Virus record (IMG/VR): IMGVR_UViG_3300036893_000013
Coordinates: 48,038-112,037 of that record
Source of the DNA: a virus
Length of the DNA: 64,000 nucleotides
Strand: one strand, 5' to 3'
In this document: positions 1 to 64,000 of the stretch, piece by piece
Position numbering within the stretch: the stretch's first letter is position 1
How the letters are laid out: every line of letters starts with the position of its first letter
Program-made: the position numbers and the translations under genes
The notes under the pieces: generated by a model
The model's database searches: none
What the model was told of the DNA's origin: nothing
What the model saw: the letters and a program-made list of their open reading frames with translations, nothing else

Positions 1-3000
1 AACGTTGTAGTTTATAGTGCTTCCGGGAGGGGAATAGACCATATAGAAACTAATAGTATTGTTGGCGAATGGTAGAGCAGGCGAAGTAGTTGGAAGAGTT
101 TCTCCTGACGTACTGTGGTACCATACGCCGTATTGAATCTCAGCCGGATAGACTCCGGCAGCAGGAAAAGTAACCTGAACAATACTTGATGCAATACTAA
201 GACCAGAAGATGGGTAATTAGCACTCATGATCTTATATCCTTTGATCGGTGTGCCGGTAGAAAAGTTGTAAGTGTTAGGATTGCCGCTATTGTTCCAAGT
301 CATAGGTCCAATTGCAGAAGGTACTAATGTAGCCCCTGAATCAGCGGTTCCTACGTCAGCCGCAGGACCATAGTTAGAATGATTAAGTGGTGCTGTGAAT
401 GTCATCCCAGAAACAGAATCAATACTAACTGTCTCTCCGTTGAGAAACGTAGCGTTAGATAGTCCGGCAAAAGTAAGCTGCACCCCAACGCTAACTAGAG
501 AGGCTAGGGTTCTGTCGCACTGCACAGTTACTTCATTGTTATTAACAGTAATATTTGTTACATTCAGAGATATAGACCCATTACCTATGCCCCAGAACAT
601 AGCTACTTGGTGACCAAACGTAAAAGTGTAAGTTCCCGGGGCCGGAATTATAAAGACCGGTAGCATGGCAATACTTAAATTTTCCATCGCAGAGGGAAAC
701 AGTGTGCTTAATGTGCCACTTAGTGTTCCATCTCCATAGCTAAAAACACCTACTTCGACCGCATTAGTTCCGCCTTGAGCACTGAGAAAGAAGCTACTCA
801 TAGTACCACTACCAGTTGCTGTTGAGACAGGCTGAGTACCATTTTGGCTCATTGGAGTATTAAAAGTACTGCCCGGAGGTCCGTTAGGAAGCTCACCCGC
901 CGCACCTACATCGCTATTCTTCTGACTATTACATTGCCAGTAATAGACAGGAAAGTTGCTTCCCTGAGTCATTATGCCCGTATAGGGTTGAAGCTGGTAA
1001 ACACAGTTGGTCGATCCCGGAGTATCTTCAATGATATGTCCAGATGAATATATCGTATGAGCAGCCCAAGTAAGAGTGGTATCTGAATCGTTAGATAAGC
1101 ACTTCCACTTGGCGGTTCCGTCTGTAGTAATCTGCCCGACAATAGTACTACTAGTAGTCCACGGCGCAGTACCCCCAGAAACCCCACTGTCTACTAACTG
1201 CTGAAGATACTTGCTACCACTAACAGTAATGATAATAAACTGCCATCTGTTGTAGTAAGTATTTGCTTTCCAACCAGATACGGCATTATTAACAATTACA
1301 TTAGGAGCAGTGCTCCCCCCGGCCATTCCCCAGTTCCAGACAATACCCCCATCAACAGAACTACCTCTGTTAATCCATAATGCAGACCCATCTATGGTAG
1401 TTGTACCTTCTGTTAATGGCCACTGAACAGCATTGTTTGCGGTATAACTAGATATCGGATTACCCCCAGAATTAACTGTTGGAATCTCAAGATCAGTAGT
1501 CGGAGGATAATAGCTAGAACCCAAAGCAACTATATTTACCGTACATCCTGTACCAGATATACCGGCTGTAGTAGCAACACCATTTTCAGTAGAATATCCA
1601 GTTCCTACATCTGTTATCTGGATAGTAGCAACACCACCAGTTGACCCGGTTAAACTAGCTACTCTAAACTGTGCTGTCCCAGAAGTACCAGACTGAGTGG
1701 GGAATAACCTATCACCTATTGCATATCCAGTACCGGCAGTTCCCAGTGTTCCTGCTGTAATACCTCCCACAAGAACTCCAGTTATATTTACAGTCGCCCC
1801 GGTCCCCGTACCGTTAGTAGTGGTGCTCACACCAGAAGCTACAGTGTAAGGCAGATACCCAGCGTTGTGAACTGTAAGACCAGTTATTGTAGTTCCCGAT
1901 ACCGTAGAGACTGTATAAGAGGCCCCGGCCCCCGAAACTTGTGTTGGATATACTAAATCTCCTACATTATACCCAGTCCCTCCTGACCCCAAGGAAAAAG
2001 TGGCAATCTGTCCACCACTGACAGTAAGTATATTGAAGGTTGCTAAAGTACCTGTTCCAGAAGTAGTAGTAGCTAGTCCGGATGCAGCAGTATATCCAGT
2101 AAAACTAATTCCTTGATATACCAATCCTATGGTTGCGGGAATGCCATTAATACTCTCTACTAGAAAGACAGCCCCGGAAGCTGGAGAACCTACCGGAACC
2201 ACTGGATATATAGCTTCTCCGACACTATATCCGGTACCACTTGCAGCTACCGAAGCAGAAGTTAGAGGACCGCCAGCATAGGTATTAGGAACTTCTGCGC
2301 TGAACTGAGTACCAGAGCTTACTATATTTACGGCTAATCCAGTACCAGAAGTAGCAGTAGTAGGGATATTAGTAGCTGAATAATAACCTTGTCCAGCAAC
2401 CTGAATAGCAATTGCAGTCGCTACTCCGGTACATAATGTTACTCCTGTAACAGCACTAATCGATACGGTAGCAACTTGAAAATAACCCCCTGAACCGCTA
2501 GTTTCTTCCGGAAAAATAAAATCTCCGACAGCATATCCAGTTCCCCCGACTGCTACAGTTGCCCCAGTTAAAGAACCTCCTGAAGTAGTTATATTAAGGG
2601 TGCAATTGACACCAATTCCAGACGTTGTGGTAGAGACATTACTACCGTTTATATACCCTGCTCCAGCAGAAGTTCCAACAGAAGTTACTTTAACTTGCCC
2701 ATTCATACTCCCAGCCGGAGTAGTTTGGGAGAGAGAAACAATTTCCCCCACAGTATAACCTTGTCCACCGAAATATAGACTGGCAGTATTTATAGGACCA
2801 ACAATATTCTCTATGGTTAAGGTTACACTCGTAGACCCCAAAACTTGAGTTACTAACGAATCTCCAGAAAAATAAAGTTGAAGACCAGATTGCAGTACTT
2901 GAGAGGCAGTTGGAAGGGGATTCGAATTAACATCTGTAGCCCGCATGGTAAACACAAAGGTCGAGTTATAAATGTAGAAACTAGACAACTGCACTACCGT

Positions 3001-3630
3001 TCCTATTAACTGTTCTACATTACCATTAGGATCAATGATGAAGGAGTTAAGTTCATAAGGAGTAAAATTGTACGGATTCAAGACAGCGTATAAGTTGCCG
3101 TTCGCTACTGCAATTTCTTGAAGAACAGTGGAATAAGGGATTCTCGTTTGAAGGGTATTAACCCATTTCTTCTGATTAGCTCCATCCCCCCAAAATAGAA
3201 CGTTCCCCACACTCTGCATATAACTCTGTCCAGAATACGGACTTTTATTCCAGATATCTATCTGACCGTTATTTGAGGCATCATATAAGGCAGATTTGGT
3301 ATCCACCATAGTTTTTATTTGTTCAGTATTAGCATTGAATAATCTAAACTCATAAAAACCATTTATATTACTCCACGTGTTACTATTCCACACGGAATTC
3401 CCCGGACGGCGAACCACTGTAAGTCGTTGGCTGAGTTCCAGATTTTCTCCCCCAAGAAAGGCATCTCCTCTAGGCCCGTAAAATTTCTCTTCCAAACGGG
3501 TAGAAGCGGCATCTCGTATAGCTGCGCGGTTGCTCCATAGCCCAGTAGTCCATCTTGCCCCCTGATAAAGAGCAGACTTCCTAGAAGGGCGGGGAGGTTG
3601 GGCACCGGCTACTTGTAGAGGATTAGGCAT
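1..3630 (-). CDS. Tail nozzle/tubular protein B-like virion protein (partial, C-terminus off left edge)
   Basis: The frame is open from the ATG at 3630 to the window edge, 1210 codons, so the gene is incomplete. The ATG shares a base with the TAA of the upstream lectin gene (TAATG), which fixes the start. The N-terminal 170 residues are Arg- and aromatic-rich, with motifs such as LTVVRRPGNS and LFWGDGANQKKW that resemble tail-tubular-protein-B/nozzle proteins of podoviruses (recalled, not searched). Residues of about 290-640 hold five copies of a Gly-rich unit with core G(T/Q)GYxxG(E/D), a repeat common in phage tail and baseplate proteins. Unlike its neighbours it has no signal peptide, so it is probably a true virion part. 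It could also be a large baseplate or fibre protein. Confidence 0.75.
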   Translation of the reverse strand, partial: MPNPLQVAGAQPPRPSRKSALYQGARWTTGLWSNRAAIRDAASTRLEEKFYGPRGDAFLGGENLELSQRLTVVRRPGNSVWNSNTWSNINGFYEFRLFNANTEQIKTMVDTKSALYDASNNGQIDIWNKSPYSGQSYMQSVGNVLFWGDGANQKKWVNTLQTRIPYSTVLQEIAVANGNLYAVLNPYNFTPYELNSFIIDPNGNVEQLIGTVVQLSSFYIYNSTFVFTMRATDVNSNPLPTASQVLQSGLQLYFSGDSLVTQVLGSTSVTLTIENIVGPINTASLYFGGQGYTVGEIVSLSQTTPAGSMNGQVKVTSVGTSAGAGYINGSNVSTTTSGIGVNCTLNITTSGGSLTGATVAVGGTGYAVGDFIFPEETSGSGGYFQVATVSISAVTGVTLCTGVATAIAIQVAGQGYYSATNIPTTATSGTGLAVNIVSSGTQFSAEVPNTYAGGPLTSASVAASGTGYSVGEAIYPVVPVGSPASGAVFLVESINGIPATIGLVYQGISFTGYTAASGLATTTSGTGTLATFNILTVSGGQIATFSLGSGGTGYNVGDLVYPTQVSGAGASYTVSTVSGTTITGLTVHNAGYLPYTVASGVSTTTNGTGTGATVNITGVLVGGITAGTLGTAGTGYAIGDRLFPTQSGTSGTAQFRVASLTGSTGGVATIQITDVGTGYSTENGVATTAGISGTGCTVNIVALGSSYYPPTTDLEIPTVNSGGNPISSYTANNAVQWPLTEGTTTIDGSALWINRGSSVDGGIVWNWGMAGGSTAPNVIVNNAVSGWKANTYYNRWQFIIITVSGSKYLQQLVDSGVSGGTAPWTTSSTIVGQITTDGTAKWKCLSNDSDTTLTWAAHTIYSSGHIIEDTPGSTNCVYQLQPYTGIMTQGSNFPVYYWQCNSQKNSDVGAAGELPNGPPGSTFNTPMSQNGTQPVSTATGSGTMSSFFLSAQGGTNAVEVGVFSYGDGTLSGTLSTLFPSAMENLSIAMLPVFIIPAPGTYTFTFGHQVAMFWGIGNGSISLNVTNITVNNNEVTVQCDRTLASLVSVGVQLTFAGLSNATFLNGETVSIDSVSGMTFTAPLNHSNYGPAADVGTADSGATLVPSAIGPMTWNNSGNPNTYNFSTGTPIKGYKIMSANYPSSGLSIASSIVQVTFPAAGVYPAEIQYGVWYHSTSGETLPTTSPALPFANNTISFYMVYSPPGSTINYNV

Positions 3631-4847
3631 TAATGAATAGAACCACCTGAAATTTTTCCGTAAAGGCCACTATTAGTGGTGGCAGTGTTGATGGTATAAG
3701 CCCCATAAGAACTTACCGTTGAATCTGAAAGTGTACTTGTGCCTGCCACTACGTTAAGAGTAGTCACAGTACTATTGATAGTTATGGTATTACTTGATCC
3801 CGAAAGAGAGGTGCCGGTACTGCATCCGGTTCCCGCGCCGTTTGTTACTGGAGTTGTGCCATTCTCCGTATAACACATAATTGTAGTTCCAGAATTTGAG
3901 TTAGAACAGGTAACTGTTATGGAAGAACTTGAGACACCAGACCCGGGAGTACAGGTAGGAGCAGTTGCATTTCCACCGCTGTTCACGGTGTAACTGAAGT
4001 TATAAACCCAAAGAGGTCCGACTGTATTTCCATCAGTTCCAGCCGTAAGACCCACATAAGCTGTGTTCATGCTGCCGACGATTGACGGAATGTTAACGCT
4101 AGTCCATACATTATGAAAGCAAGTCGAAGAAGAGGTTGGAGTACACGTTCCTCCAGCAGTAATATCATAGAGATTTAGAGTGAAATTTGAACCATCATAA
4201 ATAACTGTGGCCGAATAAGTGTCTCCAGTCGTGGTGTTAACGGTCGTGGCTGGAGAATTTAATGGTACCGGAGAGGTACTGATCTTACTAGGAGTGTAGT
4301 CCGAGTTATACGGAGGAATACAAGGAGACTGACTAGCTTGATAAATCTGAGCACTGCTGTAACTGAATGGAAAGGGCCACACAGCACTAGATGACAGTGT
4401 ACTGATCTGATCGAGTTCTAGAGCAAAAACATTATTAGGTTCGGGAGGTACGAAAGCTTGATAAAATCCACCTTCGCATCCGGCCCCGGCAACGAAGGTC
4501 TGTCCTTGTGCTCCTCCCAGATTGTTCGTATTGTTCAGAGTGAAAGCAATATTGACACCGTTTGGTACGAAGGTAAAAGTAGAGGTAAAAGCTTGTACAT
4601 TAACGGCGTAGTAATAAATCAAACTTGAAGACCCATGCCCGGCTCCGTTAGGCTGCAAAAGAATATTACTACTTGAAACACTTGAATCTGAGTTATTGAA
4701 AAACTGGAAACCCGGATTTCCATATTGCTGTACACTACACGTTCCAGATGTCGCAGCAATCCAGTTTCCTTGTGTGCAACTGAATATTGACTGCGCCGAA
4801 ACAAGGGAACTGAAGCAAATAATGCCAAGAATGAGTAGTATTTTCAT
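3630..4847 (-). CDS. Secreted L-type lectin-like protein with chitobiase-C-like tail (copy 2)
   Basis: The 405-residue product starts with a clear Sec signal peptide (MKILLILGIICFSSLVSA, cleavage near AQ). The body has legume-lectin-type signatures: NNVFALELDQ, then YSATVIYDGSNFTLNLYD, then a NIPSIVG...AYVGLTAGT segment. The last ~100 residues form a Thr/Ser/Gly-rich beta-sandwich resembling CHB_HEX_C domains. It is a clear paralogue of the protein at 18610-19875, sharing GAGCE(G/A)GFYQAF and PEPNNVFALELD. It lies between a beta-helix protein and the nozzle-like protein, so host-surface or polysaccharide binding is likely. The starting ATG directly follows the upstream stop. The ligand cannot be told from sequence. 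Confidence 0.75.
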   Translation of the reverse strand: MKILLILGIICFSSLVSAQSIFSCTQGNWIAATSGTCSVQQYGNPGFQFFNNSDSSVSSSNILLQPNGAGHGSSSLIYYYAVNVQAFTSTFTFVPNGVNIAFTLNNTNNLGGAQGQTFVAGAGCEGGFYQAFVPPEPNNVFALELDQISTLSSSAVWPFPFSYSSAQIYQASQSPCIPPYNSDYTPSKISTSPVPLNSPATTVNTTTGDTYSATVIYDGSNFTLNLYDITAGGTCTPTSSSTCFHNVWTSVNIPSIVGSMNTAYVGLTAGTDGNTVGPLWVYNFSYTVNSGGNATAPTCTPGSGVSSSSITVTCSNSNSGTTIMCYTENGTTPVTNGAGTGCSTGTSLSGSSNTITINSTVTTLNVVAGTSTLSDSTVSSYGAYTINTATTNSGLYGKISGGSIH

Positions 4848-6272
4848 TTACTGTATTGTTGTGCCAGAATTATATACATCACCGGAGTTAAATGCACTAG
4901 CAGAGACACACCCGGGGGTTACAAGTCCGGTTGGTAAATTGGTGGAACATAGCCACTGCGGATAGAGCGGATCATACCGACTAGTATTTGAGACTGTCTG
5001 ATAGCCGTATGCTGCTGCTACAGAAGTTGGGGTAAAATTAGAAATTAGTGTAGCCATACACGCTACGGTACTCGCATACGAAGAACAAGATGGTGCTCCC
5101 GGAACTGTTGGATTACTAAACGAAACGGCTGTTCCGATGGTATTATTAGGACCATAAGCAAATGATCCTGAAGTATAAATTATAGTATTGTTTCCACTTA
5201 CTCCCGAAGCATATGTGCTGTACAAATGATCGGTCGCATTTCCGTTGCCGACAGCCATCGCGTAGATCGCATTACCACCAAGACCCGTAGCTGTCGATGT
5301 CTGGAGAAGGTTGTTCCAAGCCTGCACATTGTAAGCTGAATAAAGAAATAGTTCTCCAACATCTGTGCGATTTTGATGTGTATCCCGAAGATTACCCCAA
5401 GAGGTATTGTAAAGCATATACACATTACCTAGCGAAGAACCCACTGAATTATAAGGCACTTCAAGGCCGCTGCTGCCGTTCCCTACAGTAATATTGTTTT
5501 GTACAACGACTTGTTGAGAATATGGAGTACCACTCGACTGGGAATAATCTAATGAATCTACGATAATTCCTTCTCCATCTGTTGAACCTCCTCCATTACA
5601 GGTGGCAGGATCATAGTTGGCATAAGAAAAATTACCCGCAATATAGATATGAGTGCCGGGACTGGTGTCTTTAGCAAGAGGTTGATAGACACTTATACCA
5701 CTATAACAGGCAGTATTTCCCTGAGCAGCGTTATAAACTATATCCCCTACAATTGCAATGTAATCTACCGAGTAGCTAGTACCGTCATTAAATGTGGAAA
5801 ATCCACCTCCAATACAGCCGTTAGCTATATCGTCAACAAAGGCAACATCGTACACTTCTGAAGGTGTAGTTTGATTAGGGGAGGCCATAAAGCATCCTAT
5901 GTATTGCTGAGGAGCAGAAGAACCCTGAACTTCCCACCCAGCAATCATCCAATGCGGCTTATCTACCCAGAAGTAGCCCGTAGAACCACTAATGATACAG
6001 GCATCAAAGGTGGTACATTTAAGAGTGGCAAAACAGTGGCCTGACCCAGTAACCGCGCCCCATTCCCCTTGCCAGAAGTTCCACCCGCTATACGAAGAAG
6101 AAGCAGCGGCTGTGATTATATCACCACAATTAACGGCATGGTTTGGACTGAGCCAAGGTGTTCCGGTAGAGGTTCCGTTATTTGAGTCACTTCCCGACGG
6201 CGACAGATAGTAGTTTGTCGCAAAACAGGGAATGGCAAACAGAGATATAAATATTAGAAGATATCTTATCAT
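4848..6272 (-). CDS. Secreted right-handed beta-helix protein (pectate-lyase-like / depolymerase candidate)
   Basis: A longer frame reaches back to 6314, but the ATG at 6272 overlaps the upstream stop (TAATG) and begins a signal peptide (MIRYLLIFISLFAIPCFA), giving 474 residues. The mature start NYYLSPSGSDSNNGTSTGTP is the classic opening of secreted parallel beta-helix polysaccharide lyases and related proteins. Repeated short strands with Asn/Gly turns follow (VVVQNNITVGN, VQAWNNLLQ). No catalytic triad can be assigned by eye. It may cleave capsule, exopolysaccharide or pectin-like glycans around the host. The signal peptide suggests that the lysing or infected cell exports it, unlike ordinary tailspikes. 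Confidence 0.65.
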   Translation of the reverse strand: MIRYLLIFISLFAIPCFATNYYLSPSGSDSNNGTSTGTPWLSPNHAVNCGDIITAAASSSYSGWNFWQGEWGAVTGSGHCFATLKCTTFDACIISGSTGYFWVDKPHWMIAGWEVQGSSAPQQYIGCFMASPNQTTPSEVYDVAFVDDIANGCIGGGFSTFNDGTSYSVDYIAIVGDIVYNAAQGNTACYSGISVYQPLAKDTSPGTHIYIAGNFSYANYDPATCNGGGSTDGEGIIVDSLDYSQSSGTPYSQQVVVQNNITVGNGSSGLEVPYNSVGSSLGNVYMLYNTSWGNLRDTHQNRTDVGELFLYSAYNVQAWNNLLQTSTATGLGGNAIYAMAVGNGNATDHLYSTYASGVSGNNTIIYTSGSFAYGPNNTIGTAVSFSNPTVPGAPSCSSYASTVACMATLISNFTPTSVAAAYGYQTVSNTSRYDPLYPQWLCSTNLPTGLVTPGCVSASAFNSGDVYNSGTTIQ

Positions 6273-8467
6273 TAGTTGTGCGCCATCATTCCAATCTGGT
6301 TGCCTGACCCCCACGATGCTGTTGGAATAGTGATTGTTGACGGTAGTTGCCCGTTTGTGGATGTTTGACTTACAGGCTGACTGGCATTATATGGGGTGAA
6401 ACCTTTCCACTCTTCGTCAAGATTAAGAACAGTGGCATTTCCGGTTACCGCCATATAATAATACTGACCGGCTGCTGGAGCAGTTAAAGTTACAGGGGAA
6501 GATTGGGTAATTGCCTGATCCCATTGACCAGTATGAGTTATGGCTACACCTTGAGAACCGGAACCAATATCAGCAACTAGAGGGCAACTTGTTCCACCTA
6601 GAGCACAAGGACCATAAATACCTATGTCGTAGTAATGTCCAGAAGTAGTGTCATCAGTAGAAACTTGGAAATCTAGATAAGAAATTTTCTGAGCGGTCGC
6701 TGGCCCGTTTACGATTACCCAAGTATAAACAGTTCCAGCAGTTCCTACTCCGAAACTTCCCTGACTGGTTGAACCCATTGAAATGGGCCAGATAGAAGCA
6801 GAAGTGGAACTTCCGCTAGCACAGTTTGCCACATAAGCATCTGTTGCAATATCAGTGTTACTTGCACAAGATTGTGTCGGAGCGGTAGGAGTTCCTGTAA
6901 GAGCAGGAGAAGCAGCAAGTACAACGTTGCCAGTACCAGTACTTGATACATACCCAATTGCCGACCATCCGCTAGATGGAGTACCTGCGGTCATGAACTG
7001 GGTTCCGGAAGGAGCAGTTGTACTCGGTTGCCATCCGTAAGCAGTAGCAGAAGTCGAGGAGAATCCACCAATAGCGAAGTCGTGTGTAGGGATAGTTTGA
7101 TTTGTAGTGTTACCACCTAAATACATCATACCGGCATCTCCAGAAGGGGGAGCAGAACCAATTGGTCCAGCGGAAGCTGTAATACCTCCGCTACCGGCGT
7201 ATGTTAAGGTATTAGCAGTTGTTGCCCCATCATCGAGGTTAGAATCCCCACTAACCGTGCTACCAGTTGACGAATACCATGTAATATGACCAGCATTTCC
7301 ACTACTAACCGTGCCCCCGCCTCCCACAAAAGTACATGTGGATATTGCACTAGAAGGAGTTCCGCAGCTTAAAAGTGGTGTCGAATTGGTGGGTCCAGTA
7401 GCTGGTAGCTGGAGAGCATAAGCTGTAAAAGAAGCTGACGAGGGTCCCATAAATCCAGTGGTATTCGAAGTAACGGCCTGATTTGCTGTATTGCCTATAA
7501 GAGAAATATATCCAGAATGCACACCGTCTGAAGTCGCTGAAACACCAGAACTAAAAGCCGCAGAAGTACCAGTAAGTGCTCCGGTTAAAGTGCCTCCTGT
7601 AAGAGGAAGATCGAGAGTGGCACTGTTAGCCACACACGAGGCGCAAGTACCAGTTAAGTTGGTAATTACTCCGGAAGCGGGAGTTCCTAACGCAGGAGTG
7701 ATAAGGGTAAGATTGGTTGCACTCAATCCACTAGGAAGAGTTGTGCTTTCGGAGGGAACTCCGCTGCCGTTAGTACTTACAACTGCATTATTTACAGGAG
7801 TAACTCCAGCCAAAGCCGAAGTAGTACCTGCGCTATATACGATTGAATTAGTAGCTAAGTTAGCAAGAGTACCGAGATTTGCTGCTGTTGCTGCGGTTGG
7901 ACCCGCACTTGTTGAATCAAATTGAAATCCGGAAATAGCCGATCCACCTACTTGAGATACTGTTCCTGTTTGTGTATACCACGTAACATCGTATTGGGGT
8001 TCAGCGGTTACTGTTCCTGATCCGGAAGGAGTTTGGCAAGCTCCATCTCCTCTGAGATACGTAGAGGAACTACAAGTTCCCGACCATAACCCATACACAT
8101 CCGCTGCGACTGCTATAGAAGGTACACCGGTAGTTGTAGTATTTTTTAAAATACCTGTTCCAAGGCCGGACAGAAGGGTTCCGTTAATACCTTTTACAGT
8201 AGTAGCACCCCCTGTAGAAGTACTGACAGCATCGCCAGTAAGGGCATTGAAGGTACCACTTCCACCAAAAGCTGTCCATGTGTTTGTTGCAGAACAGTAG
8301 TATGGAGATTCAATCCCACCAGAAAGCAGGTAGAAATTAATCACAGGACTACTAACCGAGCAAGTCGCGGGGAGACTAGAACCACTACCGTAACTTACAA
8401 CTCCGCTTTGTGGTCCCGTCTGCGCGAGAGCGGGGAGTGCGAAAAATAAAAATAAGAGTTTTTTCAT
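6272..8467 (-). CDS. Tail fibre-like protein with signal peptide and collagen-free repeat shaft
   Basis: The 731-residue protein opens with MKKLLFLFFALPALAQ, a short Sec signal with AxA-Q cleavage. The middle is a low-complexity Gly/Thr/Ser shaft with fibre-type repeats such as TLITPALGTPASGVITNLTG and LPLTGGTLTGALTG, typical of phage and prophage tail fibres. The C-terminal ~180 residues, after a CASNTDIATDAYVANC segment that often marks fibre junctions, look like a compact beta domain. Stop and next start overlap as TAATG. The shaft strongly supports a fibre. Its signal peptide is the odd part. Confidence 0.7.
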   Translation of the reverse strand: MKKLLFLFFALPALAQTGPQSGVVSYGSGSSLPATCSVSSPVINFYLLSGGIESPYYCSATNTWTAFGGSGTFNALTGDAVSTSTGGATTVKGINGTLLSGLGTGILKNTTTTGVPSIAVAADVYGLWSGTCSSSTYLRGDGACQTPSGSGTVTAEPQYDVTWYTQTGTVSQVGGSAISGFQFDSTSAGPTAATAANLGTLANLATNSIVYSAGTTSALAGVTPVNNAVVSTNGSGVPSESTTLPSGLSATNLTLITPALGTPASGVITNLTGTCASCVANSATLDLPLTGGTLTGALTGTSAAFSSGVSATSDGVHSGYISLIGNTANQAVTSNTTGFMGPSSASFTAYALQLPATGPTNSTPLLSCGTPSSAISTCTFVGGGGTVSSGNAGHITWYSSTGSTVSGDSNLDDGATTANTLTYAGSGGITASAGPIGSAPPSGDAGMMYLGGNTTNQTIPTHDFAIGGFSSTSATAYGWQPSTTAPSGTQFMTAGTPSSGWSAIGYVSSTGTGNVVLAASPALTGTPTAPTQSCASNTDIATDAYVANCASGSSTSASIWPISMGSTSQGSFGVGTAGTVYTWVIVNGPATAQKISYLDFQVSTDDTTSGHYYDIGIYGPCALGGTSCPLVADIGSGSQGVAITHTGQWDQAITQSSPVTLTAPAAGQYYYMAVTGNATVLNLDEEWKGFTPYNASQPVSQTSTNGQLPSTITIPTASWGSGNQIGMMAHN

Positions 8468-8470
8468 ATT

Positions 8471-9580
8471 TTAGTATCCGTAGTAATAGCCGTAATTAAA
8501 GGGACTTGCAGGACCAACAGGATAGAACGGACCTAAAACAGAATCTCCGGACATTTGCGTATCGGGGAAAATACTCCATGCCTGTTCTTCCCTCTCTCCT
8601 GCTCTTATAGCTTGCTCAATTTGTTCATGCCACATCTGATTCTGCATAGCTGCGCGGGGGGAATTAGCATGTTGAAGGCATTTAGCAACAAATCCTTCCC
8701 GGAAAAGATAAGCTAAATCATCTGGAACTGGAGAAATAGTCTGGTCTAAATACTTGAATCTAGGTGCTCTACGTTGGTAAACAATCCAAAATAACCAAGT
8801 AAATCCGCCTTCAGCAGGCAGAGGATTTACTCTTATAGCAAAGCCATTAGGATTAGCTACTGTCCAAGTAAGAGTACCGTCAGGTACCGTAGTACCCGGG
8901 GGCGAGGCGGGAGGAAGTTCCGGAGCAGTAGAACCCGAAGTTCCAAAATTAGCACCCGTACTGTTATAGGGATTAGGTGTCGGTAAAGGAATATTAGTCC
9001 CTTGATATCCTTGAACATTAGGAGTAAGGCCCATGATAGAAGTGTCTAGGAATAGCATGTTCCCATTAGCATCTACGATTTGTTGAATAGGAGTTTGCGG
9101 AGAACCAGAAGTACCATATCCGCAGTTGTATACTGTATTAGCAGTCCAAGTACCAAAATTACACTGGTTATTAGGTATAAAGCATACTATACTGGGATTT
9201 CCCTGATAAGGAGTAAGTCCCATGTCTCTATTAGTTTCCATAAGAAACAGTGGTTTTGGACAGAGATTGCCTGTATTAGTGTTATTATTGATATCAATTC
9301 TAAATGCTGACGTTAGCCAGCCCACGTCAGTTAGATTAGTAATATAGTCTTGCTGTAGAGAATTAGATAAGAATAAGGGAACATAAGACGCATTCCATCT
9401 CCAATTCAAACCTTGCGATAGAATTTTTTGAAGAACATCGTTAGCGAAGGTCAGCGCTGGTTCAAAAGTATAGCCACCCGCAGGAAGAATTGGATTACAC
9501 TCAGAAAAACTTCTAGCATAATCAACTACTTCCTGTAGGGTTATAGAGCTAGGTGGAACTAGATTTGGAAGAACAGGCAT
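8471..9580 (-). CDS. Tail adaptor / head-tail connector-like protein (copy 2)
   Basis: The 369-residue protein has an N-terminal helical region (LQEVVDYARSFSE) followed by a segment LNWRWNASYVPLFL...QQDYITNL..VGWL. The same order, a W-x-WN, a Pro, a (Q/S)DY and a GW(L/I) motif, occurs in the shorter protein at 19876-20610. The C-terminal part also matches, with LFREGFVAK here against IYNQGYLAK there. This pattern resembles podoviral gp11-type tail adaptors (tail tubular protein A). The long Pro/Gly-rich insert (~150-250) is absent from the copy at 19876. There is no signal peptide. Position next to the fibres fits a connector role. Confidence 0.6.
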   Translation of the reverse strand: MPVLPNLVPPSSITLQEVVDYARSFSECNPILPAGGYTFEPALTFANDVLQKILSQGLNWRWNASYVPLFLSNSLQQDYITNLTDVGWLTSAFRIDINNNTNTGNLCPKPLFLMETNRDMGLTPYQGNPSIVCFIPNNQCNFGTWTANTVYNCGYGTSGSPQTPIQQIVDANGNMLFLDTSIMGLTPNVQGYQGTNIPLPTPNPYNSTGANFGTSGSTAPELPPASPPGTTVPDGTLTWTVANPNGFAIRVNPLPAEGGFTWLFWIVYQRRAPRFKYLDQTISPVPDDLAYLFREGFVAKCLQHANSPRAAMQNQMWHEQIEQAIRAGEREEQAWSIFPDTQMSGDSVLGPFYPVGPASPFNYGYYYGY

Positions 9581-9588
9581 GGGTTTCC

Positions 9589-10260
9589 TTAATTAATCAC
9601 TGAACCTGTCAGGTTTTGTGGAGTGGGTGGAGTTGGTATAGAGGGGGCAGTAGCCACGACAACTGAAAAGGTATTACTAGGGGCACTTTGCGTACCCGCC
9701 GCGTCAACTGAAACTACGTAGTAATCATATGTAGTCGAAGCATCGATTGTTTTATCAGTATAGGTTGTAGTTTGTATAGCTGTTGGTGTCAGTTGTATTG
9801 CTGACCCTCCAGCAACAGATCGAAATACAAGGTACCCAGTTACAGCCGGAGTGCTAGTAGTAGGAGCTTGCCATACGAGTGATACACCACAAGCCGGATT
9901 AGGATCAGTAGCACAGAACAGAGCGGGAGTTACTGGAGTTACTGGGGTTACTGGAGGCGTTGTTCCCGCAGCATTGACCGTCAGCGTCAATTTCGTCGTC
10001 GTATAAACACCAGCCGTGGGCGTGGCCTGCTGAACCTCGATATTATAGGTTCCTGCTGCCGTTGGAGTACCTGAAAGAATTCCAGTGGTGTTATCGTAAC
10101 TTAATCCGTCTGCTGATATCTCCTGTATACCGTTAATTGTGACCAGATAACCGCCGTTTGAAACAGGTGCCGCAATAGCCTGACTGAAAGGTACCCCTAC
10201 AGTTGCGGTTGTGGTTTGAGCGTAAACAGTAGATGCCAGCAAAAATAGTATTAGTTTCAT
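9589..10260 (-). CDS. Secreted Ig-like / fibronectin-III protein
   Basis: The 223-residue product starts with a signal peptide (MKLILFLLASTVYAQ). Residues of about 20-95 form a putative Ig (He_PIG-type) domain recognisable by LSYDNTTGILSGTPTAAGTY. After a PVTPVTPVTP linker, residues of about 110-205 look like an FN3 domain (SLVWQAPTTSTPAVTGYLVF..TYTDKTIDASTTYDYYVVSVD). Such domains on phage proteins usually bind surface glycans. The ATG overlaps the stop of the GH30 gene (ATGA), so the two are translationally coupled and may act together on polysaccharide. Confidence 0.7.
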   Translation of the reverse strand: MKLILFLLASTVYAQTTTATVGVPFSQAIAAPVSNGGYLVTINGIQEISADGLSYDNTTGILSGTPTAAGTYNIEVQQATPTAGVYTTTKLTLTVNAAGTTPPVTPVTPVTPALFCATDPNPACGVSLVWQAPTTSTPAVTGYLVFRSVAGGSAIQLTPTAIQTTTYTDKTIDASTTYDYYVVSVDAAGTQSAPSNTFSVVVATAPSIPTPPTPQNLTGSVIN

Positions 10261-13200
10261 TTTAATTGTACCTGTTTGGCGATTAAGTTCCCACTCAGTC
10301 CAATTGGTGGAGGAAGCGGTACTGAGCTAAAGTTAGCTGTAAACGTAGAAGCTTGATTTAAAGAGAATTGAGGACATGGATTTATTGTGCCTACGCAAAC
10401 AGCACTACCTGATGCCCCGGACCACCCTGAAAAAGCATATCCCGGATTAGCCACTGGAGTGCATGGTCCGATCAATGTACCAGAAACATAAGAAGCTGTA
10501 GCACAATTTGTACCTGTAATATATCCGTTCGAAGCTATGGTAGTCAGGGAAACTCCGCTAGTAATTACCCATGTTCCACCTTCAACTGCTGAAGAAGTAT
10601 ATCCGGCTTGACATGCAATTACCCTCATCGTGGTTGTTGTTGAAAATGACTGTGCAGCATACGCAGGACTAGAACAGGTTGGTGCTGAGCCATCTAAAGT
10701 CATGAACATAGAGCAACCAGAAGTTGGAGAAGTCCAACTTACTGAAACAGGAGGAGTAGAGTAAGTGCCTGAATAGTTCGGTGGGTTTTGATAAGGATTC
10801 CCGCAAGTAGAAGTACCTCCCGTAAAAGTTGCAGTTACGGTGGTTGCAGTTGTCAAAACAAACGAAGGACATGGATTTGTTGTTCCACTGCAAGCAGCAT
10901 TGCCAGATACCGTCCATCCTGCAAAGGTTGATCCACCGGTGGCTGTTGCTGTCAAAGGACCTATAGTTGTACCTGATGTATAAGAACCTGTTAAAGAATT
11001 TGTACCAGTAATTGTGCCTGTTCCAGACCCAGAAGTTGAAACAGTTAAACTTACTAATGTACTTCCTCCAATAAGTGGATGTGGATACTGGGCAGGAATA
11101 TATGCAATAGTCCAAGTATTTGTAGAGGTACATTTGAACAACTCACCTTGTCCAAACCCATTGCCACTGCTATTCCAGTTCCCCTGATCTGTCGCCCAGT
11201 ACCCTACGCCTGTAGTGCAGCTAGAGGGCCGATTCGCTAATGCACCAAACCCAACACCGCATGTGTAATTTCCGGACCCTGCGTTACAAGTTGTTGAACC
11301 ATTAAATGGAACTGTTGTTGAAGTTTGTGCTGTTGGACCGGAGAGGCCCCCAGCCTTCCAATCGTCGGTGTAGAAATCACGATTTTGGATGGTCTGTCCA
11401 GCATAATTAGTCCCGAATTGTTGACCTAGAAATGAGGCGGGGGTAATGGTATCATCCCATTCATAAGCAGGATCAAGCACTTCGTTCATCGGCGCGGTTG
11501 GAGTTGGTACTGCCGCTCCTGAAATATAAGCCCCTTGCCCTCTTCCCCACTGATCTTCGCAAACCGTGGCCCGGATGATCTTATAAGTATCTCCGGGATT
11601 GTAAGAGGCCCCGTTGTTGATTTCGGCGTACATCGTCAGGGTGTTGTTAGTGTTGGATGTGATCTGCGCACCGAAGCTTTGCGTTGTATCGTAGAAGAAA
11701 TAAGGTGCGCCATAAGGTGCCCACTGATTAGTTGTCCAACTCTTCGACGTATCGGTAATCGTTGTTGTCCCGCCCCCAGTCAGCGTGCTTGAGACATAAG
11801 TCACATTGTCCACGGTATCGCCGGGATCGATTGAGGTCAATCCACCGCATGTTCCGAAAAAGGGGTTAGCTAGAGCAATACGGTAGGTCGTACCGTCCAT
11901 GATCTGGTTAAAGTAAGCTCCACCTGAACTAATACCGGTATTACCAAATGCAATCCCTGTACCACCCCTGAATGAGACAACAGCATCACCGCAATTTAAG
12001 GTACAAGTAAGCACATTTCCGTATGTTTCTGTATGTCTTCCAGACCTCGGTCTGCCAGTCGAATCTGTTCCGTGAACGGCTGTATAAGCAAAAGCGTTGT
12101 AACCTATCGAATGATTAAAGCGATTTACGACTCGGCATCCACCACTTTGGTTAACTGTGATACCAGCTTCGGTGCAATCATTGAATGTGGAACCATTTAA
12201 ATTAACCTGATTATTTTCTGCAAACCAGTTAGTCAATCCGCCGAAACTATCTGGTTGTGCCCATGAGTTATCGCCAAACTGTCCCACCCCGAGATAGGAG
12301 GACATCTGTGCGGTGTAAAGATGGTTTGAAAGACTACCTGTTGGGAGGGTGGAGTGATCTACAACTCCAATGGCATCATCCACTCGGATCATGTCCACTG
12401 TGTTATCGCCGTTGCCGGATTCAGTCCACTGCGTTGAAATGCCAAAACCGATGTTATCAACACGCACTTGAGGAAATCCGGCAGAAGTGGATGTTCCCTC
12501 GATAAATACCACTCCACCCAAACTCGTAGAACCGTTGATTGGGTCCAGATTCATACTCTCAAGTTTCGTTACATTACTAGTTCCATTATATGTAGGCTGA
12601 AGGAACCAGATAGGACCACTCGGATTGTTGGATTTTATCGTTAGAGTATTAGAACCTGATCCAAATGTTGATGTGCCTGTATTAGCACCTGCGTTTGGAC
12701 CAGTAATATCAATTGAAGCTGTTACTACTACATCAGTTGTCCACGTACAGGTGCCCGCAGGAATTGAAATAATATCTCCATTACAAGCAATATGGGCCGG
12801 TCCATTGATAGCTGAGTTGACATCGGATTGGTTGCAAGATGCAGCCGTGTAATTACCACATCCTGTAGAAGTACCGCTGGCACTGAGAGTTGCATTTGAA
12901 CTTAGTGTGCAGGAAGCTGTCCCCGTTCCTGAAACCCCGCTACAAGACCCAGTACCAGACCACCCAGAACTGAACGTATACCCAGCACTTGGCGTAAACG
13001 TGCATGGTCCAATAGAAGTTCCTGAAGCATATGTTCCAGTTGCACAATTAGCACCCGAAATTGTACCGTTGGTTGCGGTTACCACCAATGAATAATTAGT
13101 AGGTGTAGAGCCAGTACTTACAAAAGTAGTGATGCTTTGTGCAGGTATCGTGTAGGTGAATGACTGACTTGAAACGGTTATATTTGCCAACTGCTGAATA

Positions 13201-14474
13201 CTTTGAGTTGCAGAAGTAATGGTTGGCGTAAGAGTCGTGAACGTCGGGGCGTTCGTGATGTTGAAAACTTGGGAGAGCGAGGACCCGGTGTAGTTAGTCG
13301 CGATGATGACCAGTGTGTTTGAAGAAGTTTGTTGATACGCTGAAACTGTAACTCCGCTTTGCGGGTTGTGCGTAGCACTAATACGGTAGTAGCCGGGTCG
13401 AACGAATTTGCTGTACTGTGCTAATACGTAAGCCCTATCTGCAACCGCATATCCGCTTGCAGCATTGGCTATAAGCGAGCCGTTGCTTGTTGTTCCTGCC
13501 CCTCCAGCCTGATTGAAGTCGATTAGCTGCCAGAAAAGCCACATGTTAGCTCCATCTTGCATCCGCTGATCGATGATCGCACCCCAACACAAACCGTCTG
13601 AAATCGTGGCGGTGAAGCTTGAATACGAACCGCACGCCGGACCATAGCTGGGACCTTGTGATGCTTCTGTTTCCCACCATTTCTTTCCGCTTGCCCAACC
13701 CGCAGGATAAGTGGCAGGACTTACTGGAGGTACTCCACCAGAAAGAAAAGCATCGTAATCGTGCCAATCTGCGACTCCAAGATAAGTCGTGCAGGAGGGG
13801 TCTGTACCGCAAGTTCCACCACTCGATGATACCGCACTGTACTGGTAAGAAGTGGGCATGAGGATTAGTGCCGGGATGCTTTGGGAAGCGAAGGTCGGTC
13901 CTAGATTAGTTTTGATAAAAGTATCGATGTTTCCCGAAGACCATAAGGCACTGTCATACGTCTCGCATTCTTCAGGCTCGTTTTGGACTCCCATTCCGTA
14001 TAACTGAATACCATAGTAGGTCGAGAGGCTTTTGTAGAAGTTTGCGCCCCAGATTGCGTAGTCGCCGTAATGTCCAGATGCAAGTGCTCCTGAACCGGGA
14101 TTACATATTGTGCTGTTATTGGTGGTATATATGGCGGGCGGGGACCAAGGATGAGAGATAATTCTCACGTTTTGAGATGCAGCGTACTGCAAGTCGGCAA
14201 TTACAGATCCAGCGCATCCAGAATTAACAGTCGTACAACTTTGGCCGGGACCATCCTGATGGCCATTAGTCTGCCCTATCCGCAAAACTGACAAACCGAG
14301 TTGCCCTGTTCCATTTCCGAAGAAAAATTGCTGGTGTGCATTAGACATGGAAGTAGTCCAGCCTTCGTTCGAACCACCGAAGCCATCGATTATCTGGGCT
14401 GGGGCAGTCCAGTTGATGGTGGCCTGTCCAGCAAGCGAGAGCGGAAAGAGCAGCAGAAGTATAAGTCTTTTCAT
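10257..14474 (-). CDS. Secreted multidomain GH30 glycoside hydrolase with beta-helix and InlB-like domains
   Basis: The start at 14474 (TAATG with the preceding stop, then signal peptide MKRLILLLLFPLSLAGQ) is preferred over an upstream in-frame codon at 14528. The product has 1405 residues. Residues ~18-455 match a GH30-type (beta/alpha)8 plus beta domain: IIDGFGGSNEGW, acid/base Glu in GVQNEPEE (E166) and likely nucleophile in KWWETEAS (E270). Residues ~460-535, 1140-1210 and 1320-1390 are InlB-like repeats (G-x-FxGWSG pattern). Residues ~540-1130 look like a second catalytic-type right-handed beta-helix. Residues ~1215-1310 resemble CHB_HEX_C. GH30 enzymes attack xylan, beta-1,6-glucan or galactan; the substrate here is unknown. 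Export is implied by the signal peptide. Confidence 0.8.
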   Translation of the reverse strand: MKRLILLLLFPLSLAGQATINWTAPAQIIDGFGGSNEGWTTSMSNAHQQFFFGNGTGQLGLSVLRIGQTNGHQDGPGQSCTTVNSGCAGSVIADLQYAASQNVRIISHPWSPPAIYTTNNSTICNPGSGALASGHYGDYAIWGANFYKSLSTYYGIQLYGMGVQNEPEECETYDSALWSSGNIDTFIKTNLGPTFASQSIPALILMPTSYQYSAVSSSGGTCGTDPSCTTYLGVADWHDYDAFLSGGVPPVSPATYPAGWASGKKWWETEASQGPSYGPACGSYSSFTATISDGLCWGAIIDQRMQDGANMWLFWQLIDFNQAGGAGTTSNGSLIANAASGYAVADRAYVLAQYSKFVRPGYYRISATHNPQSGVTVSAYQQTSSNTLVIIATNYTGSSLSQVFNITNAPTFTTLTPTITSATQSIQQLANITVSSQSFTYTIPAQSITTFVSTGSTPTNYSLVVTATNGTISGANCATGTYASGTSIGPCTFTPSAGYTFSSGWSGTGSCSGVSGTGTASCTLSSNATLSASGTSTGCGNYTAASCNQSDVNSAINGPAHIACNGDIISIPAGTCTWTTDVVVTASIDITGPNAGANTGTSTFGSGSNTLTIKSNNPSGPIWFLQPTYNGTSNVTKLESMNLDPINGSTSLGGVVFIEGTSTSAGFPQVRVDNIGFGISTQWTESGNGDNTVDMIRVDDAIGVVDHSTLPTGSLSNHLYTAQMSSYLGVGQFGDNSWAQPDSFGGLTNWFAENNQVNLNGSTFNDCTEAGITVNQSGGCRVVNRFNHSIGYNAFAYTAVHGTDSTGRPRSGRHTETYGNVLTCTLNCGDAVVSFRGGTGIAFGNTGISSGGAYFNQIMDGTTYRIALANPFFGTCGGLTSIDPGDTVDNVTYVSSTLTGGGTTTITDTSKSWTTNQWAPYGAPYFFYDTTQSFGAQITSNTNNTLTMYAEINNGASYNPGDTYKIIRATVCEDQWGRGQGAYISGAAVPTPTAPMNEVLDPAYEWDDTITPASFLGQQFGTNYAGQTIQNRDFYTDDWKAGGLSGPTAQTSTTVPFNGSTTCNAGSGNYTCGVGFGALANRPSSCTTGVGYWATDQGNWNSSGNGFGQGELFKCTSTNTWTIAYIPAQYPHPLIGGSTLVSLTVSTSGSGTGTITGTNSLTGSYTSGTTIGPLTATATGGSTFAGWTVSGNAACSGTTNPCPSFVLTTATTVTATFTGGTSTCGNPYQNPPNYSGTYSTPPVSVSWTSPTSGCSMFMTLDGSAPTCSSPAYAAQSFSTTTTMRVIACQAGYTSSAVEGGTWVITSGVSLTTIASNGYITGTNCATASYVSGTLIGPCTPVANPGYAFSGWSGASGSAVCVGTINPCPQFSLNQASTFTANFSSVPLPPPIGLSGNLIAKQVQLK

Positions 14475-16504
14475 TATTGTAAAGCCACACTCACGTTGAT
14501 GAAATTTTCCGTGGTCCCAGTCGTCCATGTTGGGGTATAGAGTCCCGCTGATGCCTGCGTATAATGACCTCCCGCTTGGGTGGCTCCTGCCGAATTGGTT
14601 GCGTTTATATCGAACGAAAAAGGAGATGGAGCACTAAGAGCTACCCCAGCCCCTATTCCAATGAACGTGAGGACTAGAGAATTTGCTGCGGTAGTAGTAA
14701 GGGAAGAACCTGTACAACTGGACGAGCAGGAGGCCGTGCCGTAACTGGACAGCACGATCCCTGTTGTCGTGGCATTTGATATCTGTTCTAAGACTCCACC
14801 CATCCCAGCATAAGAAGTTGAGGTTCCTGATACTGTGACCGTACAAGAACCGGTGACATTTGCAACCCCTGTCCAGATTGACTGGCCCGAGGACCCGGTG
14901 GTTGGTGAACCCTGTGCAGTCCAAGTGGGTACACAACCTGAAGGCGTGTTCCATGCTGTAACGTTAATTCCAAGACCCCAAAGTACCAGCGTATTTCCAG
15001 TCGTGATTGATAATGTGACCGTGCTAGACGGATTTACACTGTAGGCTCCTACCACACCAGCAGCAGATACAAAAGTCGGATTACCGCCCCCTCCACCTGA
15101 TCCTCCACCAAGCACAATCCAAGTTCCGGAAGACCCATTACAAGCAACGAAAGCAAAATTTGATCCGCCACTAACATAAGTAGCACCAGAAATAGCGGAT
15201 GTTGAATCTGTAACTGTTGCGGTGGGCCAAGGTTGAGACATGCTACTGCTACAAGTAGGAATAGGATTTGATGAGGCATTGCCAGCGGTGTATGATATGA
15301 CACCGGGACCTGTACCAGCTATAACTACAGGAACATGGGCAGTCAGATCACCACTGTTGGTAATATTGTAATCGAAGGGTAGATATGAAGTGGCTGTTGT
15401 AGCTGTAGCCGCCATAACTCCATACCCGGCAATTTGGCCGGTAATAGAACCTGCGGGAGTACACCACGTACCGTTACCACACCAGACAGTTGAACCAGAG
15501 GCTCCGGTTCCCCCATTAAAATTAGCTATTTGTAGATTTCCTGTAACTCCACCAGCACCCGTCCCAGCTAGGTTAATTGCGGGAATAACCGAGGAGTTCA
15601 ACAATCCACTTGAAAGCTGTGGAATGTCTGAGCCTGAATTACCGACAGTATAACTTGTTCCCCACCCAGAACCAGTTGAGTTTGCAAGTCCGGCCCCGGG
15701 GTAGGTTGAAGAGGCGCAAGAAGAACAAGAAATACTAATACCTAAAGCAGTGGTGGTAATAGAAAGGGGAGAGTTGGCAGTAATATTTGTGCCTATATAG
15801 CTACCCAGATCATATAGTTGAGGAGCTATTAGACTTCCGGTAGGTTCTTCTCCTAGAAAATAAGCATGTCCAGTAGTGGTCTGGCCCGATACATAGGATG
15901 TAGTGTTAGCGCTGGACTGATAAGGAATAGAGCCTAAACTACCCCCAGCTAGTCCTCCGGCATATCCAGTGGTATTAGCACCATTGTTAGGGATATCTCC
16001 TGAAACTAAAGCTCCATAATTAGGAACACCGGCAGACCCAGTATGATTTCCCCATATATAATGAGCAGAAGTACTACCTAAAGAGAGGGTAACTCCTCCG
16101 ACAGAATCATTATTAGTGTAAAAACTTCCATCGCCGGAAACCGAACTAACTCCGGAACCAGAACCCCCTCCAGTATTACCAATCTGAACAATGGTATTGT
16201 TGCATTGACTATATGAAGAACAAACTTTCTCAACCACTCTTGTTCCGGTCTGAACGTAGTAACTATATACTCCGAATGCATTAGCAGGAAAAGGTTGAGT
16301 TAAAGGAGCGGTAAGTGCCTGATCAGAATAAACTGTTTGCGGTGTAGAACATTGTGCCAGCGAATTATATGTACAAACTGATATCTGAGCATTTGGGATA
16401 ATAGTAGCATAGTTACCGCCAGATTTGGTTATAGCAGTATTCCATCTCTGGGCAGACTGGCCTAGAAGCATGGTAGGAAATAATAGCAGCAATAAGTATT
16501 TCAT
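14474..16504 (-). CDS. Secreted fibre-like protein, YSDxALT N-terminal domain (copy 2)
   Basis: The 676-residue protein starts with a signal peptide (MKYLLLLLFPTMLLGQ) and shares its first ~115 residues with the next gene upstream: SAQRW, IIPNAQISVC, VYSDQALTAPLTQPF, FGVYSYYV and VVEKVCSSYSQC. The domain ends in IGNTGGG, followed by a Gly/Ser/Thr-rich fibre-type shaft and a C-terminal beta domain with several Cys pairs. The domain order (short N-terminal beta domain, shaft, receptor-type tip) fits a fibre or secreted adhesin. It is coupled by TAATG on both sides. Confidence 0.65.
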   Translation of the reverse strand: MKYLLLLLFPTMLLGQSAQRWNTAITKSGGNYATIIPNAQISVCTYNSLAQCSTPQTVYSDQALTAPLTQPFPANAFGVYSYYVQTGTRVVEKVCSSYSQCNNTIVQIGNTGGGSGSGVSSVSGDGSFYTNNDSVGGVTLSLGSTSAHYIWGNHTGSAGVPNYGALVSGDIPNNGANTTGYAGGLAGGSLGSIPYQSSANTTSYVSGQTTTGHAYFLGEEPTGSLIAPQLYDLGSYIGTNITANSPLSITTTALGISISCSSCASSTYPGAGLANSTGSGWGTSYTVGNSGSDIPQLSSGLLNSSVIPAINLAGTGAGGVTGNLQIANFNGGTGASGSTVWCGNGTWCTPAGSITGQIAGYGVMAATATTATSYLPFDYNITNSGDLTAHVPVVIAGTGPGVISYTAGNASSNPIPTCSSSMSQPWPTATVTDSTSAISGATYVSGGSNFAFVACNGSSGTWIVLGGGSGGGGGNPTFVSAAGVVGAYSVNPSSTVTLSITTGNTLVLWGLGINVTAWNTPSGCVPTWTAQGSPTTGSSGQSIWTGVANVTGSCTVTVSGTSTSYAGMGGVLEQISNATTTGIVLSSYGTASCSSSCTGSSLTTTAANSLVLTFIGIGAGVALSAPSPFSFDINATNSAGATQAGGHYTQASAGLYTPTWTTGTTENFINVSVALQ

Positions 16505-18309
16505 TAGTTTCCTAGATACTCCAGCTTATAGTGAACATCGTAACTTATGGTTCCGCTGGCCGTTACTAACGGAGTAATAGTAGTATTTACGGCTGCGTAG
16601 AAGACGGCACTGTACTGGTCCCACGCAGGAGCACTGGACCAGATATCGTTCCAAGTAAAGGTGTTGCCCGAAGTATGGGCATTTTGATAAGTAACTGTTA
16701 AAGTAGTATGGGGCGAACTAGTTTCACTAACCGCATTTACATAATATGTAAACCGATACATACCTGCTACGGGGGTGGCGTAGCCGGAGGGAGCATAAGT
16801 AGTTGTCTGAGCGGTAGCAGATAAAGATTGCACTATAGAAGAACTTGTGTATTGACTTATTGGAAAACCAACATAACTGCTGCCGTTCCAATAACATAGA
16901 TTTATTTGATTTGAGAAGGTTCCACCACCAACACTGCAATCAGTTGGAGTTTGACCGTCTGATACGAAACTTACCGATTGGTAAGCTGATCCCGGATTTG
17001 GTAGTCCCGCTATGTTTGTAATATAATTTAGGTTCGGCCAGTTAGGACTTATACCTAATGTATTTAGTGTAGAATTGTAATATAATGGGGGTTGAACTAG
17101 TAAATTTGAACTGCTTGGGGGAGCAGTTCCTGTATAATGAACTTCAAGACCCATTAGGGGAATATATATACTGCCCTGTCCATTACAGCAGCGGGAGGCA
17201 TTCATTTGAATAGCTGAATAGTTTGTAGGTAGGGCACTAAAAGCAACAGAAACTTGCCCCAACGGATAGTCTAGAGCAGGCTGTGAAGCTCCATTAACTC
17301 CTTGAAGCATAGAAGCTCCACCGGGGATGGTTCCGCCACCAGCACTATTTACCCACATACCCTCGAATTCGGAGTTTGCCATGCTAGAGGCTGATATCAT
17401 AAAAGCATATACAGCCGTTATGTTAGATTGAGTAACATAAGAAGGTAATGTAAAATTCGATACCGTAATACCAGAACTCCCTGTACCGTCTACAAGTCCT
17501 CCAAAATATTGTCCAGCAGCATTCTGATAGCAAATAGGATTCGCACCTATACCAGTGTTGGTAATTGTACAACTTGTTCCAAATACTAGCACGTACTGGC
17601 CTGTACCTTGTGGTACATATTGGGTAGCTAAGTTGGAAGCTGCTACATATGCACTTAAATCTCCTCCACTATCGCTTTGGAAAGTTACAGCTACATTTCC
17701 TGTTGGAGGGGTTGGGGTAGTATCATTAAAGTTCAGCAGGACTTGATCTGTAAGATTGGTTCCATTATGCTGTAAAACAAGTTGTTTAGCGCACCCGGAA
17801 GTAGTAGCTCCTCCTAAAGAATCTATACAGAGAAGAGAACCAGAAGAACCTATAGTCCCAGATGAGAGTAGTTTACTGTCAGTTCCTTGAACACTATAGC
17901 TACTTCCCCAAGCTGTACCTGTAGAAACGGGAACTCCCGCTGGGGGATAGACCATACTTCCATTTCCGGTATTGCCTATATAAACATCGTAAAAACTACA
18001 TTGATTATATGGCGCACATACTTGCTCAACTACATGAGTTCCGCCATCGACATAATAGCTATATACCCCTACTCCATTTGCAGTAAGAGGTTGAGTAATT
18101 CCTTGGGTCAAAGCCGGGTCAGAATATATAGAAATTTGACTTATACAATTAAGAGAAGAGTTCCATTCACAAACTGTAATTTCTGCGTTGGGAATAACAG
18201 TAGAAAAATTACTGCCTGAAGCAGGTACCGTTGCTGTACTCCATCTCTGGGCAGACTGACAAATTCCGGAAAGTGGAAAAAGTAGAAACAACAGCAAAAG
18301 CTTATTCAT
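16504..18309 (-). CDS. Secreted fibre-like protein, YSDxALT N-terminal domain (copy 1)
   Basis: The 601-residue paralogue of the following gene has signal peptide MNKLLLLFLLFPLSGICQ and the same N-terminal domain (SAQRWSTA, VIPNAEITVCEWN, IYSDPALTQGITQPL, VGVYSYYVDGG, VVEQVCAPYNQC, IGNTGNG). The rest diverges: a shorter shaft, then a 140-residue C-terminal beta region (FTYYVNAVSETSSPHTTLTV...YDVHYKLEYLG) resembling fibre tips. Pairing of two divergent tips on one shared N-terminal domain suggests alternative receptor or glycan specificities. The ATG overlaps the preceding small membrane gene by 8 bases. Confidence 0.65.
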   Translation of the reverse strand: MNKLLLLFLLFPLSGICQSAQRWSTATVPASGSNFSTVIPNAEITVCEWNSSLNCISQISIYSDPALTQGITQPLTANGVGVYSYYVDGGTHVVEQVCAPYNQCSFYDVYIGNTGNGSMVYPPAGVPVSTGTAWGSSYSVQGTDSKLLSSGTIGSSGSLLCIDSLGGATTSGCAKQLVLQHNGTNLTDQVLLNFNDTTPTPPTGNVAVTFQSDSGGDLSAYVAASNLATQYVPQGTGQYVLVFGTSCTITNTGIGANPICYQNAAGQYFGGLVDGTGSSGITVSNFTLPSYVTQSNITAVYAFMISASSMANSEFEGMWVNSAGGGTIPGGASMLQGVNGASQPALDYPLGQVSVAFSALPTNYSAIQMNASRCCNGQGSIYIPLMGLEVHYTGTAPPSSSNLLVQPPLYYNSTLNTLGISPNWPNLNYITNIAGLPNPGSAYQSVSFVSDGQTPTDCSVGGGTFSNQINLCYWNGSSYVGFPISQYTSSSIVQSLSATAQTTTYAPSGYATPVAGMYRFTYYVNAVSETSSPHTTLTVTYQNAHTSGNTFTWNDIWSSAPAWDQYSAVFYAAVNTTITPLVTASGTISYDVHYKLEYLGN

Positions 18310-18601
18310 TCTTTTTACCCTTAAGGATGTTTAATATATCAGTAATACTGCCCGATGCCCTGTTAACTCCATAAGGAGCAGTAAAGAAAAGAACCAGCGC
18401 AGAAATTATTAAAGGAATTGCCGCTAACCATGAGTTGAGTATAACCACATCCGTGATTTTTATTATGTGATCAAATACTTCTATAAGGATATAAGATGAA
18501 ACTATAGCAAGAATTGTACTTAGGACACGACTACTCGATCCATTTCCGTTATCTGAATACACAGATTGGAAAAAAGCACAGAATTTACTTAGAAAGTTCA
18601 T
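18302..18601 (-). CDS. Small two-TM membrane protein (holin-like candidate)
   Basis: This 99-residue protein has a polar N-terminus, a first hydrophobic helix (~27-45, VLSTILAIVSSYILIEVF), a short turn, a second helix (~58-75, WLAAIPLIISALVLFFTAP) and a Lys-rich tail (LKGKKNE). Two helices with a charged C-terminus fit class II holins, and it is one of few holin candidates in the window. No endolysin is adjacent; its neighbours are secreted adhesins. It could equally be an export helper for those proteins. Function is inferred from topology only. Confidence 0.5.
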   Translation of the reverse strand: MNFLSKFCAFFQSVYSDNGNGSSSRVLSTILAIVSSYILIEVFDHIIKITDVVILNSWLAAIPLIISALVLFFTAPYGVNRASGSITDILNILKGKKNE

Positions 18602-18609
18602 AAATTTCC

Positions 18610-19875
18610 TTACGGTAGCGTGACTGTTTGCGCGGGAATGGTAACTGTAATGGGACTTCCGCTCGTCTGAATTGTCAGTGTTTGGGCTGGAATACTTAAA
18701 CTGGCGGGTAGGGTTACTGGAATGTTGATCGTGTAGGACACTATCGAGGTTGATGATTCGGTGTCGCCGGGTGCCGTTGCATAAGCTGCGATGCTTTCGT
18801 TCTGACCTACTGTAAGCGGCTTGGTATAGATCGTCTCTGCTGCGCCGTTGACACTGTAATAGATGGTTGCGCCGGGAGTTGTGTCCGAAATAGTGACTGT
18901 TTGTGCCAAAGTGTAAGTGCCCGGTCCCGGTAAAAAAGTCGGTGTATCAACCGTTGGTGCAGGGGCTGCAACAGAACCCGTTGTATAACTGAATTGACGG
19001 ATGACAAGAGGGGTAACGGCTCCGTAAGGAGTATCCGAAGTGCCTGCTGTTAATCCGGCATAAGCTGTACTTCCACCTACCAACGAAGGAATGTTTACGT
19101 TGGACCAAGTGTACGTAAAACATCCAGACCCGGGGCACGATCCACCAGCACTTACATCGTAGAGATTAAGCGTTACATTTGAGCCGTCGTAGCTAATAGT
19201 TGCTGAATAGGTGTCCCCTGTACTTGTATCACTTGAGGATACAGGAGAATTCAAAGAAACAGGAGCGGTGCTGATTTTGCTTAGAGCGTAATCAGTAGAG
19301 ACTGGAGCGGGGATACACGGCGATTGATTACTTGAGTAGATTTGTGTGCTACTGTGACTAAACACAAAAGGATACGGAGCACTTGCTGATAGGGTGCTGG
19401 CAGAGTCTAGTTCAAGAGCAAATACATTATTTGGCTCTGGGTTAGGTGGTGTTTCCTGATATCCGAATGCCTGATAAAATCCCGCTTCGCATCCTGCTCC
19501 AGCCGTGAAGGTTCCACCCTCTGCTGAATTTGTACCCGGCTGATTATTCGTGTTATTCAGAAGAAAAGCCACGTTAGCCCCATCTGGAATAAACTCAAAG
19601 CTGGCAACGAAATTGTTGACAGGTAGGGGTTTCTGGTATATAAGTGAAGTCGATCCATGACCAGACGGCAGTCCAACCATAGTCAAAGCTGATCCAGATA
19701 TACCTGAATTGTTCTGTGGTGAATTTAGATAGAAGGGAAAGTTTCCAAACCCACCTTGTACACTAACAGCACAAACTGCTGCGGGGACTGTATTAAAGCC
19801 AGAACAATTAAACCCGGTCTGACCATACACATACACAGGAAGAGATAGTATAAAAAGTAGTATAAAATTTTTCAT
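18610..19875 (-). CDS. Secreted L-type lectin-like protein with chitobiase-C-like tail (copy 1)
   Basis: The 421-residue protein has signal peptide MKNFILLFILSLPVYVYGQ, then an L-type lectin-like fold: SGHGSTSLIY, FEFIPDGANVAFLLNNTN, PEPNNVFALELD, YSATISYDGSNVTLNLYD, NIPSLVGG..AYAGLTAGT. Residues ~305-385 match the CHB_HEX_C pattern (FLPGPGTYTLAQTVTISD, GATIYYSVNG). The tail (SIPAQTLTIQTSGSPITVTIPAQTVTLP) is a Thr-rich repeat. It is a paralogue of 3630-4847 and sits next to a tail-adaptor paralogue, as that copy lies near the other adaptor. Probable role: carbohydrate binding at the host surface. Confidence 0.75.
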   Translation of the reverse strand: MKNFILLFILSLPVYVYGQTGFNCSGFNTVPAAVCAVSVQGGFGNFPFYLNSPQNNSGISGSALTMVGLPSGHGSTSLIYQKPLPVNNFVASFEFIPDGANVAFLLNNTNNQPGTNSAEGGTFTAGAGCEAGFYQAFGYQETPPNPEPNNVFALELDSASTLSASAPYPFVFSHSSTQIYSSNQSPCIPAPVSTDYALSKISTAPVSLNSPVSSSDTSTGDTYSATISYDGSNVTLNLYDVSAGGSCPGSGCFTYTWSNVNIPSLVGGSTAYAGLTAGTSDTPYGAVTPLVIRQFSYTTGSVAAPAPTVDTPTFLPGPGTYTLAQTVTISDTTPGATIYYSVNGAAETIYTKPLTVGQNESIAAYATAPGDTESSTSIVSYTINIPVTLPASLSIPAQTLTIQTSGSPITVTIPAQTVTLP

Positions 19876-20610
19876 TTAGCTTCCGCTACGACCTTGACGA
19901 CCAATTGCTCCGGTCTGGGACACAGATTGTGTTTCTCGTTGATAAATCAAATGTGGAAATAGAAAGATATTTTTCTGAGTTTCAGAAAGTCCTTCAGAGG
20001 CAGCAATAACTTGTTTAAGAAACTCCTGATGAGCAAAGGCAAATCTTTCATCGCCTTTATATTCATATGTTTTGGCTAAGTAGCCTTGGTTATATATATA
20101 AGAATAATAATCGGGAATGGGCGACCAAGTATCAAAAACAGTACCGAAAGTTGGAGACGATTGTTGATATAAGATATTTAGAACATAGGCTTTATCAGGT
20201 ACAGGCATCAATCTGAAAGTAATATTGCCGTTGTTATCGTCAAATACTGGTGAGATATAGGCAGGTTGTCCTAACCTAGTTTCACCGACTAACGCCATGT
20301 TAACTTCAAGCTCTTTGGAATAAAGGACTTGGTTGCCATCGGTATTAGGAGGAAATACTATGGTAGCTTTTTCAATCCAGCCAAAATTAGATACAGTAAC
20401 TTGATAGTCAGAAGTACCCGGTTCACAAACTATAGGAGGTACTGCTGCTCTATTCCAACGCCAAGCGAAGGGGGGAGCTAACATAAATTGACGTACCCAA
20501 TCGCCTATTGAATACGCCAATGCCCCACTATTCACGTAGAGTAGAGGGGCATTATAGATAAACCGAGAAGTAATATCTATCGTTGTTTTTAACTGGATCG
20601 AGGATGACAT
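19876..20610 (-). CDS. Tail adaptor / head-tail connector-like protein (copy 1)
   Basis: The 244-residue protein starts with a strand- and Tyr-rich N-terminus, then FAWRWNRAAVPPIVCEPGTS.YQVTVSNFGWIEKA, the W-x-WN...GW motif shared with 8471-9580. The second half (VLNILYQQSSPTFGTVFDTW, YIYNQGYLAKTYEYKGDERF) is the helical, Tyr-rich part found in gp11-like tail adaptor proteins of podoviruses. It lacks a signal peptide. It lies directly after the head genes in transcription order, which is the usual place for the adaptor. This is likely the canonical copy. Confidence 0.6.
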   Translation of the reverse strand: MSSSIQLKTTIDITSRFIYNAPLLYVNSGALAYSIGDWVRQFMLAPPFAWRWNRAAVPPIVCEPGTSDYQVTVSNFGWIEKATIVFPPNTDGNQVLYSKELEVNMALVGETRLGQPAYISPVFDDNNGNITFRLMPVPDKAYVLNILYQQSSPTFGTVFDTWSPIPDYYSYIYNQGYLAKTYEYKGDERFAFAHQEFLKQVIAASEGLSETQKNIFLFPHLIYQRETQSVSQTGAIGRQGRSGS

Positions 20611-20649
20611 TCTAATCTCTAGAGTTGCACCAATCCGGCCAATCTCGGG

Positions 20650-21156
20650 CTAATTGTTTTTCTTAAAAAGTAAGGCTTCTAATTGTTCCATAGGCATCTC
20701 ATATAACTCTTCAGTAGTGTAGCCTTTAAGACCAAAGTCGGTATAAGAGGTTTTAGTTTTTTCTGGTTCTTTTTTAGCAGGTTTGAGAAAGTTGAATATT
20801 TCTGCTAGAATTCGATCTTTCTCTTCCGGAGTTTGCCTAGCTAGCTGTCTAATAAGCTTTTCGCCGTTGGGAAGATGGTCTAAGAACTGCCCTGACTCGG
20901 GCATCTTTTCGAAGTATGCTATGTTTTCAAAATAGTATTTGTCGGCAGGATCAATATTAGAAATTAATTTAAGGCAGTAAGGACAAACTCCTACAATCTC
21001 TCCCGTAGGTAACTTCAAACAGTGGAAGGCGCGTTTAGGCGAATCCGCTGTAGGTTCAGATTGTCTATGTAAACACTCTTTTTGTCTTGCTTGACGTAGC
21101 TTTATCTTATGAATTTCTATATCCCGAATACCATCGCGGAGACTTTTTTCGTTCAT
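20650..21156 (-). CDS. Zinc-ribbon-like protein, tandem paralogue B
   Basis: The 168-residue protein has a conserved core FHCLKLPTGEIVGVCPYCLK with a CxxC and an upstream Cys, which may bind zinc. The rest is helical and Lys/Glu-rich (RQLARQTPEEKDRILAEIFN). The neighbouring gene upstream has the same core and the same xQLARLSPDER-type helix, so the two are tandem duplicates (TAATG-coupled at 21156). No family is recognised. They lie between head and tail-adaptor genes, so they may be head-completion or assembly factors; this is a guess from position. Confidence 0.6.
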   Translation of the reverse strand: MNEKSLRDGIRDIEIHKIKLRQARQKECLHRQSEPTADSPKRAFHCLKLPTGEIVGVCPYCLKLISNIDPADKYYFENIAYFEKMPESGQFLDHLPNGEKLIRQLARQTPEEKDRILAEIFNFLKPAKKEPEKTKTSYTDFGLKGYTTEELYEMPMEQLEALLFKKNN

Positions 21157-21719
21157 TAGATCAATTCATCCTCAAAATCTTCTAAAAGGGGAGCTTCTTT
21201 TTCAGCCTTTTCTCTGGCTGCTATAACTCTAGCTCTTTCGTCAGGACTTAACCTAGCCAGTTGCGCTTTGATTGGATCAGCCATAATAAACTGTCCTGAT
21301 TCAGCTATCGCACCACTCCGTTTACGGAAGTATTTAGTATCTTCTGGATTAACTGAAGAAATGACTTTGAAGCAGTAAGTGCAGATTCCGATTAGTTCAC
21401 CGGTACAGAGTTTGAGACAGTGAAAAGCAGCTTTACCATTTCTGTCAGTGCCATTTTGTCCTTGCTCGTGTTCGCAAAATCTCTGAGTTCGCTTACGGTT
21501 CTTGAGTTTGTTGATTTCGATACTACGCTGGACTTGTCTTTGTTCTTCCGTAAACTGTTGTTGTTCTGGACTTTTATAAGTAGGAGATAGCTTTTCAAAA
21601 GCTTCAGCTAATGTCTTGGCATTGTCCTTGTTCATCATTGTAAGAAGATTAACAAGGTCTGCTCCAGTTAATGTAATAGGAGCGTTTAAATCAATTTCTT
21701 TCTTTTCTTCCTTTGGCAT
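21156..21719 (-). CDS. Zinc-ribbon-like protein, tandem paralogue A
   Basis: The 187-residue protein has N-terminal charged helices (ITLTGADLVNLLTMMNKDNA), then FHCLKLCTGELIGICTYCFK, the same Cys core as the downstream gene, and then (K)AQLARLSPDERARVIAAREK. It is Glu/Lys-rich with an acidic tail (PLLEDFEDELI). No known family is recognised. The duplication and the conserved Cys pattern argue for a real structural zinc site. Its stop overlaps the next ATG. Confidence 0.6.
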   Translation of the reverse strand: MPKEEKKEIDLNAPITLTGADLVNLLTMMNKDNAKTLAEAFEKLSPTYKSPEQQQFTEEQRQVQRSIEINKLKNRKRTQRFCEHEQGQNGTDRNGKAAFHCLKLCTGELIGICTYCFKVISSVNPEDTKYFRKRSGAIAESGQFIMADPIKAQLARLSPDERARVIAAREKAEKEAPLLEDFEDELI

Positions 21720-21734
21720 GAACGGAATACCCCG

Positions 21735-22391
21735 TTATCCTCTCTTTTGATTCCTGTAGTTATAAAGGGTTTTTGCCCAGATTTTTTCATCGCAAAACCC
21801 AAAAACTTTATTAACTTCTTGTTCAGTTAAATAACCGTCAATAATTAATTTAAGAAGTACTCCTCGATAACCTCGGTGGGTCTCATCAATAGGTACTCCA
21901 TTTCTATCGTATTTATATGAACTAAACTCTTGGATTCTACCTGATGGAATAAAACCTATGTATCTAACTCCATTAGTATCAACACATCTGGAATCAATTA
22001 TGTAAAGAGAAAATTCATCTAGAAAGTATGCATCTCCCACAATAAGATTGACACCTAGCAGTTCTCTTAGTTTAGAAATGAAGTCGCTGTGCCAGAGCCA
22101 TCTACCTATAGAATCTCTCTCTAGATAGTCTAGTTCATCCGGTCTTCGCTGAGCTTCTACCGCCGCTGAATTCTCATTCATCTCTCGATAACGATGGTAG
22201 TTTTCTTCGATATTAAGCCGGGGGGTATTTAAACACTGATTACACAGGTTTGCATGTCCGTCCCGGCTGCTGGAATCTTTCTTAAACTTCTTATAAATGT
22301 ACGCTCTACGACAAGCTGCACATTCTTTTCCCAGCAAAGAAGAAGAGAATGCAAGATCATGGTCAAGAACATTTTCTGGAGAATGCAACAT
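21735..22391 (-). CDS. Zinc-finger protein with double CxxC
   Basis: The 218-residue protein begins with a double-CxxC module, ECAACRRAYIYKKF..SSSRDGHANLCNQC (residues ~23-55). This arrangement (CxxC, basic stretch, DGH, CxxC) recurs in small phage and homing-nuclease-associated zinc-finger proteins. The remainder is a mixed alpha/beta domain with no recognised catalytic motif. The stretch FISKLRELLGVNLIVGDAYF..FSLYIID could be a compact enzyme fold. It is inserted between head genes, as free-standing homing genes often are, but no HNH or GIY motif is visible. Confidence 0.6.
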   Translation of the reverse strand: MLHSPENVLDHDLAFSSSLLGKECAACRRAYIYKKFKKDSSSRDGHANLCNQCLNTPRLNIEENYHRYREMNENSAAVEAQRRPDELDYLERDSIGRWLWHSDFISKLRELLGVNLIVGDAYFLDEFSLYIIDSRCVDTNGVRYIGFIPSGRIQEFSSYKYDRNGVPIDETHRGYRGVLLKLIIDGYLTEQEVNKVFGFCDEKIWAKTLYNYRNQKRG

Positions 22392-22420
22392 TAAGTCCTC
22401 TCGACACTTAAAATTATTCT

Positions 22421-23113
22421 TTAGATTTGATCTAGTGCGAACTCGCAGATAGTAACTGAGCCACCTGCCGCACTACCAAAAACGGCACTCGGAGTAAAAA
22501 TGAGTTTCGAGACTGTGGTAACTGCCACCTGATTGGAAAGTGCCGCTTGTGTTTTAGCTGTATTACCAACCTGACCATCAAATATTCCACTGAGAGTCTG
22601 AGTGGTAGAATCCCACTGCACAATTGCCTCTAGGTAAAATTGACCAGTAGAAGTCGTGGTTGTACTAGCGTTAGAGATACCAGCAGTTAAAGCAGCAATC
22701 TTGTAGGTGGCGGTGACAGCCGTCCCGTTGTAGATATTTACTGCGACTGTATTCGGACTAGCCGTAACAGTAGTTGGATTAACCGAAGCAGTTCCCATTA
22801 CGCGAAGCTTAAAAGGTCTGCCACTATCAAAGGTAGTAGTACTAAAGAACGGAGGTTCGGTAAACACACTAGTTTTGCGCCCGAAACTCTGACTTGAAAT
22901 AGAACCGTTTTGATTGAATTCAATCGGGCTACCAGACCCAACTAAGTTACCAGTATTACCCTGAGGCACTGTGAGGGTTGCCGAGACCGTGGTCCCTGAA
23001 GTATCTGTACCGAGAGCAAATACCGTTTCGGTAGCACTCGCTAAAGTGAGCACGTTGACTTGGTTCCGTCCGGTTCCACCAACGTAAAGAGCAATTGTAT
23101 CTGAATTAGCCAT
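22421..23113 (-). CDS. Head decoration/fibre-like beta protein (copy 1)
   Basis: This 230-residue Ser/Thr/Val-rich protein has no signal peptide. The C-terminal half (VQWDSTTQTLSGIFDGQVGN, KLIFTPSAVFG...GGSVTICEFALDQI) closely matches the protein at 35635-36237 (IWDSTSSHLNGWFQSDVNN, LTFIPTFVFG...NTVTIREFLFENV). Both are most likely capsid decoration or outer-surface proteins. The N-terminal 65 residues differ, as expected for a capsid-anchoring or display module. The position within head genes supports a virion role. Confidence 0.6.
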   Translation of the reverse strand: MANSDTIALYVGGTGRNQVNVLTLASATETVFALGTDTSGTTVSATLTVPQGNTGNLVGSGSPIEFNQNGSISSQSFGRKTSVFTEPPFFSTTTFDSGRPFKLRVMGTASVNPTTVTASPNTVAVNIYNGTAVTATYKIAALTAGISNASTTTTSTGQFYLEAIVQWDSTTQTLSGIFDGQVGNTAKTQAALSNQVAVTTVSKLIFTPSAVFGSAAGGSVTICEFALDQI

Positions 23114-23122
23114 TATTTCCTC

Positions 23123-23737
23123 TTAACTAACGCTAGCTGCGCTTTCATCGTGCTCTAGCGGCTTGAATATTCTTTCTGCTGTAATATTACCGTGACCGTC
23201 AAAGCCTATAGCTACAACGCCACCGGGCTTTACAACTAAACTTTTGTGATCCCCTGTCAATTGTGTTCCGACTTCATGTATAACGCTGCTATGAGCAACC
23301 ACGAATCCCGGTCCTATTTTTGCCGCGTGTTCAAAACATTCAGCTAGAACAGGTAGAATTCTGTCTTTGAATTCGTTGAGGCTTTCGCCTTCTGGAACCG
23401 ATTCGTCGGGGTTATTAATATATTTCTCTAACTCTTTTAGGTTTTCTTCGTTCTTAGGTTGACCAGAAAACTTTCCTAGATTCCACGCTCTTAGTTGATC
23501 TGTGTCTGTAGGTTCTATGTCTGTTCCTTTGGCTAAAATATTTGCCGTTTGGGTGGCCCTTTTTTTGTCTGAAGAAACAATGAAGGAGGGTTTGACCTCT
23601 TCGAGAAATTTTTTAATTTCCTCTGCGTCTTTAAATCCCTCTTCTACTAAAGGAATATTAGCCTCACCACGAAAAAGTCCTTTTTGGTTGTACAAAGTTT
23701 TTCCGTGACGTATGAGATATATGACTGGAGTAAGCAT
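23123..23737 (-). CDS. Histidine phosphatase (phosphoglycerate-mutase-like)
   Basis: The 204-residue protein has the catalytic LIRHGKT motif at residues 8-14 and the second-His segment FVVAHSSVIHEV near residue 145. A conserved Arg (SSDKKRATQTA) and Glu (EGESLNEF) sit at the expected positions. It is a full-length histidine-phosphatase-superfamily domain. These enzymes remove phosphate from small metabolites, nucleotides, sugars or proteins through a phosphohistidine intermediate. Its place between virion genes is unusual. Metabolic modification or nucleotide salvage during infection is possible; the substrate is unknown. Confidence 0.85.
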   Translation of the reverse strand: MLTPVIYLIRHGKTLYNQKGLFRGEANIPLVEEGFKDAEEIKKFLEEVKPSFIVSSDKKRATQTANILAKGTDIEPTDTDQLRAWNLGKFSGQPKNEENLKELEKYINNPDESVPEGESLNEFKDRILPVLAECFEHAAKIGPGFVVAHSSVIHEVGTQLTGDHKSLVVKPGGVVAIGFDGHGNITAERIFKPLEHDESAASVS

Positions 23738-23744
23738 ATTGAGT

Positions 23745-23984
23745 TTATTTACTTTTTGCTTCTCTTTCTCTTTTATATCTTGCGTCTTGTGAAACTTTCA
23801 TTCTCGCTCTATACTCAGGGTCCTCCCAGAGTTTTATGGCTCTGTGCAAGTATCCGCGAGGATTTGTCCTAGCAGAAGACTTATGACTAGTCCATCTGGT
23901 ACTTACATCATACGTCTTTCCAACATACCATTTATCATTAAGAATATTAGTTATTATGTAGATATAAAAATGTTTAGATTCCAT
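23745..23984 (-). CDS. GIY-YIG endonuclease-like fragment
   Basis: The 79-residue ORF has the GIY-YIG core: YIYIITNILNDKWYVGKTYD followed by RW..HKSSA. The C-terminus ends in a Lys/Arg-rich tail without the usual Glu-bearing helix and domain. Full homing or repair GIY-YIG proteins are normally at least 90-250 residues long. It therefore looks like a minimal or truncated homing endonuclease wedged between the decoration-type gene at 23985 and the phosphatase. It may be inactive. Confidence 0.6.
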   Translation of the reverse strand: MESKHFYIYIITNILNDKWYVGKTYDVSTRWTSHKSSARTNPRGYLHRAIKLWEDPEYRARMKVSQDARYKREREAKSK

Positions 23985-24371
23985 TTAGCCTACTAGGATA
24001 AATTCACAAGGAGTACCTAGCTGGTTAGAAATAAGAGTTAGAGCAGATATACCATTAGTAGTAGTTACTTCTGAAAATGTAATTAAAGCTCCGGGGTCTA
24101 GAACCACAATACTAGCGGAACTGCCATTTGTAGGTGTCCACGACACAGTTAGAGTCGTACCGGCATTAGCAGACAAATTTTTTATATACAAAAACTCAAT
24201 AGGATTAATGGGTAAGACAACCGCATAAGCGGTGGTACCAACAATAACGCTTTGACCGTAAGTACTTATCTCACCGGTATAAGAGTTATTAAGCGGCTTA
24301 GACAAAGCCACACTCCCGGTCAAGTTATCTGTTAATTTTATTGCCCCTTGAATGGTTGCAGTAACCGACAT
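23985..24371 (-). CDS. Putative capsid decoration/stabilisation protein
   Basis: The 128-residue beta-rich protein (ATIQGAIKLTDNLTGSVALS, LYIKNLSANAGTTLTVSW) lies immediately downstream of the capsid gene, separated by a 233-base gap that holds hairpins. It has no transmembrane or signal segment. Small all-beta proteins in this position often cement the capsid, but no family is recognised and the role is inferred from position. A weaker resemblance in composition to the 33175-33522 protein (LNDNLTGQAILSW) suggests a shared fold. Confidence 0.5.
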   Translation of the reverse strand: MSVTATIQGAIKLTDNLTGSVALSKPLNNSYTGEISTYGQSVIVGTTAYAVVLPINPIEFLYIKNLSANAGTTLTVSWTPTNGSSASIVVLDPGALITFSEVTTTNGISALTLISNQLGTPCEFILVG

Positions 24372-24604
24372 TTTAATCCTTTAAACTTTTTTCTTAAAAA
24401 TACTAGCAGGGGAATGATCTTAGGAAGGTCTAAAATATCTTTGGCCCGCCTACTTTCCGGGAAATAGAGTTAGCTGTGTGCTTTCTTCTATTTGCCGGAA
24501 GTTTGGCGAAGATACTTTACTTAGCGCACTCCCCCGGCCAAGGGTTTGTGCATTCAGGTTCTTACGAACCCTGCTAGATTAGTAGATCAAGACGTTAGTC
24601 TAAA
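24372..24604 (-). other. Untranslated gap after the capsid gene with hairpin
   Basis: There are no convincing ORFs. On the minus strand the segment contains an inverted repeat (CAGGGTTC / GAACCTG around 24552-24571) and several GC-rich stretches, but no clean stem plus T-run. It may be a partial terminator or an mRNA-processing site that sets capsid mRNA level relative to downstream genes. Confidence 0.35.
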
Positions 24605-25594
24605 TTAGCTTGAGCTTGTGTTGGACAAGATTTTACGGAGGCGCATCACACTACCCGGAGGAGGTGTAATAGTGAATTTCACATTATAGGAAATCCAGCC
24701 ACCGATAAGTCTTGCAGGGTCTGACACCGAACCACCTTCAGGGGCCATCTGGATGTTCATACTGTAGTTCTTCTTATTTTTATCAGCCGGATTAGGACCC
24801 AAGAAGATACTGAGCAGAGCATCGTCGGCAAAGATGTACGTTGGATAGAACAAGTTGCCTGAAATGGTTGTAGGAGATGCTGTAGTGGTTTCCTTAAACT
24901 TAACGCCAGCGAATTCAAAAGGTGCATCGCGGTCAACAGCCGAGAAAAGCTTCTTCTGAGTATCACTCTGACGCTTCATAATATCGGTCAAACCGTTGAA
25001 GCTAGCATCGTTATACACGTCATGGGTGACGAGAGGATTGATGATACCCGCGTAGGTATCGCCCTCGAAGAACCGGACGTTGATGCTCGACAACTGTTGA
25101 GCGACAGTACGAATGTTAGAAGCGGTAAGAAAGGTACCGGTTGCAAGGGTCTGAAGAACCGTGCTATCAACACCTGTAGTGGAGTCAGCCGCAGTAGACA
25201 CAAGCAGGTTAAGGGTGAGTGCCAAGCGATAGTTCATTTCCTCAGCAAGGCTGGACAGAAGACCCTTATCATCAAGAGCGGTATCCATCAACAGATCAGA
25301 ACTGTTAGTGTAGTCAGCATACTGACCAATAACAGCCTGAATCTTGACTGCGCTTTCAGGAACCGGCGAACCAACAAAACCTTCAGTTGATTGCTGGATA
25401 TTAGAACCCAAAAGGTTATAGGAGAAGAACTGTATAGTGTTACCACTATGCATGGGAAGCGGCCACTGTTTAGTGCAGCCCAAGAAGGGGGTTGACTGCT
25501 TCAAGTTAGGAATTGCTTTACGCTCGTAATAGATAGCTAGAGCGTTAGGAAAGTTGCCGGAAGCAACCGTATTTACTGCTGGTGAATAGGCCAT
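24605..25594 (-). CDS. Major capsid protein (N4-gp56-like)
   Basis: The 329-residue protein starts MAYSPAVNTVASGNFPNALA with YYERKAIPNLKQSTPF, similar to the N-terminus of N4-gp56-type coat proteins. It lies between a scaffold-like gene and small head genes, is all-soluble and has Arg-rich ends (VMRLRKILSN). Typical HK97-type features (hydrophobic core, extended loops) are compatible. The gene is followed by a long gap, often seen after the most highly expressed head gene. The assignment rests on position plus N-terminal similarity. Confidence 0.75.
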   Translation of the reverse strand: MAYSPAVNTVASGNFPNALAIYYERKAIPNLKQSTPFLGCTKQWPLPMHSGNTIQFFSYNLLGSNIQQSTEGFVGSPVPESAVKIQAVIGQYADYTNSSDLLMDTALDDKGLLSSLAEEMNYRLALTLNLLVSTAADSTTGVDSTVLQTLATGTFLTASNIRTVAQQLSSINVRFFEGDTYAGIINPLVTHDVYNDASFNGLTDIMKRQSDTQKKLFSAVDRDAPFEFAGVKFKETTTASPTTISGNLFYPTYIFADDALLSIFLGPNPADKNKKNYSMNIQMAPEGGSVSDPARLIGGWISYNVKFTITPPPGSVMRLRKILSNTSSS

Positions 25595-25611
25595 TATGGT
25601 GCCTTAAAAAA

Positions 25612-26754
25612 TTATTGCCGACCTTGTTGCTGGGCGCGTAACTGAGCCGCAGCAATCATCCTTAGGTCTGCTAAGGATATATTTTGAAGGTCTACGTCTG
25701 TCAGCGGCTTCTCTTCTGGAACCACTGCTGGAGTACTACTCCTAGCGGGAATTCCTAAGCCCACTGGCTGTCCGGTAGTTGTAGCAATACGCTGCGGGGC
25801 TGGCACGGATGGACCGGGTACAGTCACTGGTTCGGGTTTATGGGTTGCAACAGAACGGGGAGACTCTGGACGTTCAAACAATTCGCTTTCAACCAGTTCT
25901 TCTTTCGCTGTTTCAAGATTCTCTAGAGTCCACTTACCTCTTTTGTAAACTTCATAAATACAATCATCTACGATAGCTTGAGGGGTGTGTTTTGTAATCT
26001 TTTTATTCAGATAAGATTTTGCCATTCTAGCGACTAATATACGCATATTTGCTTCATTGACAGCATTATCTGCGGTCGTTACGTATTCTAGATAGTCAGG
26101 ATTCTGATTGACAAATTCTGAATTTACTTCGTCTATATTAGCCTTTATATTCTGGGCTTCTACTATTCTTTTAGCTTCAGGGGCAGACTTCAAGGCTTCG
26201 GCAAACTCGTCTGGATTAAGTCCAAATCTTTTCTTTACCCAAGCATCGATAGCTTCTGAAGGATTATCCTGTAGTTTATTTTTAATTTCGTATACATCGT
26301 CTGCGGAAAGATTTTCAACTTTCGCTGTATTTCTTACCGGAGCGGCAGTAAGAGTAGCCTCTTCACCGCCTAAAAGTTTCTCTTTCTTAAGTCTATGAAT
26401 GGCTTTACTTGCTTCTAACTTACCTTCAGCTAAAGTGAAAATCAATTCATCTTTATTAGGTCCATAGAAATTTTCCGCTGTACTATTAGCTTCGCCGGAA
26501 GTCAGGGTTGCTCTCCAACCTCTGCTGGTCTTTTCTAACGTAATGCTGCCACCGTTCTTAGCTATTCTAGTTTCAGGTGAAGTTTCTGTTGGAACTTCTG
26601 GGACTTCTGGAACTTCTGGAACTGTCGGGACCTTGAAATTTTCTGGCTTATCTAATTCTAAAGGAATTTCTTCAAAGAAATCATTACCTGTAGGATTGGC
26701 TAATGATATTCCGCTAGCCCATTCATTGAAAACATCTTTATCTTCGTTCGGCAT
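25612..26754 (-). CDS. Scaffold-like protein
   Basis: The 380-residue, highly acidic protein has PxVPEVPEVPE repeats at residues ~45-55, long helical charged stretches (EIKNKLQDNPSEAIDAWVKK) and a C-terminal Gln/Arg-rich helix (IAAAQLRAQQQGRQ), the usual capsid-binding end of scaffolds. It immediately precedes the capsid gene in transcription order. No protease motif is visible. Role in capsid assembly is inferred from composition and position. Confidence 0.7.
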   Translation of the reverse strand: MPNEDKDVFNEWASGISLANPTGNDFFEEIPLELDKPENFKVPTVPEVPEVPEVPTETSPETRIAKNGGSITLEKTSRGWRATLTSGEANSTAENFYGPNKDELIFTLAEGKLEASKAIHRLKKEKLLGGEEATLTAAPVRNTAKVENLSADDVYEIKNKLQDNPSEAIDAWVKKRFGLNPDEFAEALKSAPEAKRIVEAQNIKANIDEVNSEFVNQNPDYLEYVTTADNAVNEANMRILVARMAKSYLNKKITKHTPQAIVDDCIYEVYKRGKWTLENLETAKEELVESELFERPESPRSVATHKPEPVTVPGPSVPAPQRIATTTGQPVGLGIPARSSTPAVVPEEKPLTDVDLQNISLADLRMIAAAQLRAQQQGRQ

Positions 26755-26777
26755 TAGTCCTCATTGTCTTAAAATAC

Positions 26778-27113
26778 TTAAGCCCAATCATCGTTATCAT
26801 TTGGTATATTTCTAATCTCGCCTAATGTTATTTTTGCCATCTCACCTGCTTGTATAGCAGATGATACTGCTTCTTTAACATTATTGTAGGCATTTCTAAC
26901 TGAATACCAGACAGAAAAGGCAGCTAAGATAGCTTTATCATTTCCCGGTTGTTGCTCGCCTAGTTGAGTTAGGGCATCCTCTTCGATGCTTTGAAAGGAT
27001 TTATCTATGATATCCCAGCCTTCAGTAGTAAGAGTAAATCGCAGGGCGTTGGCAGTATTTATCTGTTCTAGTAATTGTTCTTCTACATTTTGATCGTAGT
27101 CATAGTCAGCCAT
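26778..27113 (-). CDS. Small helical head protein between portal and scaffold
   Basis: The 111-residue protein is almost entirely helical and acidic (YDYDQNVEEQLLEQINTANAL, SIEEDALTQLGE) with no motif. Genes between portal and scaffold in podovirus-like genomes are often small head or assembly factors. No family is recognised. The stop codon lies 23 bases before the scaffold start. Confidence 0.5.
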   Translation of the reverse strand: MADYDYDQNVEEQLLEQINTANALRFTLTTEGWDIIDKSFQSIEEDALTQLGEQQPGNDKAILAAFSVWYSVRNAYNNVKEAVSSAIQAGEMAKITLGEIRNIPNDNDDWA

Positions 27114-27116
27114 ACT

Positions 27117-29210
27117 TTACTCCGGACCAGATTCAGAACCAAAACCGACACCACCGGGGCCGGGATTTCCAGTTAGTGCTTCCGGGGTTGCGCTTACTTC
27201 GAAAGAACGCCTCAAAACCTCGTTTGCGGCTCTAGCCATATTATTTTGTTCGGCAAGAGACTGCTGATGCTCAAACTTAGCTTGCTGCTGAGCATTGTCG
27301 TTCTGCATCTTAGCTTGCTGCATAGCTGCCGGTTGATTCTGCTGGGCCTGTTGTTTTTCTTGTGGAGTCATATCTATAATAACGCTATAGAAGGTTTTCC
27401 AACCGCTGGCCTCAAACATCATTTTCAGAACTTGTACAGTGTCTACTTTCTTACCTTCGGAGGCTAGGGATTGTACAATAAATTGGTTCTGGAGAAATTG
27501 CGTCATAAGGGGAAGTGACTGAGCCATTGCTCTACGTTCACTTAACTTACTTCCCGCTTGTACATCGAATATAAGTCTTGCGTGGCGAATTTCTTCTATA
27601 TTACCACCGGTAGCAAAATACTGATTCTGCAACTCTTCGTTTAGAATTTTTTCTACCATTCCAGCAGGGAGTAGTCTTCTGTTCATTTCATCTAATCGGT
27701 AAAGAAAAGGAATGAACACTTGCTGGGCAAACTTCTCTAAAAATTCTGAGATTTGAACCCCTTGACCGCCTGTGATGGCGTTTGCTCCCGCTGCGGTTCT
27801 GGCAAGGTTGCTATGTCCAGTACTACCCGCAATACCTTGTGATGTAATTTCTCCGGCACCCGAGTTTTGTTCGACTCTAGCCTGAGACAAAGCTAGATGT
27901 TGCCCAGCTTCCGGAACTACGGGAGGTCTTTCTAACGGTTTAAAATCGTCTGCTTCATCTACTTCGAAGACCCGACCGGGATGAATACGAATACTCTGGG
28001 TCGGAATGCTTTTACCACGCTTGCGGGTATAGACTCCTGCAAGGGCGATGGCGGTTGAATCAAGCCATGTATTAACAATTCCTTGCTGAAGTCGCTGCTC
28101 TGATCCAATTGTTCTAGCGAGTCCAAGACCATAGAAAGCTCCCGGAACATCCCACCAGTTGACTGAGAAGAAAGGGATTTCTCCGTAGGGATTAGGTCCA
28201 TTGCAAATAACTTTCTTTTGTTGAACAACGATGATGATCTTTTCTTTATCCCAACGCTCTAATACTTCAAGGGGTTTTTCGAAAGGATCGTCAGTAGCTT
28301 GGGTCCAACGGGGGTTAGCCCTCATATCCCAGACTGCATTTATCCCTGTCTGTTCATCATAAGCCGGAATAGCTTCCTCTGCGGGAGGCATGAACCAACT
28401 CATAACTTCTTGACGGGAGGGTAGAGTATAACCCGGAACATCTCTAAGTTTTTCTAAATCATTGAATGTCATATACATACGGTGTATGACAAACTTAGCT
28501 TCGCGAATATCTGGGGTTCTTAGTGTGGGATCAACCAGAATATCTTTGATGCTCGTGATATTCTCAAATCGTGGTTGTTCGACACTTATTTCATCTGTTT
28601 TTTCTTCTAGAGGAGTATCGGGATCGTGGTAGGTAGTGTCAGGAACTCCGGGAATAGTAGACGGAATAACTGTTTTCTTATCTTCCCTATCATAGTAAGT
28701 ATTTTTCTTTTTATAACTACTCCAACCCCACTTCCAGATATTAGTACCATATAAGCAGGCGTTGAGAACACCACGACGGACTTCTTCTTTGAAGTTAATT
28801 TCTTCTAACTGATAACCAATAATATCCGATATGGCTTCTACAGTTTTATATTGAGTGCCGGGTCTGGGTTGAAAGATGAAGGGAGGATCATCATAAAACA
28901 ACCCATTTAGAATTTGAGGAGTAAGAGAGTTTACTGCTTTGGCGACGGTATAGAAAGGGATATTAGCTCTTTCTAGCTGTGTGCCTTCCCAATATTTAGG
29001 AACAGTGGTAGACTGATATACAATAGAAGCTGAATTCCATCCAGCAATCCATTGCTTAGCTGCTTTAGCAGTTTCCGCGCTATAGGTGTCTCGTAGGACT
29101 AGAGTGAGTGCAGGGTCTTCGGCCCATTTCCCTGTCTTAAGGATTTGGGAAATTACTTCCTCCGTTAGTATCGGAGTGTTGCCGTTTCCTGCATCATCTA
29201 TTAGAGCCAA
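27117..29210 (-). CDS. Portal protein
   Basis: The 697-residue protein has helical C-terminal Gln-rich regions (MQQAKMQNDNAQQQAKFE, residues ~640) and a central core with GEIPFFSVNWWDVPGAFYGL and RTIGSEQRLQQGIVNTWLDS, resembling podoviral and P22-like portals. Length, position next to terminase and a Gln-rich C-terminal barrel all fit. It forms the ring through which DNA is packaged. Start is the ATG at 29210, with a good spacer to the previous stop. Confidence 0.85.
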   Translation of the reverse strand: MALIDDAGNGNTPILTEEVISQILKTGKWAEDPALTLVLRDTYSAETAKAAKQWIAGWNSASIVYQSTTVPKYWEGTQLERANIPFYTVAKAVNSLTPQILNGLFYDDPPFIFQPRPGTQYKTVEAISDIIGYQLEEINFKEEVRRGVLNACLYGTNIWKWGWSSYKKKNTYYDREDKKTVIPSTIPGVPDTTYHDPDTPLEEKTDEISVEQPRFENITSIKDILVDPTLRTPDIREAKFVIHRMYMTFNDLEKLRDVPGYTLPSRQEVMSWFMPPAEEAIPAYDEQTGINAVWDMRANPRWTQATDDPFEKPLEVLERWDKEKIIIVVQQKKVICNGPNPYGEIPFFSVNWWDVPGAFYGLGLARTIGSEQRLQQGIVNTWLDSTAIALAGVYTRKRGKSIPTQSIRIHPGRVFEVDEADDFKPLERPPVVPEAGQHLALSQARVEQNSGAGEITSQGIAGSTGHSNLARTAAGANAITGGQGVQISEFLEKFAQQVFIPFLYRLDEMNRRLLPAGMVEKILNEELQNQYFATGGNIEEIRHARLIFDVQAGSKLSERRAMAQSLPLMTQFLQNQFIVQSLASEGKKVDTVQVLKMMFEASGWKTFYSVIIDMTPQEKQQAQQNQPAAMQQAKMQNDNAQQQAKFEHQQSLAEQNNMARAANEVLRRSFEVSATPEALTGNPGPGGVGFGSESGPE

Positions 29211-29219
29211 AGTCTAACC

Positions 29220-29555
29220 TTAGCCCTTATAGGCTCTGCCGCCATTCCAGCAGCTATTCTGTCCAGTCGTTAGATCAACGCTACCACCACTGCCAGCACT
29301 TGTACCCGCTCCAGCACTTGATTGAGAGGCGCTCTCGCTCGATCCGCCCCAAACAGAAGGACCGGCAATACCTTTACCTTGCGCTGAGTTATTAAAAATC
29401 TGATCGGGAGAAAGCTTGATAATTACATTTGTTGAGCCTTGAGTCTGAGCATTGTCCTTTGAAGGAGCTTCGTAATCCCGAGGATTGGTAAGGTTTTCAG
29501 CAGGTCTAAGAATACTCCCTGAAGTAGACCCACTATTGTTGTTCATGTCAGCCAT
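29220..29555 (-). CDS. Ser/Gly/Asn-rich small protein
   Basis: The 111-residue protein is rich in Ser, Gly, Asn and Thr (SESASQSSAGAGTSAGSGGS) with no recognisable motif and no membrane segment. It is the gene just upstream of the portal and overlaps the glycosyltransferase stop by eight bases. It may be a disordered assembly factor; this is guesswork. Confidence 0.5.
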   Translation of the reverse strand: MADMNNNSGSTSGSILRPAENLTNPRDYEAPSKDNAQTQGSTNVIIKLSPDQIFNNSAQGKGIAGPSVWGGSSESASQSSAGAGTSAGSGGSVDLTTGQNSCWNGGRAYKG

Positions 29556-30264
29556 TGACTAATTCCTTTTCATCTATTTCTTTTTGCTGTCTAGCTAACT
29601 CTCGCTTAACTGGGAGACTATCTTCTGGCAGGGTGTGAAATTTATTTTTAACGTTGTCGTAATGAGCACAAAGAATTGCCCCGTGCGCTTTGATCTTAAA
29701 GCCTTTTTCTCTTACGGTTTTGCAGAAGTAGATATCTTCACTTACAGCGGTTAAACAATTATCCCCGTTGGCGTCTGGTTTGTACCCCTCTTCTGTTCTG
29801 AAGTAGGGAGCTTCTAGACTCTTAAAGACATCTGTATTGATCATCATACAGCCTGCGCCTGCGGAATCTATATCAAAAATCTCGTTAACTCGCCAGTCAA
29901 GAAAAGCTCCAGTTCCATTATCTCTATAAATTACCGGAGCAGGGGAGTAAGTTTTTGTACAATAAATTCCTGTCGCAACCATTACATTTTCATCAACGCC
30001 ATTGTCGAGAATATGACCTAAGCCTTGAATTGTATGTCTGGGAATGAGTACATCATCATCTAGAAAGAATAAGTATTTACAATTCTGTTCTAGTGCGGTT
30101 TTGACGATAGTGTTTCTCGCTGAAGTTATATCTTGACCTTCTACACAAATCACTGTCTGAGTAGTGTTTACGGGAAAATCTACTGTCTTTAGTGCTACTG
30201 CCCACTTGGGGTGAACCAATCTTCCGCCAAAAGGCAATCCAATTGCAATTCCTACTTGTGCCAT
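29548..30264 (-). CDS. Family-2-like glycosyltransferase
   Basis: The 238-residue protein starts at ATG 30264; an alternative TTG at 30270 is two codons upstream. It has a GT-A Rossmann start (VGIAIGLPFGGRLVHPKWAV), then NCKYLFFLDDDVLIPRHTIQ with the DDD metal-binding motif near residue 80, AGAGCMMINTDVFKSLEAPYF and the late SEDIYFCKTVREKGFKIKAH segment typical of GT2 enzymes. It probably transfers a sugar to a virion protein, host glycan or DNA base. It sits between terminase and portal, not near DNA-modification genes, so virion or host-envelope glycosylation is more likely. Confidence 0.8.
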   Translation of the reverse strand: MAQVGIAIGLPFGGRLVHPKWAVALKTVDFPVNTTQTVICVEGQDITSARNTIVKTALEQNCKYLFFLDDDVLIPRHTIQGLGHILDNGVDENVMVATGIYCTKTYSPAPVIYRDNGTGAFLDWRVNEIFDIDSAGAGCMMINTDVFKSLEAPYFRTEEGYKPDANGDNCLTAVSEDIYFCKTVREKGFKIKAHGAILCAHYDNVKNKFHTLPEDSLPVKRELARQQKEIDEKELVNG

Positions 30265-30279
30265 AATCAATTTACCTGA

Positions 30280-32244
30280 TTACCCGATAAGTCCTGACCC
30301 TAGAATATTATCCAAGCCATCGGACTCTACATATGGCATAGGATTTTCAAAGACCTCATCTATTAAAAATTCCTCTGGCTGCGGGTTAATATCTAAGGTA
30401 CGATAACTACTTTGCCAGCCTTCAGTAAAGATCATTTCCCAAGAAGCCTTGTCTACATAATTTCTTCTACGGGCGGCTAGTTCTTCTTCTATCTTTTTTC
30501 TCTCCGCTTCCGTAGGGGGAATCATCGGGAGAAAATCCATCTGATAGCTTATGCAATCTGGGATATCATTTTTAGAACTTTTTGTAACCGGTCGAATGAT
30601 TTGTTCAATAAATCTTTCTAACTCTTTCATACCATATTCGAACTTCATTCTACCGTAAAGAATAAGAGGATACAAAGCACTGATTCTATTCTTCTTAGCA
30701 TCTTTACTGACATCAACTTTACGCCAGTATATATGTCGAACTAAATTCTTAACATAAGTATCGTCTGTCTTATCCGCTTCTGCCCATATGGTAGCTTCAA
30801 TCATTCGGATACCTAGCGAATCTTCAATGCTTATTACATCTGGATGATATTTGCAAGCGAATTGTACTAAACCTTGGGCAATAGCAACTGGAGTCGGATA
30901 ATTAGTGCAAACAATGTCAATTATGAATCCGGTTCCCTTAGAGTTCCATAAGCAAGTAGTGCCTACACAGAAGTCATTGTCTTTCTTACCCTTACCGCCA
31001 TTGAGGTCCCATGTTTGAGTAAGTCTTCCGTAAGGTGGAATATCTCTCCAATTGACCGTGTTCTTAAGGATTAATTCCCTAGTGAACATTTGCTGGGTAG
31101 GGGGTATAACATTCTGGCGCATTTGTGTTTCAAATGCTTCAGGTTCTTCCTCATAAGCTACCAGCAGAGTGTCAAAGCTGAGAACTTTAGGCATGAGAAG
31201 AACACAACCTTCTCTACCAGCTTTTCTAAACCACGAAGCTCTGGGAAGATTATATTTAACCAAGTCCATTTCAGCTTCTGGCTTAATTGTCATGGCCGCG
31301 CCAATTAATATCTCAACGCCTTTGCCGATGTTACTAATCTTTTTTTCACCAATACTGAATTCTTGGGAAGTAAATTCGCCTAATTCAGCTTTGGCTATGA
31401 TGTCTCCGTAGAGGTCTAGATCGTGATATCGAGTTCCTAATAGGTTTGTATACCCAAAAGTTCTTAAAACTTTACGGGTAATACCGTATTTCTTTCGAAC
31501 ACTTATGCACTGTTCTTCGGAAGCAGCATTTCTGGTTTCAACCGCATCATCGCCGTGGAATACTTCGAAGTGGAACCCACTTACTGAAGAGGTTACTCCT
31601 CGGGACATGATAGTAGGCTCTCTACGTTTAATCTGAAGTTTAGTCCATTGGGGACTAGAGTATTCTCCAGATGCGGGTAGGTCCTTCTCTAGCAGACAAT
31701 GTTCCGGCCAAAAGAGATTTATTAGAGTAGGTTCAGCCTCTTTTATGGTAAAGAAGCCTCGTATCTCATCTACGATAGCTGAAGCTAAATCATCCGCTGC
31801 GCTTAATACTAGAATACGTATTTTGGGGTCTAGAAGAACCCATTGAATGACATCGAAGATTCCCCATGAACTCTTTAAACTACCTCTAGGATATAAGATT
31901 AATCTTGTCTTAACCTTAGATTGCTGAGCAATAGATTTGGTGGGGTCTTTCTTCACAAACATGTCTATAACATGTTTATGGTTCTCTAACGTCATTAGGT
32001 TTTCTGATATAGGAGCTTCCGGACCACCGAAGGGGTTTGCATCCCACAGAAAGAGATTTAGAAAGTATAGACTTCTGATTGACCTATCTCGTACAACTTC
32101 CCAAATAGGGTGGGCTTGTAGAGCGGTTTCATCTTCAATTTTTTCTTCTGCTAAAGACTTCCATAAGTCTTTATTTTCTTCTATAATCTGGTAAAGATTG
32201 TCATCCGAGACTTCATCCCAATTGTCAATCTCATTTAGATTCAT
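30280..32244 (-). CDS. terL: Terminase large subunit
   Basis: The 654-residue protein has an ATPase region with LILYPRGSLKSSWGIFD (Walker-A-like, residues ~115-130), ILVLSAADDLASAIVDEI, and Walker-B-like HFEVFHGDDAVE (~235). The C-terminal nuclease domain carries TWDLNGGKGKKDNDF and later ISIEDSLGIRMIE. It packages DNA into procapsids through the portal. The small subunit is not obvious nearby. Gene order (terminase, glycosyltransferase, portal, scaffold, capsid) is normal apart from the inserted glycosyltransferase. Confidence 0.9.
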   Translation of the reverse strand: MNLNEIDNWDEVSDDNLYQIIEENKDLWKSLAEEKIEDETALQAHPIWEVVRDRSIRSLYFLNLFLWDANPFGGPEAPISENLMTLENHKHVIDMFVKKDPTKSIAQQSKVKTRLILYPRGSLKSSWGIFDVIQWVLLDPKIRILVLSAADDLASAIVDEIRGFFTIKEAEPTLINLFWPEHCLLEKDLPASGEYSSPQWTKLQIKRREPTIMSRGVTSSVSGFHFEVFHGDDAVETRNAASEEQCISVRKKYGITRKVLRTFGYTNLLGTRYHDLDLYGDIIAKAELGEFTSQEFSIGEKKISNIGKGVEILIGAAMTIKPEAEMDLVKYNLPRASWFRKAGREGCVLLMPKVLSFDTLLVAYEEEPEAFETQMRQNVIPPTQQMFTRELILKNTVNWRDIPPYGRLTQTWDLNGGKGKKDNDFCVGTTCLWNSKGTGFIIDIVCTNYPTPVAIAQGLVQFACKYHPDVISIEDSLGIRMIEATIWAEADKTDDTYVKNLVRHIYWRKVDVSKDAKKNRISALYPLILYGRMKFEYGMKELERFIEQIIRPVTKSSKNDIPDCISYQMDFLPMIPPTEAERKKIEEELAARRRNYVDKASWEMIFTEGWQSSYRTLDINPQPEEFLIDEVFENPMPYVESDGLDNILGSGLIG

Positions 32245-32351
32245 TTAACAATTTTCTTTACTGCGCCCTTCACTGCTTCCGGACTCGCACCCTTTACTTT
32301 GAGTTTGAGCTTTACTTCGGGTTTCTGCTTTTTTTCTGATTCTTTCTTCAT
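32241..32351 (-). CDS. Tiny Lys-rich protein upstream of terminase
   Basis: This 36-residue ORF is Lys-rich (MKKESEKKQKPEVKLKLKVK) and overlaps the terminase start as ATGA, which argues for real translation. It overlaps the preceding small gene in the same way. No family is recognised. It could be a DNA-binding or terminase-associated peptide. Confidence 0.5.
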   Translation of the reverse strand: MKKESEKKQKPEVKLKLKVKGASPEAVKGAVKKIVK

Positions 32352-32494
32352 GTCTTTTCCTTCGAAGCTTTTTCTGGTAACTTAAGTCCTTTGGATGCCT
32401 GATCGAACTCCTTGACCTTTGCTTTCCCCATTGCTTTCTTCCCGGCTGGGCTGTTCCCCCACCGCTCTTGCTTCGCTGTTTTCCAAGGTGACAT
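32348..32494 (-). CDS. Small basic phage protein (48 aa)
   Basis: The ATG at 32494 has an AGGA Shine-Dalgarno seven bases upstream. The 48-residue product is basic and contains SPAGKKAMGKAKVKEFDQAS and LKLPEKA, a type of short protein often found next to terminase genes. Its stop overlaps the next ATG (ATGA). Function unknown. Confidence 0.55.
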   Translation of the reverse strand: MSPWKTAKQERWGNSPAGKKAMGKAKVKEFDQASKGLKLPEKASKEKT

Positions 32495-32511
32495 TCAGGT
32501 ATCCTAATAGC

Positions 32512-32826
32512 CTACATCCCTGCTTGGGGTGCTGGTGCGGGTGCTGGTGCTGGGCCTGCCCCGGGGCTTTCTGCTCCCGGTATTTGGCCTCCGAACTGAC
32601 CCTGCATATGTTGTAGAAGACCGTCACTGTCACTTACTCCGTGAACAGCATCTGGAGTGGGAAGATCATCAGGACCTTGACCCTGATTATCAAAGATATG
32701 ACGAATAACGTGACTACCATCATCCCCATGTTCGATATGAGTATGACGAATCTTTTTACCGGACTTTTTAGGTTTAGATTTTTTGGTCCGTGTTTTCTTG
32801 CCTAGAGATTTTTCTGGGGAGGCCAT
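32512..32826 (-). CDS. Basic/low-complexity protein with PAPAPA tail
   Basis: The 104-residue protein has a basic N-terminus (KKTRTKKSKPKKSGKKIRH), a central acidic/His segment (HTHIEHGDDGSHVIRHIF) and a C-terminal (GA)PAPAPAPAP repeat. The low-complexity ends suggest a disordered nucleic-acid-binding or structural factor. The start overlaps the stop of the upstream gene. Confidence 0.5.
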   Translation of the reverse strand: MASPEKSLGKKTRTKKSKPKKSGKKIRHTHIEHGDDGSHVIRHIFDNQGQGPDDLPTPDAVHGVSDSDGLLQHMQGQFGGQIPGAESPGAGPAPAPAPAPQAGM

Positions 32827-33023
32827 TAGCTTGAGGTTCCTCCATTATTTGAGATTGGGATAATCTCAGTCGTGTAGCCCCAAGTAATGTAGGGTTGGTA
32901 AGGATAAGGAGTGTAGGGTTGAAAGTCTTGGTTTCTGCGACCACACTTGTCGCAATACCCACAACACGGGCAAATACCGGTGCTAAGACCTTTGGAATTT
33001 TCGTTTGGAAAGGGGTAATCCAT
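32826..33023 (-). CDS. Small CxxC zinc-ribbon-like, Pro/Tyr-rich protein
   Basis: The 65-residue protein has GICPCCGYCDKCGRR at residues ~17-31, a double CxxC that may bind zinc, followed by a Pro/Tyr-rich tail (QPYTPYPYQPYITWGY). It is flanked by TAATG-coupled genes. No family recognised. Confidence 0.5.
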   Translation of the reverse strand: MDYPFPNENSKGLSTGICPCCGYCDKCGRRNQDFQPYTPYPYQPYITWGYTTEIIPISNNGGTSS

Positions 33024-33175
33024 TACTTCACCTTTTTCAGCTTAGGGTTTTTCGCTTTCGCGGACTTACTAGCCCCTCGGGAAGCAGCAGCTAAGATAGC
33101 CCCTGCGGATTCTTTACTTTTACCTTCGCCTTCAATCTTCTTCTGGATTGCGGCAAAACCGGGATGTTTATTCAT
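33023..33175 (-). CDS. Small Lys/Ala-rich basic protein (50 aa)
   Basis: This 50-residue ORF shows a basic, helical pattern (GFAAIQKKIEGEGKSKESAG, AILAAASRGASKSAKAKN) that recurs as a small protein in many phage genomes. It is TAATG-coupled on both sides, which supports translation. Proteins of this type are highly conserved but of unknown function; a DNA-binding role is conceivable. Confidence 0.6.
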   Translation of the reverse strand: MNKHPGFAAIQKKIEGEGKSKESAGAILAAASRGASKSAKAKNPKLKKVK

Positions 33176-33522
33176 TAGCTTGCACTCGCTCCGCTGCTAG
33201 AGGTCCAAAGATACAGAACTGTTCCTGTAGCTGTGACTCCGGTAACAGCAAAATTCTGCCAAGAAAGTATAGCTTGGCCTGTAAGATTATCATTCAGAAC
33301 TATAGAATATGCGACGTTAGAAGTTGTAACATTAATTGGAGGATAAAGAGCTTGGCTGTTGGAAGGAAGAGTGATAGTTACTTGTCCAGCCGTAGCAGTA
33401 GACCCGGCTACAACCAGCATAAGTTTTAAAATTCTTACTCCGGAACTAACCCCTGCCGATGTTCTATAATTAGAAAAATCGGTAGTTATAACCATAGGAC
33501 CGGTTGTATAGGTATTGGACAT
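33175..33522 (-). CDS. Small beta-rich protein, possible decoration
   Basis: The 115-residue protein is Ser/Thr/Val-rich and beta-patterned (VTITLPSNSQALYPPINVTT). The segment YSIVLNDNLTGQAILSWQNF echoes the short LTDNLTGSVALS segment of the protein at 23985-24371. It may be a virion surface protein. Function is not established. Confidence 0.45.
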   Translation of the reverse strand: MSNTYTTGPMVITTDFSNYRTSAGVSSGVRILKLMLVVAGSTATAGQVTITLPSNSQALYPPINVTTSNVAYSIVLNDNLTGQAILSWQNFAVTGVTATGTVLYLWTSSSGASAS

Positions 33523-34253
33523 TATCTGAGTGCCTTATATGCCTCGGTTCCCCAGTAGAAAGGTTCTGCCATAGGCCCAACGTCCTTAAGGACGGTATAT
33601 GATCTTTTTAACCAACAACTACGTCCAACACACGGCGCAGGATATAGAAATTCGTGGGTTTTTTTAGTGATATCACCACTTAAAATATCTAAATTGCCCG
33701 TAAAATCATAGAGATTTTTGGTCGTGCCGGTAACATATTCAGAGTTTAAGTAGTCATTTAGACTTAAAGTAGTGGTTCTTAATGCACTAAATTCTTCTGT
33801 TGCGGAGCTTTCAACCGAATTAAACCCGTCTATTGTGGTCGAAAATTGCCCTAAATCGCCGGAAAAATCGTTCAAAACCCCAGAGGATTGAATTAAATCT
33901 TGATCTAAATTGCTTAGTGTATCTTCGGTTTTCCGTGCTAGGGCCTGTTCTTGGTTAAAAAAGATACTTTGATTCTTATTAAAACTGTATGCAGCGATTT
34001 CTACTTGTCCAAAAGTACCTCTAACAGTACCTAATGTTCGATTTATATCTGCTAATGTACCACAAGAAGTGGTACAATTTCGGTTTAGATTATCAGAAGT
34101 AGTATTGATATCCTTGTGGGTATCTCGTAGAAAAGATAGTAATTCGGGTTCCACTTTCTGGAATTCTATTACTCCCAACCAAAGAACAAGTGTTAATGAA
34201 AGTAAAAGAGTACTGGTAAGTGCCCCAATTGTTATTGTCAACCACTTAGGCAT
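33522..34253 (-). CDS. Membrane-anchored coiled-coil protein
   Basis: I start at the ATG at 34253 rather than the ORF start at 34331, because only the shorter start gives a short overlap with the upstream gene. The 243-residue product begins MPKWLTITIGALTSTLLLSL, a membrane anchor at residues ~5-25, followed by a long heptad-like, Thr/Ser/Leu-rich stretch (LREL, SNLDQDL, LNDFSGDLGQFSTTIDGF) and a terminal Cys/Trp-rich segment (CVGRSCWLKRSYTVLKDVG). It could be a spanin-like protein or membrane tether. Confidence 0.5.
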   Translation of the reverse strand: MPKWLTITIGALTSTLLLSLTLVLWLGVIEFQKVEPELLSFLRDTHKDINTTSDNLNRNCTTSCGTLADINRTLGTVRGTFGQVEIAAYSFNKNQSIFFNQEQALARKTEDTLSNLDQDLIQSSGVLNDFSGDLGQFSTTIDGFNSVESSATEEFSALRTTTLSLNDYLNSEYVTGTTKNLYDFTGNLDILSGDITKKTHEFLYPAPCVGRSCWLKRSYTVLKDVGPMAEPFYWGTEAYKALR

Positions 34254-34560
34254 TAACTCTATATCTCGTACGAGCGTAGTGCAGTTGTGTACGAGCCATA
34301 CCATCGCCATGTTTATCGATGTATTCAGCAAACTCGCGCAAAGCCGTTAATTCATCGACTGGTTTCCAACGTTTCACTGTAACTTCAGGTCCCATACCCG
34401 ACATATTCAATGTACCAACTTCGATGTTATTCACAAAACCACTTACGGGAGGAAATCCAGATTGAATCTCGGGGAGTTTTACGTGCTCCTTACCGCCCCA
34501 TTCGAAGTGTTCACCTACTTCGAGGTCTTTAAAGTACAATTCTTTGTGCTCGTTATGCAT
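34246..34560 (-). CDS. Small beta-domain protein
   Basis: The 104-residue protein contains LYFKDLEVGEHFEWGGKEHV, a pattern (F-x-DL-x-x-G-x-x-F-x-W) seen in short phage proteins with a barrel-like fold. It then has GTLNMSGMGPEVTVKRWKPV and a helical tail (LREFAEYIDKHGDGMARTQL). No function known. It overlaps the next gene by eight bases. Confidence 0.5.
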   Translation of the reverse strand: MHNEHKELYFKDLEVGEHFEWGGKEHVKLPEIQSGFPPVSGFVNNIEVGTLNMSGMGPEVTVKRWKPVDELTALREFAEYIDKHGDGMARTQLHYARTRYRVNA

Positions 34561-34906
34561 TTTTAATTCCTGCTAAATTCGCTGCTTGTTTTACCAACGC
34601 AGGGTTATTCTTCATTAAATTCTCTACTTCAGTAAGTAGCTGAGGGCTGGCTTGAACTTTAGCTGCGGCTTGAGTAGCTCCACCAGAAGATTGCACTAAC
34701 GCGGCAAACTCACCGAGAGCAGCAAAAGCAATTCTCTCAATGAGTTGGACTTCAGGACCATACACGGGGACTAGTCCACTAATACTTTCAATAACTCCTT
34801 CTTGAGGAGCGATTTTAGTATCTAAAGTGGCTATTGCTTTTCCGGCAACCACTATATCATGGAAACCGGAGGCAAAAAAATGTCCTACAGAAGTCCAGTT
34901 AATCAT
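34553..34906 (-). CDS. Small helical protein of phage type
   Basis: The 117-residue protein has a Trp-rich beginning (MINWTSVGHFFASGFHDIVV), a helical core (LIERIAFAALGEFAALVQSS) and a helical C-terminus (LVKQAANLAGIKN). It is coupled by TAATG to the gene at 34906-35304. Both have short helical regions and may form a complex. No motif. Confidence 0.5.
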   Translation of the reverse strand: MINWTSVGHFFASGFHDIVVAGKAIATLDTKIAPQEGVIESISGLVPVYGPEVQLIERIAFAALGEFAALVQSSGGATQAAAKVQASPQLLTEVENLMKNNPALVKQAANLAGIKNA

Positions 34907-35304
34907 TAAGCAATCGGAATAAGGGGAAGAACAGCTTCGATTTCTTCGATCACGCCATTAACCACGGCAGTAACCTTAGTTAGGGTAGTCGCGTCTTTGA
35001 TGTGACCAGCGGTGAGCAGTGACGAAAGATTGCTTTTAACTGCATTCAGAACATTTACAATGGTTGCAGAAGCGTTGGTGCCTGCTTTAGACTGAGCCAA
35101 AAGGCCAGTCAAAGTAGCAAGGTCGGTCTGGGTTTCAGATACGACACTCTGAATGGTAGAAGCATCTGACTCTCCAGCAGTAAGAGCAATAATGCTCTCT
35201 AGCCCGGGTGCGGCAATACCAATACCAGCGGAAACGGTTTGCTCCCAAGTAGTATTCTTAACGAACTTCTTGAAAAAATTTTCTACAGAACTGAAAAAAG
35301 ACAT
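34906..35304 (-). CDS. Small helical protein of phage type
   Basis: The 132-residue protein has an N-terminal amphipathic helix (FFKKFVKNTTWEQTVSAGIG) and Ala/Ser/Val/Thr-rich helices with a hydrophobic C-terminus (VNGVIEEIEAVLPLIPIA). It could interact with membranes but no TM of usual length is clear. Same operon and similar helical character as 34553-34906. Confidence 0.5.
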   Translation of the reverse strand: MSFFSSVENFFKKFVKNTTWEQTVSAGIGIAAPGLESIIALTAGESDASTIQSVVSETQTDLATLTGLLAQSKAGTNASATIVNVLNAVKSNLSSLLTAGHIKDATTLTKVTAVVNGVIEEIEAVLPLIPIA

Positions 35305-35305
35305 G

Positions 35306-35521
35306 TTACCTCAATATCGCGGTTGAACCGATTATTACTAGTTTTGCAGTTGGAAATCTAATCCAACATTTAGGTTTTGATATATTGTCTGCGGCTAAAT
35401 CATAGTAAGTAAAGCCGATAGCTTCTATTATTACAGCTTCAAAATGTTGTTGATTAAGAGGATTCCCATCGTCTATTGCCCATATGGGGGGATTAAAATC
35501 TTCAATATATAGCCTATACAA
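35306..35521 (-). CDS. Hypothetical 71-aa protein, TTG start proposed
   Basis: An open frame reaches back to 35551, but that start lies within the tRNA-Asn gene. The first start codon that leaves the tRNA is a TTG at 35521, just after CCA. The 71-residue product (LYRLYIEDFNPPIWAIDDGN...CWIRFPTAKLVIIGSTAI) is plausible and ends two bases before the next gene, but there is no good Shine-Dalgarno signal because the tRNA occupies that region. Function unknown; start uncertain. Confidence 0.35.
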   Translation of the reverse strand: MYRLYIEDFNPPIWAIDDGNPLNQQHFEAVIIEAIGFTYYDLAADNISKPKCWIRFPTAKLVIIGSTAILR

Positions 35522-35597
35522 TGGCTCGCCCCGCTGGATTCGGACCAGCATCTCCAGAATTAACAGTTCTGTGCATTGCCAGTTATGCTAGAGGCAA
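35522..35597 (-). tRNA. tRNA-Asn(GTT), CCA encoded
   Basis: Reverse-strand cloverleaf, 76 nt. The acceptor 5' strand TTGCCTC pairs with GGGGCGA (two G-T wobbles). T8 A9 are present. The D stem is GCAT/ATGC with a D loop AACTGGCA (A14, G18G19, A21). The anticodon stem CAGAA/TTCTG has loop CTGTTAA, giving anticodon GTT. The variable region is GAGAT. The T stem GCTGG/CCAGC has loop TCCGAAT, in which the usual T55 is a C. Discriminator G is followed by encoded CCA. It sits in the late operon downstream of a decoration-type gene and is probably transcribed with it. Confidence 0.85.
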
Positions 35598-35634
35598 CCG
35601 AGGGGACCGAAGCCCACCCCCGGACCCCTATACT

Positions 35635-36237
35635 TTAGACGTTTTCGAACAAGAATTCCCTGATCGTTACCGTATTAGCAGCATTACCAGTACCAAAGAC
35701 AAAGGTAGGAATGAAGGTAAGATTAGTGACGGAGAGATTAGTGATCGCGGTAATAGCTACAGAACCAGTAAATACATTATTCACATCGGACTGGAACCAG
35801 CCGTTAAGGTGGCTGGAAGTGGAATCCCAAATGAGGTTATTCTCAAACAAGAAGTTAATGGTCGAAGCGGTGGTAATAGTGTACGAAGACGAAATAGACA
35901 CCAGAGTATCGCTCGTAGTAGTCGAACTAGTACCTTGATATAAACTAACTTGGAAAGTAGTCGAAGCTGATACAGTAACTAATCCAACAATACGAATACG
36001 GAACTGACGACCATCCACACTATCATTTACATAAGTGGGAGAACTAGCCTGAGGATTTGAAGACTGGTAGTTAGGGGCAACAGCGAGGTACAACCCAGCA
36101 CCCGCAGCAAACACAGGAGAGGGAAGACCTTGATAGAGGGCGGTAGCAGCAGGAACCAAAAGTGCGGTTGTAGTTGCGTTGGTAATATTCTGCGCTGGAA
36201 GTGAAACAAAACCGTTAGAACTATTTACATTAGCCAT
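35635..36237 (-). CDS. Decoration-type beta protein (copy 2)
   Basis: The 200-residue paralogue of 22421-23113 shares VNDSVDGRQFRIRIVGLVTV, LIWDSTSSHLNGWF and the C-terminal TFIPTFVFG..NAANTVTIREF block. It has no signal peptide and a Ser/Thr/Asn/Val-rich, beta-strand-like composition. Likely a virion surface or decoration protein. An AAAAGG Shine-Dalgarno lies upstream of the ATG at 36237. Confidence 0.55.
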   Translation of the reverse strand: MANVNSSNGFVSLPAQNITNATTTALLVPAATALYQGLPSPVFAAGAGLYLAVAPNYQSSNPQASSPTYVNDSVDGRQFRIRIVGLVTVSASTTFQVSLYQGTSSTTTSDTLVSISSSYTITTASTINFLFENNLIWDSTSSHLNGWFQSDVNNVFTGSVAITAITNLSVTNLTFIPTFVFGTGNAANTVTIREFLFENV

Positions 36238-36388
36238 GATAGACCTTTTTATTATGAGATGGGGCTTTTCAGGCCGGAGAAGGAGGGGTCACACGGTACC
36301 CCTCAGTTATGTACATACTCGCCAGCATTGCACTGGCATTGCGAAGACGGGAATTTATGACCGGCTAACAAAATCCTCCGGCTCACAT

Positions 36389-36460
36389 AAAACTTATAAA
36401 ACTTATAAAACTTATAAAACTTATAAAACTTATAAAACTTATAAAACTTATAAAACTTAG
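36389..36460. repeat. Eight tandem copies of a 9-bp unit AAAACTTAT
   Basis: From 36389 to 36460 the unit AAAACTTAT repeats eight times without mismatch except for the last base. It lies in an untranslated gap between the decoration gene and the tRNA-like locus. The 9-bp period keeps a frame (Lys-Thr-Tyr), but both ORFs across it are implausible. It looks like a slippage-prone microsatellite. Confidence 0.9.
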
Positions 36461-36769
36461 AACACCGGGCGTTGAGCTTATGCTTGCCCGGTAATCTTAA
36501 GTCCGATTTGTACTCCCTCGGAACCGGGGCAGAAGGATTAAAATCCCTCAAATTCTAAACTTTTTAAACTTTAAACTTTAGCTAGTTTCTCTCACGGGAC
36601 TAGCGACCCTAGTGAACGGCAGGTAGCGACTGCGCGGAGCCTGTAGTTCTAAAAACTAGCGGTCACTGGTGCTCTCAGCTTTAAGCTACACCCGTCCACT
36701 TAAGGGCGGGAGAAGAGGCGCTAATCTCTTTATCCTTCAGTCGGGTCCGCTATCTTGTGCATCTAAACT
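36461..36769. other. Gene-free segment with possible structured RNA
   Basis: No credible ORF is seen. It contains several short inverted repeats (for example CTAGT / GACTAG around 36579-36602 and 36645), and together with the repeat and the tRNA-like locus forms a 720-base non-coding interval, long for this tightly packed genome. Nothing specific was recognised. Confidence 0.3.
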
Positions 36770-36855
36770 TGGTCGGGGTAGGAGGACTCGAACCTCCAGT
36801 GCTCTTAAGCTCCTGTTTCCAAAACAGGTCGGCTACCATTTACCGATTTACACCC
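36770..36855 (-). tRNA. tRNA-like locus, anticodon loop TTTGGAA (TGG), degenerate acceptor
   Basis: On the minus strand a cloverleaf of ~86 nt can be drawn. The anticodon stem CCTGT/ACAGG has loop TTTGGAA (anticodon TGG, Pro). The D stem is CGGT/GCCG with a G18G19 D loop. The T stem GGAGG/CCTCC has loop TTCGAGT. The acceptor 3' strand TACCCCG is followed by A and encoded CCA. Problems: the acceptor 5' strand GGGTGTA has two mismatches, three rather than two bases separate it from the D stem, and the 14-base variable region with a small stem is Ser/Leu-like and not expected for Pro. It may be a decaying or chimaeric tRNA. Confidence 0.5.
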
Positions 36856-36930
36856 TCGGGGCGCGACTCCCGTTACGATAATAGCGTTTGCGGGTGGTGC
36901 CGGGTTGAACAGATTTTCCATCTAATTACT

Positions 36931-36954
36931 ATTATACTCTCTTTTATCGAAAAT
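36931..36954 (-). promoter_or_regulatory. Possible promoter upstream of the tRNA-like locus
   Basis: The minus strand has a perfect TATAAT at 36936-36931, ~75 bases upstream of the tRNA-like gene. The -35 region is poor, so this is a weak prediction. Confidence 0.3.
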
Positions 36955-36957
36955 TTA

Positions 36958-37806
36958 CTAACTTCTAAGTTTTTTTCTCTGTAGACACGCCAAATTTAGT
37001 ATGTATTGTTTAGATACCCCGTATTCTACTGACAATTGTAGCGAGTTTCTTCCCGTATATCTTCTGAAAATTTCCTCTCTGTTCTCTCTGGATATCTTGG
37101 AGTTGGGATGCCTATTTGATTTATGATAATAAAGCATGTTCTCAGCTACAGAAACCCACTCAAGATTTTCTACTGAGTTATTACTTTTATTACCATCCTT
37201 ATGATTAACACAAGATTTGTCTTCCGGGTTAGAAATAAAATGCTTTGCAACTAAACGATGAATAAAATGTGTTTTGACAATCCCATCTTTACTTAGGTTA
37301 ACTCTAGTATATCCATAGAAATCGGGTGGTGTTTGTAATAGATAGGCAATCCCTTTTCTTACTGATATAATCTCCCCTCTAATAGATATCTTATATCTTC
37401 CATACCCTTCTATATATTTCCACTCAGAGGATATATATTCATAATCATCCGAAAGTTTCGTGGACTTTTTAAGATTTGATGTCCTTTTTATCAGCCCAGT
37501 ATCTATAGCATGTTTCATGTTTTGAGACTGTGAACACCACTCTAAATTGTCTGATCTGTTATTTTTTACATCGCCGTCTAAGTGATTAACTATCCTATAA
37601 TTAAATGGATTAGGTTTAAAGGCTAAAGCCACTAATCTGTGAACTAGGCCGAACTTGGGTTTTCCTTGTATGAAAAGACTTAGTTGTATGTATCCTTGCT
37701 GACTTGTGGTATTTAAACTTAGTTCTTTACCTTGTTTACCTTTAATCTTACCAGAACTAGAGGCTTGGTATCCCTCATACCCCGGTATATCTCTCCACTC
37801 CTCCAT
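36958..37806 (-). CDS. Tandem NUMOD4-HNH homing endonuclease-like protein
   Basis: The ATG at 37806 overlaps the upstream stop (TAATG) and begins MEEWRDIPGYEGYQASSSG, a NUMOD4 motif, so I prefer it to the ORF start at 37836. In the 282-residue protein a first NUMOD4 plus HNH-like half (LVHRLVALAF..IVNHLDGDVKNNRSDNLEWC) is followed by a second, similar half (EWKYIEGYGRYKISIRGEI, FIHRLVAKHF, CVNHKDGNKSNNSVENLEW) and a C-terminal HTH-like NUMOD (SLQLSVEYGVSKQYILN). It probably is a free-standing homing nuclease, internally duplicated. It lies in a tRNA-rich intergenic region, a usual insertion place. Confidence 0.8.
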   Translation of the reverse strand: MEEWRDIPGYEGYQASSSGKIKGKQGKELSLNTTSQQGYIQLSLFIQGKPKFGLVHRLVALAFKPNPFNYRIVNHLDGDVKNNRSDNLEWCSQSQNMKHAIDTGLIKRTSNLKKSTKLSDDYEYISSEWKYIEGYGRYKISIRGEIISVRKGIAYLLQTPPDFYGYTRVNLSKDGIVKTHFIHRLVAKHFISNPEDKSCVNHKDGNKSNNSVENLEWVSVAENMLYYHKSNRHPNSKISRENREEIFRRYTGRNSLQLSVEYGVSKQYILNLACLQRKKLRS

Positions 37807-38012
37807 TAATTTACTTTTCGAGTATTTTCGGGCCAAACGATTTTTATTTGTGTTTTTGTTGCAATTTCTTCTATTCGAAGGGAAAGTTTATCTTGGTTGG
37901 CCTCGTACATCTCTAACGCCTCGTCAAAAAAGTCAAAACATCTGTCTTGGAAGGGAAGGTTACACCCCGCCCAGCAAACAATGTATTGGACTTTTATAAA
38001 GACTTCTTTCAT
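37806..38012 (-). CDS. Small protein, unknown
   Basis: The 68-residue protein has a Cys-rich N-terminal half (YIVCWAGCNLPFQDRC) and a helical C-terminal part (LRIEEIATKTQIKIVWPENT). It overlaps the SprT-like gene at its start and the NUMOD4 gene at its end. No family recognised. Confidence 0.45.
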   Translation of the reverse strand: MKEVFIKVQYIVCWAGCNLPFQDRCFDFFDEALEMYEANQDKLSLRIEEIATKTQIKIVWPENTRKVN

Positions 38013-38406
38013 ATCAGATTGTCTAGCGCCCCTAAACTTGCTATTCTTCTTATTTCATTCTTAAACGGCTTTCCATGACCGCAGTATGGAGAAATGTAAA
38101 TATGGATTTGCTCGTGTAGAATAGTTTGTTTAGTCAACATGACATGAAAAACGGCGGTTCCTCGGTCCAGAATAATACACTGTTGTCCTTCTGAATCTAT
38201 GCCGACTATACCGTATTCTCCGGCATCTAACCAATCCTCTTCTGCCTCCGCTTGAGTTAGTTGGGTGATTCTAAGGAGAGGCGCTGTAAGAATTCTTGTA
38301 GGAGCTAAACTATTGTTAAAATAGAGTTTATTTGTACGGTTAAAATAGTTCTGATATCGCTTGTTAGGTCGGCATCCCTTTATAATCCTTTTGCCGATTT
38401 TAACCA

Positions 38407-38407
<1 letters not shown>
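38009..38407 (-). CDS. SprT-like zinc metallopeptidase
   Basis: The 132-residue protein has QTILHEQIHIYISPYCGHGK at residues ~93-112, i.e. an HExxH zinc motif followed by CGHG..F, typical of SprT-like peptidases. The upstream beta strands (YGIVGIDSEGQQCIILDRGT) fit the usual order. SprT/Spartan proteins cut DNA-protein crosslinks; phage homologues are common but uncharacterised. The short length indicates a single peptidase domain. It lies in the same operon as secreted proteins and is coupled by TAATG. Confidence 0.75.
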
Positions 38408-38766
<359 letters not shown>

Positions 38767-38771
38767 AATTC

Positions 38772-38800
38772 ATTATACCATCTATTTCTTTATTTGTCAA
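38772..38800 (-). promoter_or_regulatory. Consensus sigma70 promoter, leaderless start of the 38766 gene
   Basis: On the minus strand TTGACA (38800-38795), a 17-base spacer and TATAAT (38777-38772) are perfect. The ATG begins 6 bases after the -10 hexamer, where transcription should start, so the mRNA should be leaderless or nearly so. Confidence 0.85.
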
Positions 38801-38804
38801 CTAG

Positions 38805-39236
38805 TTAGTTGTTTCCGTAGTTGTAATAATAAAGGCTTCCACAAGTACTACAGTTGTTTCCGTAGTTGTAATAATAAAGGCTTCCACAAGTACAGTAGTT
38901 TCCAGAACACCAACCGCAAGAGCAGGTAATATTTCCGGAGGAGGTAATATTTCCGGGAATACCAGAGAAAACACCCGGGAGGATATAAGATTTAGGAACA
39001 ATGAACTTATAATCTTCCGAAAACTGGTACCCAAACTCCCATCCCGATTTCTTTTCTATGTATTTATGTTGGATATAAGTATTCCAGTCGTCGGAAGCTT
39101 TTTGTGCTCTAACTAAATCATCATGTTTGTTTTTGCTGAGAACTTGATCCTGTGGGGATAGCTCTATTACTTTAGCCGTTTGAGCCGGAAGTATTGTACT
39201 CACCAGCAAAAATAGTATTTTTATCATTTTTGTCAT
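38805..39236 (-). CDS. Secreted protein with Cys/Tyr-rich 15-residue C-terminal repeats
   Basis: The 143-residue protein has a hydrophobic N-terminus (MTKMIKILFLLVSTILPAQ) acting as a signal peptide, a helical charged middle (LSKNKHDDLVRAQKASDDWN) and a C-terminal CxxC-Tyr repeat (CGSLYYYNYGNN, twice, preceded by ITCSCGWCSGNYCTC). The 45-base DNA period encodes the 15-residue repeat. The Cys content suggests disulfides in the periplasm or outside the cell. Confidence 0.55.
   Translation of the reverse strand: MTKMIKILFLLVSTILPAQTAKVIELSPQDQVLSKNKHDDLVRAQKASDDWNTYIQHKYIEKKSGWEFGYQFSEDYKFIVPKSYILPGVFSGIPGNITSSGNITCSCGWCSGNYCTCGSLYYYNYGNNCSTCGSLYYYNYGNN
38808..38893. repeat. Two-copy 41-bp direct repeat (period 45)
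   Basis: Positions 38808-38848 and 38853-38893 are identical 41-base copies separated by four bases. They encode the two C-terminal CGSLYYYNYGNN units of the secreted protein, showing recent internal duplication. Confidence 0.95.
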
Positions 39237-39239
39237 CTG

Positions 39240-39566
39240 TTACATCCTCTGTAAATACATTCTTTGTATTGCAGACACAAACTCTACAATTTCTTTCTCA
39301 GTAGCTTTAGATTCCGGAAGCTGGAAAAATTCCGGGGAGTGTCCTTTTTGAACAACCACTATTATACCGTCAGGAACATGTACATCACGGGAAGCCGAAT
39401 ACTCTCGAAATCCATCTGCCAAAACCCAACGTTTTTTGTTCCCAGACTTAACCTCTATCCATTGTACACCATTTCGGTTAAGAAATCCACAGTCGGTAAC
39501 AGTAGCGATTTTTGAGGCGTTTTTTATACTGACAACCCGGTTTCCTATTTTGAACACTAAAACCAT
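39240..39566 (-). CDS. Small beta-domain protein
   Basis: The 108-residue protein has beta-strand-like blocks (LVFKIGNRVVSIKNASKIAT, GIIVVVQKGHSPEFFQLPES) and a helical C-terminus. It lies between the leaderless first gene and the secreted protein, overlapping the former by ten bases. No family recognised. Confidence 0.5.
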   Translation of the reverse strand: MVLVFKIGNRVVSIKNASKIATVTDCGFLNRNGVQWIEVKSGNKKRWVLADGFREYSASRDVHVPDGIIVVVQKGHSPEFFQLPESKATEKEIVEFVSAIQRMYLQRM

Positions 39567-39838
39567 CCCTTACTAGGAAGGAAGGGAAGGTCTCTAATCC
39601 CCGAAGCTCGGTCTTCTCTAACCGCTTGTATTTCTGCTATCACCAATTTCCTATCCTCTTTATTCTGTGGATCAGCTAGTTTGATAGAACCTTTACCACC
39701 CTCCCAATTCAACTTCTTTCCAAAGTATACACTAGCTTCAGTTTCAGTACCAAAATACACAAACTTTCCATATTCCGGAAATTCCATGATCCAGTATTCT
39801 GGTTTAGGATCGTCTTCTGGTAATTTAAATAAAGTCAT
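39557..39838 (-). CDS. First gene of the late operon, small unknown protein
   Basis: The 93-residue protein is acidic/aromatic (DDPKPEYWIMEFPEYGKFVY). It is the first gene after the divergent region, and its ATG at 39838 is 6 bases downstream of a perfect -10 element, so it should be translated from a leaderless mRNA. No homology recognised; a regulator of the late operon is a possibility. Confidence 0.55.
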   Translation of the reverse strand: MTLFKLPEDDPKPEYWIMEFPEYGKFVYFGTETEASVYFGKKLNWEGGKGSIKLADPQNKEDRKLVIAEIQAVREDRASGIRDLPFLPSKGWF

Positions 39839-39843
39839 AATTT

Positions 39844-39872
39844 ATTATATCATTTTTTTGAAAATTTGTCAA
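39844..39872 (-). promoter_or_regulatory. Perfect sigma70 promoter for the late (minus) operon, leaderless
   Basis: TTGACA at 39872-39867, a 17-base spacer and TATAAT at 39849-39844 on the minus strand. The ATG at 39838 begins 6 bases after the -10. There is no room for a Shine-Dalgarno sequence, so leaderless initiation is predicted. This is the main promoter candidate for the leftward gene set. Confidence 0.9.
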
Positions 39873-40435
39873 AAAAATTTAGGGAGTAAGAGATATAAAA
39901 AAAGGAGGTGTTTTGGTCAGGTCAGGTAAACGCTGGCGTGCCGTGGCCGGGGGGCTTCCCCATACCCGTCTAGCCTAAAAAGGATGGTATCCCGCACGCT
40001 ACATAATCGTATGTCACGCAAAGCACTCATACTTAGCTCGCCTTGTAATTAACTGAGCTAGACAGCATAAATTATCCGCCTCACCCATAAGAATCTGGCG
40101 AGCTACCAGTCCAATATGGTCCTGTTTGCGCGGGATTGCGCGTAAACTCAATAGAATCAATCGCGTTTAGGAATCGCTGTAATGGCTTCACGCGAGAATG
40201 CGCGAGAATCGTTACAAACTGTAATGATTACAAGTCAGACACATATAGTTAATAGCTCAAGGTCAATCCGTATTGAATCGTTAACACTATTGTACCAGAC
40301 CGTGTAAAGCGTATTGAATCGATGTACTTTAAGCGTAATGATCGATTTTTGATCGATTCCGACCCGTATTGACCCGAAAAAAATTTATTCGGCCCTAGAA
40401 AATCGCTTTACCTATCGTTTTCCACAAGTGGGGTA
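39873..40435. promoter_or_regulatory. Divergent control region with iteron-like repeats
   Basis: About 690 bases between the two divergent gene sets contain no credible ORF. It carries repeated CGTATTGA(A/C) motifs (40269-40280, 40310-40321, 40365-40372), a direct repeat TGATCGATT separated by two bases near 40339-40358, many ATCGATT/AATCG elements and GC dyads. This combination fits an origin of replication or a multi-operator switch, but a function is not proven. Confidence 0.5.
40398..40411. promoter_or_regulatory. Palindromic operator-like motif (GAAAATCGCTTTAC)
   Basis: A near-palindrome of the family GTAAATCG(A/C)TTTAC lies 25 bases before the -35 of the rightward promoter. It is the first of six related sites near early promoters. 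Confidence 0.6.
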
Positions 40436-40464
40436 TTGACACGTTTTCGGGAGTGGATTAGAGT
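40436..40464 (+). promoter_or_regulatory. Sigma70-like early promoter for 40531
   Basis: TTGACA at 40436-40441, a 17-base spacer and TAGAGT at 40459-40464. It sits at the end of the divergent region, just after the palindromic motif, and should drive the first rightward gene. Confidence 0.75.
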
Positions 40465-40495
40465 CGAAACACGTCAACCGAACGGTGACGAATTC

Positions 40496-40534
40496 ATGGT
40501 AAAGCCTACCTTACAGGCAATGGAGAAAACATGA
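40496..40534 (+). CDS. Twelve-codon leader peptide, coupled to 40531
   Basis: A short ORF MVKPTLQAMEKT begins at 40496. Its stop overlaps the ATG of the next gene (ATGA at 40531-40534), so it may be a leader peptide that couples translation of the first early gene. It is short, so this is only suggestive. Confidence 0.35.
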   Translation: MVKPTLQAMEKT

Positions 40535-40923
40535 CAATGACACTAGCAGAATCGCTCAAGAAAAACGAGGAATTACAGGCACGCATCGCAGAATTGGAGG
40601 CTGCCAAGGCCGGTCGCATCACAGTGAAGATGAGTGAGTTTGGTGGAGGTACCGTTTCAGTGTATGGTATTCGCCGGTTCCCGCTCAGTTTTTTCGCTGG
40701 GGAGTGGGCGAAGATCATCGCAGTTGGACCCGAAGTAGACGCATACATTGCAGCCCATTCCAATGAGCTACGGTGCGCAGCGTTTGCGAAGGAATACTGC
40801 GAGAAGTCGAAAGTCGAGTGGGATTCCAAAGACAAGGAAAACACCGCATACAAGGCGAAGTATGCAGAGGGATACGCGCAAGCGATCAAGAATCCCTCGC
40901 TGTTCTCTTCCAAGAGCAAGTAA
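40531..40923 (+). CDS. First rightward gene, unknown
   Basis: The 130-residue protein begins with a Leu/Glu helix (LAESLKKNEELQARIAELEA), followed by a beta-rich segment (RITVKMSEFGGGTVSVYGIR) and a charged C-terminus (AFAKEYCEKSKVEWDSKDKE). The chain resembles small early phage proteins of unknown role. A strong UUCG terminator follows, so it is a single-gene transcription unit. Confidence 0.6.
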   Translation: MTMTLAESLKKNEELQARIAELEAAKAGRITVKMSEFGGGTVSVYGIRRFPLSFFAGEWAKIIAVGPEVDAYIAAHSNELRCAAFAKEYCEKSKVEWDSKDKENTAYKAKYAEGYAQAIKNPSLFSSKSK

Positions 40924-40942
40924 GTTGTTCCTGATTCACTCA

Positions 40943-40970
40943 GCCCACTCTTCGGAGTGGGCATTTTTTT
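40943..40970 (+). terminator. Strong UUCG intrinsic terminator
   Basis: Stem GCCCACTC/GAGTGGGC, loop TTCG, followed by a T-run. It ends transcription of the 40531 gene. Confidence 0.9.
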
Positions 40971-41273
40971 GCTCAAAAATAAATCCGCTCTACCGTTTCC
41001 GCACGTTCTCCCGTCCTGTATTCGCCCCACTAAATCGCTTTTCTTTTCCCTGTAACGCATTTTCTCTCCATCGGTGGCACTCTCCATCCTTCCCAAACGA
41101 AGTAAATCGCTTTACTGACGATCTGAGCGCTGGTAATCGGTAATCCGATTACCTACAGATATTACTACTATGTCTGTGTGGGGGTTGTTGCGCAATACCT
41201 AATACCGCAGTTAAGTCTAGTATGATCAAGTATATACGTTCGGACACGGTTTCGTGCCGCAAAAAAAATTTTC
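40971..41273. promoter_or_regulatory. Intergenic region with operator-like dyads
   Basis: No gene is seen. It contains two members of the AATCGCTTT family (41030-41043, CTAAATCGCTTTTC, and 41102-41115, GTAAATCGCTTTAC) and a perfect 9-bp-arm dyad (41132-41153: GGTAATCGG TAAT CCGATTACC). These lie upstream of the promoter at 41274 and look like binding sites for a repressor. Confidence 0.6.
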
Positions 41274-41302
41274 TTGACACATTTTTCGGGCCGTGATACC
41301 GT
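41274..41302 (+). promoter_or_regulatory. Sigma70-like early promoter for 41337
   Basis: TTGACA (41274-41279), 17-base spacer, TACCGT (41297-41302). The upstream flank is an AT-rich AAAAAAAATTTTC run that could serve as an UP-like element. Confidence 0.75.
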
Positions 41303-41336
41303 CGAGACGTGCGAAAATTTTTGCACCGGAGGATAC

Positions 41337-41810
41337 ATGGCACGCTACCTTTACAGCGAACTAGCTAGTGCAATACAGGCTAGACGTAATTGCTTGCGAT
41401 CAATGCAGGGTTTAAACCCTAACGCAGTATCAGCCAGTGTTGGTATGAAAGATAATGAGTTTCACAGATTGGAAGGTTGGGTTGATCGTTGGATTGAGTA
41501 TATCCAGCAGTTAACAAAGGACTTACCTTCCGGGGCTGGGTTTGACAACGGTACGAAGATCGACATAGATAGTAGTCATGCCGAGAAGCTGGTATTCACT
41601 ACTTCTTTCCATCACATGAATGAATTTGGGTTCTATGGGTGGACAGACCATGTGATTACAGTTACTCCTTCCTTCACTGGTATAAACCTACGTGTAACTG
41701 GACGTAACCATAATGGAATCAAGGAGTATATACTCGAAACATTCGAGTATGCTTTGACGCGCGAAACTAGTGTTAGTTTGCAGGGTATCATCTCAGAGGA
41801 GGGATTATGA
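41337..41810 (+). CDS. Early protein, unknown (157 aa)
   Basis: Start chosen at ATG 41337 after CCGGAGGATAC, since the upstream frame passes through the promoter. The 157-residue protein has an N-terminal helical, Arg/Ser-rich part (YSELASAIQARRNCLRSMQG) and beta-type C-terminal segments (DHVITVTPSFTGINLRVTGR). Unknown function; first of a long early operon. Confidence 0.6.
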   Translation: MARYLYSELASAIQARRNCLRSMQGLNPNAVSASVGMKDNEFHRLEGWVDRWIEYIQQLTKDLPSGAGFDNGTKIDIDSSHAEKLVFTTSFHHMNEFGFYGWTDHVITVTPSFTGINLRVTGRNHNGIKEYILETFEYALTRETSVSLQGIISEEGL

Positions 41811-41995
41811 CGCTAGAAGGAGCTAGGAAGGAAGCGCAACGTAGGGCTAACGTACTAGGTAATTCCTACATAGTATGTAAGTCCTTAACTGCGTTGGATA
41901 TACCAGAGGAGGATAGGTATATGGTTTGCTTAACGTTGCCTATTCATGCCACGCGCGTTGGGGAGCGTATCTACCCAGAAAGGAAGGAAGTATGA
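41807..41995 (+). CDS. Small early protein, unknown (62 aa)
   Basis: The 62-residue protein overlaps both neighbours (ATGA type). It starts MTLEGARKEAQRRANVLGNS and has no motif. Expressed by coupling. Confidence 0.5.
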   Translation: MTLEGARKEAQRRANVLGNSYIVCKSLTALDIPEEDRYMVCLTLPIHATRVGERIYPERKEV

Positions 41996-42420
41996 CAATT
42001 CAAGAAGCAGCACAAACTGCATTGGATGTACAAGATGCGGTTAATCTATCGGCGGTGGCTAGGAGTCTAGTTTCAGTCCTAGATGTATTGTGGACTCAGG
42101 CTAGGGAGGAAGGGAAGGGTACTGACTATGTCAACACTCATCCCATAGTCACCTTGTTTCTGGACAAGCTAACAAGTCTTAACCACGGTGATGTTCTAAG
42201 TTGCTATCCTCTCGTAGAGGAGATGACTAAAAAGGTTGCCGTGCCGGATTGGATGACTGCTAAGCAAGTAGAAGCAGTTCACAATTTGTATACTCGGGAT
42301 AGACAGGGAGTATCGCGGGAGGAGTTTTTCCGGAAAGTGGAAAACTATGGTGACTACTGCGGGTTGTCGTGGTGTGGTATGTTCATTGGGATTGAGAAAG
42401 ACGGATACACTCACAGCTAG
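41992..42420 (+). CDS. Early protein, unknown (142 aa)
   Basis: I start at the ATG at 41992 (ATGA overlap with the previous gene). The 142-residue product has helical, acidic Ala/Val/Leu-rich parts (IQEAAQTALDVQDAVNLSAV) and a Cys/Trp-rich C-terminus (GDYCGLSWCGMFIG). No recognised family. Confidence 0.55.
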   Translation: MTIQEAAQTALDVQDAVNLSAVARSLVSVLDVLWTQAREEGKGTDYVNTHPIVTLFLDKLTSLNHGDVLSCYPLVEEMTKKVAVPDWMTAKQVEAVHNLYTRDRQGVSREEFFRKVENYGDYCGLSWCGMFIGIEKDGYTHS

Positions 42421-42429
42421 GAGGATGAA

Positions 42430-42705
42430 ATGCCGGTAACAATCCATGAGTTAGCAGTATATAGGGGCTTGAAGACGGAAGAAGATGGCTCCTATACAAT
42501 GGCGGATATAGAGGAAGTTGGATTGCCTCTATTGTCAGGTTGCGAGAACTGCGGTGCTTCGCTGGCCGCATATAACGCTTATCCCTCTACCACTGGATTC
42601 ATACGTTGTGCTGGTTGCATTGGTAGTCTAGGGTGGACAACAGTTGAGGAGGCTGCTATTGGGTTATTTAACATAGGAGAGGAAGATGGCAACCTATCAC
42701 ACTAA
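42430..42705 (+). CDS. CxxC zinc-ribbon early protein
   Basis: The 91-residue protein holds CENCGASLAAYNAYPSTTGF and IRCAGCIGSL, two CxxC pairs separated by ~20 residues, which form a zinc ribbon seen in many small phage and bacterial proteins. A helical, acidic C-terminus follows. Role unknown. Confidence 0.6.
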   Translation: MPVTIHELAVYRGLKTEEDGSYTMADIEEVGLPLLSGCENCGASLAAYNAYPSTTGFIRCAGCIGSLGWTTVEEAAIGLFNIGEEDGNLSH

Positions 42706-42835
42706 GCACCCATTTCAGCCGGGTCAGCTTACGCAGGTTTGGAATGGAAAAAAGCACGAATGGCAACCAAGTCCACATTTTTGTGTAGTATGTGGGCGTA
42801 AACAGGACCATGTTCTGCATGGAGGGAAAAAATGA
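42686..42835 (+). CDS. Small CxxC protein (49 aa)
   Basis: A 49-residue ORF starts at ATG 42686, preceded by GGAGAGGAAG. It contains HFCVVCGRKQDHVLHGGKK, a single CxxC plus His, so a zinc site is possible. It overlaps the next gene as ATGA. Not found at usual ORF length cutoffs. Confidence 0.55.
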   Translation: MATYHTKHPFQPGQLTQVWNGKKHEWQPSPHFCVVCGRKQDHVLHGGKK

Positions 42836-43137
42836 GTCTAGCAAGTATCAAGCGGCGGGCTGTTGTGGGAGCTAAACTCCAGATTGTCAGACATGACTGG
42901 CCCATGTTGCGGTTAAATCAAACCGAGGAGGAGTATCAGGCTAAGAGAGATGCTTTCTTTGCTGTACGAGAGATAGTCATCTCTAAGCCCACGGAAATAG
43001 GATTTAGGACGGGGGAGAAAATCTCGTATCTCTCTTGGCCTAAATCTAATGCCGTTAGAGAGACTGCTAATGGGTTTGATGTTGATTTGAAAGGAGATGG
43101 GGCTTTCAGTGAAATCATCTCGTATGAGTGGAGGTAA
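42832..43137 (+). CDS. Early protein, unknown (101 aa)
   Basis: The 101-residue protein is rich in charged residues (SLASIKRRAVVGAKLQIVRH) with an aromatic centre (KISYLSWPKSNAVRETANGF). It has no recognised motif. Coupled with the preceding gene. Confidence 0.5.
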   Translation: MSLASIKRRAVVGAKLQIVRHDWPMLRLNQTEEEYQAKRDAFFAVREIVISKPTEIGFRTGEKISYLSWPKSNAVRETANGFDVDLKGDGAFSEIISYEWR

Positions 43138-43138
43138 G

Positions 43139-43342
43139 ATGACAAGCAAACCAATTGAGTATGTAACCATGCCAGTGTCTACCCTGATGGCGTTGATTAC
43201 CATCAAGGATAACCAGTTAAAGCGGATTGTAGGAGATGACCCGGTTTCTGTCATTTCCCGCATAAAACTCCAACATGAGATAGACCAGCTAAGAACGGCT
43301 ATCTTAACAGGACAACAGGTTAACTGCATACCAGTGAAGTAA
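43139..43342 (+). CDS. Early protein, unknown (67 aa)
   Basis: The ATG at 43139 is preferred because GGAGGTAAG lies just upstream; the longer ORF starts inside the previous gene. The product has a beta/alpha small domain (VTMPVSTLMALITIKDNQLK) with a helical C-terminus. Unknown. Confidence 0.5.
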   Translation: MTSKPIEYVTMPVSTLMALITIKDNQLKRIVGDDPVSVISRIKLQHEIDQLRTAILTGQQVNCIPVK

Positions 43343-43351
43343 GGAGGAGTC

Positions 43352-43945
43352 ATGAAAGTAGTTTTGACAACATCTTTTGGTCGGCTAAGAGCAGCCGGAG
43401 CGTGTTCTCTTAGATACAGACATCTAAGAAAAGCGCTAGGTGAGGAGGAGTATACTGATACTACTCCTATCAACTTACTAACAATACTCAAAACCAATGG
43501 ACTAAGCGATGCACTTTGGGCGATGTGTGCTACAAAACAGAATTGCGATAAAGTGTCTCGATTGATGGCTGCCGATTTCGCTGAATCGGTTCTATTCATC
43601 TGGGAGGCCGCGTATCCAGATGACAATAGACCAGCTATGGCTATCAAAGCAGCAAGGGATTTTGCCGAGGGGAAAATAACTGAAGAGGAGTTGTCAGCAG
43701 CATGGCCAGCAGCAGAGACAGCAGGGTTAGACTCGACGCCATCATGGGCAGCAAGAGCAGCAGCAAGAGCAGCAGCAAGAGCAGCATGGCCAGTACAAAG
43801 GCCAGCATGGGCAGCAGCAGAGACAGCAGGATGGGCAGCATCGGCAATAGGGAGGGAGAGGGAGCTAGCATTAGGTGCAGCAGCATGGGCAGCATCAGCA
43901 TCGGCACGGACCAAAATCTTCGAGAAGTATCTCTCGGAAGTATGA
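43352..43945 (+). CDS. Imm5-like Ala-rich protein
   Basis: The 197-residue protein has an N-terminal half with DALWAMCATKQNCDKVSRLM, FAESVLFIWEAAYPDDNRPA and AIKAARDFAEGKITEEELSA, a pattern found in Imm5-type putative immunity proteins and phage relatives. The C-terminal half is a low-complexity AARAAARAAARAAW repeat encoded by GCAGCAAGA-type 12-mers. A strong GGAGGAG ribosome site precedes the ATG. Whether this blocks host toxins is untested. Confidence 0.5.
   Translation: MKVVLTTSFGRLRAAGACSLRYRHLRKALGEEEYTDTTPINLLTILKTNGLSDALWAMCATKQNCDKVSRLMAADFAESVLFIWEAAYPDDNRPAMAIKAARDFAEGKITEEELSAAWPAAETAGLDSTPSWAARAAARAAARAAWPVQRPAWAAAETAGWAASAIGRERELALGAAAWAASASARTKIFEKYLSEV
43741..43900. repeat. 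Low-complexity AGCAGC/AGCAAG repeat region
   Basis: Short repeats (AGCAGCAAG and close variants) span the Ala-rich tail of the 43352 protein and create long spurious ORFs in other frames on both strands. Confidence 0.7.
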
Positions 43946-43985
43946 GGAATTTTCCAGTCCGGAAATTTATGAAAGGAGGAGGTAA

Positions 43986-44210
43986 ATGATCTTTCGAGTT
44001 CGTCAGAAACAGACATATTACGAGGATTTCGAGGTATCGGCTGTGAGTGCCTATGAAGCCATTGCGCTAGTAGACTCAGCTAGCGTCGAGTCTCTGGGTG
44101 CGCCGGAGTACCTTGAAACAACCAACACCTACATCCTTGCTGACGACGGCATATTTGCTGCCAAACATCAACCGGAGAATGCTACTCCAGATACTCCAGA
44201 AAGTGTGTAA
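43986..44210 (+). CDS. Small VRQxQTYYxDF paralogue 1
   Basis: The 74-residue protein starts MIFRVRQKQTYYEDFEVSAV, and the same block occurs in 50386-50610 (IYHVRQRQTYYQDFKVEYAE). Both have a following helical AIALV/AIDLV segment and a YILADDG/YLLDDEG motif. A strong AAAGGAGG site precedes the ATG. Function unknown; conserved twice in the operon. Confidence 0.6.
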   Translation: MIFRVRQKQTYYEDFEVSAVSAYEAIALVDSASVESLGAPEYLETTNTYILADDGIFAAKHQPENATPDTPESV

Positions 44211-44211
44211 C

Positions 44212-44490
44212 ATGGAAATCAAAACCATCATTCAGCCCCATCCCGGTAGTTTTCACAATACCCGGAAGTCCTATACGTTTAAGTCATTTAAGCGTGTGAA
44301 TCGAAACAACGTGGTTGGCTATCCGCCTGAATATGCCGTTATTAGCTTCTCAGACGGTAGAGTTGACCGAGTGGAGTATAAATCTCGCGCCGAGTATGAC
44401 GCTCACTTGCAGAAAGTTAAGCTGAAGCTGCAACTTCAGCATCAGAAGTCCGGTATTCAGCGCAAAGGTTGCGACTGTGGATACTGCTAG
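44212..44490 (+). CDS. Early protein with C-terminal Cys motif (92 aa)
   Basis: The ATG at 44212 follows the stop of the previous gene by one base. The 92-residue product starts MEIKTIIQPHPGSFHNTRKS, then has a beta-type FKRVNRNNVVGYPPEYAVIS and a terminal CDCGYC. The Cys motif may bind metal. Unknown. Confidence 0.5.
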   Translation: MEIKTIIQPHPGSFHNTRKSYTFKSFKRVNRNNVVGYPPEYAVISFSDGRVDRVEYKSRAEYDAHLQKVKLKLQLQHQKSGIQRKGCDCGYC

Positions 44491-44677
44491 AGTGTTAACT
44501 CTTCGCATTGGCGTACTAAATGGAGTTAAGCCTATTGGTGGTATTGAAAAAGTAGGTTTAGCTCCATTTCCGGCCCAAGGTGTCGAATGGGTTAACGTTA
44601 ACCGTACCGTGGTAGTGGCCACTAACTCTGTGTCTACTAGGATGGTATATGGTCCTTTCTGGGGGAGATTGAAATGA
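44477..44677 (+). CDS. Small early protein (66 aa)
   Basis: The 66-residue protein overlaps the preceding gene by 14 bases; the product (VLTLRIGVLNGVKPIGGIEK...WVNVNRTVVVATNSVSTRMV) is beta-like with no motif. The start is less sure than others. Confidence 0.4.
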   Translation: MDTARVLTLRIGVLNGVKPIGGIEKVGLAPFPAQGVEWVNVNRTVVVATNSVSTRMVYGPFWGRLK

Positions 44678-44901
44678 AGGTTTACGTCATTTGGACTTTG
44701 GATGGTGGTCCTTTGGCTGTTGGAACAGACGAACAGGAAACATTTATCAGAGCTAGAGAGCTACTGGAAAATGGAGTTGAAAATGTTCGGATAGCCGAAA
44801 TTCTGATGAACAGTTACGCTCCTTGCGTTCACCGCGAGTGGTTTGTAGATTTGGCAGGTAATGTCAAATTACTAGGTAAGACTCAAAACCGGACTCAATG
44901 A
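44674..44901 (+). CDS. Small early protein (75 aa)
   Basis: The 75-residue protein has beta strands (MKVYVIWTLDGGPLAVGTDE) then a helix (RARELLENGVENVRIAEILM). ATGA overlap with the previous gene. Unknown. Confidence 0.5.
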   Translation: MKVYVIWTLDGGPLAVGTDEQETFIRARELLENGVENVRIAEILMNSYAPCVHREWFVDLAGNVKLLGKTQNRTQ

Positions 44902-44917
44902 GGGAGAAGGAGGAAGT

Positions 44918-45163
44918 ATGTTCAAACCAGACATGCAATACAGTTTCGAATTACAGGTAAGACTCGGTACTGTCGTTGTGGCTATTGTGATGGTCCAAGC
45001 GGACACACTCACCGAAGCTGTGCAGATTGCAAGCAAAAACATCTCCGTAGAACAAGTCGAAAAATTGATTCCTACGGAAGCTAAACGAAGAGAGTTACTA
45101 GATAAACTCCAGCAAATACAGCTTCCATATTATCCCCTGTGTGTTCCAACTGATACCGGATAG
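44918..45163 (+). CDS. Small early protein (81 aa)
   Basis: The 81-residue protein is the last gene before the terminator at 45188. It shows a beta-rich start (YSFELQVRLGTVVVAIVMVQ) and a helical C-terminus (LIPTEAKRRELLDKLQQIQL). Strong GGAGGAAG site. Unknown. Confidence 0.55.
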   Translation: MFKPDMQYSFELQVRLGTVVVAIVMVQADTLTEAVQIASKNISVEQVEKLIPTEAKRRELLDKLQQIQLPYYPLCVPTDTG

Positions 45164-45187
45164 CTTGATCCAACATGCTTAGATCAT

Positions 45188-45214
45188 ACCCCTGCTTCGG
45201 CAGGGGTTTTCTTT
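45188..45214 (+). terminator. UUCG intrinsic terminator of the first early operon
   Basis: Stem ACCCCTGC/GCAGGGGT, loop TTCG, followed by TTTCTTT. It ends the operon from 41337. Confidence 0.85.
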
Positions 45215-45328
45215 GGCCCGAATGCCATGCCGCGCCTCGCATCTATACTGGTCAGCAACTTTGGCCCGCGCAAAAAAAAGTTTTCGACAGTTTTTGCGCG
45301 GCTGTGGAAAAGTCGCTCGGACCCGCAA

Positions 45329-45342
45329 GTAAATCGATTTAC
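45329..45342. promoter_or_regulatory. Perfect palindromic operator GTAAATCGATTTAC
   Basis: A 14-bp perfect palindrome, ending 17 bases before the -35 hexamer at 45360. It is the sharpest member of the family found at early promoters. Confidence 0.7.
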
Positions 45343-45359
45343 CTCGCAAAATTTTTCTC

Positions 45360-45388
45360 TTGACAGCCGCGCTCGGGTCCGGTACGAT
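45360..45388 (+). promoter_or_regulatory. Sigma70-like early promoter for the VWA-TerC operon
   Basis: TTGACA, 17-base spacer, TACGAT. First translated feature downstream is a 4-codon ORF at 45435 after a strong GGAAGGAGG. Confidence 0.75.
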
Positions 45389-45434
45389 CGGATCGGCGCG
45401 CAAAATTTTTTGCGTAGGGAAGGAGGTAGCATAA

Positions 45435-45553
45435 ATGCCCAGACTTTAGCTTTTCTTGGCATTAGAAGCCAGAATGTTAATACTGCCCAAATCTTGAATC
45501 TCATTCAAGAAGCGCTGGGCGGGGGTGATCATTTTTCCTTCCACTCTGAATGA
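45435..45553 (+). pseudogene. Strong ribosome site, 4-codon ORF and possible frameshifted 39-aa frame
   Basis: GGAAGGAGG precedes ATG 45435, but the frame is only MPRL then TAG (45447-45449). In the -1 frame the sequence stays open to 45553 and reads LAFLGIRSQNVNTAQILNLI... Either the gene has a frameshift (natural, programmed or an assembly error), the four-codon ORF is a leader peptide, or translation starts at a rare codon. No classic slippery heptamer is present. Confidence 0.4.
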
Positions 45554-45566
45554 GCACCATCATTCT

Positions 45567-45690
45567 GATCGAGATAGGCGCAAGGCTGAGATGCCTGTCG
45601 CATTCGCCTAATCGCAGAGGACACGGGCGAACCTGCCCGTGAAATGCGGAGTACCCAAGGGTACGCGGTTCCAATCCCGCATGAAAAGAG
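45567..45690 (+). ncRNA. Putative structured leader RNA
   Basis: Upstream of the 45697 gene are several stems: AGGCG...CGCCT enclosing AGGC/GCCT; CACGGGC/GCCCGTG (45622-45641); an outer ATGCGG/CCGCAT stem (45644-45682) containing a GTACCC/GGGTAC hairpin (45651-45664). No tRNA fits. This could be a riboswitch or processing element; a simpler hairpin leader of related type lies at 53709-53755. Confidence 0.4.
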
Positions 45691-45696
45691 GTTTTT

Positions 45697-45840
45697 ATGA
45701 AATTGCGAGCGTTTCTCTTAGGGATGCGAGAATTCCGGCAAAGCTTTACCACGCGCATCGAAGGCGAAGCCGAAATGTCTTACGAATATGGACGCGAGTG
45801 GGCGCACCGTTTAACCTTTCGACGTTTCGAATCTCACTAA
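45697..45840 (+). CDS. Small early protein (47 aa)
   Basis: ATG 45697 is preceded by AGAGG. The 47-residue protein contains RAFLLGMREFRQSFTTRIEG and SYEYGREWAHRLTFRRFESH, the kind of small conserved protein often seen in phage genomes. It is chosen over the overlapping +1 frame, which is Arg/Cys-rich and lacks a good ribosome site. Unknown function. Confidence 0.55.
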   Translation: MKLRAFLLGMREFRQSFTTRIEGEAEMSYEYGREWAHRLTFRRFESH

Positions 45841-45995
45841 ACATATCCGCACGATTCTTGAACTCTCCCGTTTTGGCTTCATGGTGGAGATGTTGTTTGT
45901 ATTGCGCTTGTTGAATCGACCAAGGAGGTGATGCTAAGCATATAGCAGGTAATGGTTTACCTGAAATCTCAACTAACAACTTTAGGAGAATCAAA

Positions 45996-46646
45996 ATGTT
46001 GGAAGTACAAGGTAGTAATGTCATCGTTGGGATTGACCGGTCTGGATCGATGGATACCAGAGATGTTGAAGGTCAGTCACGCTACAACTTTTTGAAAGAG
46101 AAGTTGATAGCATTTGTAGGAGAAGCAGTAAAGAGTGCGGCTAACAATCAGGTTACCGCAATCTTCTTCAGTAGCGGAATTCACGATTTAGTACTACGGA
46201 ATTCTTCCGACGCTGAAGCTGCTTTCAACAAGTACCCGGTAGGTGGTAGCACTGCCACCGATCTTGCGATAAACGAGGCTTTGCGTGTCTACAAGGCTAA
46301 CCCCTCAATCCCAGTTCTGTTCTTTTTGGTAACGGACGGTCATCCAGACGACCAAACTCTGGTTGATCGGGCCATCATCAATGTTACCAAGCAGATCACC
46401 CAACCGGAAGACTTCCGTATCATGATTCTGACAGTTGGTCAACGTGATGCGAATCTGACAGCATGGTTGGAACATCTGGATGCCGATTTGGGTCCTGCTG
46501 GAGCCAAGTACGATATTGTGGGGGTCAATAACCTGCAAGAAGTTGATTTCAAAGAGGCTGCGGCTGAACTAATTGCCAGCACAACTACAAACGATGAAGC
46601 TACAGCCGGTGCTACAGCAGGTAAGACAACCCACCGCATCGACTAA
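45996..46646 (+). CDS. VWA-domain protein (TerY/TerF-like)
   Basis: The 216-residue protein is one VWA domain: MIDAS DRSGSMD at residues 14-20, Thr in GGSTATD (~85) and Asp in VTDGHPDD (~114). The architecture (short N-terminus, MIDAS intact, C-terminal acidic tail) resembles TerY/TerF proteins of tellurium-resistance systems, which bind metal and other Ter proteins. The following two genes code for a two-TM peptide and a TerC-like membrane protein, making a Ter-type module. Role in this phage is unknown. Confidence 0.8.
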   Translation: MLEVQGSNVIVGIDRSGSMDTRDVEGQSRYNFLKEKLIAFVGEAVKSAANNQVTAIFFSSGIHDLVLRNSSDAEAAFNKYPVGGSTATDLAINEALRVYKANPSIPVLFFLVTDGHPDDQTLVDRAIINVTKQITQPEDFRIMILTVGQRDANLTAWLEHLDADLGPAGAKYDIVGVNNLQEVDFKEAAAELIASTTTNDEATAGATAGKTTHRID

Positions 46647-46655
46647 AATTAAACC

Positions 46656-46676
46656 GGGGGCTACTATGTAGCCCCC
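46656..46676 (+). promoter_or_regulatory. Intra-operon hairpin between VWA and TerC genes
   Basis: Stem GGGGGCTA/TAGCCCCC with loop CTATG. There is no T-run, so it likely protects or attenuates rather than fully terminates. Confidence 0.5.
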
Positions 46677-46692
46677 ACCCAAAGGAGGTAAA

Positions 46693-46836
46693 ATGAAAAT
46701 GAACCTAAGGTTGGCTAGGCTACTGGTTGCTATTGCTTGCTTGCTGGTTGCGAGTCTAGTTTTCAGAGTTAGCTCGTTTGTGATCGTTGCCCTTTTTTTA
46801 GGAGCTTTAGTTAGCTTTCTGGCGTGGAGGAAGTAA
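46693..46836 (+). CDS. Small two-TM protein (47 aa)
   Basis: ATG 46693 follows AAAGGAGGTAAA. The 47-residue product is nearly all hydrophobic (LLVAIACLLVASLVF, then FVIVALFLGALVSFLAW) with a basic end. Stop overlaps the TerC-like ATG. Probably a membrane partner of the TerC-like protein. Confidence 0.65.
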   Translation: MKMNLRLARLLVAIACLLVASLVFRVSSFVIVALFLGALVSFLAWRK

Positions 46837-47378
46837 TGATTTTAGTATTCGTAGCCGTAGTCTTCTTGGATGTGATTTTATCGGGAGACAATGCCCTCGT
46901 AATCGGGGCTGCGGCTAATACTCTCCCCAAAACAGAACGGAATATAGCTATTGTATTCGGAATGGTGCTGGCTGCTGCGACTAGAATACTTCTTTCTTTA
47001 TTTGCTGTATCTCTACTACACTATAGGTTGGTAGGATTTGTAGCTGGTCTTACTCTTATGTTTGTTGATGGCATTCTACTTAAGGGTATAGTAGAGAATA
47101 ACTTACAAGCAAAGGAGCCGAAACAAGGAAAAACATTTTGGAACACTATTGGAATCATTGCCTTATCTGATATCAGTATGTCTCTCGATAACATTCTTGC
47201 TGTAGCAGGAGTAGCTAGAAATCATCCCGTCATAATGAGTTTAGGTTTGATATGCTCTATTGCTTTTGTAGGGTTTGGAGCAAAACTAGCCAGTTCTCTA
47301 CTGGAGAAGTGGAAGTTCTTAAATTGGGTAGCTTTTGTACTGATACTTTTCGTTGCTTTGGAGTTGATTTGGAGTTAA
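46836..47378 (+). CDS. TerC/YjbE-like integral membrane protein
   Basis: The 180-residue protein has several TM helices and the family signatures VVFLDVILSGDNALVIGAAA at residues ~8-27 and SDISMSLDNILAVAGVARNH near residue 120 (DN motifs of TerC transporters). It is shorter than TerC but typical of the YjbE subgroup (manganese-exporting family). Start ATG 46836 overlaps the small TM gene by TAATG. It is very rare in a phage; possible roles are metal homeostasis, envelope stress or superinfection exclusion. Confidence 0.85.
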   Translation: MILVFVAVVFLDVILSGDNALVIGAAANTLPKTERNIAIVFGMVLAAATRILLSLFAVSLLHYRLVGFVAGLTLMFVDGILLKGIVENNLQAKEPKQGKTFWNTIGIIALSDISMSLDNILAVAGVARNHPVIMSLGLICSIAFVGFGAKLASSLLEKWKFLNWVAFVLILFVALELIWS

Positions 47379-47387
47379 GGAGGAGAA

Positions 47388-47576
47388 ATGAGAAAGCAGG
47401 AACTGATCACTGAGATAGGGCAGGTAGTACATAACTGCTTGGAAGTAAACGACAACAAAACCGTTCACTATACTTGCGCTACGGTGTCAGGTAGACAGGC
47501 GAAGAATCCCATCATTACGGTTAAGATAGGGGGGATTTTGAGAACATGGACGATAGTGGAGGAAGAATGCAAATAA
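47388..47576 (+). CDS. Small early protein (62 aa)
   Basis: The 62-residue protein (LITEIGQVVHNCLEVNDNKT, PIITVKIGGILRTWTIVEEE) is a helix plus beta hairpin with no motif. Strong GGAGG site. Unknown. Confidence 0.5.
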   Translation: MRKQELITEIGQVVHNCLEVNDNKTVHYTCATVSGRQAKNPIITVKIGGILRTWTIVEEECK

Positions 47577-47794
47577 GCATCGGGCAAATCTTAACTGACT
47601 CCGAAGTAGAAAAAGCAGTTGAGATATACAAGTCAGAAAGCACTCATGGATTTGCAAAGAAAGTTGCAGATCAGATTATCCGCCGCCCACAATTAGCCAG
47701 AATCAACGCGACTTTAGGCCAACAAAACGATCCTATGTACCTAGCATATTGTTTGGAATATGCTATAATCGTTGCTATCACTCGGGGAGGCTGA
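47567..47794 (+). CDS. Small early protein (75 aa)
   Basis: I start at ATG 47567 (MQISIGQILTDSEVEKAVEI) after GGAGGAAG; the longer frame begins upstream inside the previous gene. Helical, 75 residues, no motif. Overlaps the previous gene by ten bases. Confidence 0.5.
   Translation: MQISIGQILTDSEVEKAVEIYKSESTHGFAKKVADQIIRRPQLARINATLGQQNDPMYLAYCLEYAIIVAITRGG
47761..47769 (+). promoter_or_regulatory. Extended -10 promoter candidate
   Basis: TGCTATAAT has a perfect TATAAT preceded by an extended -10 TGn. It lies ~26 bases upstream of the 47795 gene, inside the 47567 coding region. There is no good -35, so moderate confidence. Confidence 0.4.
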
Positions 47795-47962
47795 ATGAAA
47801 GGAAAACCGTTGGATACATGGCAGATATACTGCTTTTGTATTATAGGGGTTACGGGGATAACCACTATGGTATACGGCGGGCCGGTATGGTATTATGGCA
47901 TACCGTTAGCATTGTTGTGTTTCGTTGCTATGTTTGTGGATTTGAACAGGAGGAAGATGTAA
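47795..47962 (+). CDS. Small two-TM protein (55 aa)
   Basis: ATG 47795 follows the stop of the previous gene. The 55-residue product has helices ICFCIIG..VTGITTMVYG-type and LALLCFVAMFVD, ending Arg/Lys-rich (LNRRKM). It is a membrane protein by composition. Stop overlaps the next ATG (TAATG). Confidence 0.55.
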   Translation: MKGKPLDTWQIYCFCIIGVTGITTMVYGGPVWYYGIPLALLCFVAMFVDLNRRKM

Positions 47963-48288
47963 TGGAAATTGTTGCTTTGAAAAGGATGTCAAAAAAGAAC
48001 TTCATTCGCTTGCTGGAGATGTCAAAAAAGTATCACGATGGTAGGTATGGTAAGGTTAGAGGATGCTGTGATGATGCGATAGCTATCCGGGAGGCAGAAG
48101 AAGTATTGGAGGAACTTAACCCAAGAGAAGCACTGAATCGTGCTGTGAACCGTGCAATAATCGAGGGTTCGCCAATCTATGTCAATCAACCGGACTGTGG
48201 GCCTTGCGGAATGTTTCTGGATTCCGTATCTGATTCTACAGGGTTTAGCAGTTATGACCCTAATGACAACGGCAATCAACCGAGTTAA
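47962..48288 (+). CDS. Early protein, unknown (108 aa)
   Basis: Start at ATG 47962 (TAATG). The 108-residue product has a basic helical start (LKRMSKKNFIRLLEMSKKYH), a CC pair and a helical Glu/Ala-rich middle, and a CGPCGMFLD segment. Unknown; a Cys-based metal site is possible. Confidence 0.5.
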   Translation: MEIVALKRMSKKNFIRLLEMSKKYHDGRYGKVRGCCDDAIAIREAEEVLEELNPREALNRAVNRAIIEGSPIYVNQPDCGPCGMFLDSVSDSTGFSSYDPNDNGNQPS

Positions 48289-48297
48289 GGAGGAGTT

Positions 48298-48690
48298 ATG
48301 AAACTTTCAGAAGCCATTTTGTTGGGGGACACACTGAGGGAGAGGGCGTCCCATGACTACTTGTATACGTGCAATGGTAAGGTGTGCGGATGCGCTCTCG
48401 GAGGAGCCTTACTATCTAGTGGTTTTACTATGGCAGACTTCCGAATTTCCATTTCCGGAATGTCGCCAACTGACATTATTAGACGCTTCTGGCCTTGGTT
48501 TACTCCAGAACATAACCGGCACATATCAGTCAAGTTCAGTAAGGTTTGTAACGGCAAAATGAGTATGGAACAACTGGTTGACTATGTTCGTTCTATAGAA
48601 CCCGAAGAACGTGAAGAACTTGAAGAACCTGAAAGTGAAAAACTCGGAAAGGAGAGAAATGGACAAGAAACAGTTGTTGAAACTCGCTAA
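48298..48690 (+). CDS. Cysteine-motif early protein (CNGKVCGCALGG)
   Basis: The 130-residue protein starts MKLSEAILLGDTLRERASHD and has YTCNGKVCGCALGGALLSSG, a Cys-rich helix start similar in style to the CLAGW/CLGVLC families. A Glu-rich C-terminal repeat (EEREELEEPESEK) follows. Strong GGAGGAG site. Unknown. Confidence 0.5.
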   Translation: MKLSEAILLGDTLRERASHDYLYTCNGKVCGCALGGALLSSGFTMADFRISISGMSPTDIIRRFWPWFTPEHNRHISVKFSKVCNGKMSMEQLVDYVRSIEPEEREELEEPESEKLGKERNGQETVVETR

Positions 48691-49066
48691 CTTTATGGAG
48701 AAAGTACCTTCAGAAAAATTTAACATGAGTGCATTTGCTATAACTGAACTTGACGACTGCACTACCGCGAAGCAAATGTTAAAAGGCTGTGATACTGCGG
48801 CTTGTTTAGCTGGTTGGACTGTATTGATGCGTGGATATTGTGTCACAAAAGATGAATACGCGAAGAGAAAACACAGAAAAATGCTAAGTATATCAGAAAG
48901 GGCAGCAAAGATACTTCGGTTGGATGTGGAGGAAGAAGAGAAGTTGTTTTATGTGTCGTATTGGCCTCCAGAGTTTCGCCAAAGATTCTATTCTCTGCCG
49001 GACACTGACACCAGACTACAGATAGCCATTGATTTACTCAGATACTTAGCTCAAGGGGGACTATGA
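48659..49066 (+). CDS. CLAGW-family protein 1
   Basis: The ATG at 48659 overlaps the end of the previous gene. In 135 residues: LLKLANFMEKVPSEKFNMSA, then CDTAACLAGWTVLMRGYCVT, then a helical C-terminal half (ERAAKILRLDVEEEEKLFYV). The order ‘LA-F-x-EK(V/L)P...C-x-x-x-x-C(L/I)AGW’ recurs in 51843-52388 and 57234-57677, and a related form in 60381-60854. Unknown function; the conserved Cys pair may bind a metal. Confidence 0.6.
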   Translation: MDKKQLLKLANFMEKVPSEKFNMSAFAITELDDCTTAKQMLKGCDTAACLAGWTVLMRGYCVTKDEYAKRKHRKMLSISERAAKILRLDVEEEEKLFYVSYWPPEFRQRFYSLPDTDTRLQIAIDLLRYLAQGGL

Positions 49067-49449
49067 TGGAAAAAATCAATCTGAAAGAGAATGCTAGGGT
49101 GAAAGAAATCATAAAAGCCGGGTTTCCTCAATACGCGAAACTAACTGCTTTTATAGCAGTGTTTCCGGAATCCGGAATTAACATCAACAGCTATTGGAGC
49201 GGAGGTTCTAGAGATGAATTTTGCATTGTTCATCTACCCACTCTCACCAGAAAGCTATTACCAACTTCTACCCATCCCTACTTCGATATGAAGTCTGTAG
49301 AGGGTAGTACCCCGGATGTAGTTGCTAAAGGGGGTAGTTTAACCCTTATAAGGTTACCAGTTGAGTTTGCCTTAGTATGTGCTGGAACATTTGATGGTAG
49401 ACCAGCGACTGCTCGTGTCTACCTAAATTCCCTTTTGGGGGCAGGATGA
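49063..49449 (+). CDS. Early protein, unknown (128 aa)
   Basis: The 128-residue protein has mostly beta segments (AKLTAFIAVFPESGININSY, SLTLIRLPVEFALVCAGTFD). No motif is recognised. ATGA overlap with the previous gene. Confidence 0.5.
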   Translation: MMEKINLKENARVKEIIKAGFPQYAKLTAFIAVFPESGININSYWSGGSRDEFCIVHLPTLTRKLLPTSTHPYFDMKSVEGSTPDVVAKGGSLTLIRLPVEFALVCAGTFDGRPATARVYLNSLLGAG

Positions 49450-49664
49450 AAAGAGTGTATTTAGGACCTAATTCGCAAGAGTATTACATGCCTATCGGAG
49501 AGTTCAGACCCCCCAAACAGGGGGAAATGTTTCTTAACCGTAGTCTTGAAAAAGCATTTAGGGCTACAAAAGACATGAAGAGTTCCCATCACATTGCTCG
49601 GAGGGTTGCTGTTGAACCCTGCAAACAGTGTAAAGGGATTGGTAAGGTCGCTAAGGAGGGATAG
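49446..49664 (+). CDS. Small basic protein with CxxC end (72 aa)
   Basis: 72-residue protein, basic and helical with CKQCKGIGKVAKEG at the C-terminus, a half DnaJ-type zinc motif. Unknown. Confidence 0.5.
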   Translation: MKRVYLGPNSQEYYMPIGEFRPPKQGEMFLNRSLEKAFRATKDMKSSHHIARRVAVEPCKQCKGIGKVAKEG

Positions 49665-49849
49665 TGGAACTAAAAATCGGGATGCCTGTCCGCGTTAAGA
49701 ACCTGAATGAGTATGGAGATATCGTGAACATCAAACCAGATGCTCAAGGTATTAACATATATGCAGTTAGAATGGACAATCATTCAATTGCCCCTAACCA
49801 GGATGGCACTTTTTATGCCAGAGAAGAAGAACTGGAGGAAATTCCATGA
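49664..49849 (+). CDS. SH3-like small protein (61 aa)
   Basis: GTG start at 49664 shares a base with the previous stop. The 61-residue product (MELKIGMPVRVKNLNEYGDI, YAVRMDNHSIAPNQDGTFYA) looks like a small SH3-like beta barrel. Unknown. Confidence 0.5.
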   Translation: MELKIGMPVRVKNLNEYGDIVNIKPDAQGINIYAVRMDNHSIAPNQDGTFYAREEELEEIP

Positions 49850-50208
49850 CAGAAGGTAAGCCAAATCTATACATTCTCGATGAGAACGATAACCCTGTCG
49901 AAAGCGATCTGCTCTCGTGGGGACGATGGATGGAGGAAACGAACCGCACGGTAGCAAAAACAAAACTCCCAAACGGAGTCCTAGTTTCCACCGTTTTTCT
50001 TGGCATCGATCACAATTTCGGGGGTGGAAAACCTGTATTGTGGGAGACCATGATCTTCAAAGGACCAGAAGACAAATATCAGGAGCGCTATACATCTTTG
50101 GCAGCGGCAATAGAAGGGCACCGTCGAGCGGTACAACGCGCTACCGAAGCAGAATATGAAGAAATCCTAGGAGAGGAAAATGAAAACAAACGAGGAAATA
50201 GCTGTTGA
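49846..50208 (+). CDS. Early protein, unknown (120 aa)
   Basis: The 120-residue protein begins PNLYILDENDNPVESDLLSW with beta segments (LPNGVLVSTVFLGIDHNFGG) and a helical tail. No motif. ATGA overlap on the left. Confidence 0.5.
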   Translation: MTEGKPNLYILDENDNPVESDLLSWGRWMEETNRTVAKTKLPNGVLVSTVFLGIDHNFGGGKPVLWETMIFKGPEDKYQERYTSLAAAIEGHRRAVQRATEAEYEEILGEENENKRGNSC

Positions 50209-50389
50209 TCACCTTATGAAAAGACTAACCGAGTGTGTGGAAAAGCGGAAAGAGATGGCTACTAAAATTACTCAACTCAAAGCCGCTGTTTCTGCCACAA
50301 TTCCGTTAGTTTCTTCTGAACTTGAACGTCAACGCTACAGCACCCAGCTTAACACAATGTTTCCTAAAAAGGAACAGGAGATCAAATGA
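50180..50389 (+). CDS. Small helical protein (69 aa)
   Basis: 69-residue protein, mostly one or two helices (DHLMKRLTECVEKRKEMATK). A good GAGAGG site precedes the ATG. Possibly a coiled-coil regulator; unproven. Confidence 0.5.
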   Translation: MKTNEEIAVDHLMKRLTECVEKRKEMATKITQLKAAVSATIPLVSSELERQRYSTQLNTMFPKKEQEIK

Positions 50390-50610
50390 TATACCATGTC
50401 AGACAACGGCAGACTTACTACCAAGATTTTAAGGTAGAGTATGCCGAGTCTCCAGAGGAGGCTATAGACCTAGTAAGTCAAGGGTCTGTATCACCTTCTA
50501 GTGATCCTCAATATCTAGCGGCAGTTGGCATTTATTTGCTGGATGACGAGGGTAGGAAAGCTGCCGACAAACAACCAACCAATGCAATGGTTCCTCTAGG
50601 GGGAGTATGA
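50386..50610 (+). CDS. Small VRQxQTYYxDF paralogue 2
   Basis: Paralogue of 43986-44210 with the same VRQ-QTYY-DF start and following PEEAIDLVSQGSVSPSSDPQ helix/loop. Expressed with ATGA coupling. Function unknown. Confidence 0.6.
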   Translation: MIYHVRQRQTYYQDFKVEYAESPEEAIDLVSQGSVSPSSDPQYLAAVGIYLLDDEGRKAADKQPTNAMVPLGGV

Positions 50611-51005
50611 AAGGACTAACAAATGAGCAAATCGCCTACGCAGCAGGGAGAATCCAAGAAAGGCTCGCTATCTACGCTGAGTCACTTGGCACAACCGCAG
50701 AGTTTCTTACCGAGAGGGTGGCAGCGATTCTTCACCCCTTGGGGAGCGAACGGGGTAGTCATACAATGTCACGTGTGCCAATTCAAGCCCCCAAGTTATC
50801 TCAAAGCAAATGGGGCGAGATGGAAGAGAGTGGCAATGCACGTAGCGATAAAGCATCCACAAGTTCTGGACGTAAGAGAAAATCCAAATCCTCTAAACAG
50901 AAAGAGTACTGGGCAAAAATGACCCCTAAACAACGGACTATTGAGGTAGCTCGTCGGTTAGCGGTCTGGAGACTCAGAAAGAAGAAGGCAGAAAAAACAG
51001 GTTAA
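50607..51005 (+). CDS. Basic DNA-binding-like protein, overlapping +1-frame zinc finger
   Basis: The 132-residue frame starts MKGLTNEQIAYAAGRIQERL and ends in a basic K/R-rich region with YWAKMTPKQRTIEVARRLAV, typical of small phage DNA-binding proteins. A second open frame (50623-50922) reads GVVIQCHVCQFKPPSYLKAN...AMHVAIKHPQ, a C2H2-type zinc finger, in the same DNA. One may be real, or a frameshift may join them; I favour the longer frame. Confidence 0.5.
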   Translation: MKGLTNEQIAYAAGRIQERLAIYAESLGTTAEFLTERVAAILHPLGSERGSHTMSRVPIQAPKLSQSKWGEMEESGNARSDKASTSSGRKRKSKSSKQKEYWAKMTPKQRTIEVARRLAVWRLRKKKAEKTG

Positions 51006-51009
51006 CCTG

Positions 51010-51027
51010 AGGGGGAGCAATCCCCCT
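51010..51027 (+). promoter_or_regulatory. Intra-operon hairpin
   Basis: AGGGGGA/TCCCCCT stem, GCAA loop, no T-run. Possible attenuator or mRNA stabiliser after the 51005 gene. Confidence 0.45.
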
Positions 51028-51040
51028 TAGAAGGAGGACT

Positions 51041-51217
51041 ATGTACAACATTCTAATGCTTTTGCTTGTCGTGGCGGGAGGAACCGTATCTGCCTACCAG
51101 TTAGCAACCTTTAGTGGTGATTTCATTTTCAACTTACTTGTGCTGTTAGTATCTTGCTTCGGAATTAAGATGATTGTTAGGGAGATGTTAAGTGGAAACA
51201 AAAAGTCTTACAAGTGA
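51041..51217 (+). CDS. Small membrane protein (58 aa)
   Basis: ATG 51041 after AAGGAGGACT. The 58-residue product has two hydrophobic helices (MLLLVVAGGTVSAYQLA-like, then FNLLVLLVSCFGIKMIV) and a basic end. Unknown membrane protein. Confidence 0.55.
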   Translation: MYNILMLLLVVAGGTVSAYQLATFSGDFIFNLLVLLVSCFGIKMIVREMLSGNKKSYK

Positions 51218-51392
51218 CTTTCGCGCTAGGGCTACCCCGGCTCAAAGATTAGCCCGTTGGAGAGTTAAACAGGCGGCTAACAAACGTAACAAGGAAAACA
51301 GGTTAGCATTAGCAAATTGGCATAACGCAACGAGAGGAGGTAGGAAACACATTGAACGACCGTTCAGACTAGGAGGGTATAAGAACCCATGA
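51192..51392 (+). CDS. Small basic protein (66 aa)
   Basis: GTG-start ORF overlapping the previous gene. The product is Arg/Ala/Asn-rich (ATPAQRLARWRVKQAANKRN) and may bind nucleic acid. No family. Confidence 0.4.
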   Translation: METKSLTSDFRARATPAQRLARWRVKQAANKRNKENRLALANWHNATRGGRKHIERPFRLGGYKNP

Positions 51393-51571
51393 CTGTACGT
51401 GTAGGGTCTGGTCTTCACAAATGGTATGTAGGAGAAGTAGCTCCTATAGTGTGGGAAGCATTGTTGGGTAAGAAGTTTACCGAACAACTCATTCAAGAAA
51501 CCCATATCTTGATTCCGGAAGAAAGGGAGAAGAATGGGTATGAAAAGGAGAATTATGGCGAAAAGAGCTAG
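51389..51571 (+). CDS. Small early protein (60 aa)
   Basis: The 60-residue protein (YVGEVAPIVWEALLGKKFTE) overlaps the next gene's start. No motif. Confidence 0.45.
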   Translation: MTVRVGSGLHKWYVGEVAPIVWEALLGKKFTEQLIQETHILIPEEREKNGYEKENYGEKS

Positions 51572-51782
51572 GTTCTACGTCGGAAGAAAAAACCAAATCA
51601 TGGAGGTTATAGCCTCGCGGGTTAAACCTACCAAAACAACCCACCCACATCACGACTCTTTCATAGGACCTTTTCGGACTCTGAGGGGAGCCAATCACAT
51701 GGCTAACTTCGGGGTTAGAGATGGTCTTCAGACAGTTACTCAAGCTGAGAATGCCGCTGCCGCAGACTGTATCACAGTGTGA
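51555..51782 (+). CDS. Small early protein (75 aa)
   Basis: ATG 51555 after AAAAGGAGAATT is preferred to the ORF start at 51534. The 75-residue product starts MAKRARFYVGRKNQIMEVIA. Unknown. Confidence 0.5.
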   Translation: MAKRARFYVGRKNQIMEVIASRVKPTKTTHPHHDSFIGPFRTLRGANHMANFGVRDGLQTVTQAENAAAADCITV

Positions 51783-51788
51783 ACCATG

Positions 51789-51830
51789 CTTTCAACCGCT
51801 TTTCAACCGCTTTTCAACCGCTTTTCAATC
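51789..51830. repeat. 11-bp tandem repeat CTTTTCAACCG
   Basis: Four tandem copies (first and last shortened) lie just upstream of the 51843 start. It may influence translation or simply be slippage-generated. Confidence 0.8.
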
Positions 51831-51842
51831 AAAGGAGAATTT

Positions 51843-52388
51843 ATGATTGTCTTTGAAGAAGTTGAACCTGTAGTTGAACCTATTGAAGTTGAACCTATTG
51901 AAGTTGAACCTGTAGCAACGAAAGCAGAAAAACTGCTAGCGTTAGCTGACTTCATCGAAACCCTTCCTCCAGAGAAATTTGAAATGTCATACTGGATAAA
52001 AACAACGTGGTTATCCTCAATTTCGGAAATTTCGGAGCCAAAGAGAACGACAGTATATTTCGATTCAGATGAAATGAGGAATCTTTGTGGGGCAACCGCA
52101 TGTTTGGCTGGCTGGGCTGTGCTTAGCGCCGGTTTCAAAGTAAACTCAAATGCGACTGTTGCCAAAACAATGTTTAATGGACAGAACAATATACAAGAGG
52201 TAGCAATAGAGCTTTTGGAATTAAACAGGTTGGAGGCCCACAAATTGTTCATCTCAAAACAGTGGCCAGATCAGTTTGTACCTAAGAGAAACCTTTTGCC
52301 TCCTCTTATGGACCACGCAGTATCCGGGAGTATAACTCCTCAACTAGCCGCAGCGAGGGTAAGACACTTCGTTGTAGAAGGAGAGTAA
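51843..52388 (+). CDS. CLAGW-family protein 2 with VEP repeats
   Basis: ATG 51843 follows AAAGGAGAATTT. The 181-residue protein begins VEPVVEPIEVEPIEVEPV (DNA-level 15-base repeats) and has ALADFIETLPPEKFEMSYWI, LCGATACLAGWAVLSAGFKV, and a helical tail. Paralogue of 48659 and 57234 proteins, with an added N-terminal repeat. Unknown function. Confidence 0.6.
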   Translation: MIVFEEVEPVVEPIEVEPIEVEPVATKAEKLLALADFIETLPPEKFEMSYWIKTTWLSSISEISEPKRTTVYFDSDEMRNLCGATACLAGWAVLSAGFKVNSNATVAKTMFNGQNNIQEVAIELLELNRLEAHKLFISKQWPDQFVPKRNLLPPLMDHAVSGSITPQLAAARVRHFVVEGE

Positions 52389-52579
52389 TGCTCTTTTTAT
52401 GCGCGGAAAGTCCATTGGAAGAAAAGCCCCTGTTCATCCAGTGGACAGATGATGCCAAACTAAAATACTTTCTGGAAGATTGGGAAATAGTTGATCTCGA
52501 AGAGGGTAAGATAGTTTGGAGGGGAGATGTAGCATTAACCCTTGAAGAACCAGAAGATGAAATGGAGATGATGACATGA
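52388..52579 (+). CDS. Small acidic protein (63 aa)
   Basis: 63-residue protein, acidic (ALTLEEPEDEMEMMT at the end) with a short beta centre. ATG overlaps the preceding stop (TAATG), and its stop overlaps the next ATG. Unknown. Confidence 0.5.
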   Translation: MLFLCAESPLEEKPLFIQWTDDAKLKYFLEDWEIVDLEEGKIVWRGDVALTLEEPEDEMEMMT

Positions 52580-53073
52580 CAAGAACTGAAATTATTACCG
52601 AGTGGGTTAGGCGACTTCGGAGTGGAATCAAACAGGGCCGCGAGTACCTTAGAACAACTGTGGATGGACAGGATTACTACTGCTGTCTGGGAGTGCTTTG
52701 TGAGATGGCAGTAGAACAGAAGGTAATACCACCTCCGGTCAAAGTCGGGATGGATTGGTTGGGGTGCAAGTGGGAAACAATTCTCATACGTATATTTCAC
52801 GGACTTCCGTCCGGGTACTATAGGTATGAGGGGAATGGTCGCACACTACCCCCAACTGTCTCACAGTGGGCTGGGGTTACGCCGCGCGGTGAGGGGTATG
52901 GAATAGCTTCTCTTGCAAGGCTAAATGATTGGGATCACTTTGATTTTAACCAGATAGCTAACGTAATTGAAGACAGCCTGATAGCTCAGGAGTTTAACCA
53001 GATAGCTGACGTAATTGAAGGCAGCTTGGCAGACGAGGAGCTGGCGACGCAAGCGCCGAAGGATCGGATTTGA
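52576..53073 (+). CDS. CCLGVLC-family protein 1
   Basis: 165-residue protein: WVRRLRSGIKQGREYLRTTV, then YYCCLGVLCEMAVEQKVIPP, then LPPTVSQWAGVTPRG and LARLNDWDHFDFNQIANVIE. Its order matches 58071-58445 and 58432-58809. The CCLGVLC element recurs widely in phages (recalled). The C-terminal NQIAxVIE segment is duplicated in this copy. Function unknown. Confidence 0.6.
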   Translation: MTRTEIITEWVRRLRSGIKQGREYLRTTVDGQDYYCCLGVLCEMAVEQKVIPPPVKVGMDWLGCKWETILIRIFHGLPSGYYRYEGNGRTLPPTVSQWAGVTPRGEGYGIASLARLNDWDHFDFNQIANVIEDSLIAQEFNQIADVIEGSLADEELATQAPKDRI

Positions 53074-53109
53074 AAACGTAAGTCGTTTGTTTTCAGTCGT
53101 TTACGTTTT
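53073..53109. promoter_or_regulatory. Inverted repeat with AAAACGTAA / TTACGTTTT arms
   Basis: Arms 53073-53081 and 53101-53109 are perfect inverted copies around a 19-base spacer, between the gene stop and the promoter at 53125. It may be an operator or part of a terminator. Confidence 0.55.
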
Positions 53110-53124
53110 TTGAAAATTTTTTTC

Positions 53125-53153
53125 TTGACACATTTTTTGAATCGGTTTATCGT
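53125..53153 (+). promoter_or_regulatory. Sigma70-like early promoter for 53226
   Basis: TTGACA (53125-53130), 17-base spacer, TATCGT (53148-53153), with an AT-rich upstream flank like those at 41274 and 45360. Confidence 0.75.
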
Positions 53154-53225
53154 CGGGTCAGGTCGAATCGTCGGCCCCTAGCTAAAGCGCACTAGAGAAA
53201 GCGCCTTCTACCAAGGAGAAAAACG

Positions 53226-53579
53226 ATGCCAGCACAAATCGTATCCGCTGATTACAACAGTGAACGGGACACATTCATCATCGAAGTCAAGTCCCTCGAT
53301 ACACCTCGTCTCAGCGCATCGGGCGAAACCATCCAAGTTGCAGGAACCAATGGATGGGCGGAACAGTTAGCCGGAGTCACGGGGAAGGATACCGATGGTA
53401 ACCCGGTTCCTCTCACCGCGAAGGTGGAGATTCGCTACAAGAATCCCTACAAGGCCGCTGCGAAGACAAGTAAATCGGGAGCATCTGCCCTCACAACGGA
53501 GGACCTGAAGAAGGCCGCTGCTGCCGGGGTCACGACCAAGGTGATACGCGAAACACACGGGGCTAAGAGGGCGAGTTAG
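53226..53579 (+). CDS. Early protein, tandem paralogue A (117 aa)
   Basis: 117-residue protein with AQIVSADYNSERDTFIIEVK, IQVAGTNGWAEQLAGVTGKD and a C-terminal Lys/Ala-rich tail. It matches 53809-54168 in AQIVS, TTQVAGT..EQL.G..GKD.DGN.VPL. Each copy has its own promoter, suggesting expression timing or dose matters. Unknown family. Confidence 0.6.
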   Translation: MPAQIVSADYNSERDTFIIEVKSLDTPRLSASGETIQVAGTNGWAEQLAGVTGKDTDGNPVPLTAKVEIRYKNPYKAAAKTSKSGASALTTEDLKKAAAAGVTTKVIRETHGAKRAS

Positions 53580-53628
53580 GCCCGGTCGCCCCGCAAGGCG
53601 ATGAAAATAAACGAGTTAGGCGCGGGCC

Positions 53629-53658
53629 TTGACAAACATTCGGGGTCCGCGCTAAACT
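53629..53658 (+). promoter_or_regulatory. Sigma70-like promoter for 53809
   Basis: TTGACA (53629-53634), ~18-base spacer, TAAACT (53653-53658). A GC-rich hairpin (TCGCC/GGCGA) just upstream may end transcription of the previous gene. Confidence 0.65.
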
Positions 53659-53659
53659 T

Positions 53660-53808
53660 TCCGCGAGGCCGGACCTTGCCTCTCCGCTGTATGAAGCGGG
53701 TAAATGATAGAGCGCAATGCTCTTGTATCCACCAAAGAATGTACCTTTAGGGTACTTAACCAGTAGCCTAGCCAACCAAGGAATAAGGCGAAAGGGCAAG
53801 GAGACTGT
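53660..53808 (+). other. Long leader with hairpins upstream of 53809
   Basis: About 150 bases of leader have hairpins AGAGC/GCTCT (53709-53723) and GTACC/GGTAC (53741-53755). The second resembles the GTACCC/GGGTAC hairpin at 45651. No ORF. Possible regulatory RNA; weak evidence. Confidence 0.35.
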
Positions 53809-54168
53809 ATGGCTCAGATAGTATCTTTTGCAGTCAACGAACGTGGTAATTACGTTCTCGAAATCAAACGAGCCAAGCAACCATTACCTAGGCAGAGAAC
53901 TACACAAGTTGCTGGCACAACAGTTGATGAACAATTGCACGGACTGTTTGGCAAAGACCCGGACGGAAACGACGTTCCTCTGATGGCTAGTATTTCTGTC
54001 CGCTATTCTAACCAGTATCGTCCGCAGTTAACAAGGGTCAAACCGGTTAAAGCAGAGAAAGAGAATCCCCCCTCGAATCTGCTACCCTTCGATATTTTCA
54101 AACCGGAAGAACCCGAACGAAAGAACGGTACTAGCAGGTTTACAAAAGCTAAATCGTTCGGAGGGTAA
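53809..54168 (+). CDS. Early protein, tandem paralogue B (119 aa)
   Basis: Paralogue of 53226-53579: AQIVSFAVNERGNYVLEIKR, TTQVAGTTVDEQLHGLFGKD, then a basic C-terminus (FTKAKSFGG). It is followed by a strong terminator. Unknown function. Confidence 0.6.
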   Translation: MAQIVSFAVNERGNYVLEIKRAKQPLPRQRTTQVAGTTVDEQLHGLFGKDPDGNDVPLMASISVRYSNQYRPQLTRVKPVKAEKENPPSNLLPFDIFKPEEPERKNGTSRFTKAKSFGG

Positions 54169-54187
54169 CAGACTTTAACTTCCCCTG

Positions 54188-54217
54188 ACTCCAGCCTACG
54201 GGCTGGGGTCTTTTTTT
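54188..54217 (+). terminator. Intrinsic terminator after 53809 gene
   Basis: Stem ACTCCAGCC/GGCTGGGGT (one wobble), loop TACG, then a T-run. Strong terminator. Confidence 0.85.
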
Positions 54218-54643
54218 GCGCTTAAAAAATTAACCTACCTCTTTTATCCCCGAAGGTAAAGCGATTTACCAACCTCCCAGACCGCGCCCGGGCGGGCGGG
54301 GCGGGGAAGTTAAGATCCCTCTTTACCCCCGTTAGAAAATCGATTTATCGGTCGCTACCCGAAACTTAAGGGTTTGAACTGAATACTCCACCATATATAT
54401 GATGCTAGCTGCGGCTAAGTCGCACAAGACCTCATGCCGCAAAGCGCCAGAAATTCGCCGTCCTTATAGGTTAGCCAAAGTAAAAATTTTCGCGACCCGA
54501 CCCGTGTGGAAAACCCGCGCTAGGCAGCTCGGAAGTGCTTTATTTTCAACGAGTTGCAACCCGAAAAAAAACTACTTGCGTTTTTTTCGCGCGCCGCGCA
54601 GGATTGTCCCCGTTGGGAAAAAAATTTTTTTTGGGGGAAAAAA
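54218..54643. promoter_or_regulatory. Regulatory gap with two operator-like palindromes
   Basis: No credible gene. It has GTAAAGCGATTTAC at 54256-54269 and GAAAATCGATTTAT at 54335-54348, members of the operator family. A clear promoter could not be seen; an A-rich GGGGGAAAAAAA site precedes the next ATG. Confidence 0.5.
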
Positions 54644-54925
54644 ATGACACCAAGTATACCACTAGCAGACATCACACTTACCCTGCAAGATACGGATTGG
54701 ACTACGGTAGATCGGTTAGAAATAAGAGGGAGTAGGGATGTTGTGGTAGAGGATGAATACTCCCGTACCGTAGAAGACAACCATAACCCAGAATTCTATT
54801 CTATCTTTATCCATCAGCAAACAGGAAGTAGTTGGATCGCTGATAGGAGAACTCTTAGCGAAGCAAGAGAGTTTGCGGGATGCCTTTCAGATGAACATGA
54901 ATTGTATTTAAGGGAGTTTGTATGA
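54644..54925 (+). CDS. Early protein, unknown (93 aa)
   Basis: ATG 54644 after TTGGGGGAAAAAA is preferred to an earlier frame start. The 93-residue product is acidic and beta-rich (ADITLTLQDTDWTTVDRLEI, IFIHQQTGSSWIADRRTLSE). Unknown. Confidence 0.5.
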   Translation: MTPSIPLADITLTLQDTDWTTVDRLEIRGSRDVVVEDEYSRTVEDNHNPEFYSIFIHQQTGSSWIADRRTLSEAREFAGCLSDEHELYLREFV

Positions 54926-55086
54926 AAAAGAAAATTGAACTTGAGGACGGGGTGTATATCAGTATACAATACGAAACCCTCCATGCTCATGTAGTTTGTA
55001 ATGGAGAAGAGGAGTACGATAACAGCTATATTAACCGCGACTATTTAGACTGGGAGCATGATCTGATATGGACAAATTTGGACTAA
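54922..55086 (+). CDS. Small acidic protein (54 aa)
   Basis: 54-residue ORF starting MKKKIELEDGVYISIQYETL; ATGA overlap with the previous gene. Unknown. Not found at usual length cutoffs. Confidence 0.5.
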   Translation: MKKKIELEDGVYISIQYETLHAHVVCNGEEEYDNSYINRDYLDWEHDLIWTNLD

Positions 55087-55307
55087 GAATGGACCTAACC
55101 CTTGCAGAATTGAGGGAAACCAGAAGGGTTTGCAACCTGCCTTGTGAGAACTATGCCCCTAACGACTGTTCAGGGGAGGGTTTGAATTTCTCAGATATGT
55201 GTACTACCTGCAAGCAATACTGGAAGTTAGCGGCTTCAGCAACTACCGGAGCAACACCCCAAGAAATACTGGATAATTTTCGTGGATATAAGGGGGTAGT
55301 GAATTGA
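55068..55307 (+). CDS. Cysteine-cluster early protein (79 aa)
   Basis: 79-residue protein with CNLPCENYAPNDCSG and DMCTTCKQYWKL: two Cys pairs likely forming a zinc site. The start at 55068 overlaps the previous gene; ATG 55089 is another choice. Confidence 0.5.
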   Translation: MDKFGLRMDLTLAELRETRRVCNLPCENYAPNDCSGEGLNFSDMCTTCKQYWKLAASATTGATPQEILDNFRGYKGVVN

Positions 55308-55316
55308 GGAGGAAGT

Positions 55317-55517
55317 ATGGACGATGAACTTGCTCGCTGGGAAGATGATGGAGGCTTCGTGCTTTCATATTCTCAGAAAGAATCTACCGTAGTAGTCAGG
55401 TGTTCCAGCCTTTCTGAAGTGAAAGACATCATTGCCAAAAACACGAACAATGATACACGGTGTATAGGAGTGGTAAAAAATGACCCTCGAAGAAGCGAAA
55501 CAACTGGCGAAAGATAA
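55317..55517 (+). CDS. Small early protein (66 aa)
   Basis: 66-residue protein, beta-type (GGFVLSYSQKESTVVVRCSS) with a basic end. Strong GGAGGAAG site. Unknown. Confidence 0.5.
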   Translation: MDDELARWEDDGGFVLSYSQKESTVVVRCSSLSEVKDIIAKNTNNDTRCIGVVKNDPRRSETTGER

Positions 55518-55851
55518 GTTGGGGGTCGAGGTACTGACCCCTGAAGGGATGGTGAGCAGAGTTTACAATGCCATTTGCATGAATGAAGACGGTATCTTTC
55601 GTGTTTATGGAGATGGAGTACTTTTGGGAGAAAGTGCTATATCCGCGCTTATTGCTTGGGAAGATGCAGTTGATACTCTACCTGACTTCTTTTGTAGGAA
55701 CTTTCACAGGGTAAAGAATTATTATCTTCTTGGGGATCACTACATTAAAAAGGAGAAACATGACGGCAAAGAGAATAGCAGAGGCCAAGAGAAAGATGAC
55801 TCCCCCTCCTCACAAGGTGGTCATGCACACCATCAGCGTTCACCGACTTGA
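55480..55851 (+). CDS. Early protein, unknown (123 aa)
   Basis: 123-residue protein beginning TLEEAKQLAKDKLGVEVLTP with a beta middle (ICMNEDGIFRVYGDGVLLGE) and a His/Ser-rich tail. Overlaps both neighbours. Unknown. Confidence 0.45.
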   Translation: MTLEEAKQLAKDKLGVEVLTPEGMVSRVYNAICMNEDGIFRVYGDGVLLGESAISALIAWEDAVDTLPDFFCRNFHRVKNYYLLGDHYIKKEKHDGKENSRGQEKDDSPSSQGGHAHHQRSPT

Positions 55852-55981
55852 GTTGTTCTTTGGAATAGGGGCAGCAAGCTTTGTTTTGGGGTTTCTGCTG
55901 AAGAGTGAGAGTTGCAAGCATTTCGCAGAATTCACCATCATGCCCTGTTTGGAAGCTGTTGTTTCTAGGAGGATTGAGTGA
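55760..55981 (+). CDS. Small membrane protein (73 aa)
   Basis: Start at ATG 55760 after AAAAAGGAGAAAC. The 73-residue product has one TM (LFFGIGAASFVLGFLL) and a basic N-terminus, then Cys-containing residues. It overlaps the previous frame widely, so one of the pair may be weakly expressed. Confidence 0.5.
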   Translation: MTAKRIAEAKRKMTPPPHKVVMHTISVHRLELFFGIGAASFVLGFLLKSESCKHFAEFTIMPCLEAVVSRRIE

Positions 55982-56214
55982 AATTGGAATATATAGAACC
56001 TGAAAGCAACTTTGAAATCCGGGTGGGAACTTTCCATTATACGGAAAATGGAAAACCCGTAGAAGCTGAGTTCTTCATCCGGACTTGTCAAGATGACACA
56101 GAAAAACAGGCTTCGGACTACAATGAGCAGCTTTGTAACGAGTGGGACAAGTTAGAAAGTTCTGGGAAGCTAGCGATAAGCTATGTGGAAGTAATCCCGA
56201 ACCCCATATTTTAA
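55978..56214 (+). CDS. Early protein, GTG start (78 aa)
   Basis: 78-residue protein (RVGTFHYTENGKPVEAEFFI...CQDDTEKQASDYNEQLCNEW). GTG start after AGGAGGATTGA. No motif. Confidence 0.5.
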   Translation: MKLEYIEPESNFEIRVGTFHYTENGKPVEAEFFIRTCQDDTEKQASDYNEQLCNEWDKLESSGKLAISYVEVIPNPIF

Positions 56215-56221
56215 GGAGAAC

Positions 56222-56536
56222 ATGAAAGCTACTTTGATAAAGCTAGATGTAGAAGGTGGACCTACTATGGTTCCTGTAGGTCCGGGTGCAGAAGTGGGGG
56301 CAGTATTTGAGGTAGACCCTACAGGACTAAGTATGGAGTTTGTCCAGCACATCCCAACGGGTAGAGTACTCCCAATACCAGTGATTGCAGTACTATCGGG
56401 GCCTGATGGAAAGCGAAAGAAAGGTACTGTCCTTCCTCTTGAGCTTTTGAAATTCGAGAGTATGACGGAGGGTGAGATGTTTGAAATGGTGTCGATGTTT
56501 GAAGGGGCACCGGAGACGGAGGGTTATGTCAATTAG
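56222..56536 (+). CDS. Early protein, unknown (104 aa)
   Basis: 104-residue protein, beta-rich (EVDPTGLSMEFVQHIPTGRV) with Glu-rich tail. Good AAGGAGAAC site. Unknown. Confidence 0.5.
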   Translation: MKATLIKLDVEGGPTMVPVGPGAEVGAVFEVDPTGLSMEFVQHIPTGRVLPIPVIAVLSGPDGKRKKGTVLPLELLKFESMTEGEMFEMVSMFEGAPETEGYVN

Positions 56537-56843
56537 AGAGTTTGCTGCAAGAGTAAATCCTGCTAAATTCGGGTTTAGTCCTAAATTGACCTCCATCGTT
56601 GGGGCAATTATAGGGTTTGACTATGGCGATGGTTTACATCACCTAACAATTACAAGCGACGGGTTTGTAACTGGGTTTGTAGCTGAAATTTCTGTCTTCA
56701 TAGGGGATGTTGAAGGGATGGAATATACCCTCAAAATCTGGAGGGATAGTCTTAGCAAACAAGACAGAAAGAAGTTTGATGTGTTATTTAAAAATAACGT
56801 CACAGACTGGAGGGAACATGCTGTATTACCACGGAACCGTTAG
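56526..56843 (+). CDS. Early protein, unknown (105 aa)
   Basis: Start ATG 56526 (MSIREFAARVNPAKFGFSPK) overlapping the previous gene's end. 105 residues, alpha/beta, with a beta hairpin (GLHHLTITSDGFVTGFVAEI). Unknown. Confidence 0.5.
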   Translation: MSIREFAARVNPAKFGFSPKLTSIVGAIIGFDYGDGLHHLTITSDGFVTGFVAEISVFIGDVEGMEYTLKIWRDSLSKQDRKKFDVLFKNNVTDWREHAVLPRNR

Positions 56844-57237
56844 GGACTATTTACCTTCGATCATGTCTGAAGGGTTGAAGCCCTCGCCAGAAAACATGTG
56901 GAAAGTAACGTCTTTTGGGAAAGAAATAGAAAGCACAGAAGAATCTCAGTGCTGTGTATATCTAACTGCATCTAAACAAATTGCAGAGGGTTTTGCAAGA
57001 GGAAAAACTCAGTATTTGAGGACTAAACCGGGAAATTACTTTACCTTCTTTTTTATTAAACCAAACGGAGAAATAGCAACAAAATTCATGCGTAAAAAGC
57101 TAAACACGCCGGTGTTAACCACCTCACCTGTAGTTTTGAAAATCGACATGGATTACCCAACAGAAACAGACCCACACACGACATACGGTAGTATATATAG
57201 GGGTATTATTCCCCCACAACAGATAGGAGAATTATGA
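56818..57237 (+). CDS. ADP-ribosyltransferase-like protein
   Basis: ATG 56818 begins MLYYHGTVRDYLPSIMSEGL, the YHGT start of the ART/Tpt1-like fold (HGT, then Ser-Glu-Gly-Leu). The 139-residue chain continues with CCVYLTASKQIAEGFARGKT (the Tyr-x-Thr/Ser strand and helix) and ends SIYRGIIPPQQIGEL, a pattern common in compact phage and bacterial ADP-ribosyltransferase-like proteins. It may modify host RNA polymerase, tRNA or other targets. Catalytic Glu is not obvious, so this stays a candidate. Confidence 0.55.
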   Translation: MLYYHGTVRDYLPSIMSEGLKPSPENMWKVTSFGKEIESTEESQCCVYLTASKQIAEGFARGKTQYLRTKPGNYFTFFFIKPNGEIATKFMRKKLNTPVLTTSPVVLKIDMDYPTETDPHTTYGSIYRGIIPPQQIGEL

Positions 57238-57677
57238 ACAAAAATACGAAACGTAAGTTGGAAAATCTAGCTGCTTTCATCGAGAAATTGCCGAGGAAAG
57301 CCTTTAACATTAACATCTGGGCGAAAAACAACAAACGTCACTTCGATTCGGATGGAAAGATAGTCCCCAGAAATATTGTCAGTAAAAAAGACTTGAATAA
57401 CTTAGAAGAATGCGGGACTACTTGCTGCATAGCTGGATGGCAAGTTGTAAGAAAGGGCTTTTCCGTAACAAACTTGGGAACAGTGAGTAAGGGTGGAAAA
57501 TTCATCAACTCAGCGCCAATTCTAGCAGCAGAACAGTTAGGACTAAATCTGGATGAGAGCAGCGCTTTGTTCTATCCTAGAGAGAGTAAGCTTAGGGTTT
57601 TAACAGGAAAAACCTTCACCAATACCCCGAAGGGCGCAGCAAAACGTATCAGATACTTTATCAAAAATGGAATATAG
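57234..57677 (+). CDS. CLAGW-family protein 3
   Basis: 147-residue paralogue of 48659 and 51843: LENLAAFIEKLPRKAFNINI, EECGTTCCIAGWQVVRKGFS, AAEQLGLNLDESSALFYPRE. The CxxxxCIAGW motif is conserved with an extra Cys. Coupled to the ART-like gene by ATGA. Unknown. Confidence 0.6.
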   Translation: MNKNTKRKLENLAAFIEKLPRKAFNINIWAKNNKRHFDSDGKIVPRNIVSKKDLNNLEECGTTCCIAGWQVVRKGFSVTNLGTVSKGGKFINSAPILAAEQLGLNLDESSALFYPRESKLRVLTGKTFTNTPKGAAKRIRYFIKNGI

Positions 57678-57686
57678 GAGAATAAC

Positions 57687-58061
57687 ATGCAGGATAAGTA
57701 CAACTTCGTAGCCAGAAAAAACGATGTGGACTATATTCGTATAGTCCGTGAAGCCCCCAAAAATACTCCTTTTATTCTTGTAGAGGAAAAGAACAGAAAA
57801 GGACAGCCAAGGGTATCTGTTCTTTTGATACACAAATCTGTCCTCTCTCACCACAAACTACAGGGTATGGAAGTTTCGGGGGAGAGCATTTCGCCTAGCT
57901 GGGGACATAAAAACTCACCTTTTGAAGACAAAAAGCTGCTATACTCATATAAGTATGTAGTTTTCCAAGGTAAGCTACCCGGATTTATCAAGAAAGAAGT
58001 AGAGTCCCTCCGGGTCGCTCTAAACCCAAAAGATACTAAGGTATTGGTAACTTACCTTTAA
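57687..58061 (+). CDS. Early protein, unknown (124 aa)
   Basis: 124-residue protein with beta segments (YIRIVREAPKNTPFILVEEK, RVSVLLIHKSVLSHHKLQGM). No motif. AGGAGAATAAC site. Confidence 0.5.
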   Translation: MQDKYNFVARKNDVDYIRIVREAPKNTPFILVEEKNRKGQPRVSVLLIHKSVLSHHKLQGMEVSGESISPSWGHKNSPFEDKKLLYSYKYVVFQGKLPGFIKKEVESLRVALNPKDTKVLVTYL

Positions 58062-58070
58062 GGAGGATTT

Positions 58071-58445
58071 ATGAGTGAAATGAGTGAAATACGTGCAAAG
58101 TGGGTTGCGGCATTAAAAAGTGGCGAATATAGTCAAACCAGAGGTATGTTACGTAGAAGAGATGGTTTCTGCTGCTTGGGAGTTCTTTGTGACCTCGCTG
58201 TTAAAGAGGGAATTATACCAGAGCCAACTTTAAGCGTTGGAAATAAAATTTACTCTTATGATGAGGAGGCTGGGGTACTTCCGGTAAAGGTACGAGAGTG
58301 GGTTGGGTTAAGTGATGTTCATGGTAACTACGCAACATCTTCACTAATAACAGACAATGACGGCGGTAGAAGTTTTAATGTAATCGCTGAAATTATCGAA
58401 AGCGAACCTAAAGGTTTATTTAAGGAGAACAATGAAGCTAAGTAA
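58071..58445 (+). CDS. CCLGVLC-family protein 2
   Basis: 124-residue protein: WVAALKSGEYSQTRGMLRRR, GFCCLGVLCDLAVKEGIIPE, VLPVKVREWVGLSDVHGNYA, NVIAEIIESEPKGLFKENNE. Adjacent to a second tandem copy, overlapping it by 14 bases. Unknown function. Confidence 0.6.
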   Translation: MSEMSEIRAKWVAALKSGEYSQTRGMLRRRDGFCCLGVLCDLAVKEGIIPEPTLSVGNKIYSYDEEAGVLPVKVREWVGLSDVHGNYATSSLITDNDGGRSFNVIAEIIESEPKGLFKENNEAK

Positions 58446-58809
58446 TCAACAAAAAGTAATTAACAAATGGGTCCGCGCTCTTAGGAGCGGAAAGTATAAA
58501 CAAACTGAGAGCTATCTTCAAAACGAGAAAGGCTTTTGCTGCCTAGGAGTGCTGTGCGAACTGGCTGTAAAAAAAGGAGTAATCTCTCCCGCTAAAAAAA
58601 CAGGCGATTTTTATACCTATGCTAAGAAGGCTGATATTCTACCTATAAAAGTAAGAAAGTGGGCTGGGCTAAAGCAAAATGATGGGTATTTTAAAGGCGA
58701 GGACGGCCCCACCACCCTTACTATGTTAAATGACCACCAAGGAAAAACTTTTAAAGAAATAGCCGATGTTATTGAGAGCAAGCCTCAAGGTCTTTTCAAG
58801 GAAGAATAA
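58432..58809 (+). CDS. CCLGVLC-family protein 3
   Basis: 125-residue tandem copy: WVRALRSGKYKQTESYLQNE, GFCCLGVLCELAVKKGVISP, ILPIKVRKWAGLKQNDGYFK, EIADVIESKPQGLFKEE. Its closeness to the previous gene suggests recent duplication followed by divergence. Confidence 0.6.
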   Translation: MKLSNQQKVINKWVRALRSGKYKQTESYLQNEKGFCCLGVLCELAVKKGVISPAKKTGDFYTYAKKADILPIKVRKWAGLKQNDGYFKGEDGPTTLTMLNDHQGKTFKEIADVIESKPQGLFKEE

Positions 58810-59069
58810 TGTTTGTTGGAATAGATTTTCCTGATCGGTTTGAAAACGACAATTTCTCCATTCGCCGGAGTATTGGAAACTGGTATGATCCAGAATCCCT
58901 TATCTCCGGCGAGGAGATTAAGCAAGGCATGAGCTACACTAACTCTAAAAGATTTTGGATGGATGAACAGCAGTACTTAGATGCGGTAGAAGGGTTACTA
59001 ACCGTAGATGAAATACTAATGTTAGCCCCACGTAAATTAAAGGAGAATAATGGCAGTCATATGGAATGA
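58809..59069 (+). CDS. Early protein, unknown (86 aa)
   Basis: 86-residue protein, start ATG 58809 overlapping the prior stop (TAATG). Contains GIDFPDRFENDNFSIRRSIG and a helical C-terminus. Overlaps the ParB-like start. Unknown. Confidence 0.5.
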   Translation: MFVGIDFPDRFENDNFSIRRSIGNWYDPESLISGEEIKQGMSYTNSKRFWMDEQQYLDAVEGLLTVDEILMLAPRKLKENNGSHME

Positions 59070-59973
59070 AGCGGCAGGAGTGGACAGAACCGCCAACGGC
59101 GGGTATACGGTCCTCCCTAAAAACGTTGTACTAAAACCAGAGTTCAGCGGAAGGTCAGAAGAAACTGATGTTTCTGAACTAGCTGAGGATATTAAACATA
59201 ATAAACAAATTGTTCCAGCGCTCTGCTATAAGGACGAGGATGGCTGGCCGGTCCTAATTGCTGGTCATCGTAGACTGAGAGCTATCTCTCTTATTAACGA
59301 GGGCCTTCCGGAAGAAGATCAACTCCGTCTAAAGTTCAACTATGAGAAGGTAAAAAGTGAGGAGGAAGCTCTTGACATTACAGTTGCAGAAAACAGAAAC
59401 CGAACAGACATAAATCCGCTCGATGATAGCTACAACATCTCAGTGTATATGACTAAGTTCGGGAAAGGTATTGAAGAAATTGCCCTTAAGTACTTCCCGG
59501 GGGCAAAAGATGAAAAACTTAAGTCTGCTATTATTTGGGTTAGAGAACGTCAAAGATTGTTAGAACTATCTCCTGAAGCGCAGGAAAGGCTTCGTAATGG
59601 GGAATTCTCTACCTCTGCTGCCCTGCAATTAGCTAAACTCCAGCCAACAGAACAGAACCGGGCAATTCAAAACGCGGAGAAGTCTGGAAAGAAACTCAAG
59701 GTGAAGGATGCTATTGCAGCTAAGAGAGCTGAAACCAACCCAACTCCTGCTAAGCTATTGAAGAAACTCAAGATACTGGCAGAAGTAGCTGGGGCCTTGG
59801 CTGCTGAAGATATGGCTAAGGAATTTCATCGGAGCAGAGACCCGGAGATGATCAAAGAGTTTGCCCCCCAGCTTCTTGTAATGTGCTACAAACTAGGGAT
59901 TGCTTTAGAACCACACTCCCAGAAATGGGCTGAAGAAAACAAAAGCCTACAAACAGCTTTTGATGGTGTATAA
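59050..59973 (+). CDS. ParB-domain protein
   Basis: 307-residue protein with ParB/Srx domain motifs: ELAEDIKHNKQIVPALCYKD, WPVLIAGHRRLRAISLI (GHRR box at residues ~73-77), then LDITVAENRNRTDINPLDDS and a KorB-like helical region (IEEIALKYFPGAKDEKLKSA). The C-terminus is helical and charged. ParB-domain proteins serve partition, DNA nicking or regulation; with no ParA next to it a regulator or nuclease role is likelier. Strong AAGGAGAATA site. Confidence 0.8.
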   Translation: MAVIWNEAAGVDRTANGGYTVLPKNVVLKPEFSGRSEETDVSELAEDIKHNKQIVPALCYKDEDGWPVLIAGHRRLRAISLINEGLPEEDQLRLKFNYEKVKSEEEALDITVAENRNRTDINPLDDSYNISVYMTKFGKGIEEIALKYFPGAKDEKLKSAIIWVRERQRLLELSPEAQERLRNGEFSTSAALQLAKLQPTEQNRAIQNAEKSGKKLKVKDAIAAKRAETNPTPAKLLKKLKILAEVAGALAAEDMAKEFHRSRDPEMIKEFAPQLLVMCYKLGIALEPHSQKWAEENKSLQTAFDGV

Positions 59974-60384
59974 ATGACTCTAAAGGGTACTGATTTAGAC
60001 CAAATGTTTACCCTACAAAAGGGTTTATGTTTCTGGTGCGGAAGGGAAATGTTGCCTATAGGGTCTCCAGACTGTCTTCCGCTATCCCCTACTAGGGATC
60101 ATATTATACCCAAAGCAGCTAAACCGCCCAAAGCTAAACCGGGGTCTCTATCAGAGAATGTAAAAGCGTGCTGTTACGAATGTAATAACCTCCGAAGCAG
60201 CTTCAACCCAGAAGCTATTAGGGTCCAAAGAGAAGAACAACAGAGACGAATTGACAAGCACACTGTAACCATCGGCAAACTGAAAGATTTAGTAGTAGAA
60301 CAAGAAACAATAATCAAGAGGCTTAGTAATCAGTTATTAGATAAACTAGAGACCTCTTGGTGGAAAAGGATATGGAGAAAATGA
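59974..60384 (+). CDS. HNH endonuclease with C-terminal coiled coil
   Basis: 136-residue protein: GLCFWCGREMLPIGSPDCLP, TRDHIIPKA, and CCYECNNLRSSFNPEA give a CxxC...DHI...CxxC...N HNH-type nuclease (residues ~14-80). The C-terminal half is a Glu/Lys coiled coil. It follows the ParB gene directly and may act with it. Confidence 0.75.
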   Translation: MTLKGTDLDQMFTLQKGLCFWCGREMLPIGSPDCLPLSPTRDHIIPKAAKPPKAKPGSLSENVKACCYECNNLRSSFNPEAIRVQREEQQRRIDKHTVTIGKLKDLVVEQETIIKRLSNQLLDKLETSWWKRIWRK

Positions 60385-60854
60385 AAAAAGCACTCAACAA
60401 AGCAGGAATCCTACAACTAGCTGACGATCTAGTCGCTCATCCTAAGTTATACGCACAACATACCTTCGGGCAAAAAGAAGCTTGTGGTACCATTCGGTGT
60501 TTGGCTGGGCAGTGCTTAGCCTCAGAAATCGGAATGCGAAAATATAACAAACTTGTTCAAAAATTCTGGAGCTGCGAGGAGGATTATGTTGGGGAGTTCA
60601 CAAATAGCTGCATTGCTTCAGGTAAAAAACAGTTGGGGATTACCACCACGAAGCCATATCCGACAATATTTGATACTATAAATGAATGGCCCCTCGATCT
60701 TCAAAAGGAATACTACGAGGCTACAACCCCGAAACAGCACGTCATCGTAGCTCTAAAGGCCCTACAGCGTCTCCGGCCTAACGGTACTATCGACAACAAG
60801 GACGTTGTACACACCGAAATACCGCAGCTAGCATCCCTTAAGGAGGGTAAATGA
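60381..60854 (+). CDS. CLAGW-related family protein 4
   Basis: ATG 60381 (GGAGAAA upstream, ATGA overlap) gives 157 residues: LNKAGILQLADDLVAHPKLY, ACGTIRCLAGQCLASEIGMR, and a C-terminal region ALKALQRLRPNG. It conserves C-x-x-x-x-CLAG but lacks the Trp, so it is a divergent member. Unknown. Confidence 0.5.
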   Translation: MKKALNKAGILQLADDLVAHPKLYAQHTFGQKEACGTIRCLAGQCLASEIGMRKYNKLVQKFWSCEEDYVGEFTNSCIASGKKQLGITTTKPYPTIFDTINEWPLDLQKEYYEATTPKQHVIVALKALQRLRPNGTIDNKDVVHTEIPQLASLKEGK

Positions 60855-61102
60855 TCTACACCGACGAACAAATCGAGGCAATGACAACAGAAGAAAAGAC
60901 GAAAATGTGCCGGGATAAAATAAAGGAGAAGTATCCCGAACTTAGCCCGGAAATGCGGGACAACATATTGAAGGATTACTACTGGTGGTATAAGGCAGGC
61001 ATAGACGAGGGTGCAAAACAGGCCCTAGAGGATTATCTACCAAAAATCTTGGAAGAAGCCTTGGGAGCAACTAACATAAAAGTAAAAGCATTCAAGAACT
61101 AA
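60851..61102 (+). CDS. Early protein, last gene of the operon (83 aa)
   Basis: 83-residue helical, acidic protein (AMTTEEKTKMCRDKIKEKYP, GAKQALEDYLPKILEEALGA). Ends just before the terminator. Unknown. Confidence 0.55.
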   Translation: MIYTDEQIEAMTTEEKTKMCRDKIKEKYPELSPEMRDNILKDYYWWYKAGIDEGAKQALEDYLPKILEEALGATNIKVKAFKN

Positions 61103-61114
61103 AAACTAAAAAAA

Positions 61115-61408
61115 TTATTCAGCCGGAGGCCCAGCCTCCGGTTTTTTTTGTTCCTCTTCCTTAACTTTTTTCCCCTCCAACGCCTTGATAATCGCTCTTT
61201 CCTTATCCGTTTTTTTCCTCGGGATACGTCGCATAGGAAGGGCCTCAAGAGCGATCTTAGCGGCCTGTATACGCTCCGCAACGGTAGCGTTAGGGTCTTC
61301 CAATATATCTGTTAAAGCGGCTAGCAGCCGGTTGGCATACCCTGTGATCTTCCTTTTTCCGGATTGCGGAGAAGGAGGATTGTATCCGGACTTTCCTTTT
61401 ACAAACAT
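61115..61408 (-). CDS. Single minus-strand gene in the right half, DUF5681/TerS-like start
   Basis: 97-residue protein: MFVKGKSGYNPPSPQSGKRK at the N-terminus resembles the KGQSGNP-type starts of DUF5681/terminase-small-related proteins. Then an acidic helix (LEDPNATVAERIQAAKIALE) and a Lys-rich tail. It has a AAAGGAAAAAA site. It could be a terminase small subunit; the evidence is thin. Confidence 0.45.
   Translation of the reverse strand: MFVKGKSGYNPPSPQSGKRKITGYANRLLAALTDILEDPNATVAERIQAAKIALEALPMRRIPRKKTDKERAIIKALEGKKVKEEEQKKPEAGPPAE
61123..61149 (+). terminator. Strong terminator of the right-hand operon
   Basis: Stem CCGGAGGC/GCCTCCGG, loop CCA, T8. The same DNA encodes the C-terminal PEAGPPAE of the opposite gene, a case of coding terminator overlap. 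Confidence 0.9.
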
Positions 61409-61451
61409 TTTTTCCTTTTACTATATTGATGCAGTAAGCTGCTTCAGAATA

Positions 61452-61472
61452 TACAGGGGGACACCCCCTGTA
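61452..61472. other. Perfect hairpin TACAGGGGG / CCCCCTGTA
   Basis: Nine-base arms with an ACA loop lie upstream of the minus-strand gene start. No T-run, so operator or mRNA structure is possible. The rest of 61409-61793 shows no supported gene. Confidence 0.5.
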
Positions 61473-61793
61473 ACCCCCACTTGACTGGCCGTTCCGCCTT
61501 CGGCTGCACGGAGTCATTATTTTTATCTTTAGTTTTATTAGCAGTTAAAGAAGGATTATATTTGATTACTTCTTTTACTGTTAGTATGAAATATAAAGAT
61601 AATGATAATTCCGTCGATGGACGAGTATACGAGTCCGAGCCAAATGAAGCCAGCGTAGCGTTAGCGGAGCTATCCAGATTAGTACAGGTACCAGTTAATT
61701 CACTTCAGGATTCCCCTTACATATATATATGTTAACACGCATTTTCCGAAAAGTCAAGGGTTTTTAACAAACTTTTAACAATTCTTTTTTAAT

Positions 61794-61822
61794 TTGACTT
61801 TTGCTACGAAAAATGCTATAAA
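61794..61822 (+). promoter_or_regulatory. Near-consensus sigma70 promoter, leaderless start of 61828
   Basis: TTGACT (61794-61799), 17-base spacer, TATAAA (61817-61822), ATG 6 bases after. The geometry matches the two leaderless promoters of the late operon. Confidence 0.85.
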
Positions 61823-61827
61823 TAAAC

Positions 61828-62010
61828 ATGAGTAAAAAGAGCCAATTGCACACTAATTTAAAGATCGCTAAAGAAAAAACACTTAAAGCCATTAAAAGTG
61901 GGGTAGCGCTAGAAAGGCACAAAAGAACACATAGAGGTACTTTTGACCCCAATTGTCCTGCGTGTTTGGAGTTGACTTGTAAGATGAACTGTAGTACTAT
62001 GGAGGAATAA
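61828..62010 (+). CDS. Small leaderless-start protein with Cys cluster (60 aa)
   Basis: 60-residue basic protein starting MSKKSQLHTNLKIAKEKTLK, with a C-terminal NCPACLELTCKMNC zinc-like cluster. ATG at the predicted transcription start; no Shine-Dalgarno sequence. Its stop overlaps the next ATG (TAATG). Confidence 0.55.
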   Translation: MSKKSQLHTNLKIAKEKTLKAIKSGVALERHKRTHRGTFDPNCPACLELTCKMNCSTMEE

Positions 62011-62849
62011 TGATAAAAATTACAAACATTTGGGGTGAAGGGGAAGTTAAGTACAAAAGTTTTGTATTTTCCGGTGGGGAAGTACAGGTTAAGTTAGAAG
62101 AAGAAGATACACTTTATGAATTATATTATAAACCGTTACCGTTACGTTACAATCTTACCGCCCATCTGACTAACTCTAATGATATCTTTGAGTTGGCTCT
62201 ATTAGCAGACGCGCTAAGACGTAGACACGGCAAGTCTTTGGAGCTATGCCTTACTCTTCCTTATGTACCATACGCTAGACAAGATAGAGCTATGACGGAT
62301 GGGGAGAGTCTAGCCCTTAAGGTATTTGCAAACTTCCTTAACTCGTTAAAGTTTGATAGCGTAGAGGTATGGGATGTACACAGCGACGTGGCTTTGGCTC
62401 TGATAGACAGATCGCGTAACAAACCTGCGGAGGACCTATTTACCTCTAGGGTCATCACAGAAGCCGTTAGGGGGTCTAGTCTGGTATCTCCAGATGCCGG
62501 AAGCCTAAAGAAGGTAAACAAAATAGCTCAAAAGTTTGGAAGGCCAGTTATACAGGCTTCTAAAAACAGGTCAGTAACCGATGGAAGTATTACCGGTACG
62601 GTGGTATATTCCGAACATCTTGGGGATAAGAACGTCCTTATTGTCGATGATATCTGTGACGGGGGAAGAACCTTCATTGAGTTAGCTAAAGAACTAAGAC
62701 AGTTAACTACAGGTAAGATAGACCTTTATGTAACACATGGAATTTTTTCTAAGGGTTTAGACGTACTGTTTGAGCACATAGACACTGTATACTGTGCCGT
62801 GCCGTTCCCTAGCGTAGATCGCAGTAACCCTAATTTGGTTGTGTTATGA
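62010..62849 (+). CDS. prs: Ribose-phosphate pyrophosphokinase-like protein (PRPP synthetase or Adps-type)
   Basis: 279-residue protein with PYVPYARQDRAMTDGESLAL (residues ~87-106), VWDVHSDVALALIDRSRN, and the PRPP-binding loop NVLIVDDICDGGRTF (~209-223). These are the hallmarks of PRPP synthetases; the chain is slightly shorter than the bacterial enzyme. Phage versions often pair with nicotinamide phosphoribosyltransferases to make NAD; the related Adps enzyme instead acts on ADP-ribose in NAD+ reconstitution (NARP1). No partner is seen before the right edge. It is the second gene of a leaderless-start operon. Confidence 0.85.
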   Translation: MIKITNIWGEGEVKYKSFVFSGGEVQVKLEEEDTLYELYYKPLPLRYNLTAHLTNSNDIFELALLADALRRRHGKSLELCLTLPYVPYARQDRAMTDGESLALKVFANFLNSLKFDSVEVWDVHSDVALALIDRSRNKPAEDLFTSRVITEAVRGSSLVSPDAGSLKKVNKIAQKFGRPVIQASKNRSVTDGSITGTVVYSEHLGDKNVLIVDDICDGGRTFIELAKELRQLTTGKIDLYVTHGIFSKGLDVLFEHIDTVYCAVPFPSVDRSNPNLVVL

Positions 62850-63277
62850 AGTTTGACCCTTATATGAATGGTAGAGTATGTGTAGATCGTCTCATGGACG
62901 AATATCATGCTCACAAGAAACTTATAATAGCCGTGGACTTTGATGATACGGTTTATGATATACACAGCAAAGGATTCCAGTTTCCGGAAATTTGGGACTT
63001 GTTAAAAGAATGCAAAAGCAAAGGGTTCTATATAGTAGTTTTTACTGCTAGTGCTCCAGAAAGATATGAATTTATTACTCAACACTTTAAAGATAATGGG
63101 ATAGTAATTGATTCTATCAATAAGAATCCCATTGAACTAACTTACGGAAACCACGGCAAGATATATTACAATATCCTCCTAGATGATAGAGCCGGGTTAG
63201 GACAAGCATTTAGTATCTTAAACATAGTGTTACAAAGGATTAGAAAGGAAATTGAGGATAATTGCAAAGTAAGTTAA
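62846..63277 (+). CDS. HAD-superfamily hydrolase (nucleotidase-like)
   Basis: 143-residue protein with IIAVDFDDTVYDIHSKGFQF (motif I DxDx(T/V) at residues ~31-36), IVVFTASAPERYEFITQHFK (motif II) and YNILLDDRAGLG (motif IV). It lies right after the PRPP synthetase with ATGA overlap. Small HAD enzymes here often dephosphorylate nucleotides or sugar phosphates; the substrate is inferred from context. Confidence 0.8.
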   Translation: MKFDPYMNGRVCVDRLMDEYHAHKKLIIAVDFDDTVYDIHSKGFQFPEIWDLLKECKSKGFYIVVFTASAPERYEFITQHFKDNGIVIDSINKNPIELTYGNHGKIYYNILLDDRAGLGQAFSILNIVLQRIRKEIEDNCKVS

Positions 63278-63594
63278 GAGATTTTTACGTCTATTTGTTA
63301 CTTAGGGAGAATGGAACCCCGTTCTATGTTGGTAAAGGTAGAAAAGATAGATGGAAACATCACGAAAAGAGATGTTACAAAAACAATACTCACAAAGATA
63401 AAGTTCTCCGTCATATGTTAGATATGAAGGAAAAAGTTATTTACATAAAATTTGCAGAAAATCTAACTGATGATGCTGCTAAGCATCTAGAAAAAGAGCT
63501 TATAAAAAAGATGGGATTTACGTACTTGACTCCCTTGGAGGGGAGAACGCATGAAATACGAGATGAACCGAGAAGTTCTGAGCGCCGTCCATGA
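63262..63594 (+). CDS. GIY-YIG endonuclease
   Basis: 110-residue protein, TTG start after GAGGATAA. YVYLLLRENGTPFYVGKGRK is the GIY-YIG core, followed by DRWKHHEKRC and a C-terminal helical part. Probably a mobile nuclease inserted between metabolic genes; it overlaps the HAD gene by 16 bases. Confidence 0.7.
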   Translation: MQSKLRDFYVYLLLRENGTPFYVGKGRKDRWKHHEKRCYKNNTHKDKVLRHMLDMKEKVIYIKFAENLTDDAAKHLEKELIKKMGFTYLTPLEGRTHEIRDEPRSSERRP

Positions 63595-63865
63595 CGAGCG
63601 TGTCTTTCAGAATCGCAAATGGGGAACTGTTGACGAACATCCTCACGAGGTCGGGGGATACCTGACGATCATGCGGAAATTACTCACAGATGCTGAGGCG
63701 GCCTGGGCGTCAAATCGTGGCGATGAAGGTGCCTTAGATGAAATTCGCAAAGTTGTAGCGGTCGGATTTGCTTGCATGGAGCAACACGGAGTTCCGATTC
63801 GATCACCACTAGCGTTCATCGCTCTGCAAGGTGGTCATGTACGTCACAGCGTTGAGGGTGAATGA
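63551..63865 (+). CDS. MazG-context phage protein
   Basis: 104-residue protein: LSAVHDERVFQNRKWGTVDE (the E-R-x-x-Q-x-x-KWG motif), LTIMRKLLTDAEAAWASNRG, EIRKVVAVGFACMEQHGVPI. This is a common phage protein related to nucleotide pyrophosphohydrolase-like helical folds. No function shown. GGAGGGGAG site. Confidence 0.55.
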   Translation: MKYEMNREVLSAVHDERVFQNRKWGTVDEHPHEVGGYLTIMRKLLTDAEAAWASNRGDEGALDEIRKVVAVGFACMEQHGVPIRSPLAFIALQGGHVRHSVEGE

Positions 63866-64000
63866 ATCAGGGACTCAAGTATATAAGTCCCAAAAAGATA
63901 GGCAGGCATCCGAAAGGGTCTTTAACTAACGGAACGGACGGTGGAGATGGAACTACTAACTTTTCTTCCGAGGTAATAGAAAGAATTAAAAAGAAATTAC
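63862..64000 (+). CDS. Partial CDS at right edge
   Basis: ATG 63862 (ATGA overlap) starts MNQGLKYISPKKIGRHPKGS and stays open to 64000. Gly/Thr-rich and basic; too short to identify. Continues beyond the window. Confidence 0.5.
   Translation, partial: MNQGLKYISPKKIGRHPKGSLTNGTDGGDGTTNFSSEVIERIKKKL

What the first reader, a model, noticed from the sequence alone, without database searches (positions are those of the whole stretch)
3630..19875. Most proteins of a phage tail/adhesion island carry Sec signal peptides
Eight genes in this island (3630, 4848, 6272, 9589, 10257, 14474, 16504, 18610) begin with clear cleavable signal peptides ending in A-x-A/G-Q. Two more occur at 38407 and 38805. 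The flanking adaptor and nozzle-like genes lack them. Assembled virion fibres are normally cytoplasmic and need no export. Either these proteins are secreted by the infected cell (glycan degradation, decoys, biofilm release) or mature adhesins are built in the periplasm and joined to virions during lysis. I know of no standard description of such a system, and it is the best candidate here for an undescribed one.
Basis: partly seen in the sequence, partly recalled or inferred. Interest (0 to 1): 0.85.

Follow-up and report, generated by a model that had tools for sequence, protein, structure and literature searches.

The report
Phage tailspikes exported by signal peptides
A group of soil viruses, most likely of Acidobacteriota, appears to send its cell-binding spike proteins out of the host cytoplasm with cleavable export tags, so that they mature with disulphide bonds in the cell envelope and probably join the virus particles when the cell bursts, a route that I found described for no tailed virus.

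Summary
Eight genes between the tail-adaptor and nozzle genes, plus 38407 and 38805, begin with Sec/SPase I-type signal peptides; the rest of the 112-kb phage has essentially none. Three independent lines say that the signals work. (1) The same island carries signal peptides in related IMG/VR phages and, without detectable homology of the core genes, in the cultured Tunturiibacter phages Tunturi_1 and _2. (2) The mature proteins hold about five times more cysteine than other virion proteins, in even numbers (37 of 41, against 111 of 212 in proteins without a signal). (3) Fibre genes without a signal in the same islands are almost free of cysteine.

What they are: two island proteins and 17 from relatives share only signal peptide plus the next ~100 residues; the rest differs. 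That domain best matches, by profile and predicted fold, the head-binding domains of podophage tailspikes Pan3 and Pam1. This is tailspike anatomy (fixed docking part, swapped receptor part) with an export signal in front.

Best reading: spikes are exported, oxidised in the periplasm, and dock onto particles at lysis. Export and oxidation are strongly supported. Presence in virions and docking at lysis are inferred. The lectins, glycosidase, fn3 and beta-helix-like proteins may stay free.

The parts
18610..19875 (-). Exported lectin-like protein with CHB_HEX_C domain; signal peptide MKNFILLFILSLPVYVYG^Q; paralogue of 3630
   Evidence: SP score 8.3; Pfam CHB_HEX_C_1 E=3e-10; four invariant Cys in 6 homologues
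18302..18601 (-). Small membrane protein, probably holin-like (position and hydrophobicity only), no signal peptide
   Evidence: Sequence; similar small membrane genes at the same place in L012, L009, L026; no family hit
16504..18309 (-). Exported tailspike-like protein: signal peptide, then head-binding-like domain (17956-18255), variable C-terminal part
14474..16504 (-). Exported tailspike-like protein: signal peptide, then head-binding-like domain (16151-16459), variable C-terminal part
10257..14474 (-). Exported multidomain glycan-active protein (GH30-like, InlB-type repeats, CHB_HEX_C), signal peptide MKRLILLLLFPLSLA
   Evidence: SP 9.7; Pfam GH30 2e-5, Flg_new_2 6e-13, CHB_HEX_C_1 3e-9; 36 Cys
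9589..10260 (-). Exported fn3-domain protein, signal peptide MKLILFLLASTVYA^Q
   Evidence: SP 9.3; fn3 E=3e-4; PHROG tail protein 3e-6
8471..9580 (-). Tail adaptor B, no signal peptide
   Evidence: 34% identical to Tunturi_3 gp12, E=4e-53
6272..8467 (-). Exported fibre-like protein, signal peptide MKKLLFLFFALPALA^Q
   Evidence: SP 12.1; L007 homologue keeps signal and mature start
4848..6272 (-). Exported beta-helix-like protein (fold guessed from sequence), signal peptide MIRYLLIFISLFAIPCFA^T
   Evidence: SP 8.3, 12 Cys; no PDB sequence hit
3630..4847 (-). Exported lectin-like protein, signal peptide MKILLILGIICFSSLVSA^Q
   Evidence: SP 9.6; 51% identical to 18610
1..3632 (-). N-terminal part of the tail nozzle (1799 aa, continues beyond the window), no signal peptide
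   Evidence: 46% identical to Tunturi_3 gp19, E=9e-166
19876..20610 (-). Tail adaptor A, no signal peptide; anchor of the 42-locus survey
   Evidence: 31% identical to Tunturi_3 gp13, E=3e-38; 44 relatives
38407..38766 (-). Small exported protein outside the island (Pro/Thr run, coiled-coil-like), signal peptide ...GPAFA^Q; role unknown
   Evidence: SP 11.1; only a weak PHROG hit
38805..39236 (-). Small exported Cys-rich protein outside the island, signal peptide ...STILPA^Q; role unknown
   Evidence: SP 9.5; no PHROG hit

Best explanation
The island encodes the host-binding appendages of a short-tailed phage whose host is most likely an acidobacterium. Capsid, portal, adaptors and nozzle are made in the cytoplasm. 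The spike and adhesin proteins are sent through Sec into the periplasm, cut by signal peptidase I (often leaving an N-terminal glutamine), folded there and locked by disulphide bonds. When the holin/endolysin system opens the cell, cytoplasmic particles and periplasmic spikes meet, and the conserved N-terminal head-binding-like domain docks the spikes on the tail. Strongly supported by sequence: signals, export, disulphides. Supported by homology: the docking domain. Inferred: presence in virions, docking at lysis, and that the lectin, GH30, fn3 and beta-helix-like proteins also end up on particles (they may remain free glycan binders or depolymerases).
For: Signals on 8 island genes, start codons coupled to upstream stops. 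Recurrence in relatives with adaptor A, 47/187 downstream vs 9/370 upstream. Cultured Tunturi_1 and _2 carry five signal-bearing genes (gp12, 13, 14, 16, 17, annotated among others as tail spike, tail fibre, pectin lyase, virion structural) between tail and structural genes, with no detectable homology of core genes to this phage. Cysteine 2.22% vs 0.46% here (p=3e-16), 2.07% vs 0.41% in Tunturi_1 (p=1e-13); relatives 2.21% in signal-bearing vs 0.35% in signal-less fibres of the same islands (p=7e-15); even Cys counts in 37/41 vs 111/212. Head-binding-like domain at the mature N-terminus: profile hits only tailspike head-binding domains convincingly (9vyg E=6e-4, 7eeq 0.13); AlphaFold model pLDDT 83.6, top four PDB folds are Pam1 and Pan3 tailspikes, prob 1.00, BFVD hits are phage proteins, those named including tail spikes and depolymerases. 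In 99 of 109 pairs similarity lies within the first 200 residues. No membrane anchor or lipobox in the mature parts.
Against: No virion proteomics. The head-binding-like domain has a transthyretin-like fold that host surface proteins also use (weak CarboxypepD_reg hits in 4 of 20 members), and the PDB TM-scores are only about 0.5. Most island proteins lack that domain. The relative Tunturi_3, isolated on the same host strain as Tunturi_1, uses signal-less, Cys-poor fibres at the same place, so export is not required by the host or the adaptors. The signal predictor is a heuristic.
Confidence: 0.64

Rival explanations
1. The proteins are secreted by the infected cell and never become virion parts: glycan-degrading enzymes, lectins or decoys that loosen exopolysaccharide or block competing phages.
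For: GH30, chitobiase-C-terminal, fn3 and lectin-like proteins without a docking domain; no anchor in the mature proteins; P. gingivalis phages carry unknown exported genes obeying the Q-rule (PMC10367356).
Against: Genes lie between adaptor and nozzle genes, where Tunturi_3 keeps ordinary fibre genes; the conserved module is a tailspike head-binding-like domain with swapped C-termini.
Confidence: 0.2
2. The proteins are displayed on the host surface during infection (surface remodelling, superinfection exclusion), with a signal and first domain captured from host outer-membrane or surface proteins.
For: Signal plus transthyretin-like domain, and weak CarboxypepD_reg matches; the only plasmid hit of the lectin-like protein 18610, in its CHB_HEX_C part, is an acidobacterial plasmid.
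Against: No lipobox, barrel, transmembrane or other obvious surface anchor; tailspike domains outrank carboxypeptidase-type domains by fold (E 0.005 vs 0.33) and no CarboxypepD_reg chain appears in the profile search.
Confidence: 0.1
3. The N-terminal hydrophobic stretches are not export signals but uncleaved peptides that help virion attachment or are chance features.
For: Only heuristic prediction; two of eight score just below the cut-off.
Against: Cleavage motifs with Q at +1 in 9 of 10 here and 24 of 47 in relatives, also common on an acidobacterial plasmid (6 of 13 listed); even cysteine counts only in signal-bearing proteins.
Confidence: 0.04

Closest known systems
Podophage tailspikes with N-terminal head-binding domain (P22 gp9; cyanopodophages Pam1 7eeq and Pan3 9vyg)
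   Same: Conserved N-terminal docking-like domain followed by unrelated receptor or enzyme parts; genes lie beside tail adaptor and nozzle genes
   Different: Here a cleavable Sec signal precedes the docking-like domain and the protein carries many paired cysteines; P22 carries no such signal on its tail proteins
Exported phage lysis proteins (Sec-exported endolysin Lys44 of fOg44, SAR endolysins, T4 antiholin RI)
   Same: Phage proteins that use the host Sec route before lysis (PMC6116005, PMC8385771)
   Different: Those are lysis factors; these are large adhesin or spike-like proteins in the tail gene cluster
Unknown exported genes of Porphyromonas gingivalis phages that obey the Bacteroidetes Q-rule (PMC10367356)
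   Same: Phage genes with signals whose cleavage leaves N-terminal Q
   Different: Function unknown there and a different host phylum; not described as tailspikes
Tunturi_3 fibre genes gp14-gp18 (PP885686)
   Same: Same place in a related short-tailed phage, between adaptors and nozzle
   Different: No signal peptides and about 0.5% cysteine

Membership tests
Tailspike with head-binding domain | N-terminal head-binding domain fold | tested here: met
   14474 and 16504 families: profile E=6e-4 to Pan3, top four Foldseek PDB hits; moderate TM 0.5. Not found in the other six island proteins
Tailspike with head-binding domain | Conserved N-domain with divergent C-terminal receptor part | tested here: met
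   99 of 109 pairwise alignments confined to the first 200 aa
Tailspike with head-binding domain | Trimeric protein present in virions | not testable with these tools
   Needs proteomics or cryo-EM
Tailspike with head-binding domain | Made and assembled in the cytoplasm (no export signal); usual for the family, not strictly defining | tested here: not met
   Signal peptides plus even cysteine counts
Sec/SPase I substrates | Basic n-region, hydrophobic core, small residues at -3 and -1 | tested here: met
   6 of 8 island genes above the cut-off, 2 just below
Sec/SPase I substrates | Cleavage in vivo | not testable with these tools
   Needs N-terminal mass spectrometry
Exported phage lysis proteins | Muralytic, holin or spanin domain | tested here: not met
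   No such Pfam or PHROG hits in island proteins

The most novel reading that the evidence does not exclude
A branch of tailed phages finishes its virions outside the cytoplasm: disulphide-bonded tailspikes wait in the periplasm and are added to spikeless particles only when the cell lyses, so that newly released particles gain infectivity after release and co-lysing phages can exchange spikes.
Probability: 0.5. Interest if true: 0.9.

Novelty: new variant of a known kind. Interest (0 to 1): 0.8.

Why it matters
Tailed-phage assembly is treated as a cytoplasmic process. Exported, oxidised spikes would add a compartment to it, explain how soil phages make rugged disulphide-stabilised adhesins, allow spike mixing between co-infecting phages, and make host Sec, signal peptidase and disulphide-forming enzymes infection factors. 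Cultured phages (Tunturi_1 and _2) make it directly testable, with Tunturi_3 as a contrast on the same host strain. It also warns that annotators may discard such genes as host contamination.

Tried and rejected
Host contamination or moron reading: rejected, because the genes are translationally coupled inside the virion operon and recur in relatives and in cultured phages. Mis-called starts: rejected. General property of Acidobacteriota phages: rejected; Tunturi_3 (complete), and the parts of Tunturi_4 and _5 scanned (50 kb each), have no signals on tail genes. General property of phages of Q-rule hosts: none on virion genes in crAss001 (first 50 kb) and nearly all of Cellulophaga phi14:2, nor on P22 tail genes. 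Named-phage homologues: 16504 and a domain of the second subtype had no match in 50,697 phage records; Tunturi_1 gp12 and gp13 hit only Tunturi_1 and _2. Genome-collection scans for host copies found nothing. AlphaFold of the lectin-like domain failed (pLDDT 34), so its fold is not claimed. The C-terminal motif is post hoc and left as a lead.
Full report
CONTEXT. The window is bases 48038-112037 of a 112,037-base IMG/VR virus record. Terminase, portal, major capsid protein, two adaptors and nozzle are homologous to those of Tunturi_3, a cultured podovirus of Tunturiibacter psychrotolerans (Acidobacteriota): portal 35% (1e-110), capsid 35%, adaptors 31-34%, nozzle 46%. Tunturi_3 is the only portal relative in 50,697 phage records. 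An acidobacterial host is therefore likely but not shown. The Tunturi paper (PMC11924767) reports podovirus morphology for Tunturi_1-3; a term search of it found no signal peptides and no virion mass spectrometry.

OBSERVATION. A signal-peptide scorer calibrated on E. coli flags six of the eight island genes clearly and two (14474, 16504) just below the cut-off; homologues of those two in relatives score 7.1-10.4. Starts abut or overlap upstream stop codons. Outside the island only 38407 and 38805 and one spurious ORF are flagged. Adaptors, nozzle, capsid and portal are not.

RECURRENCE. Relatives found through the capsid and adaptor genes keep signal-bearing genes in the same place. In 42 loci with adaptor A, 47 of 187 downstream genes and 9 of 370 upstream genes have a signal (p = 3e-16; some contigs are near-duplicates). 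Within this one adaptor family many loci instead carry only signal-less fibres, as Tunturi_3 does. Tunturi_1 and _2, without detectable core-gene homology to the window phage, have five such genes nearly in a row, gp12, 13, 14, 16 and 17 (gp15 is unsigned), annotated by their depositors among others as tail spike, tail fibre, pectin lyase and virion structural proteins. P22 tail genes, crAss001 (first 50 kb), nearly all of Cellulophaga phi14:2, and the Tunturi_4 and _5 stretches scanned lack signals on tail or structural genes.

OXIDATIVE FOLDING. Mature signal-bearing proteins have 2.22% Cys against 0.46% in signal-less virion proteins of the same phage (p = 3e-16); in Tunturi_1 2.07% against 0.41% (p = 1e-13). 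In relatives, signal-bearing fibres have 2.21%; signal-less fibres of the same islands 0.35%, with 948- and 1521-residue fibres holding none (p = 7e-15). Cys counts are even in 37 of 41 non-redundant signal-bearing proteins with at least two Cys (p = 1e-7; one near-duplicate pair remains), against 111 of 212 others. One domain lost a whole second Cys pair (L051 13188). Paired cysteines are the mark of proteins that fold in an oxidising compartment, so the signals must act.

CLEAVAGE SITE. Q follows the predicted site in 9 of 10 window proteins (for 10257 and 16504 after shifting the automatic call by one or three residues), 4 of 5 in Tunturi_1, and 24 of 47 in relatives. It is also frequent on an acidobacterial plasmid (6 of 13 listed) and absent from the 12 E. 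coli controls. This resembles the Bacteroidetes Q-rule (PMC5837995), whose paper does not mention acidobacteria.

IDENTITY. The 14474 and 16504 proteins and homologues share the ~100 residues after the cleavage site: mature start Q-S/T-x-Q-R and four invariant Cys in one subtype, TTGYHR start and two Cys in the other. Against all PDB chains the profile finds tailspike N-terminal domains first (Pan3 9vyg E = 6e-4, Pam1 7eeq 0.13). Tunturi_1 gp12, searched alone, also has the Pan3 domain as its only (weak, E 0.27) hits. The AlphaFold model (pLDDT 83.6) has the Pam1 and Pan3 head-binding domains as its four best PDB folds and phage proteins, among the named ones tail spikes and depolymerases, in BFVD. 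Similarity between proteins stops after this domain in 99 of 109 pairs, the organisation described for P22-like tailspikes, whose head-binding domains are conserved while the rest differs (PMC2629481). Caveat: the fold is transthyretin-like, and weak CarboxypepD_reg and P22 Head_binding matches both occur.

OTHER PROTEINS. 18610 and 3630 are lectin-like paralogues (51% identical), with four invariant Cys in their family; 18610 has a CHB_HEX_C domain. 10257 combines a GH30-like domain, InlB-type repeats and CHB_HEX_C; 9589 has fn3. 4848 looks beta-helical by eye and has no PDB sequence hit. None has an anchor in its mature part. Whether they sit on virions is open.

MECHANISM. Signal, export and disulphides are strongly supported; the docking domain is supported by homology; virion incorporation is inferred. 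If the spikes are virion parts, the only consistent place for joining is after the inner membrane opens, at lysis. P22 tailspikes are known from classical work (my own knowledge, not fetched) to add to spikeless heads in vitro, so such docking is chemically plausible.

NOVELTY. Searches for signal peptides with tail fibres, tailspikes, virions and periplasm found exported lysis proteins and unknown Q-rule genes in P. gingivalis phages, but no exported tailspikes. The library is incomplete. I rate it a new variant of a known kind: tailspikes with a maturation route for which I found no precedent.

Noticed in passing
L047 4001, L076 11478, L012 6403, L030 19474-23028; window 10257 and 3630 C-termini: A short C-terminal beta-like motif (e.g. 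QITGNVVISGNFTIN, IQGNTVIKGKTVIQ) in signal-bearing proteins that lack the head-binding-like domain; strict pattern in 5 of 76 signal-bearing vs 2 of 920 other proteins, post hoc; perhaps a second docking signal.
   Followed up: partly
L019 8970-10714; L022 8815-10639; L026 8453-9457: The major capsid gene of several sister phages is split by an inserted reading frame (intron- or intein-like); the window phage has it intact.
   Followed up: no
window 48298-60854: Two small-protein families are expanded: 'CGTxxCLAGW' proteins (48298, 48611, 51786, 57234, 60357) and 'CCLGVLCxLAVxxG' proteins (52576, 58071, 58432), function unknown.
   Followed up: no
window 46824-47378: A TerC-like integral membrane protein gene in the phage; no close relative found in the genome collection.
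   Followed up: no
L006 5623-5988: A stand-alone 121-aa copy of the signal-less fibre N-terminal domain of Tunturi_3 gp14/gp15, just downstream of the nozzle gene, possibly an ordinary fibre adaptor.
   Followed up: partly
window 38009-39236: Two small exported proteins next to a putative metalloprotease-like gene (38009), possibly lysis or envelope functions.
   Followed up: no

Follow-up and report, generated by a model that had tools for sequence, protein, structure and literature searches.

Phage depolymerases are usually parts of the virion, made and mounted in the cytoplasm. The gene studied here (hereafter GH30-stalk) lies in a 64-kb stretch of DNA (the window) taken from a 112-kb virus record, the remainder of which was read as well. 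It resembles the phage tailspike depolymerases (reviewed in PMC5380687) in being a tail-block gene, in encoding a polysaccharide-active domain together with a probable beta-helix and in varying between relatives, but differs from them in its Sec-type signal peptide, in a GH30 head that is separate from the stalk and in the absence of a recognised N-terminal virion-binding domain. For export of a phage enzyme via the host Sec system there is a precedent in the endolysin Lys44 of fOg44, although Lys44 is a cell-wall lysis enzyme and not a surface-glycan protein (PMC6116005). The chitosanase V-Csn is another glycoside hydrolase from a soil virus; it belongs to a different enzyme family, however, and was classed as an auxiliary metabolic gene (PMC9485262). 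A limited literature search found no direct precedent for a phage GH30 or for signal peptides on tail proteins.

Among enzymes, the GH30_10 xylobiohydrolase AcXbh30A (7n6h/7n6o) is a tied-best structural match that belongs to the same broad clade and has both catalytic Glu residues, whereas it is a bacterial cellulosomal enzyme with a dockerin and only 30% identical to the window protein. The GH30_8 xylanases XynC (3gtn/3kl3) and CpXyn30A (5cxp) share the fold, the catalytic pair and the group 2 layout described below.

The GH30 head and its viral relatives

The initial annotation had recognised a GH30-type catalytic domain with both catalytic Glu residues visible, and Pfam, the PDB search and an AF2 model all confirmed the GH30 domain. 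The Pfam match to PF02055 (Glyco_hydro_30) just cleared the cut-off (24.2 bits against 23). The PDB sequence search was decisive; in phmmer the window protein matched 7n6h at 2e-36 and XynC 3gtn at 4e-35. The AF2 model, for which 33 relatives were aligned, had a pLDDT of 81.7 and formed a (beta/alpha)8 barrel with a side beta domain. VIA-align superimposed it on 7n6o with Z 47.4 and an rmsd of 2.0 A over 403 residues, and the nearest GH30 xylanase structures, for which Foldseek was also run, gave Z 45-47 and an rmsd of ~2 A over ~380-400 residues. Both E166 (GVQNEP) and E270 (WWETE) were invariant across 34 homologues, and the WSPP, QNEP, HxY and WETE motifs around the catalytic Glu residues were all kept.

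Almost no residues precede the barrel, which by the criteria of PMC11058611 corresponds to the GH30 group 2 layout. This group includes the xylanolytic subfamilies and is rich in xylanases, but contains galactanases and fucosidases too (PMC11058611). A GH30_8 glucuronoxylanase was ruled out, since the 'prokaryotic Arg' of the WYIRR motif, to which GH30_8 enzymes owe their specificity for glucuronoxylan, is missing and the position reads WQLIDFNQ; the non-specific CpXyn30A and CaXyn30A lack this Arg as well. In the tree the domain grouped with AcXbh30A and with enzymes of soil Acidobacteria and Verrucomicrobia (support 100/99), and the AU test gave p 0.36 for the alternative. A firm GH30_10 assignment was dropped because the AU test allows other placements, identity to AcXbh30A being ~30%, and the domain was left without a subfamily; judged by the tree, the window GH30 clusters loosely with the GH30_10 xylobiohydrolase.

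GH30 had been called rare in phages, which holds for deposited phages but not for IMG/VR, where the same clade occurs in several other virus lineages. The deposited-phage collection contained no match to the window protein, and phage-GH30 queries retrieved from it nothing but a GH30 gene of Salmonella, a small fragment with the same gene and unannotated faecal fragments. Scanning IMG/VR with the GH30 alignment revealed GH30s in contigs L122-L129, of which L128 is G003 (see below) again and L124/L125 and L126/L127 are near-duplicates. All viral GH30 domains in the tree (8/8) grouped in a single clade that also contains AcXbh30A and certain soil bacteria. The GH30 of L122, 45% identical to that of the window, is encoded upstream of DUF2460 and baseplate-hub genes, and the L127 gene follows a P22-type coat gene. 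The GH30 proteins of L124-L127 have no signal peptide at their start, so export is not a property common to all phage GH30s, and virion-bound GH30 enzymes probably also exist in nature.

Some of these records had features of their own. The viral GH30s of L124 (444-1595) and L125 (937-2088) have QGEP in place of QNEP as their acid/base motif, and the 923-aa viral protein of L123 (6675-9446) combines a GH30 at its C-terminus with an N-terminal region that by eye resembles another barrel glycosidase. In an Acidobacteria MAG contig (L026, 1-3510) a GH30 near the phage clade is encoded beside two genes that look by eye like glycosyltransferases, a pairing that hints at exopolysaccharide work.

Module layout and the stalk

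GH30-stalk is a single ORF on the minus strand, with its ATG at 14474 and its stop at 10257-10259 (Table 1). The coordinates and the length given in the initial annotation were right, but the strand was not; a plus-strand reading of 10257-14474 was ruled out because it is riddled with stops. The ATG directly abuts the stop of the upstream gene in a TAATG junction and the surrounding genes abut equally tightly, which makes both the start codon and the N-terminal signal peptide MKRLILLLLFPLSLAGQ credible. As regards secretion, the signal proposed earlier holds as a Sec-type peptide in a heuristic scan, and the protein would thus be exported. The InlB- and CHB_HEX_C-like modules were likewise recovered, with Flg_new_2 matching at 5.7e-13 in three stretches and CHB_HEX_C_1 at 2.9e-9.

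Table 1. Features of the GH30-stalk gene and of its neighbours in the window
Feature	Position	Strand	Basis
GH30-stalk protein, 1405 aa, whole gene	10257..14474	-	ORF, translation, TAATG junction
Sec-type signal peptide, aa 1-17, MKRLILLLLFPLSLAGQ	14424..14474	-	n-h-c pattern, heuristic scan
GH30 catalytic domain, aa 18-455 (barrel and side beta domain)	13110..14423	-	Pfam, PDB, AF2
E166, predicted acid/base (QNEP)	13977..13979	-	invariant in alignments
E270, predicted nucleophile (WETE)	13665..13667	-	invariant in alignments
InlB-type repeat 1, ~aa 456-535	12870..13109	-	Flg_new_2 stretch, approximate boundary; aligns with L109 repeat
Stalk (chassis), ~aa 536-1138, probable right-handed beta-helix	11061..12869	-	homology to L109, L130 and L131 proteins; fold predicted
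InlB-type repeat 2, ~aa 1142-1219	10818..11051	-	Flg_new_2 stretch, approximate boundary
CHB_HEX_C_1 module, aa 1235-1297	10584..10772	-	Pfam
InlB-type repeat 3, aa 1313-1385	10320..10538	-	Flg_new_2 stretch
Signal-peptide paralogue of the 421-aa lectin-like protein	3630..4847	-	47-50% identity
Signal-peptide protein, second probable beta-helix	4848..6314	-	by eye; Pfam match not found
Tail-fibre-like protein with signal peptide	6272..8467	-	type by eye
Second adaptor-like paralogue	8471..9580	-	26-30% identity to first adaptor; 84% to L109
fn3-like protein with signal peptide, next gene	9589..10260	-	
Signal-peptide protein with SAQR module at its N-terminus	14474..16504	-	
Second signal-peptide protein with SAQR module	16504..18309	-	
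99-aa membrane protein, holin-like by eye	18302..18601	-	59-61% identity in L109, G003
Signal-peptide protein with CHB_HEX_C module, 421 aa, lectin-like by eye	18610..19875	-	
SU10-type tail adaptor, flank of variable block	19876..20610	-	Pfam PF24175

The region of ~600 aa after InlB repeat 1, annotated at first as a second beta-helix domain and possible lyase, turned out to be a real conserved module, whereas the fold was not confirmed and no lyase family matched. Pfam and PDB searches of this stalk region gave no meaningful match, and a single-sequence AF2 model was unusable (pLDDT 33). A beta-helix lyase was rejected, as Pfam matches up to E 10 were at chance level and neither the PDB nor the single-sequence AF2 model supported it. 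However, the L131 protein shares 45% identity with aa 476-1335 (over 881 aa) and the L130 protein 43% with aa 540-1312. In both of these proteins a signal peptide is joined straight to the stalk and Pfam detected no GH head; the L131 gene lies downstream of baseplate-like genes. Aligned queries were required to detect such relatives in viral contigs, as neither the entire protein nor the stalk by itself, unaligned, retrieved any; a stalk search of 297 Acidobacteriota genomes yielded weak fragments only. By homology, the stalk is a conserved module common to phage proteins; a right-handed beta-helix is its putative fold.

Head exchange and signal peptides in the tail block

Contig L109, a close relative, repeats the gene order of the window, with the 99-aa membrane protein (59% identity), two SAQR genes (~60% identical within the SAQR module), the slot of GH30-stalk, a small protein and the adaptor (84%). 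L109 stems from the metagenome that also yielded L005, whose terminase is 81% identical to that of the window; the two may be parts of one virus. Its slot (10181-13285), downstream of the SAQR genes and upstream of the adaptor, encodes a signal peptide, a GH10 domain (Pfam 9e-44), InlB and a stalk homologous to that of the window protein. In PDB alignments the nucleophile position of this GH10 is Gln, while the acid/base Glu is kept, with SE replacing NE; the head may therefore bind without cutting, and catalysis is perhaps not what the slot selects for.

The GH10 head could mean that the proteins are mainly non-catalytic adhesins, in which GH heads serve as lectins and hydrolysis is optional, and the stalks that exist without a GH head (L130, L131) are in line with this. 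The window protein, on the other hand, keeps both Glu residues and all four surrounding motifs, and we consider a mainly non-catalytic role improbable. The same stalk with a head from a different xylanase family suggests an interchangeable tool that attacks or grips host sugar coats, and rapid head turnover at one tail-block slot is the behaviour of host-surface recognition genes.

A second relative, G003 (terminase 70% identical), has a separate 465-aa GH30 gene (27% identical to the GH30 of the window), which adjoins a signal-peptide gene probably encoding another beta-helix. In L019 (14656-16655) a probable beta-helix gene of G003, adjoining the GH30 gene, is split by a frameshift. Neither GH30 nor GH10 was found in the records examined for G004 and G006. 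By eye, homing-endonuclease-like ORFs of L019 (5217-5882, 6600-7130) and L020 (3214-4044, 5206-5958) seem to lie within or beside the gene for the major head protein in the relatives.

Sec-type signal peptides were found in 8/10 genes in 3630-19875, compared with 5/113 other ORFs of the same phage (Fisher p 5e-8), a figure to be used as a guide since it comes from one heuristic (rather than SignalP) and a mechanical ORF list. The 99-aa membrane protein encoded in the block was flagged too but, as transmembrane and not secreted, was tallied as the fifth of the 5/113. This variable block has the SU10-type adaptor on one flank and the adaptor paralogue inside, and GH30-stalk is encoded in a tail/host-recognition module. 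In other viral contigs, homologues of the SAQR module begin with a signal peptide wherever the N-terminus is present.

The placement between adaptor genes argues against an auxiliary metabolic gene, that is, an exported xylanase freeing plant-xylan sugars for the infected host. Such a role would agree with the many xylanases of GH30 group 2 (PMC11058611), with the heuristically detected signal peptide and with the proposal of other soil-virus glycosidases as auxiliary metabolic genes (PMC9485262). Yet the gene lies in a tail block, its head differs between relatives, with a mutated nucleophile in one of them, and sugar-uptake or catabolic genes were not seen nearby; we regard this role as quite improbable.

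The position beside adaptors would also suit a conventional virion tailspike or depolymerase, in which the hydrophobic N-terminus escapes processing and works as an attachment peptide, holding the protein on the tail of a particle assembled in the cytoplasm. The GH30 proteins without signal peptide in the structural modules of L124-L127 and the location of the L131 stalk gene close to baseplate-like genes point in the same direction. Against it, eight differently built neighbours carry signal sequences of the canonical n-h-c type, most of which end in a small residue with Gln after it, and in GH30-stalk the signal peptide is directly followed by GH30, with no recognisable virion-binding domain ahead of it. 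A conventional tailspike thus seems unlikely, and we prefer an exported protein. Two points count against export: tails are assembled in the cytoplasm normally without Sec-exported parts, and the same heuristic found no signal peptides in the tail genes of Tunturi_3.

Tunturi_3, a phage of Tunturiibacter (PMC11924767), is the closest cultured phage by terminase (24% identity). A distant SAQR relative was found in an Acidobacteriota genome island together with an integrase-like gene (island genes identified by eye). Because of this relative and of Tunturi_3 an Acidobacteriota host is likely, and the window comes from a soil phage, probably of this phylum.

Several other genes were recorded. A histidine phosphatase (Pfam; 23123-23737) is encoded near the major head protein gene of the window, as it is in G003 and G004, and a simple repeat encoding KFYKFYKFY (36303-36551) lies between the structural genes and the tRNA-Pro/tRNA-Asn genes. 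At 45996-47378 a vWA protein with a weak TerF-like match is followed by a TerC membrane protein (Pfam). A NAMPT-like protein with an intein-like insertion (both by eye; L002, 349-2730) and the phosphoribosyl pyrophosphate synthetase of the window (62010-62849) make up a putative phage pair for NAD salvage, with one gene at either end of the record. L003 (10264-13971) encodes a 1235-aa ribonucleotide-reductase-like protein, seemingly with two intein insertions (by eye).

Proposed role at the host surface

We propose with moderate confidence that GH30-stalk encodes a Sec-exported, head-swappable glycan depolymerase or adhesin that would act against host surface polysaccharide, and not a plant-xylan metabolic gene. 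The initial annotation had left the choice between a carbon-cycling and a depolymerase gene; the tail-adaptor block, the GH30/GH10 head swap and the other phage GH30s in structural modules favour a depolymerase acting on host glycan, while only the xylan-type fold and the signal peptide speak for carbon cycling.

The signal peptide would carry the protein across the inner membrane, and the InlB, stalk and CHB_HEX_C parts would anchor it to glycan or the cell surface. The GH30 head, with its catalytic pair intact, would hydrolyse a beta-linked, xylan-like polysaccharide of the host or biofilm. Release may occur at or before lysis, or binding to virions may follow once the cell has lysed; in the latter way the exported protein could come into contact with virions assembled in the cytoplasm, or else it may act freely after export. 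Thinning of the host exopolysaccharide would let progeny spread and adsorb, and an exchangeable head could evolve with host coats. GH10 is known mainly for beta-1,4-xylan. Since the swapped heads come from GH10 and GH30 group 2, largely xylan families, they point to a beta-1,4-xylan-type linkage, a reading qualified by the galactanases and fucosidases of group 2.

The new elements are the signal-peptide block, a complete set of tail-block genes with export signals, and the GH30/GH10 swap, in which catalytic heads of two xylanase families alternate on one stalk. More tentatively, we suggest that in a group of soil phages, probably those of Acidobacteriota, the whole tail-block set of fibres, lectins and glycosidases may be Sec-exported, with swappable heads (GH30, GH10 or none) riding on a shared stalk; these proteins would act extracellularly on host polysaccharide or join virions only after lysis. 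Acidobacteriota are abundant soil bacteria with few known phages. If true, our proposal would reveal a novel way for phages to deliver their glycan enzymes, offer a handle on the surface coats of Acidobacteriota and caution against tallying soil-virus GH30 or GH10 genes as carbon-cycling genes.

Follow-up and report, generated by a model that had tools for sequence, protein, structure and literature searches.

A compact VWA-TerC unit in a phage accessory block and its recurrence in other viral genomes

What might a phage gain from a TerC family membrane protein encoded just behind a VWA-domain protein? The question is raised by a locus in the window, by which we mean the whole 64,000-nucleotide stretch analysed, the last 64,000 bases of the 112,037-base virus record IMGVR_UViG_3300036893_000013. 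Phage Ter modules are already in print: the available sections of PMC7824862 describe, for jumbo phages and their relatives, abbreviated Ter operons for which competition with superinfecting phages was proposed, and TerC is listed in P. syringae phages in those of PMC11256456. On this known kind of module, what is new here is the recurring VWA-TerC pair, a small peptide, a twister-like leader and a possible association with Namat-like genes.

The unit, its proteins and its leader

The features of the locus, in window positions, are these.

45188-45207, + strand: terminator-like hairpin ending the upstream gene block (8 pairs, 6 of them G-C)
45360-45388, + strand: promoter-like TTGACA-17-TACGAT after an A/T tract, 608 bases before the VWA start
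45395-45995, + strand: untranslated leader of about 600 nt, folding better than shuffles (z -2.81, 20 shuffles)
45613-45680, + strand: match to the type-P5 twister ribozyme family (RF02684) at 43.7 bits, above the gathering threshold of 37.6
45996-46646, + strand: VWA-domain protein, 216 aa, MIDAS intact, C-terminal tail conserved and predicted to be disordered
46656-46676, no strand assigned: perfect palindrome or intercistronic hairpin, between VWA and peptide
46693-46836, + strand: hydrophobic peptide, 47 aa, strong Shine-Dalgarno sequence, no relatives found
46836-47378, + strand: membrane protein of 180 aa in the YjbE subfamily of TerC, its ATG overlapping the peptide stop
47388-47576, + strand: next gene of the run, own Shine-Dalgarno sequence, 9 bases 3' of TerC, no Pfam family
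62010-62849, + strand: PRPP-synthase-like protein (PF13793, 1.2e-9), listed for context and lying outside the unit, with 34% identity to the presumed Adps of SPbetaL1

All three open reading frames of the unit were confirmed, each with a Shine-Dalgarno-like sequence read from the DNA (AGGAGA, AAAGGAGGT and GGAGG). The best TerC start is the ATG at 46836, whose A is the final base of the peptide's TAA. With its tightly spaced reading frames and this TAATG overlap, the locus does form one compact unit in a phage genome, as the initial annotation had it. Since the spacing is so close and no strong + strand terminator lies inside the unit, co-transcription of VWA, peptide and TerC is likely. The unit sits near the start of a + strand block, and the VWA gene belongs to an accessory block, not the virion block. 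PADLOC gave no match.

A search with TerC and VWA family profiles matched both families. The membrane protein, read earlier as TerC/YjbE-like, belongs to TerC, YjbE subfamily, and not to some different family: it matches Pfam PF03741 at E 9.3e-38 (130.2 bits, cut-off 27.8) and NCBIfam TIGR03717 (YjbE) at 146 bits (cut-off 134.8), and falls in PHROG 7180, category moron/auxiliary metabolic gene/host takeover. Across 64 aligned rows of the family D18, N19, D112, D118 and N119 are invariant, and D12 and S116 nearly so; the window's protein keeps these Asp/Asn motifs of both halves (D12, D18, N19, D112, S116, D118, N119). Its structure model (pLDDT 83.8) has 7 helices, and the family is described as having seven TM segments and exporting Mn (PMC12096827, in part). 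Searches of the PDB found no sequence relative of the protein, and no fold match to the model at E <= 0.001, against which to check the metal site. With the Bacillus TerC proteins YjbE, MeeY (YkoY) and MeeF (YceF) it shares the family, the acidic motifs and the seven helices; it differs from them in having a VWA partner, and a search for the manganese riboswitch (yybP-ykoY) upstream of the unit found none. A tblastn search of 50,697 phage records found relatives in 46, none reaching 60% identity and 37 of them named Pseudomonas.

The VWA protein had been called MIDAS-intact, and so it proves. Pfam PF00092 matches above its cut-off (E 5.3e-9, 37 bits against 23.8), and D14, S16, G17, S18, T86, T113, D114 and G115 are invariant in all 15 aligned VWAs. 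The structure model (pLDDT 83.0, residues 197-216 below 50) drew 173 PDB matches by Foldseek at E <= 0.001, with VWA domains making up most of the top rows (best E 1.9e-8). By tblastn, relatives occur in 10 of 50,697 phage records, all Streptomyces. The closest comparison is with a 71.7-kb viral contig, L028 (IMGVR_UViG_3300009093_000004), where VWA and TerC lie adjacent and in the same order, without the peptide; its TerC is 42% identical and its VWA 61%, over 216 of 216 positions without a gap. Because codon differences number 68, 53 and 133 of 216 at positions 1, 2 and 3, the VWA is, as judged by its codons, under purifying selection between the two phages. Residues 184-216 are more conserved (identity at 27 of 33 positions, compared with 105 of 183 in the remainder; Fisher 0.011) despite the low pLDDT of residues 197-216, so that this segment is likely a binding tail. 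Searches for absent genes are imperfect here: in one VWA family search the window's VWA itself went undetected, the sole hit being another, weak VWA of this phage (at record position 12630), and therefore nothing is concluded from that search's misses. That second protein (L008, 12612-13325) scores 16.9 bits, below the cut-off. The nearest plasmid VWA (32%), on a Calothrix plasmid (L175, 6001-8977), precedes a dynamin-family gene.

What of the small peptide and the hairpin before it? The 47-residue peptide has no Pfam family, and tblastn against 50,697 phage records gave nothing for it at E 0.1; in 18 other loci that carry a VWA, the stretch separating VWA from TerC holds no TM-like small reading frame. 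The notion of the peptide as a shared part of the module is thus unsupported; the trio originally proposed is reduced to a VWA-TerC pair, which does recur in other phages. The nearest counterpart is an unrelated-looking hydrophobic 57-aa reading frame before the vWA of Acinetobacter phage 313. The perfect palindrome had been correctly read and is the only match of its kind, GGGGGCTAC-TAT-GTAGCCCCC, against none in 100 shuffles. As no T-run follows on the + strand, it is, from its letters, an intercistronic hairpin and not a + strand terminator. A different hairpin follows the VWA of L028 (z -3.05 and -2.69).

The unit was also credited with its own promoter, and here the evidence is divided. 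A simple promoter scan returned 6 sites against 5.5 expected, which is the chance rate. The site at 45360-45388, however, belongs to a narrower class (A/T tract, TTGACA, 16-18 bases, TANNNT) found 6 times on the + strand of the 112-kb record, where 40 first-order simulations gave a mean of 0.275. This promoter class, and the unit's place near the start of its block, suggest early expression. Within the leader lies the sole twister match over the cut-off in the record (for twister ribozymes, see the available parts of PMC6154101 and PMC7761336). Compared with type-P5 twister ribozymes it carries two double letter changes from the Rfam consensus, G,C to A,U at positions 9/48 and C,G to A,U at 38/53; by our own reading of the alignment, which goes beyond the Rfam structure line, both would keep pseudoknot pairing. 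It also departs from the type by an A, not U, before the presumed cleavage site (A-A where U-A is required); of 15 viral twister sites found by pattern, 12 have U at this place and 3 have C. The idea that a twister match is characteristic of Ter modules in phages was rejected, since all 20 other loci searched (18 with VWA-TerC) lack one. Twister-P5 matches occur in viral contigs irrespective of Ter, 10 of 14 pattern-found contigs having Rfam matches (23 in total). Some contigs carry several within about 10 kb: 7 in L215, 6 in L213 and 2 in L216.

The pair in other viruses and its relation to Ter systems

Is the pairing peculiar to this phage? Single-sequence viral scans with TerC and VWA gave no matches, nor did a genome scan with TerC alone, and a profile scan was needed. 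Applied to IMG/VR it gave 66 viral TerC loci, in which partner genes were sought with purpose-built HMMs. A VWA accompanies TerC in 16 of them (L028, L029, L033, L045, L049, L050, L052, L053, L070, L074, L080, L081, L082, L086, L088 and L089). The other 50, some of them incomplete, have TerC and no detected VWA, so the VWA is not obligatory for TerC. In 80 bacterial TerC loci (about 5 kb each, the best 80 of at least 575) VWA, TerD and TelA were all absent; being the best of at least 575 and nearly all alphaproteobacterial, these loci tell little of bacterial ter operons.

The comparison with L028 bears on how the pair came to be where it is. Among the called proteins of the window's phage (G000), the L028 contig matches VWA, TerC, the NAMPT-like protein and the PRPP-synthase-like one, and beyond these it gives just four weaker hits (E 3e-12 to 2e-4), one of these over 101 residues of a 697-aa virion-block protein (E 2e-4). 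Our capsid and terminase candidates, assigned from size and place, have no match on that contig. Since the contig otherwise matches so few proteins, the pair has, by this comparison, moved between mostly unlike phages. The two loci have in common the C-terminal VWA tail, the gene order and a hairpin after the VWA, and both genomes carry PRPP-synthase-like and Namat-like genes; the L028 locus differs in lacking the peptide and any twister match, and in having its Namat-like gene just upstream.

In a TerC tree of 64 rows the window's protein pairs with that of L028 (100/98), away from the Otagovirus-type clade and on the side where most of the bacterial rows fall, though the join is between long branches, and removing either one leaves the other weakly placed beside single bacterial rows. 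The VWA label requires 4 changes on this tree, at least 3 of them forced by starred branches. The pairing, read from the tree, is therefore one that arose or was kept on several TerC branches, gain being indistinguishable from loss. What the sequences do show is a YjbE-type TerC coupled in one tight run to a MIDAS-intact VWA, and the recurrence of this pairing in mostly unlike phages.

How far is this a Ter system? The module had been typed as one of tellurium resistance. The resemblance to Ter holds, but the VWA falls below the cut-off for the TerF-type vWA (PF10138; 18.2 against 29.4 bits), and TerD, TelA and TerB have no match in the 112-kb record, which may be incomplete. On these grounds the module is, by its gene content, abbreviated and Ter-like and falls short of a complete Ter operon. 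With the ligand-binding parts of Ter missing from the record, a sensing half would come from the host or be nonexistent. Phages PPSC2 and phiPsa374 (Otagovirus) have the order TelA-vWA-TerC-TerD, and Acinetobacter phage vB_AciJM_313 has TerD, a 57-aa reading frame, vWA and TerC; shared by all three and the window's phage is VWA before TerC on the same strand. Compared with these abbreviated modules and the jumbo-phage cases of PMC7824862, the window's unit lacks TerD and TelA and its VWA is not TerF-type, while it adds the 47-aa peptide and the leader with the twister match. Loci L029 (IMGVR_UViG_3300045450_000055) and L033 (3300025920_000046) read VWA-TerB-TerC, with TerB (PF05099) between, and share with the window's phage a general VWA over the cut-off, not of TerF type, followed by TerC. 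In L028, L029, L033 and L053 neither TerD nor TelA was detected in the locus; no TerD was found on their contigs either, and TerB was found on 2 of the 4.

Genes for NAD near the pair

The window's phage and several of its counterparts carry genes that may restore NAD. The available text of PMC12774641 reports that the Namat of SPbetaL1 counters NAD depletion; the protein taken as Adps is encoded just before it. Besides the Adps-like protein listed above, the window's phage encodes, outside the window at record position 349-2730, a protein 54% identical to SPbetaL1 Namat. The clamp residues R40, F392 and Y396 of that Namat read K, Y, Y here and R, Y, Y in L028. The gene (L008, 349-2730) is split by an intein-like insert beside clamp residue 392, starting CVSVDTP and ending GYLSHN before T.

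One might propose, therefore, that the module is a membrane arm of a phage counter-defence acting on NAD and ADP-ribose, alongside NARP1-like rebuilding of NAD+ by Adps and Namat; it might, for example, keep the membrane or the balance of ions steady during NAD shortage. The arrangement in L028, where 441 bases lie between the end of the Namat-like gene and the VWA that follows, is consistent with such a role, as is the enrichment of NAMPT/Namat-like genes with the pair: they occur on 12 of 16 VWA-TerC contigs against 2 of 34 TerC-only contigs (those of at least 20 kb, 16 shorter ones being left out), with a Fisher value of 1.1e-6, uncorrected for relatedness or for length of contig, and within 10 of 16 VWA-TerC loci against 1 of 50 TerC-only loci. 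Macro-domain genes occur in 9 of the 16 VWA-TerC loci, and in L029 a NUDIX gene (PF00293) lies directly before the VWA. However, 10 of the 12 positive contigs form one Otagovirus-like group, and 3 of 6 lineages by our grouping are represented. NAMPT-like genes occur in 1,914 of 50,697 phage records, so that chance neighbours are possible, and longer contigs carry more genes. The window's phage has its Adps-like gene some 15 kb from the unit; its Namat-like gene comes within some 17 kb only on a circular record. Nor does any mechanism join VWA-TerC to Adps or Namat. The available parts of a survey of viral NAD/ADP-ribose functions (PMC9503650) make no mention of TerD, TerB, tellur or TelA, and we found no publication whose title or abstract links Ter modules to Namat. 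We consider this membrane arm unlikely. More doubtful still is its elaboration, in which the repeatedly paired VWA and TerC would be a minimal device for NAD counter-defence, with a self-trimming leader and tuning by a phage-specific two-TM peptide.

What the pair may do

We think it somewhat more probable than otherwise that the unit is an early membrane module that moves a divalent metal and protects the infected cell. TerC would move Mn2+ or a similar divalent ion; the VWA, on the cytoplasmic face with a divalent ion at its MIDAS, would dock on or gate TerC, with its conserved disordered tail a likely contact. The envelope of the infected cell might then be protected by exclusion of a second phage or by stress tolerance. 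The peptide may be a phage-specific addition, perhaps a regulator of TerC, and the leader, through its twister-like element, might shorten the message at its 5' end.

Could the pair instead be weakly selected cargo of host origin, useful only as a general tolerance gene? TerC was absent from all 10 sister records searched, all of them possible fragments (8 at 81-94% and 2 at 52% identity in the capsid candidate), and the genes flanking the unit are mostly unshared with these phages, which argues for variable acquisition; most viral TerC genes, moreover, lack a VWA. The purifying selection on the VWA, the pairing kept across phages and the tight fit in the transcription unit speak against cargo, and we hold it, too, to be unlikely. 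More remote is metalation by TerC of phage proteins exported through Sec. TerC proteins of B. subtilis are described as metalating exported enzymes at SecYEG (PMC10550928 and PMC12096827, each in part), and by a simple rule 7 of 135 reading frames in the record are signal-peptide-like, an unusual number, in the virion region, one of them with a GH30-like domain. But each of five sister records encodes 3-5 proteins of this sort and yields no TerC match, while the phage of L028 has VWA-TerC and no signal-peptide-like reading frame among 98, and we judge this role very improbable. Slightly less probable again is a MoxR-VWA arrangement, in which the VWA would serve as a co-chaperone of assembly and TerC would be an unrelated neighbour. 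MoxR-VWA pairs are reported in jumbo phages (PMC7824862), but AAA_5, the MoxR partner, was sought in the record without a match, the VWA lies outside the virion block, and VWAs recur beside TerC.

Some other features of these genomes deserve mention. The signal-peptide-like reading frames lie at window positions 3630-19875 and 38407-39236 on the - strand, with starts ending ..Q, and more are seen by eye. Repeated small accessory proteins with CCLGVLC/ACLAG motifs, also recognized by eye, form two families (52576-53073, 58071-58445 and 58432-58809; 48656-49066, 51786-52388 and 57234-57677), some of them copied in a sister phage. In a distant sister phage the capsid-candidate gene and the sequence behind it hold four matches to group I introns (L024, 8268-10515).

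What, then, does the early membrane module, if that is what it is, contribute? Phage Ter genes have so far been listed as tellurite resistance or as possible exclusion factors, and a minimal set has been wanting. The VWA-TerC pair, without TerD, TerB or TelA, is the smallest unit worth expressing. If the link to Namat-like genes survives correction for kinship, it would tie the Ter stress system to a known answer of phages to NAD-depleting immunity.
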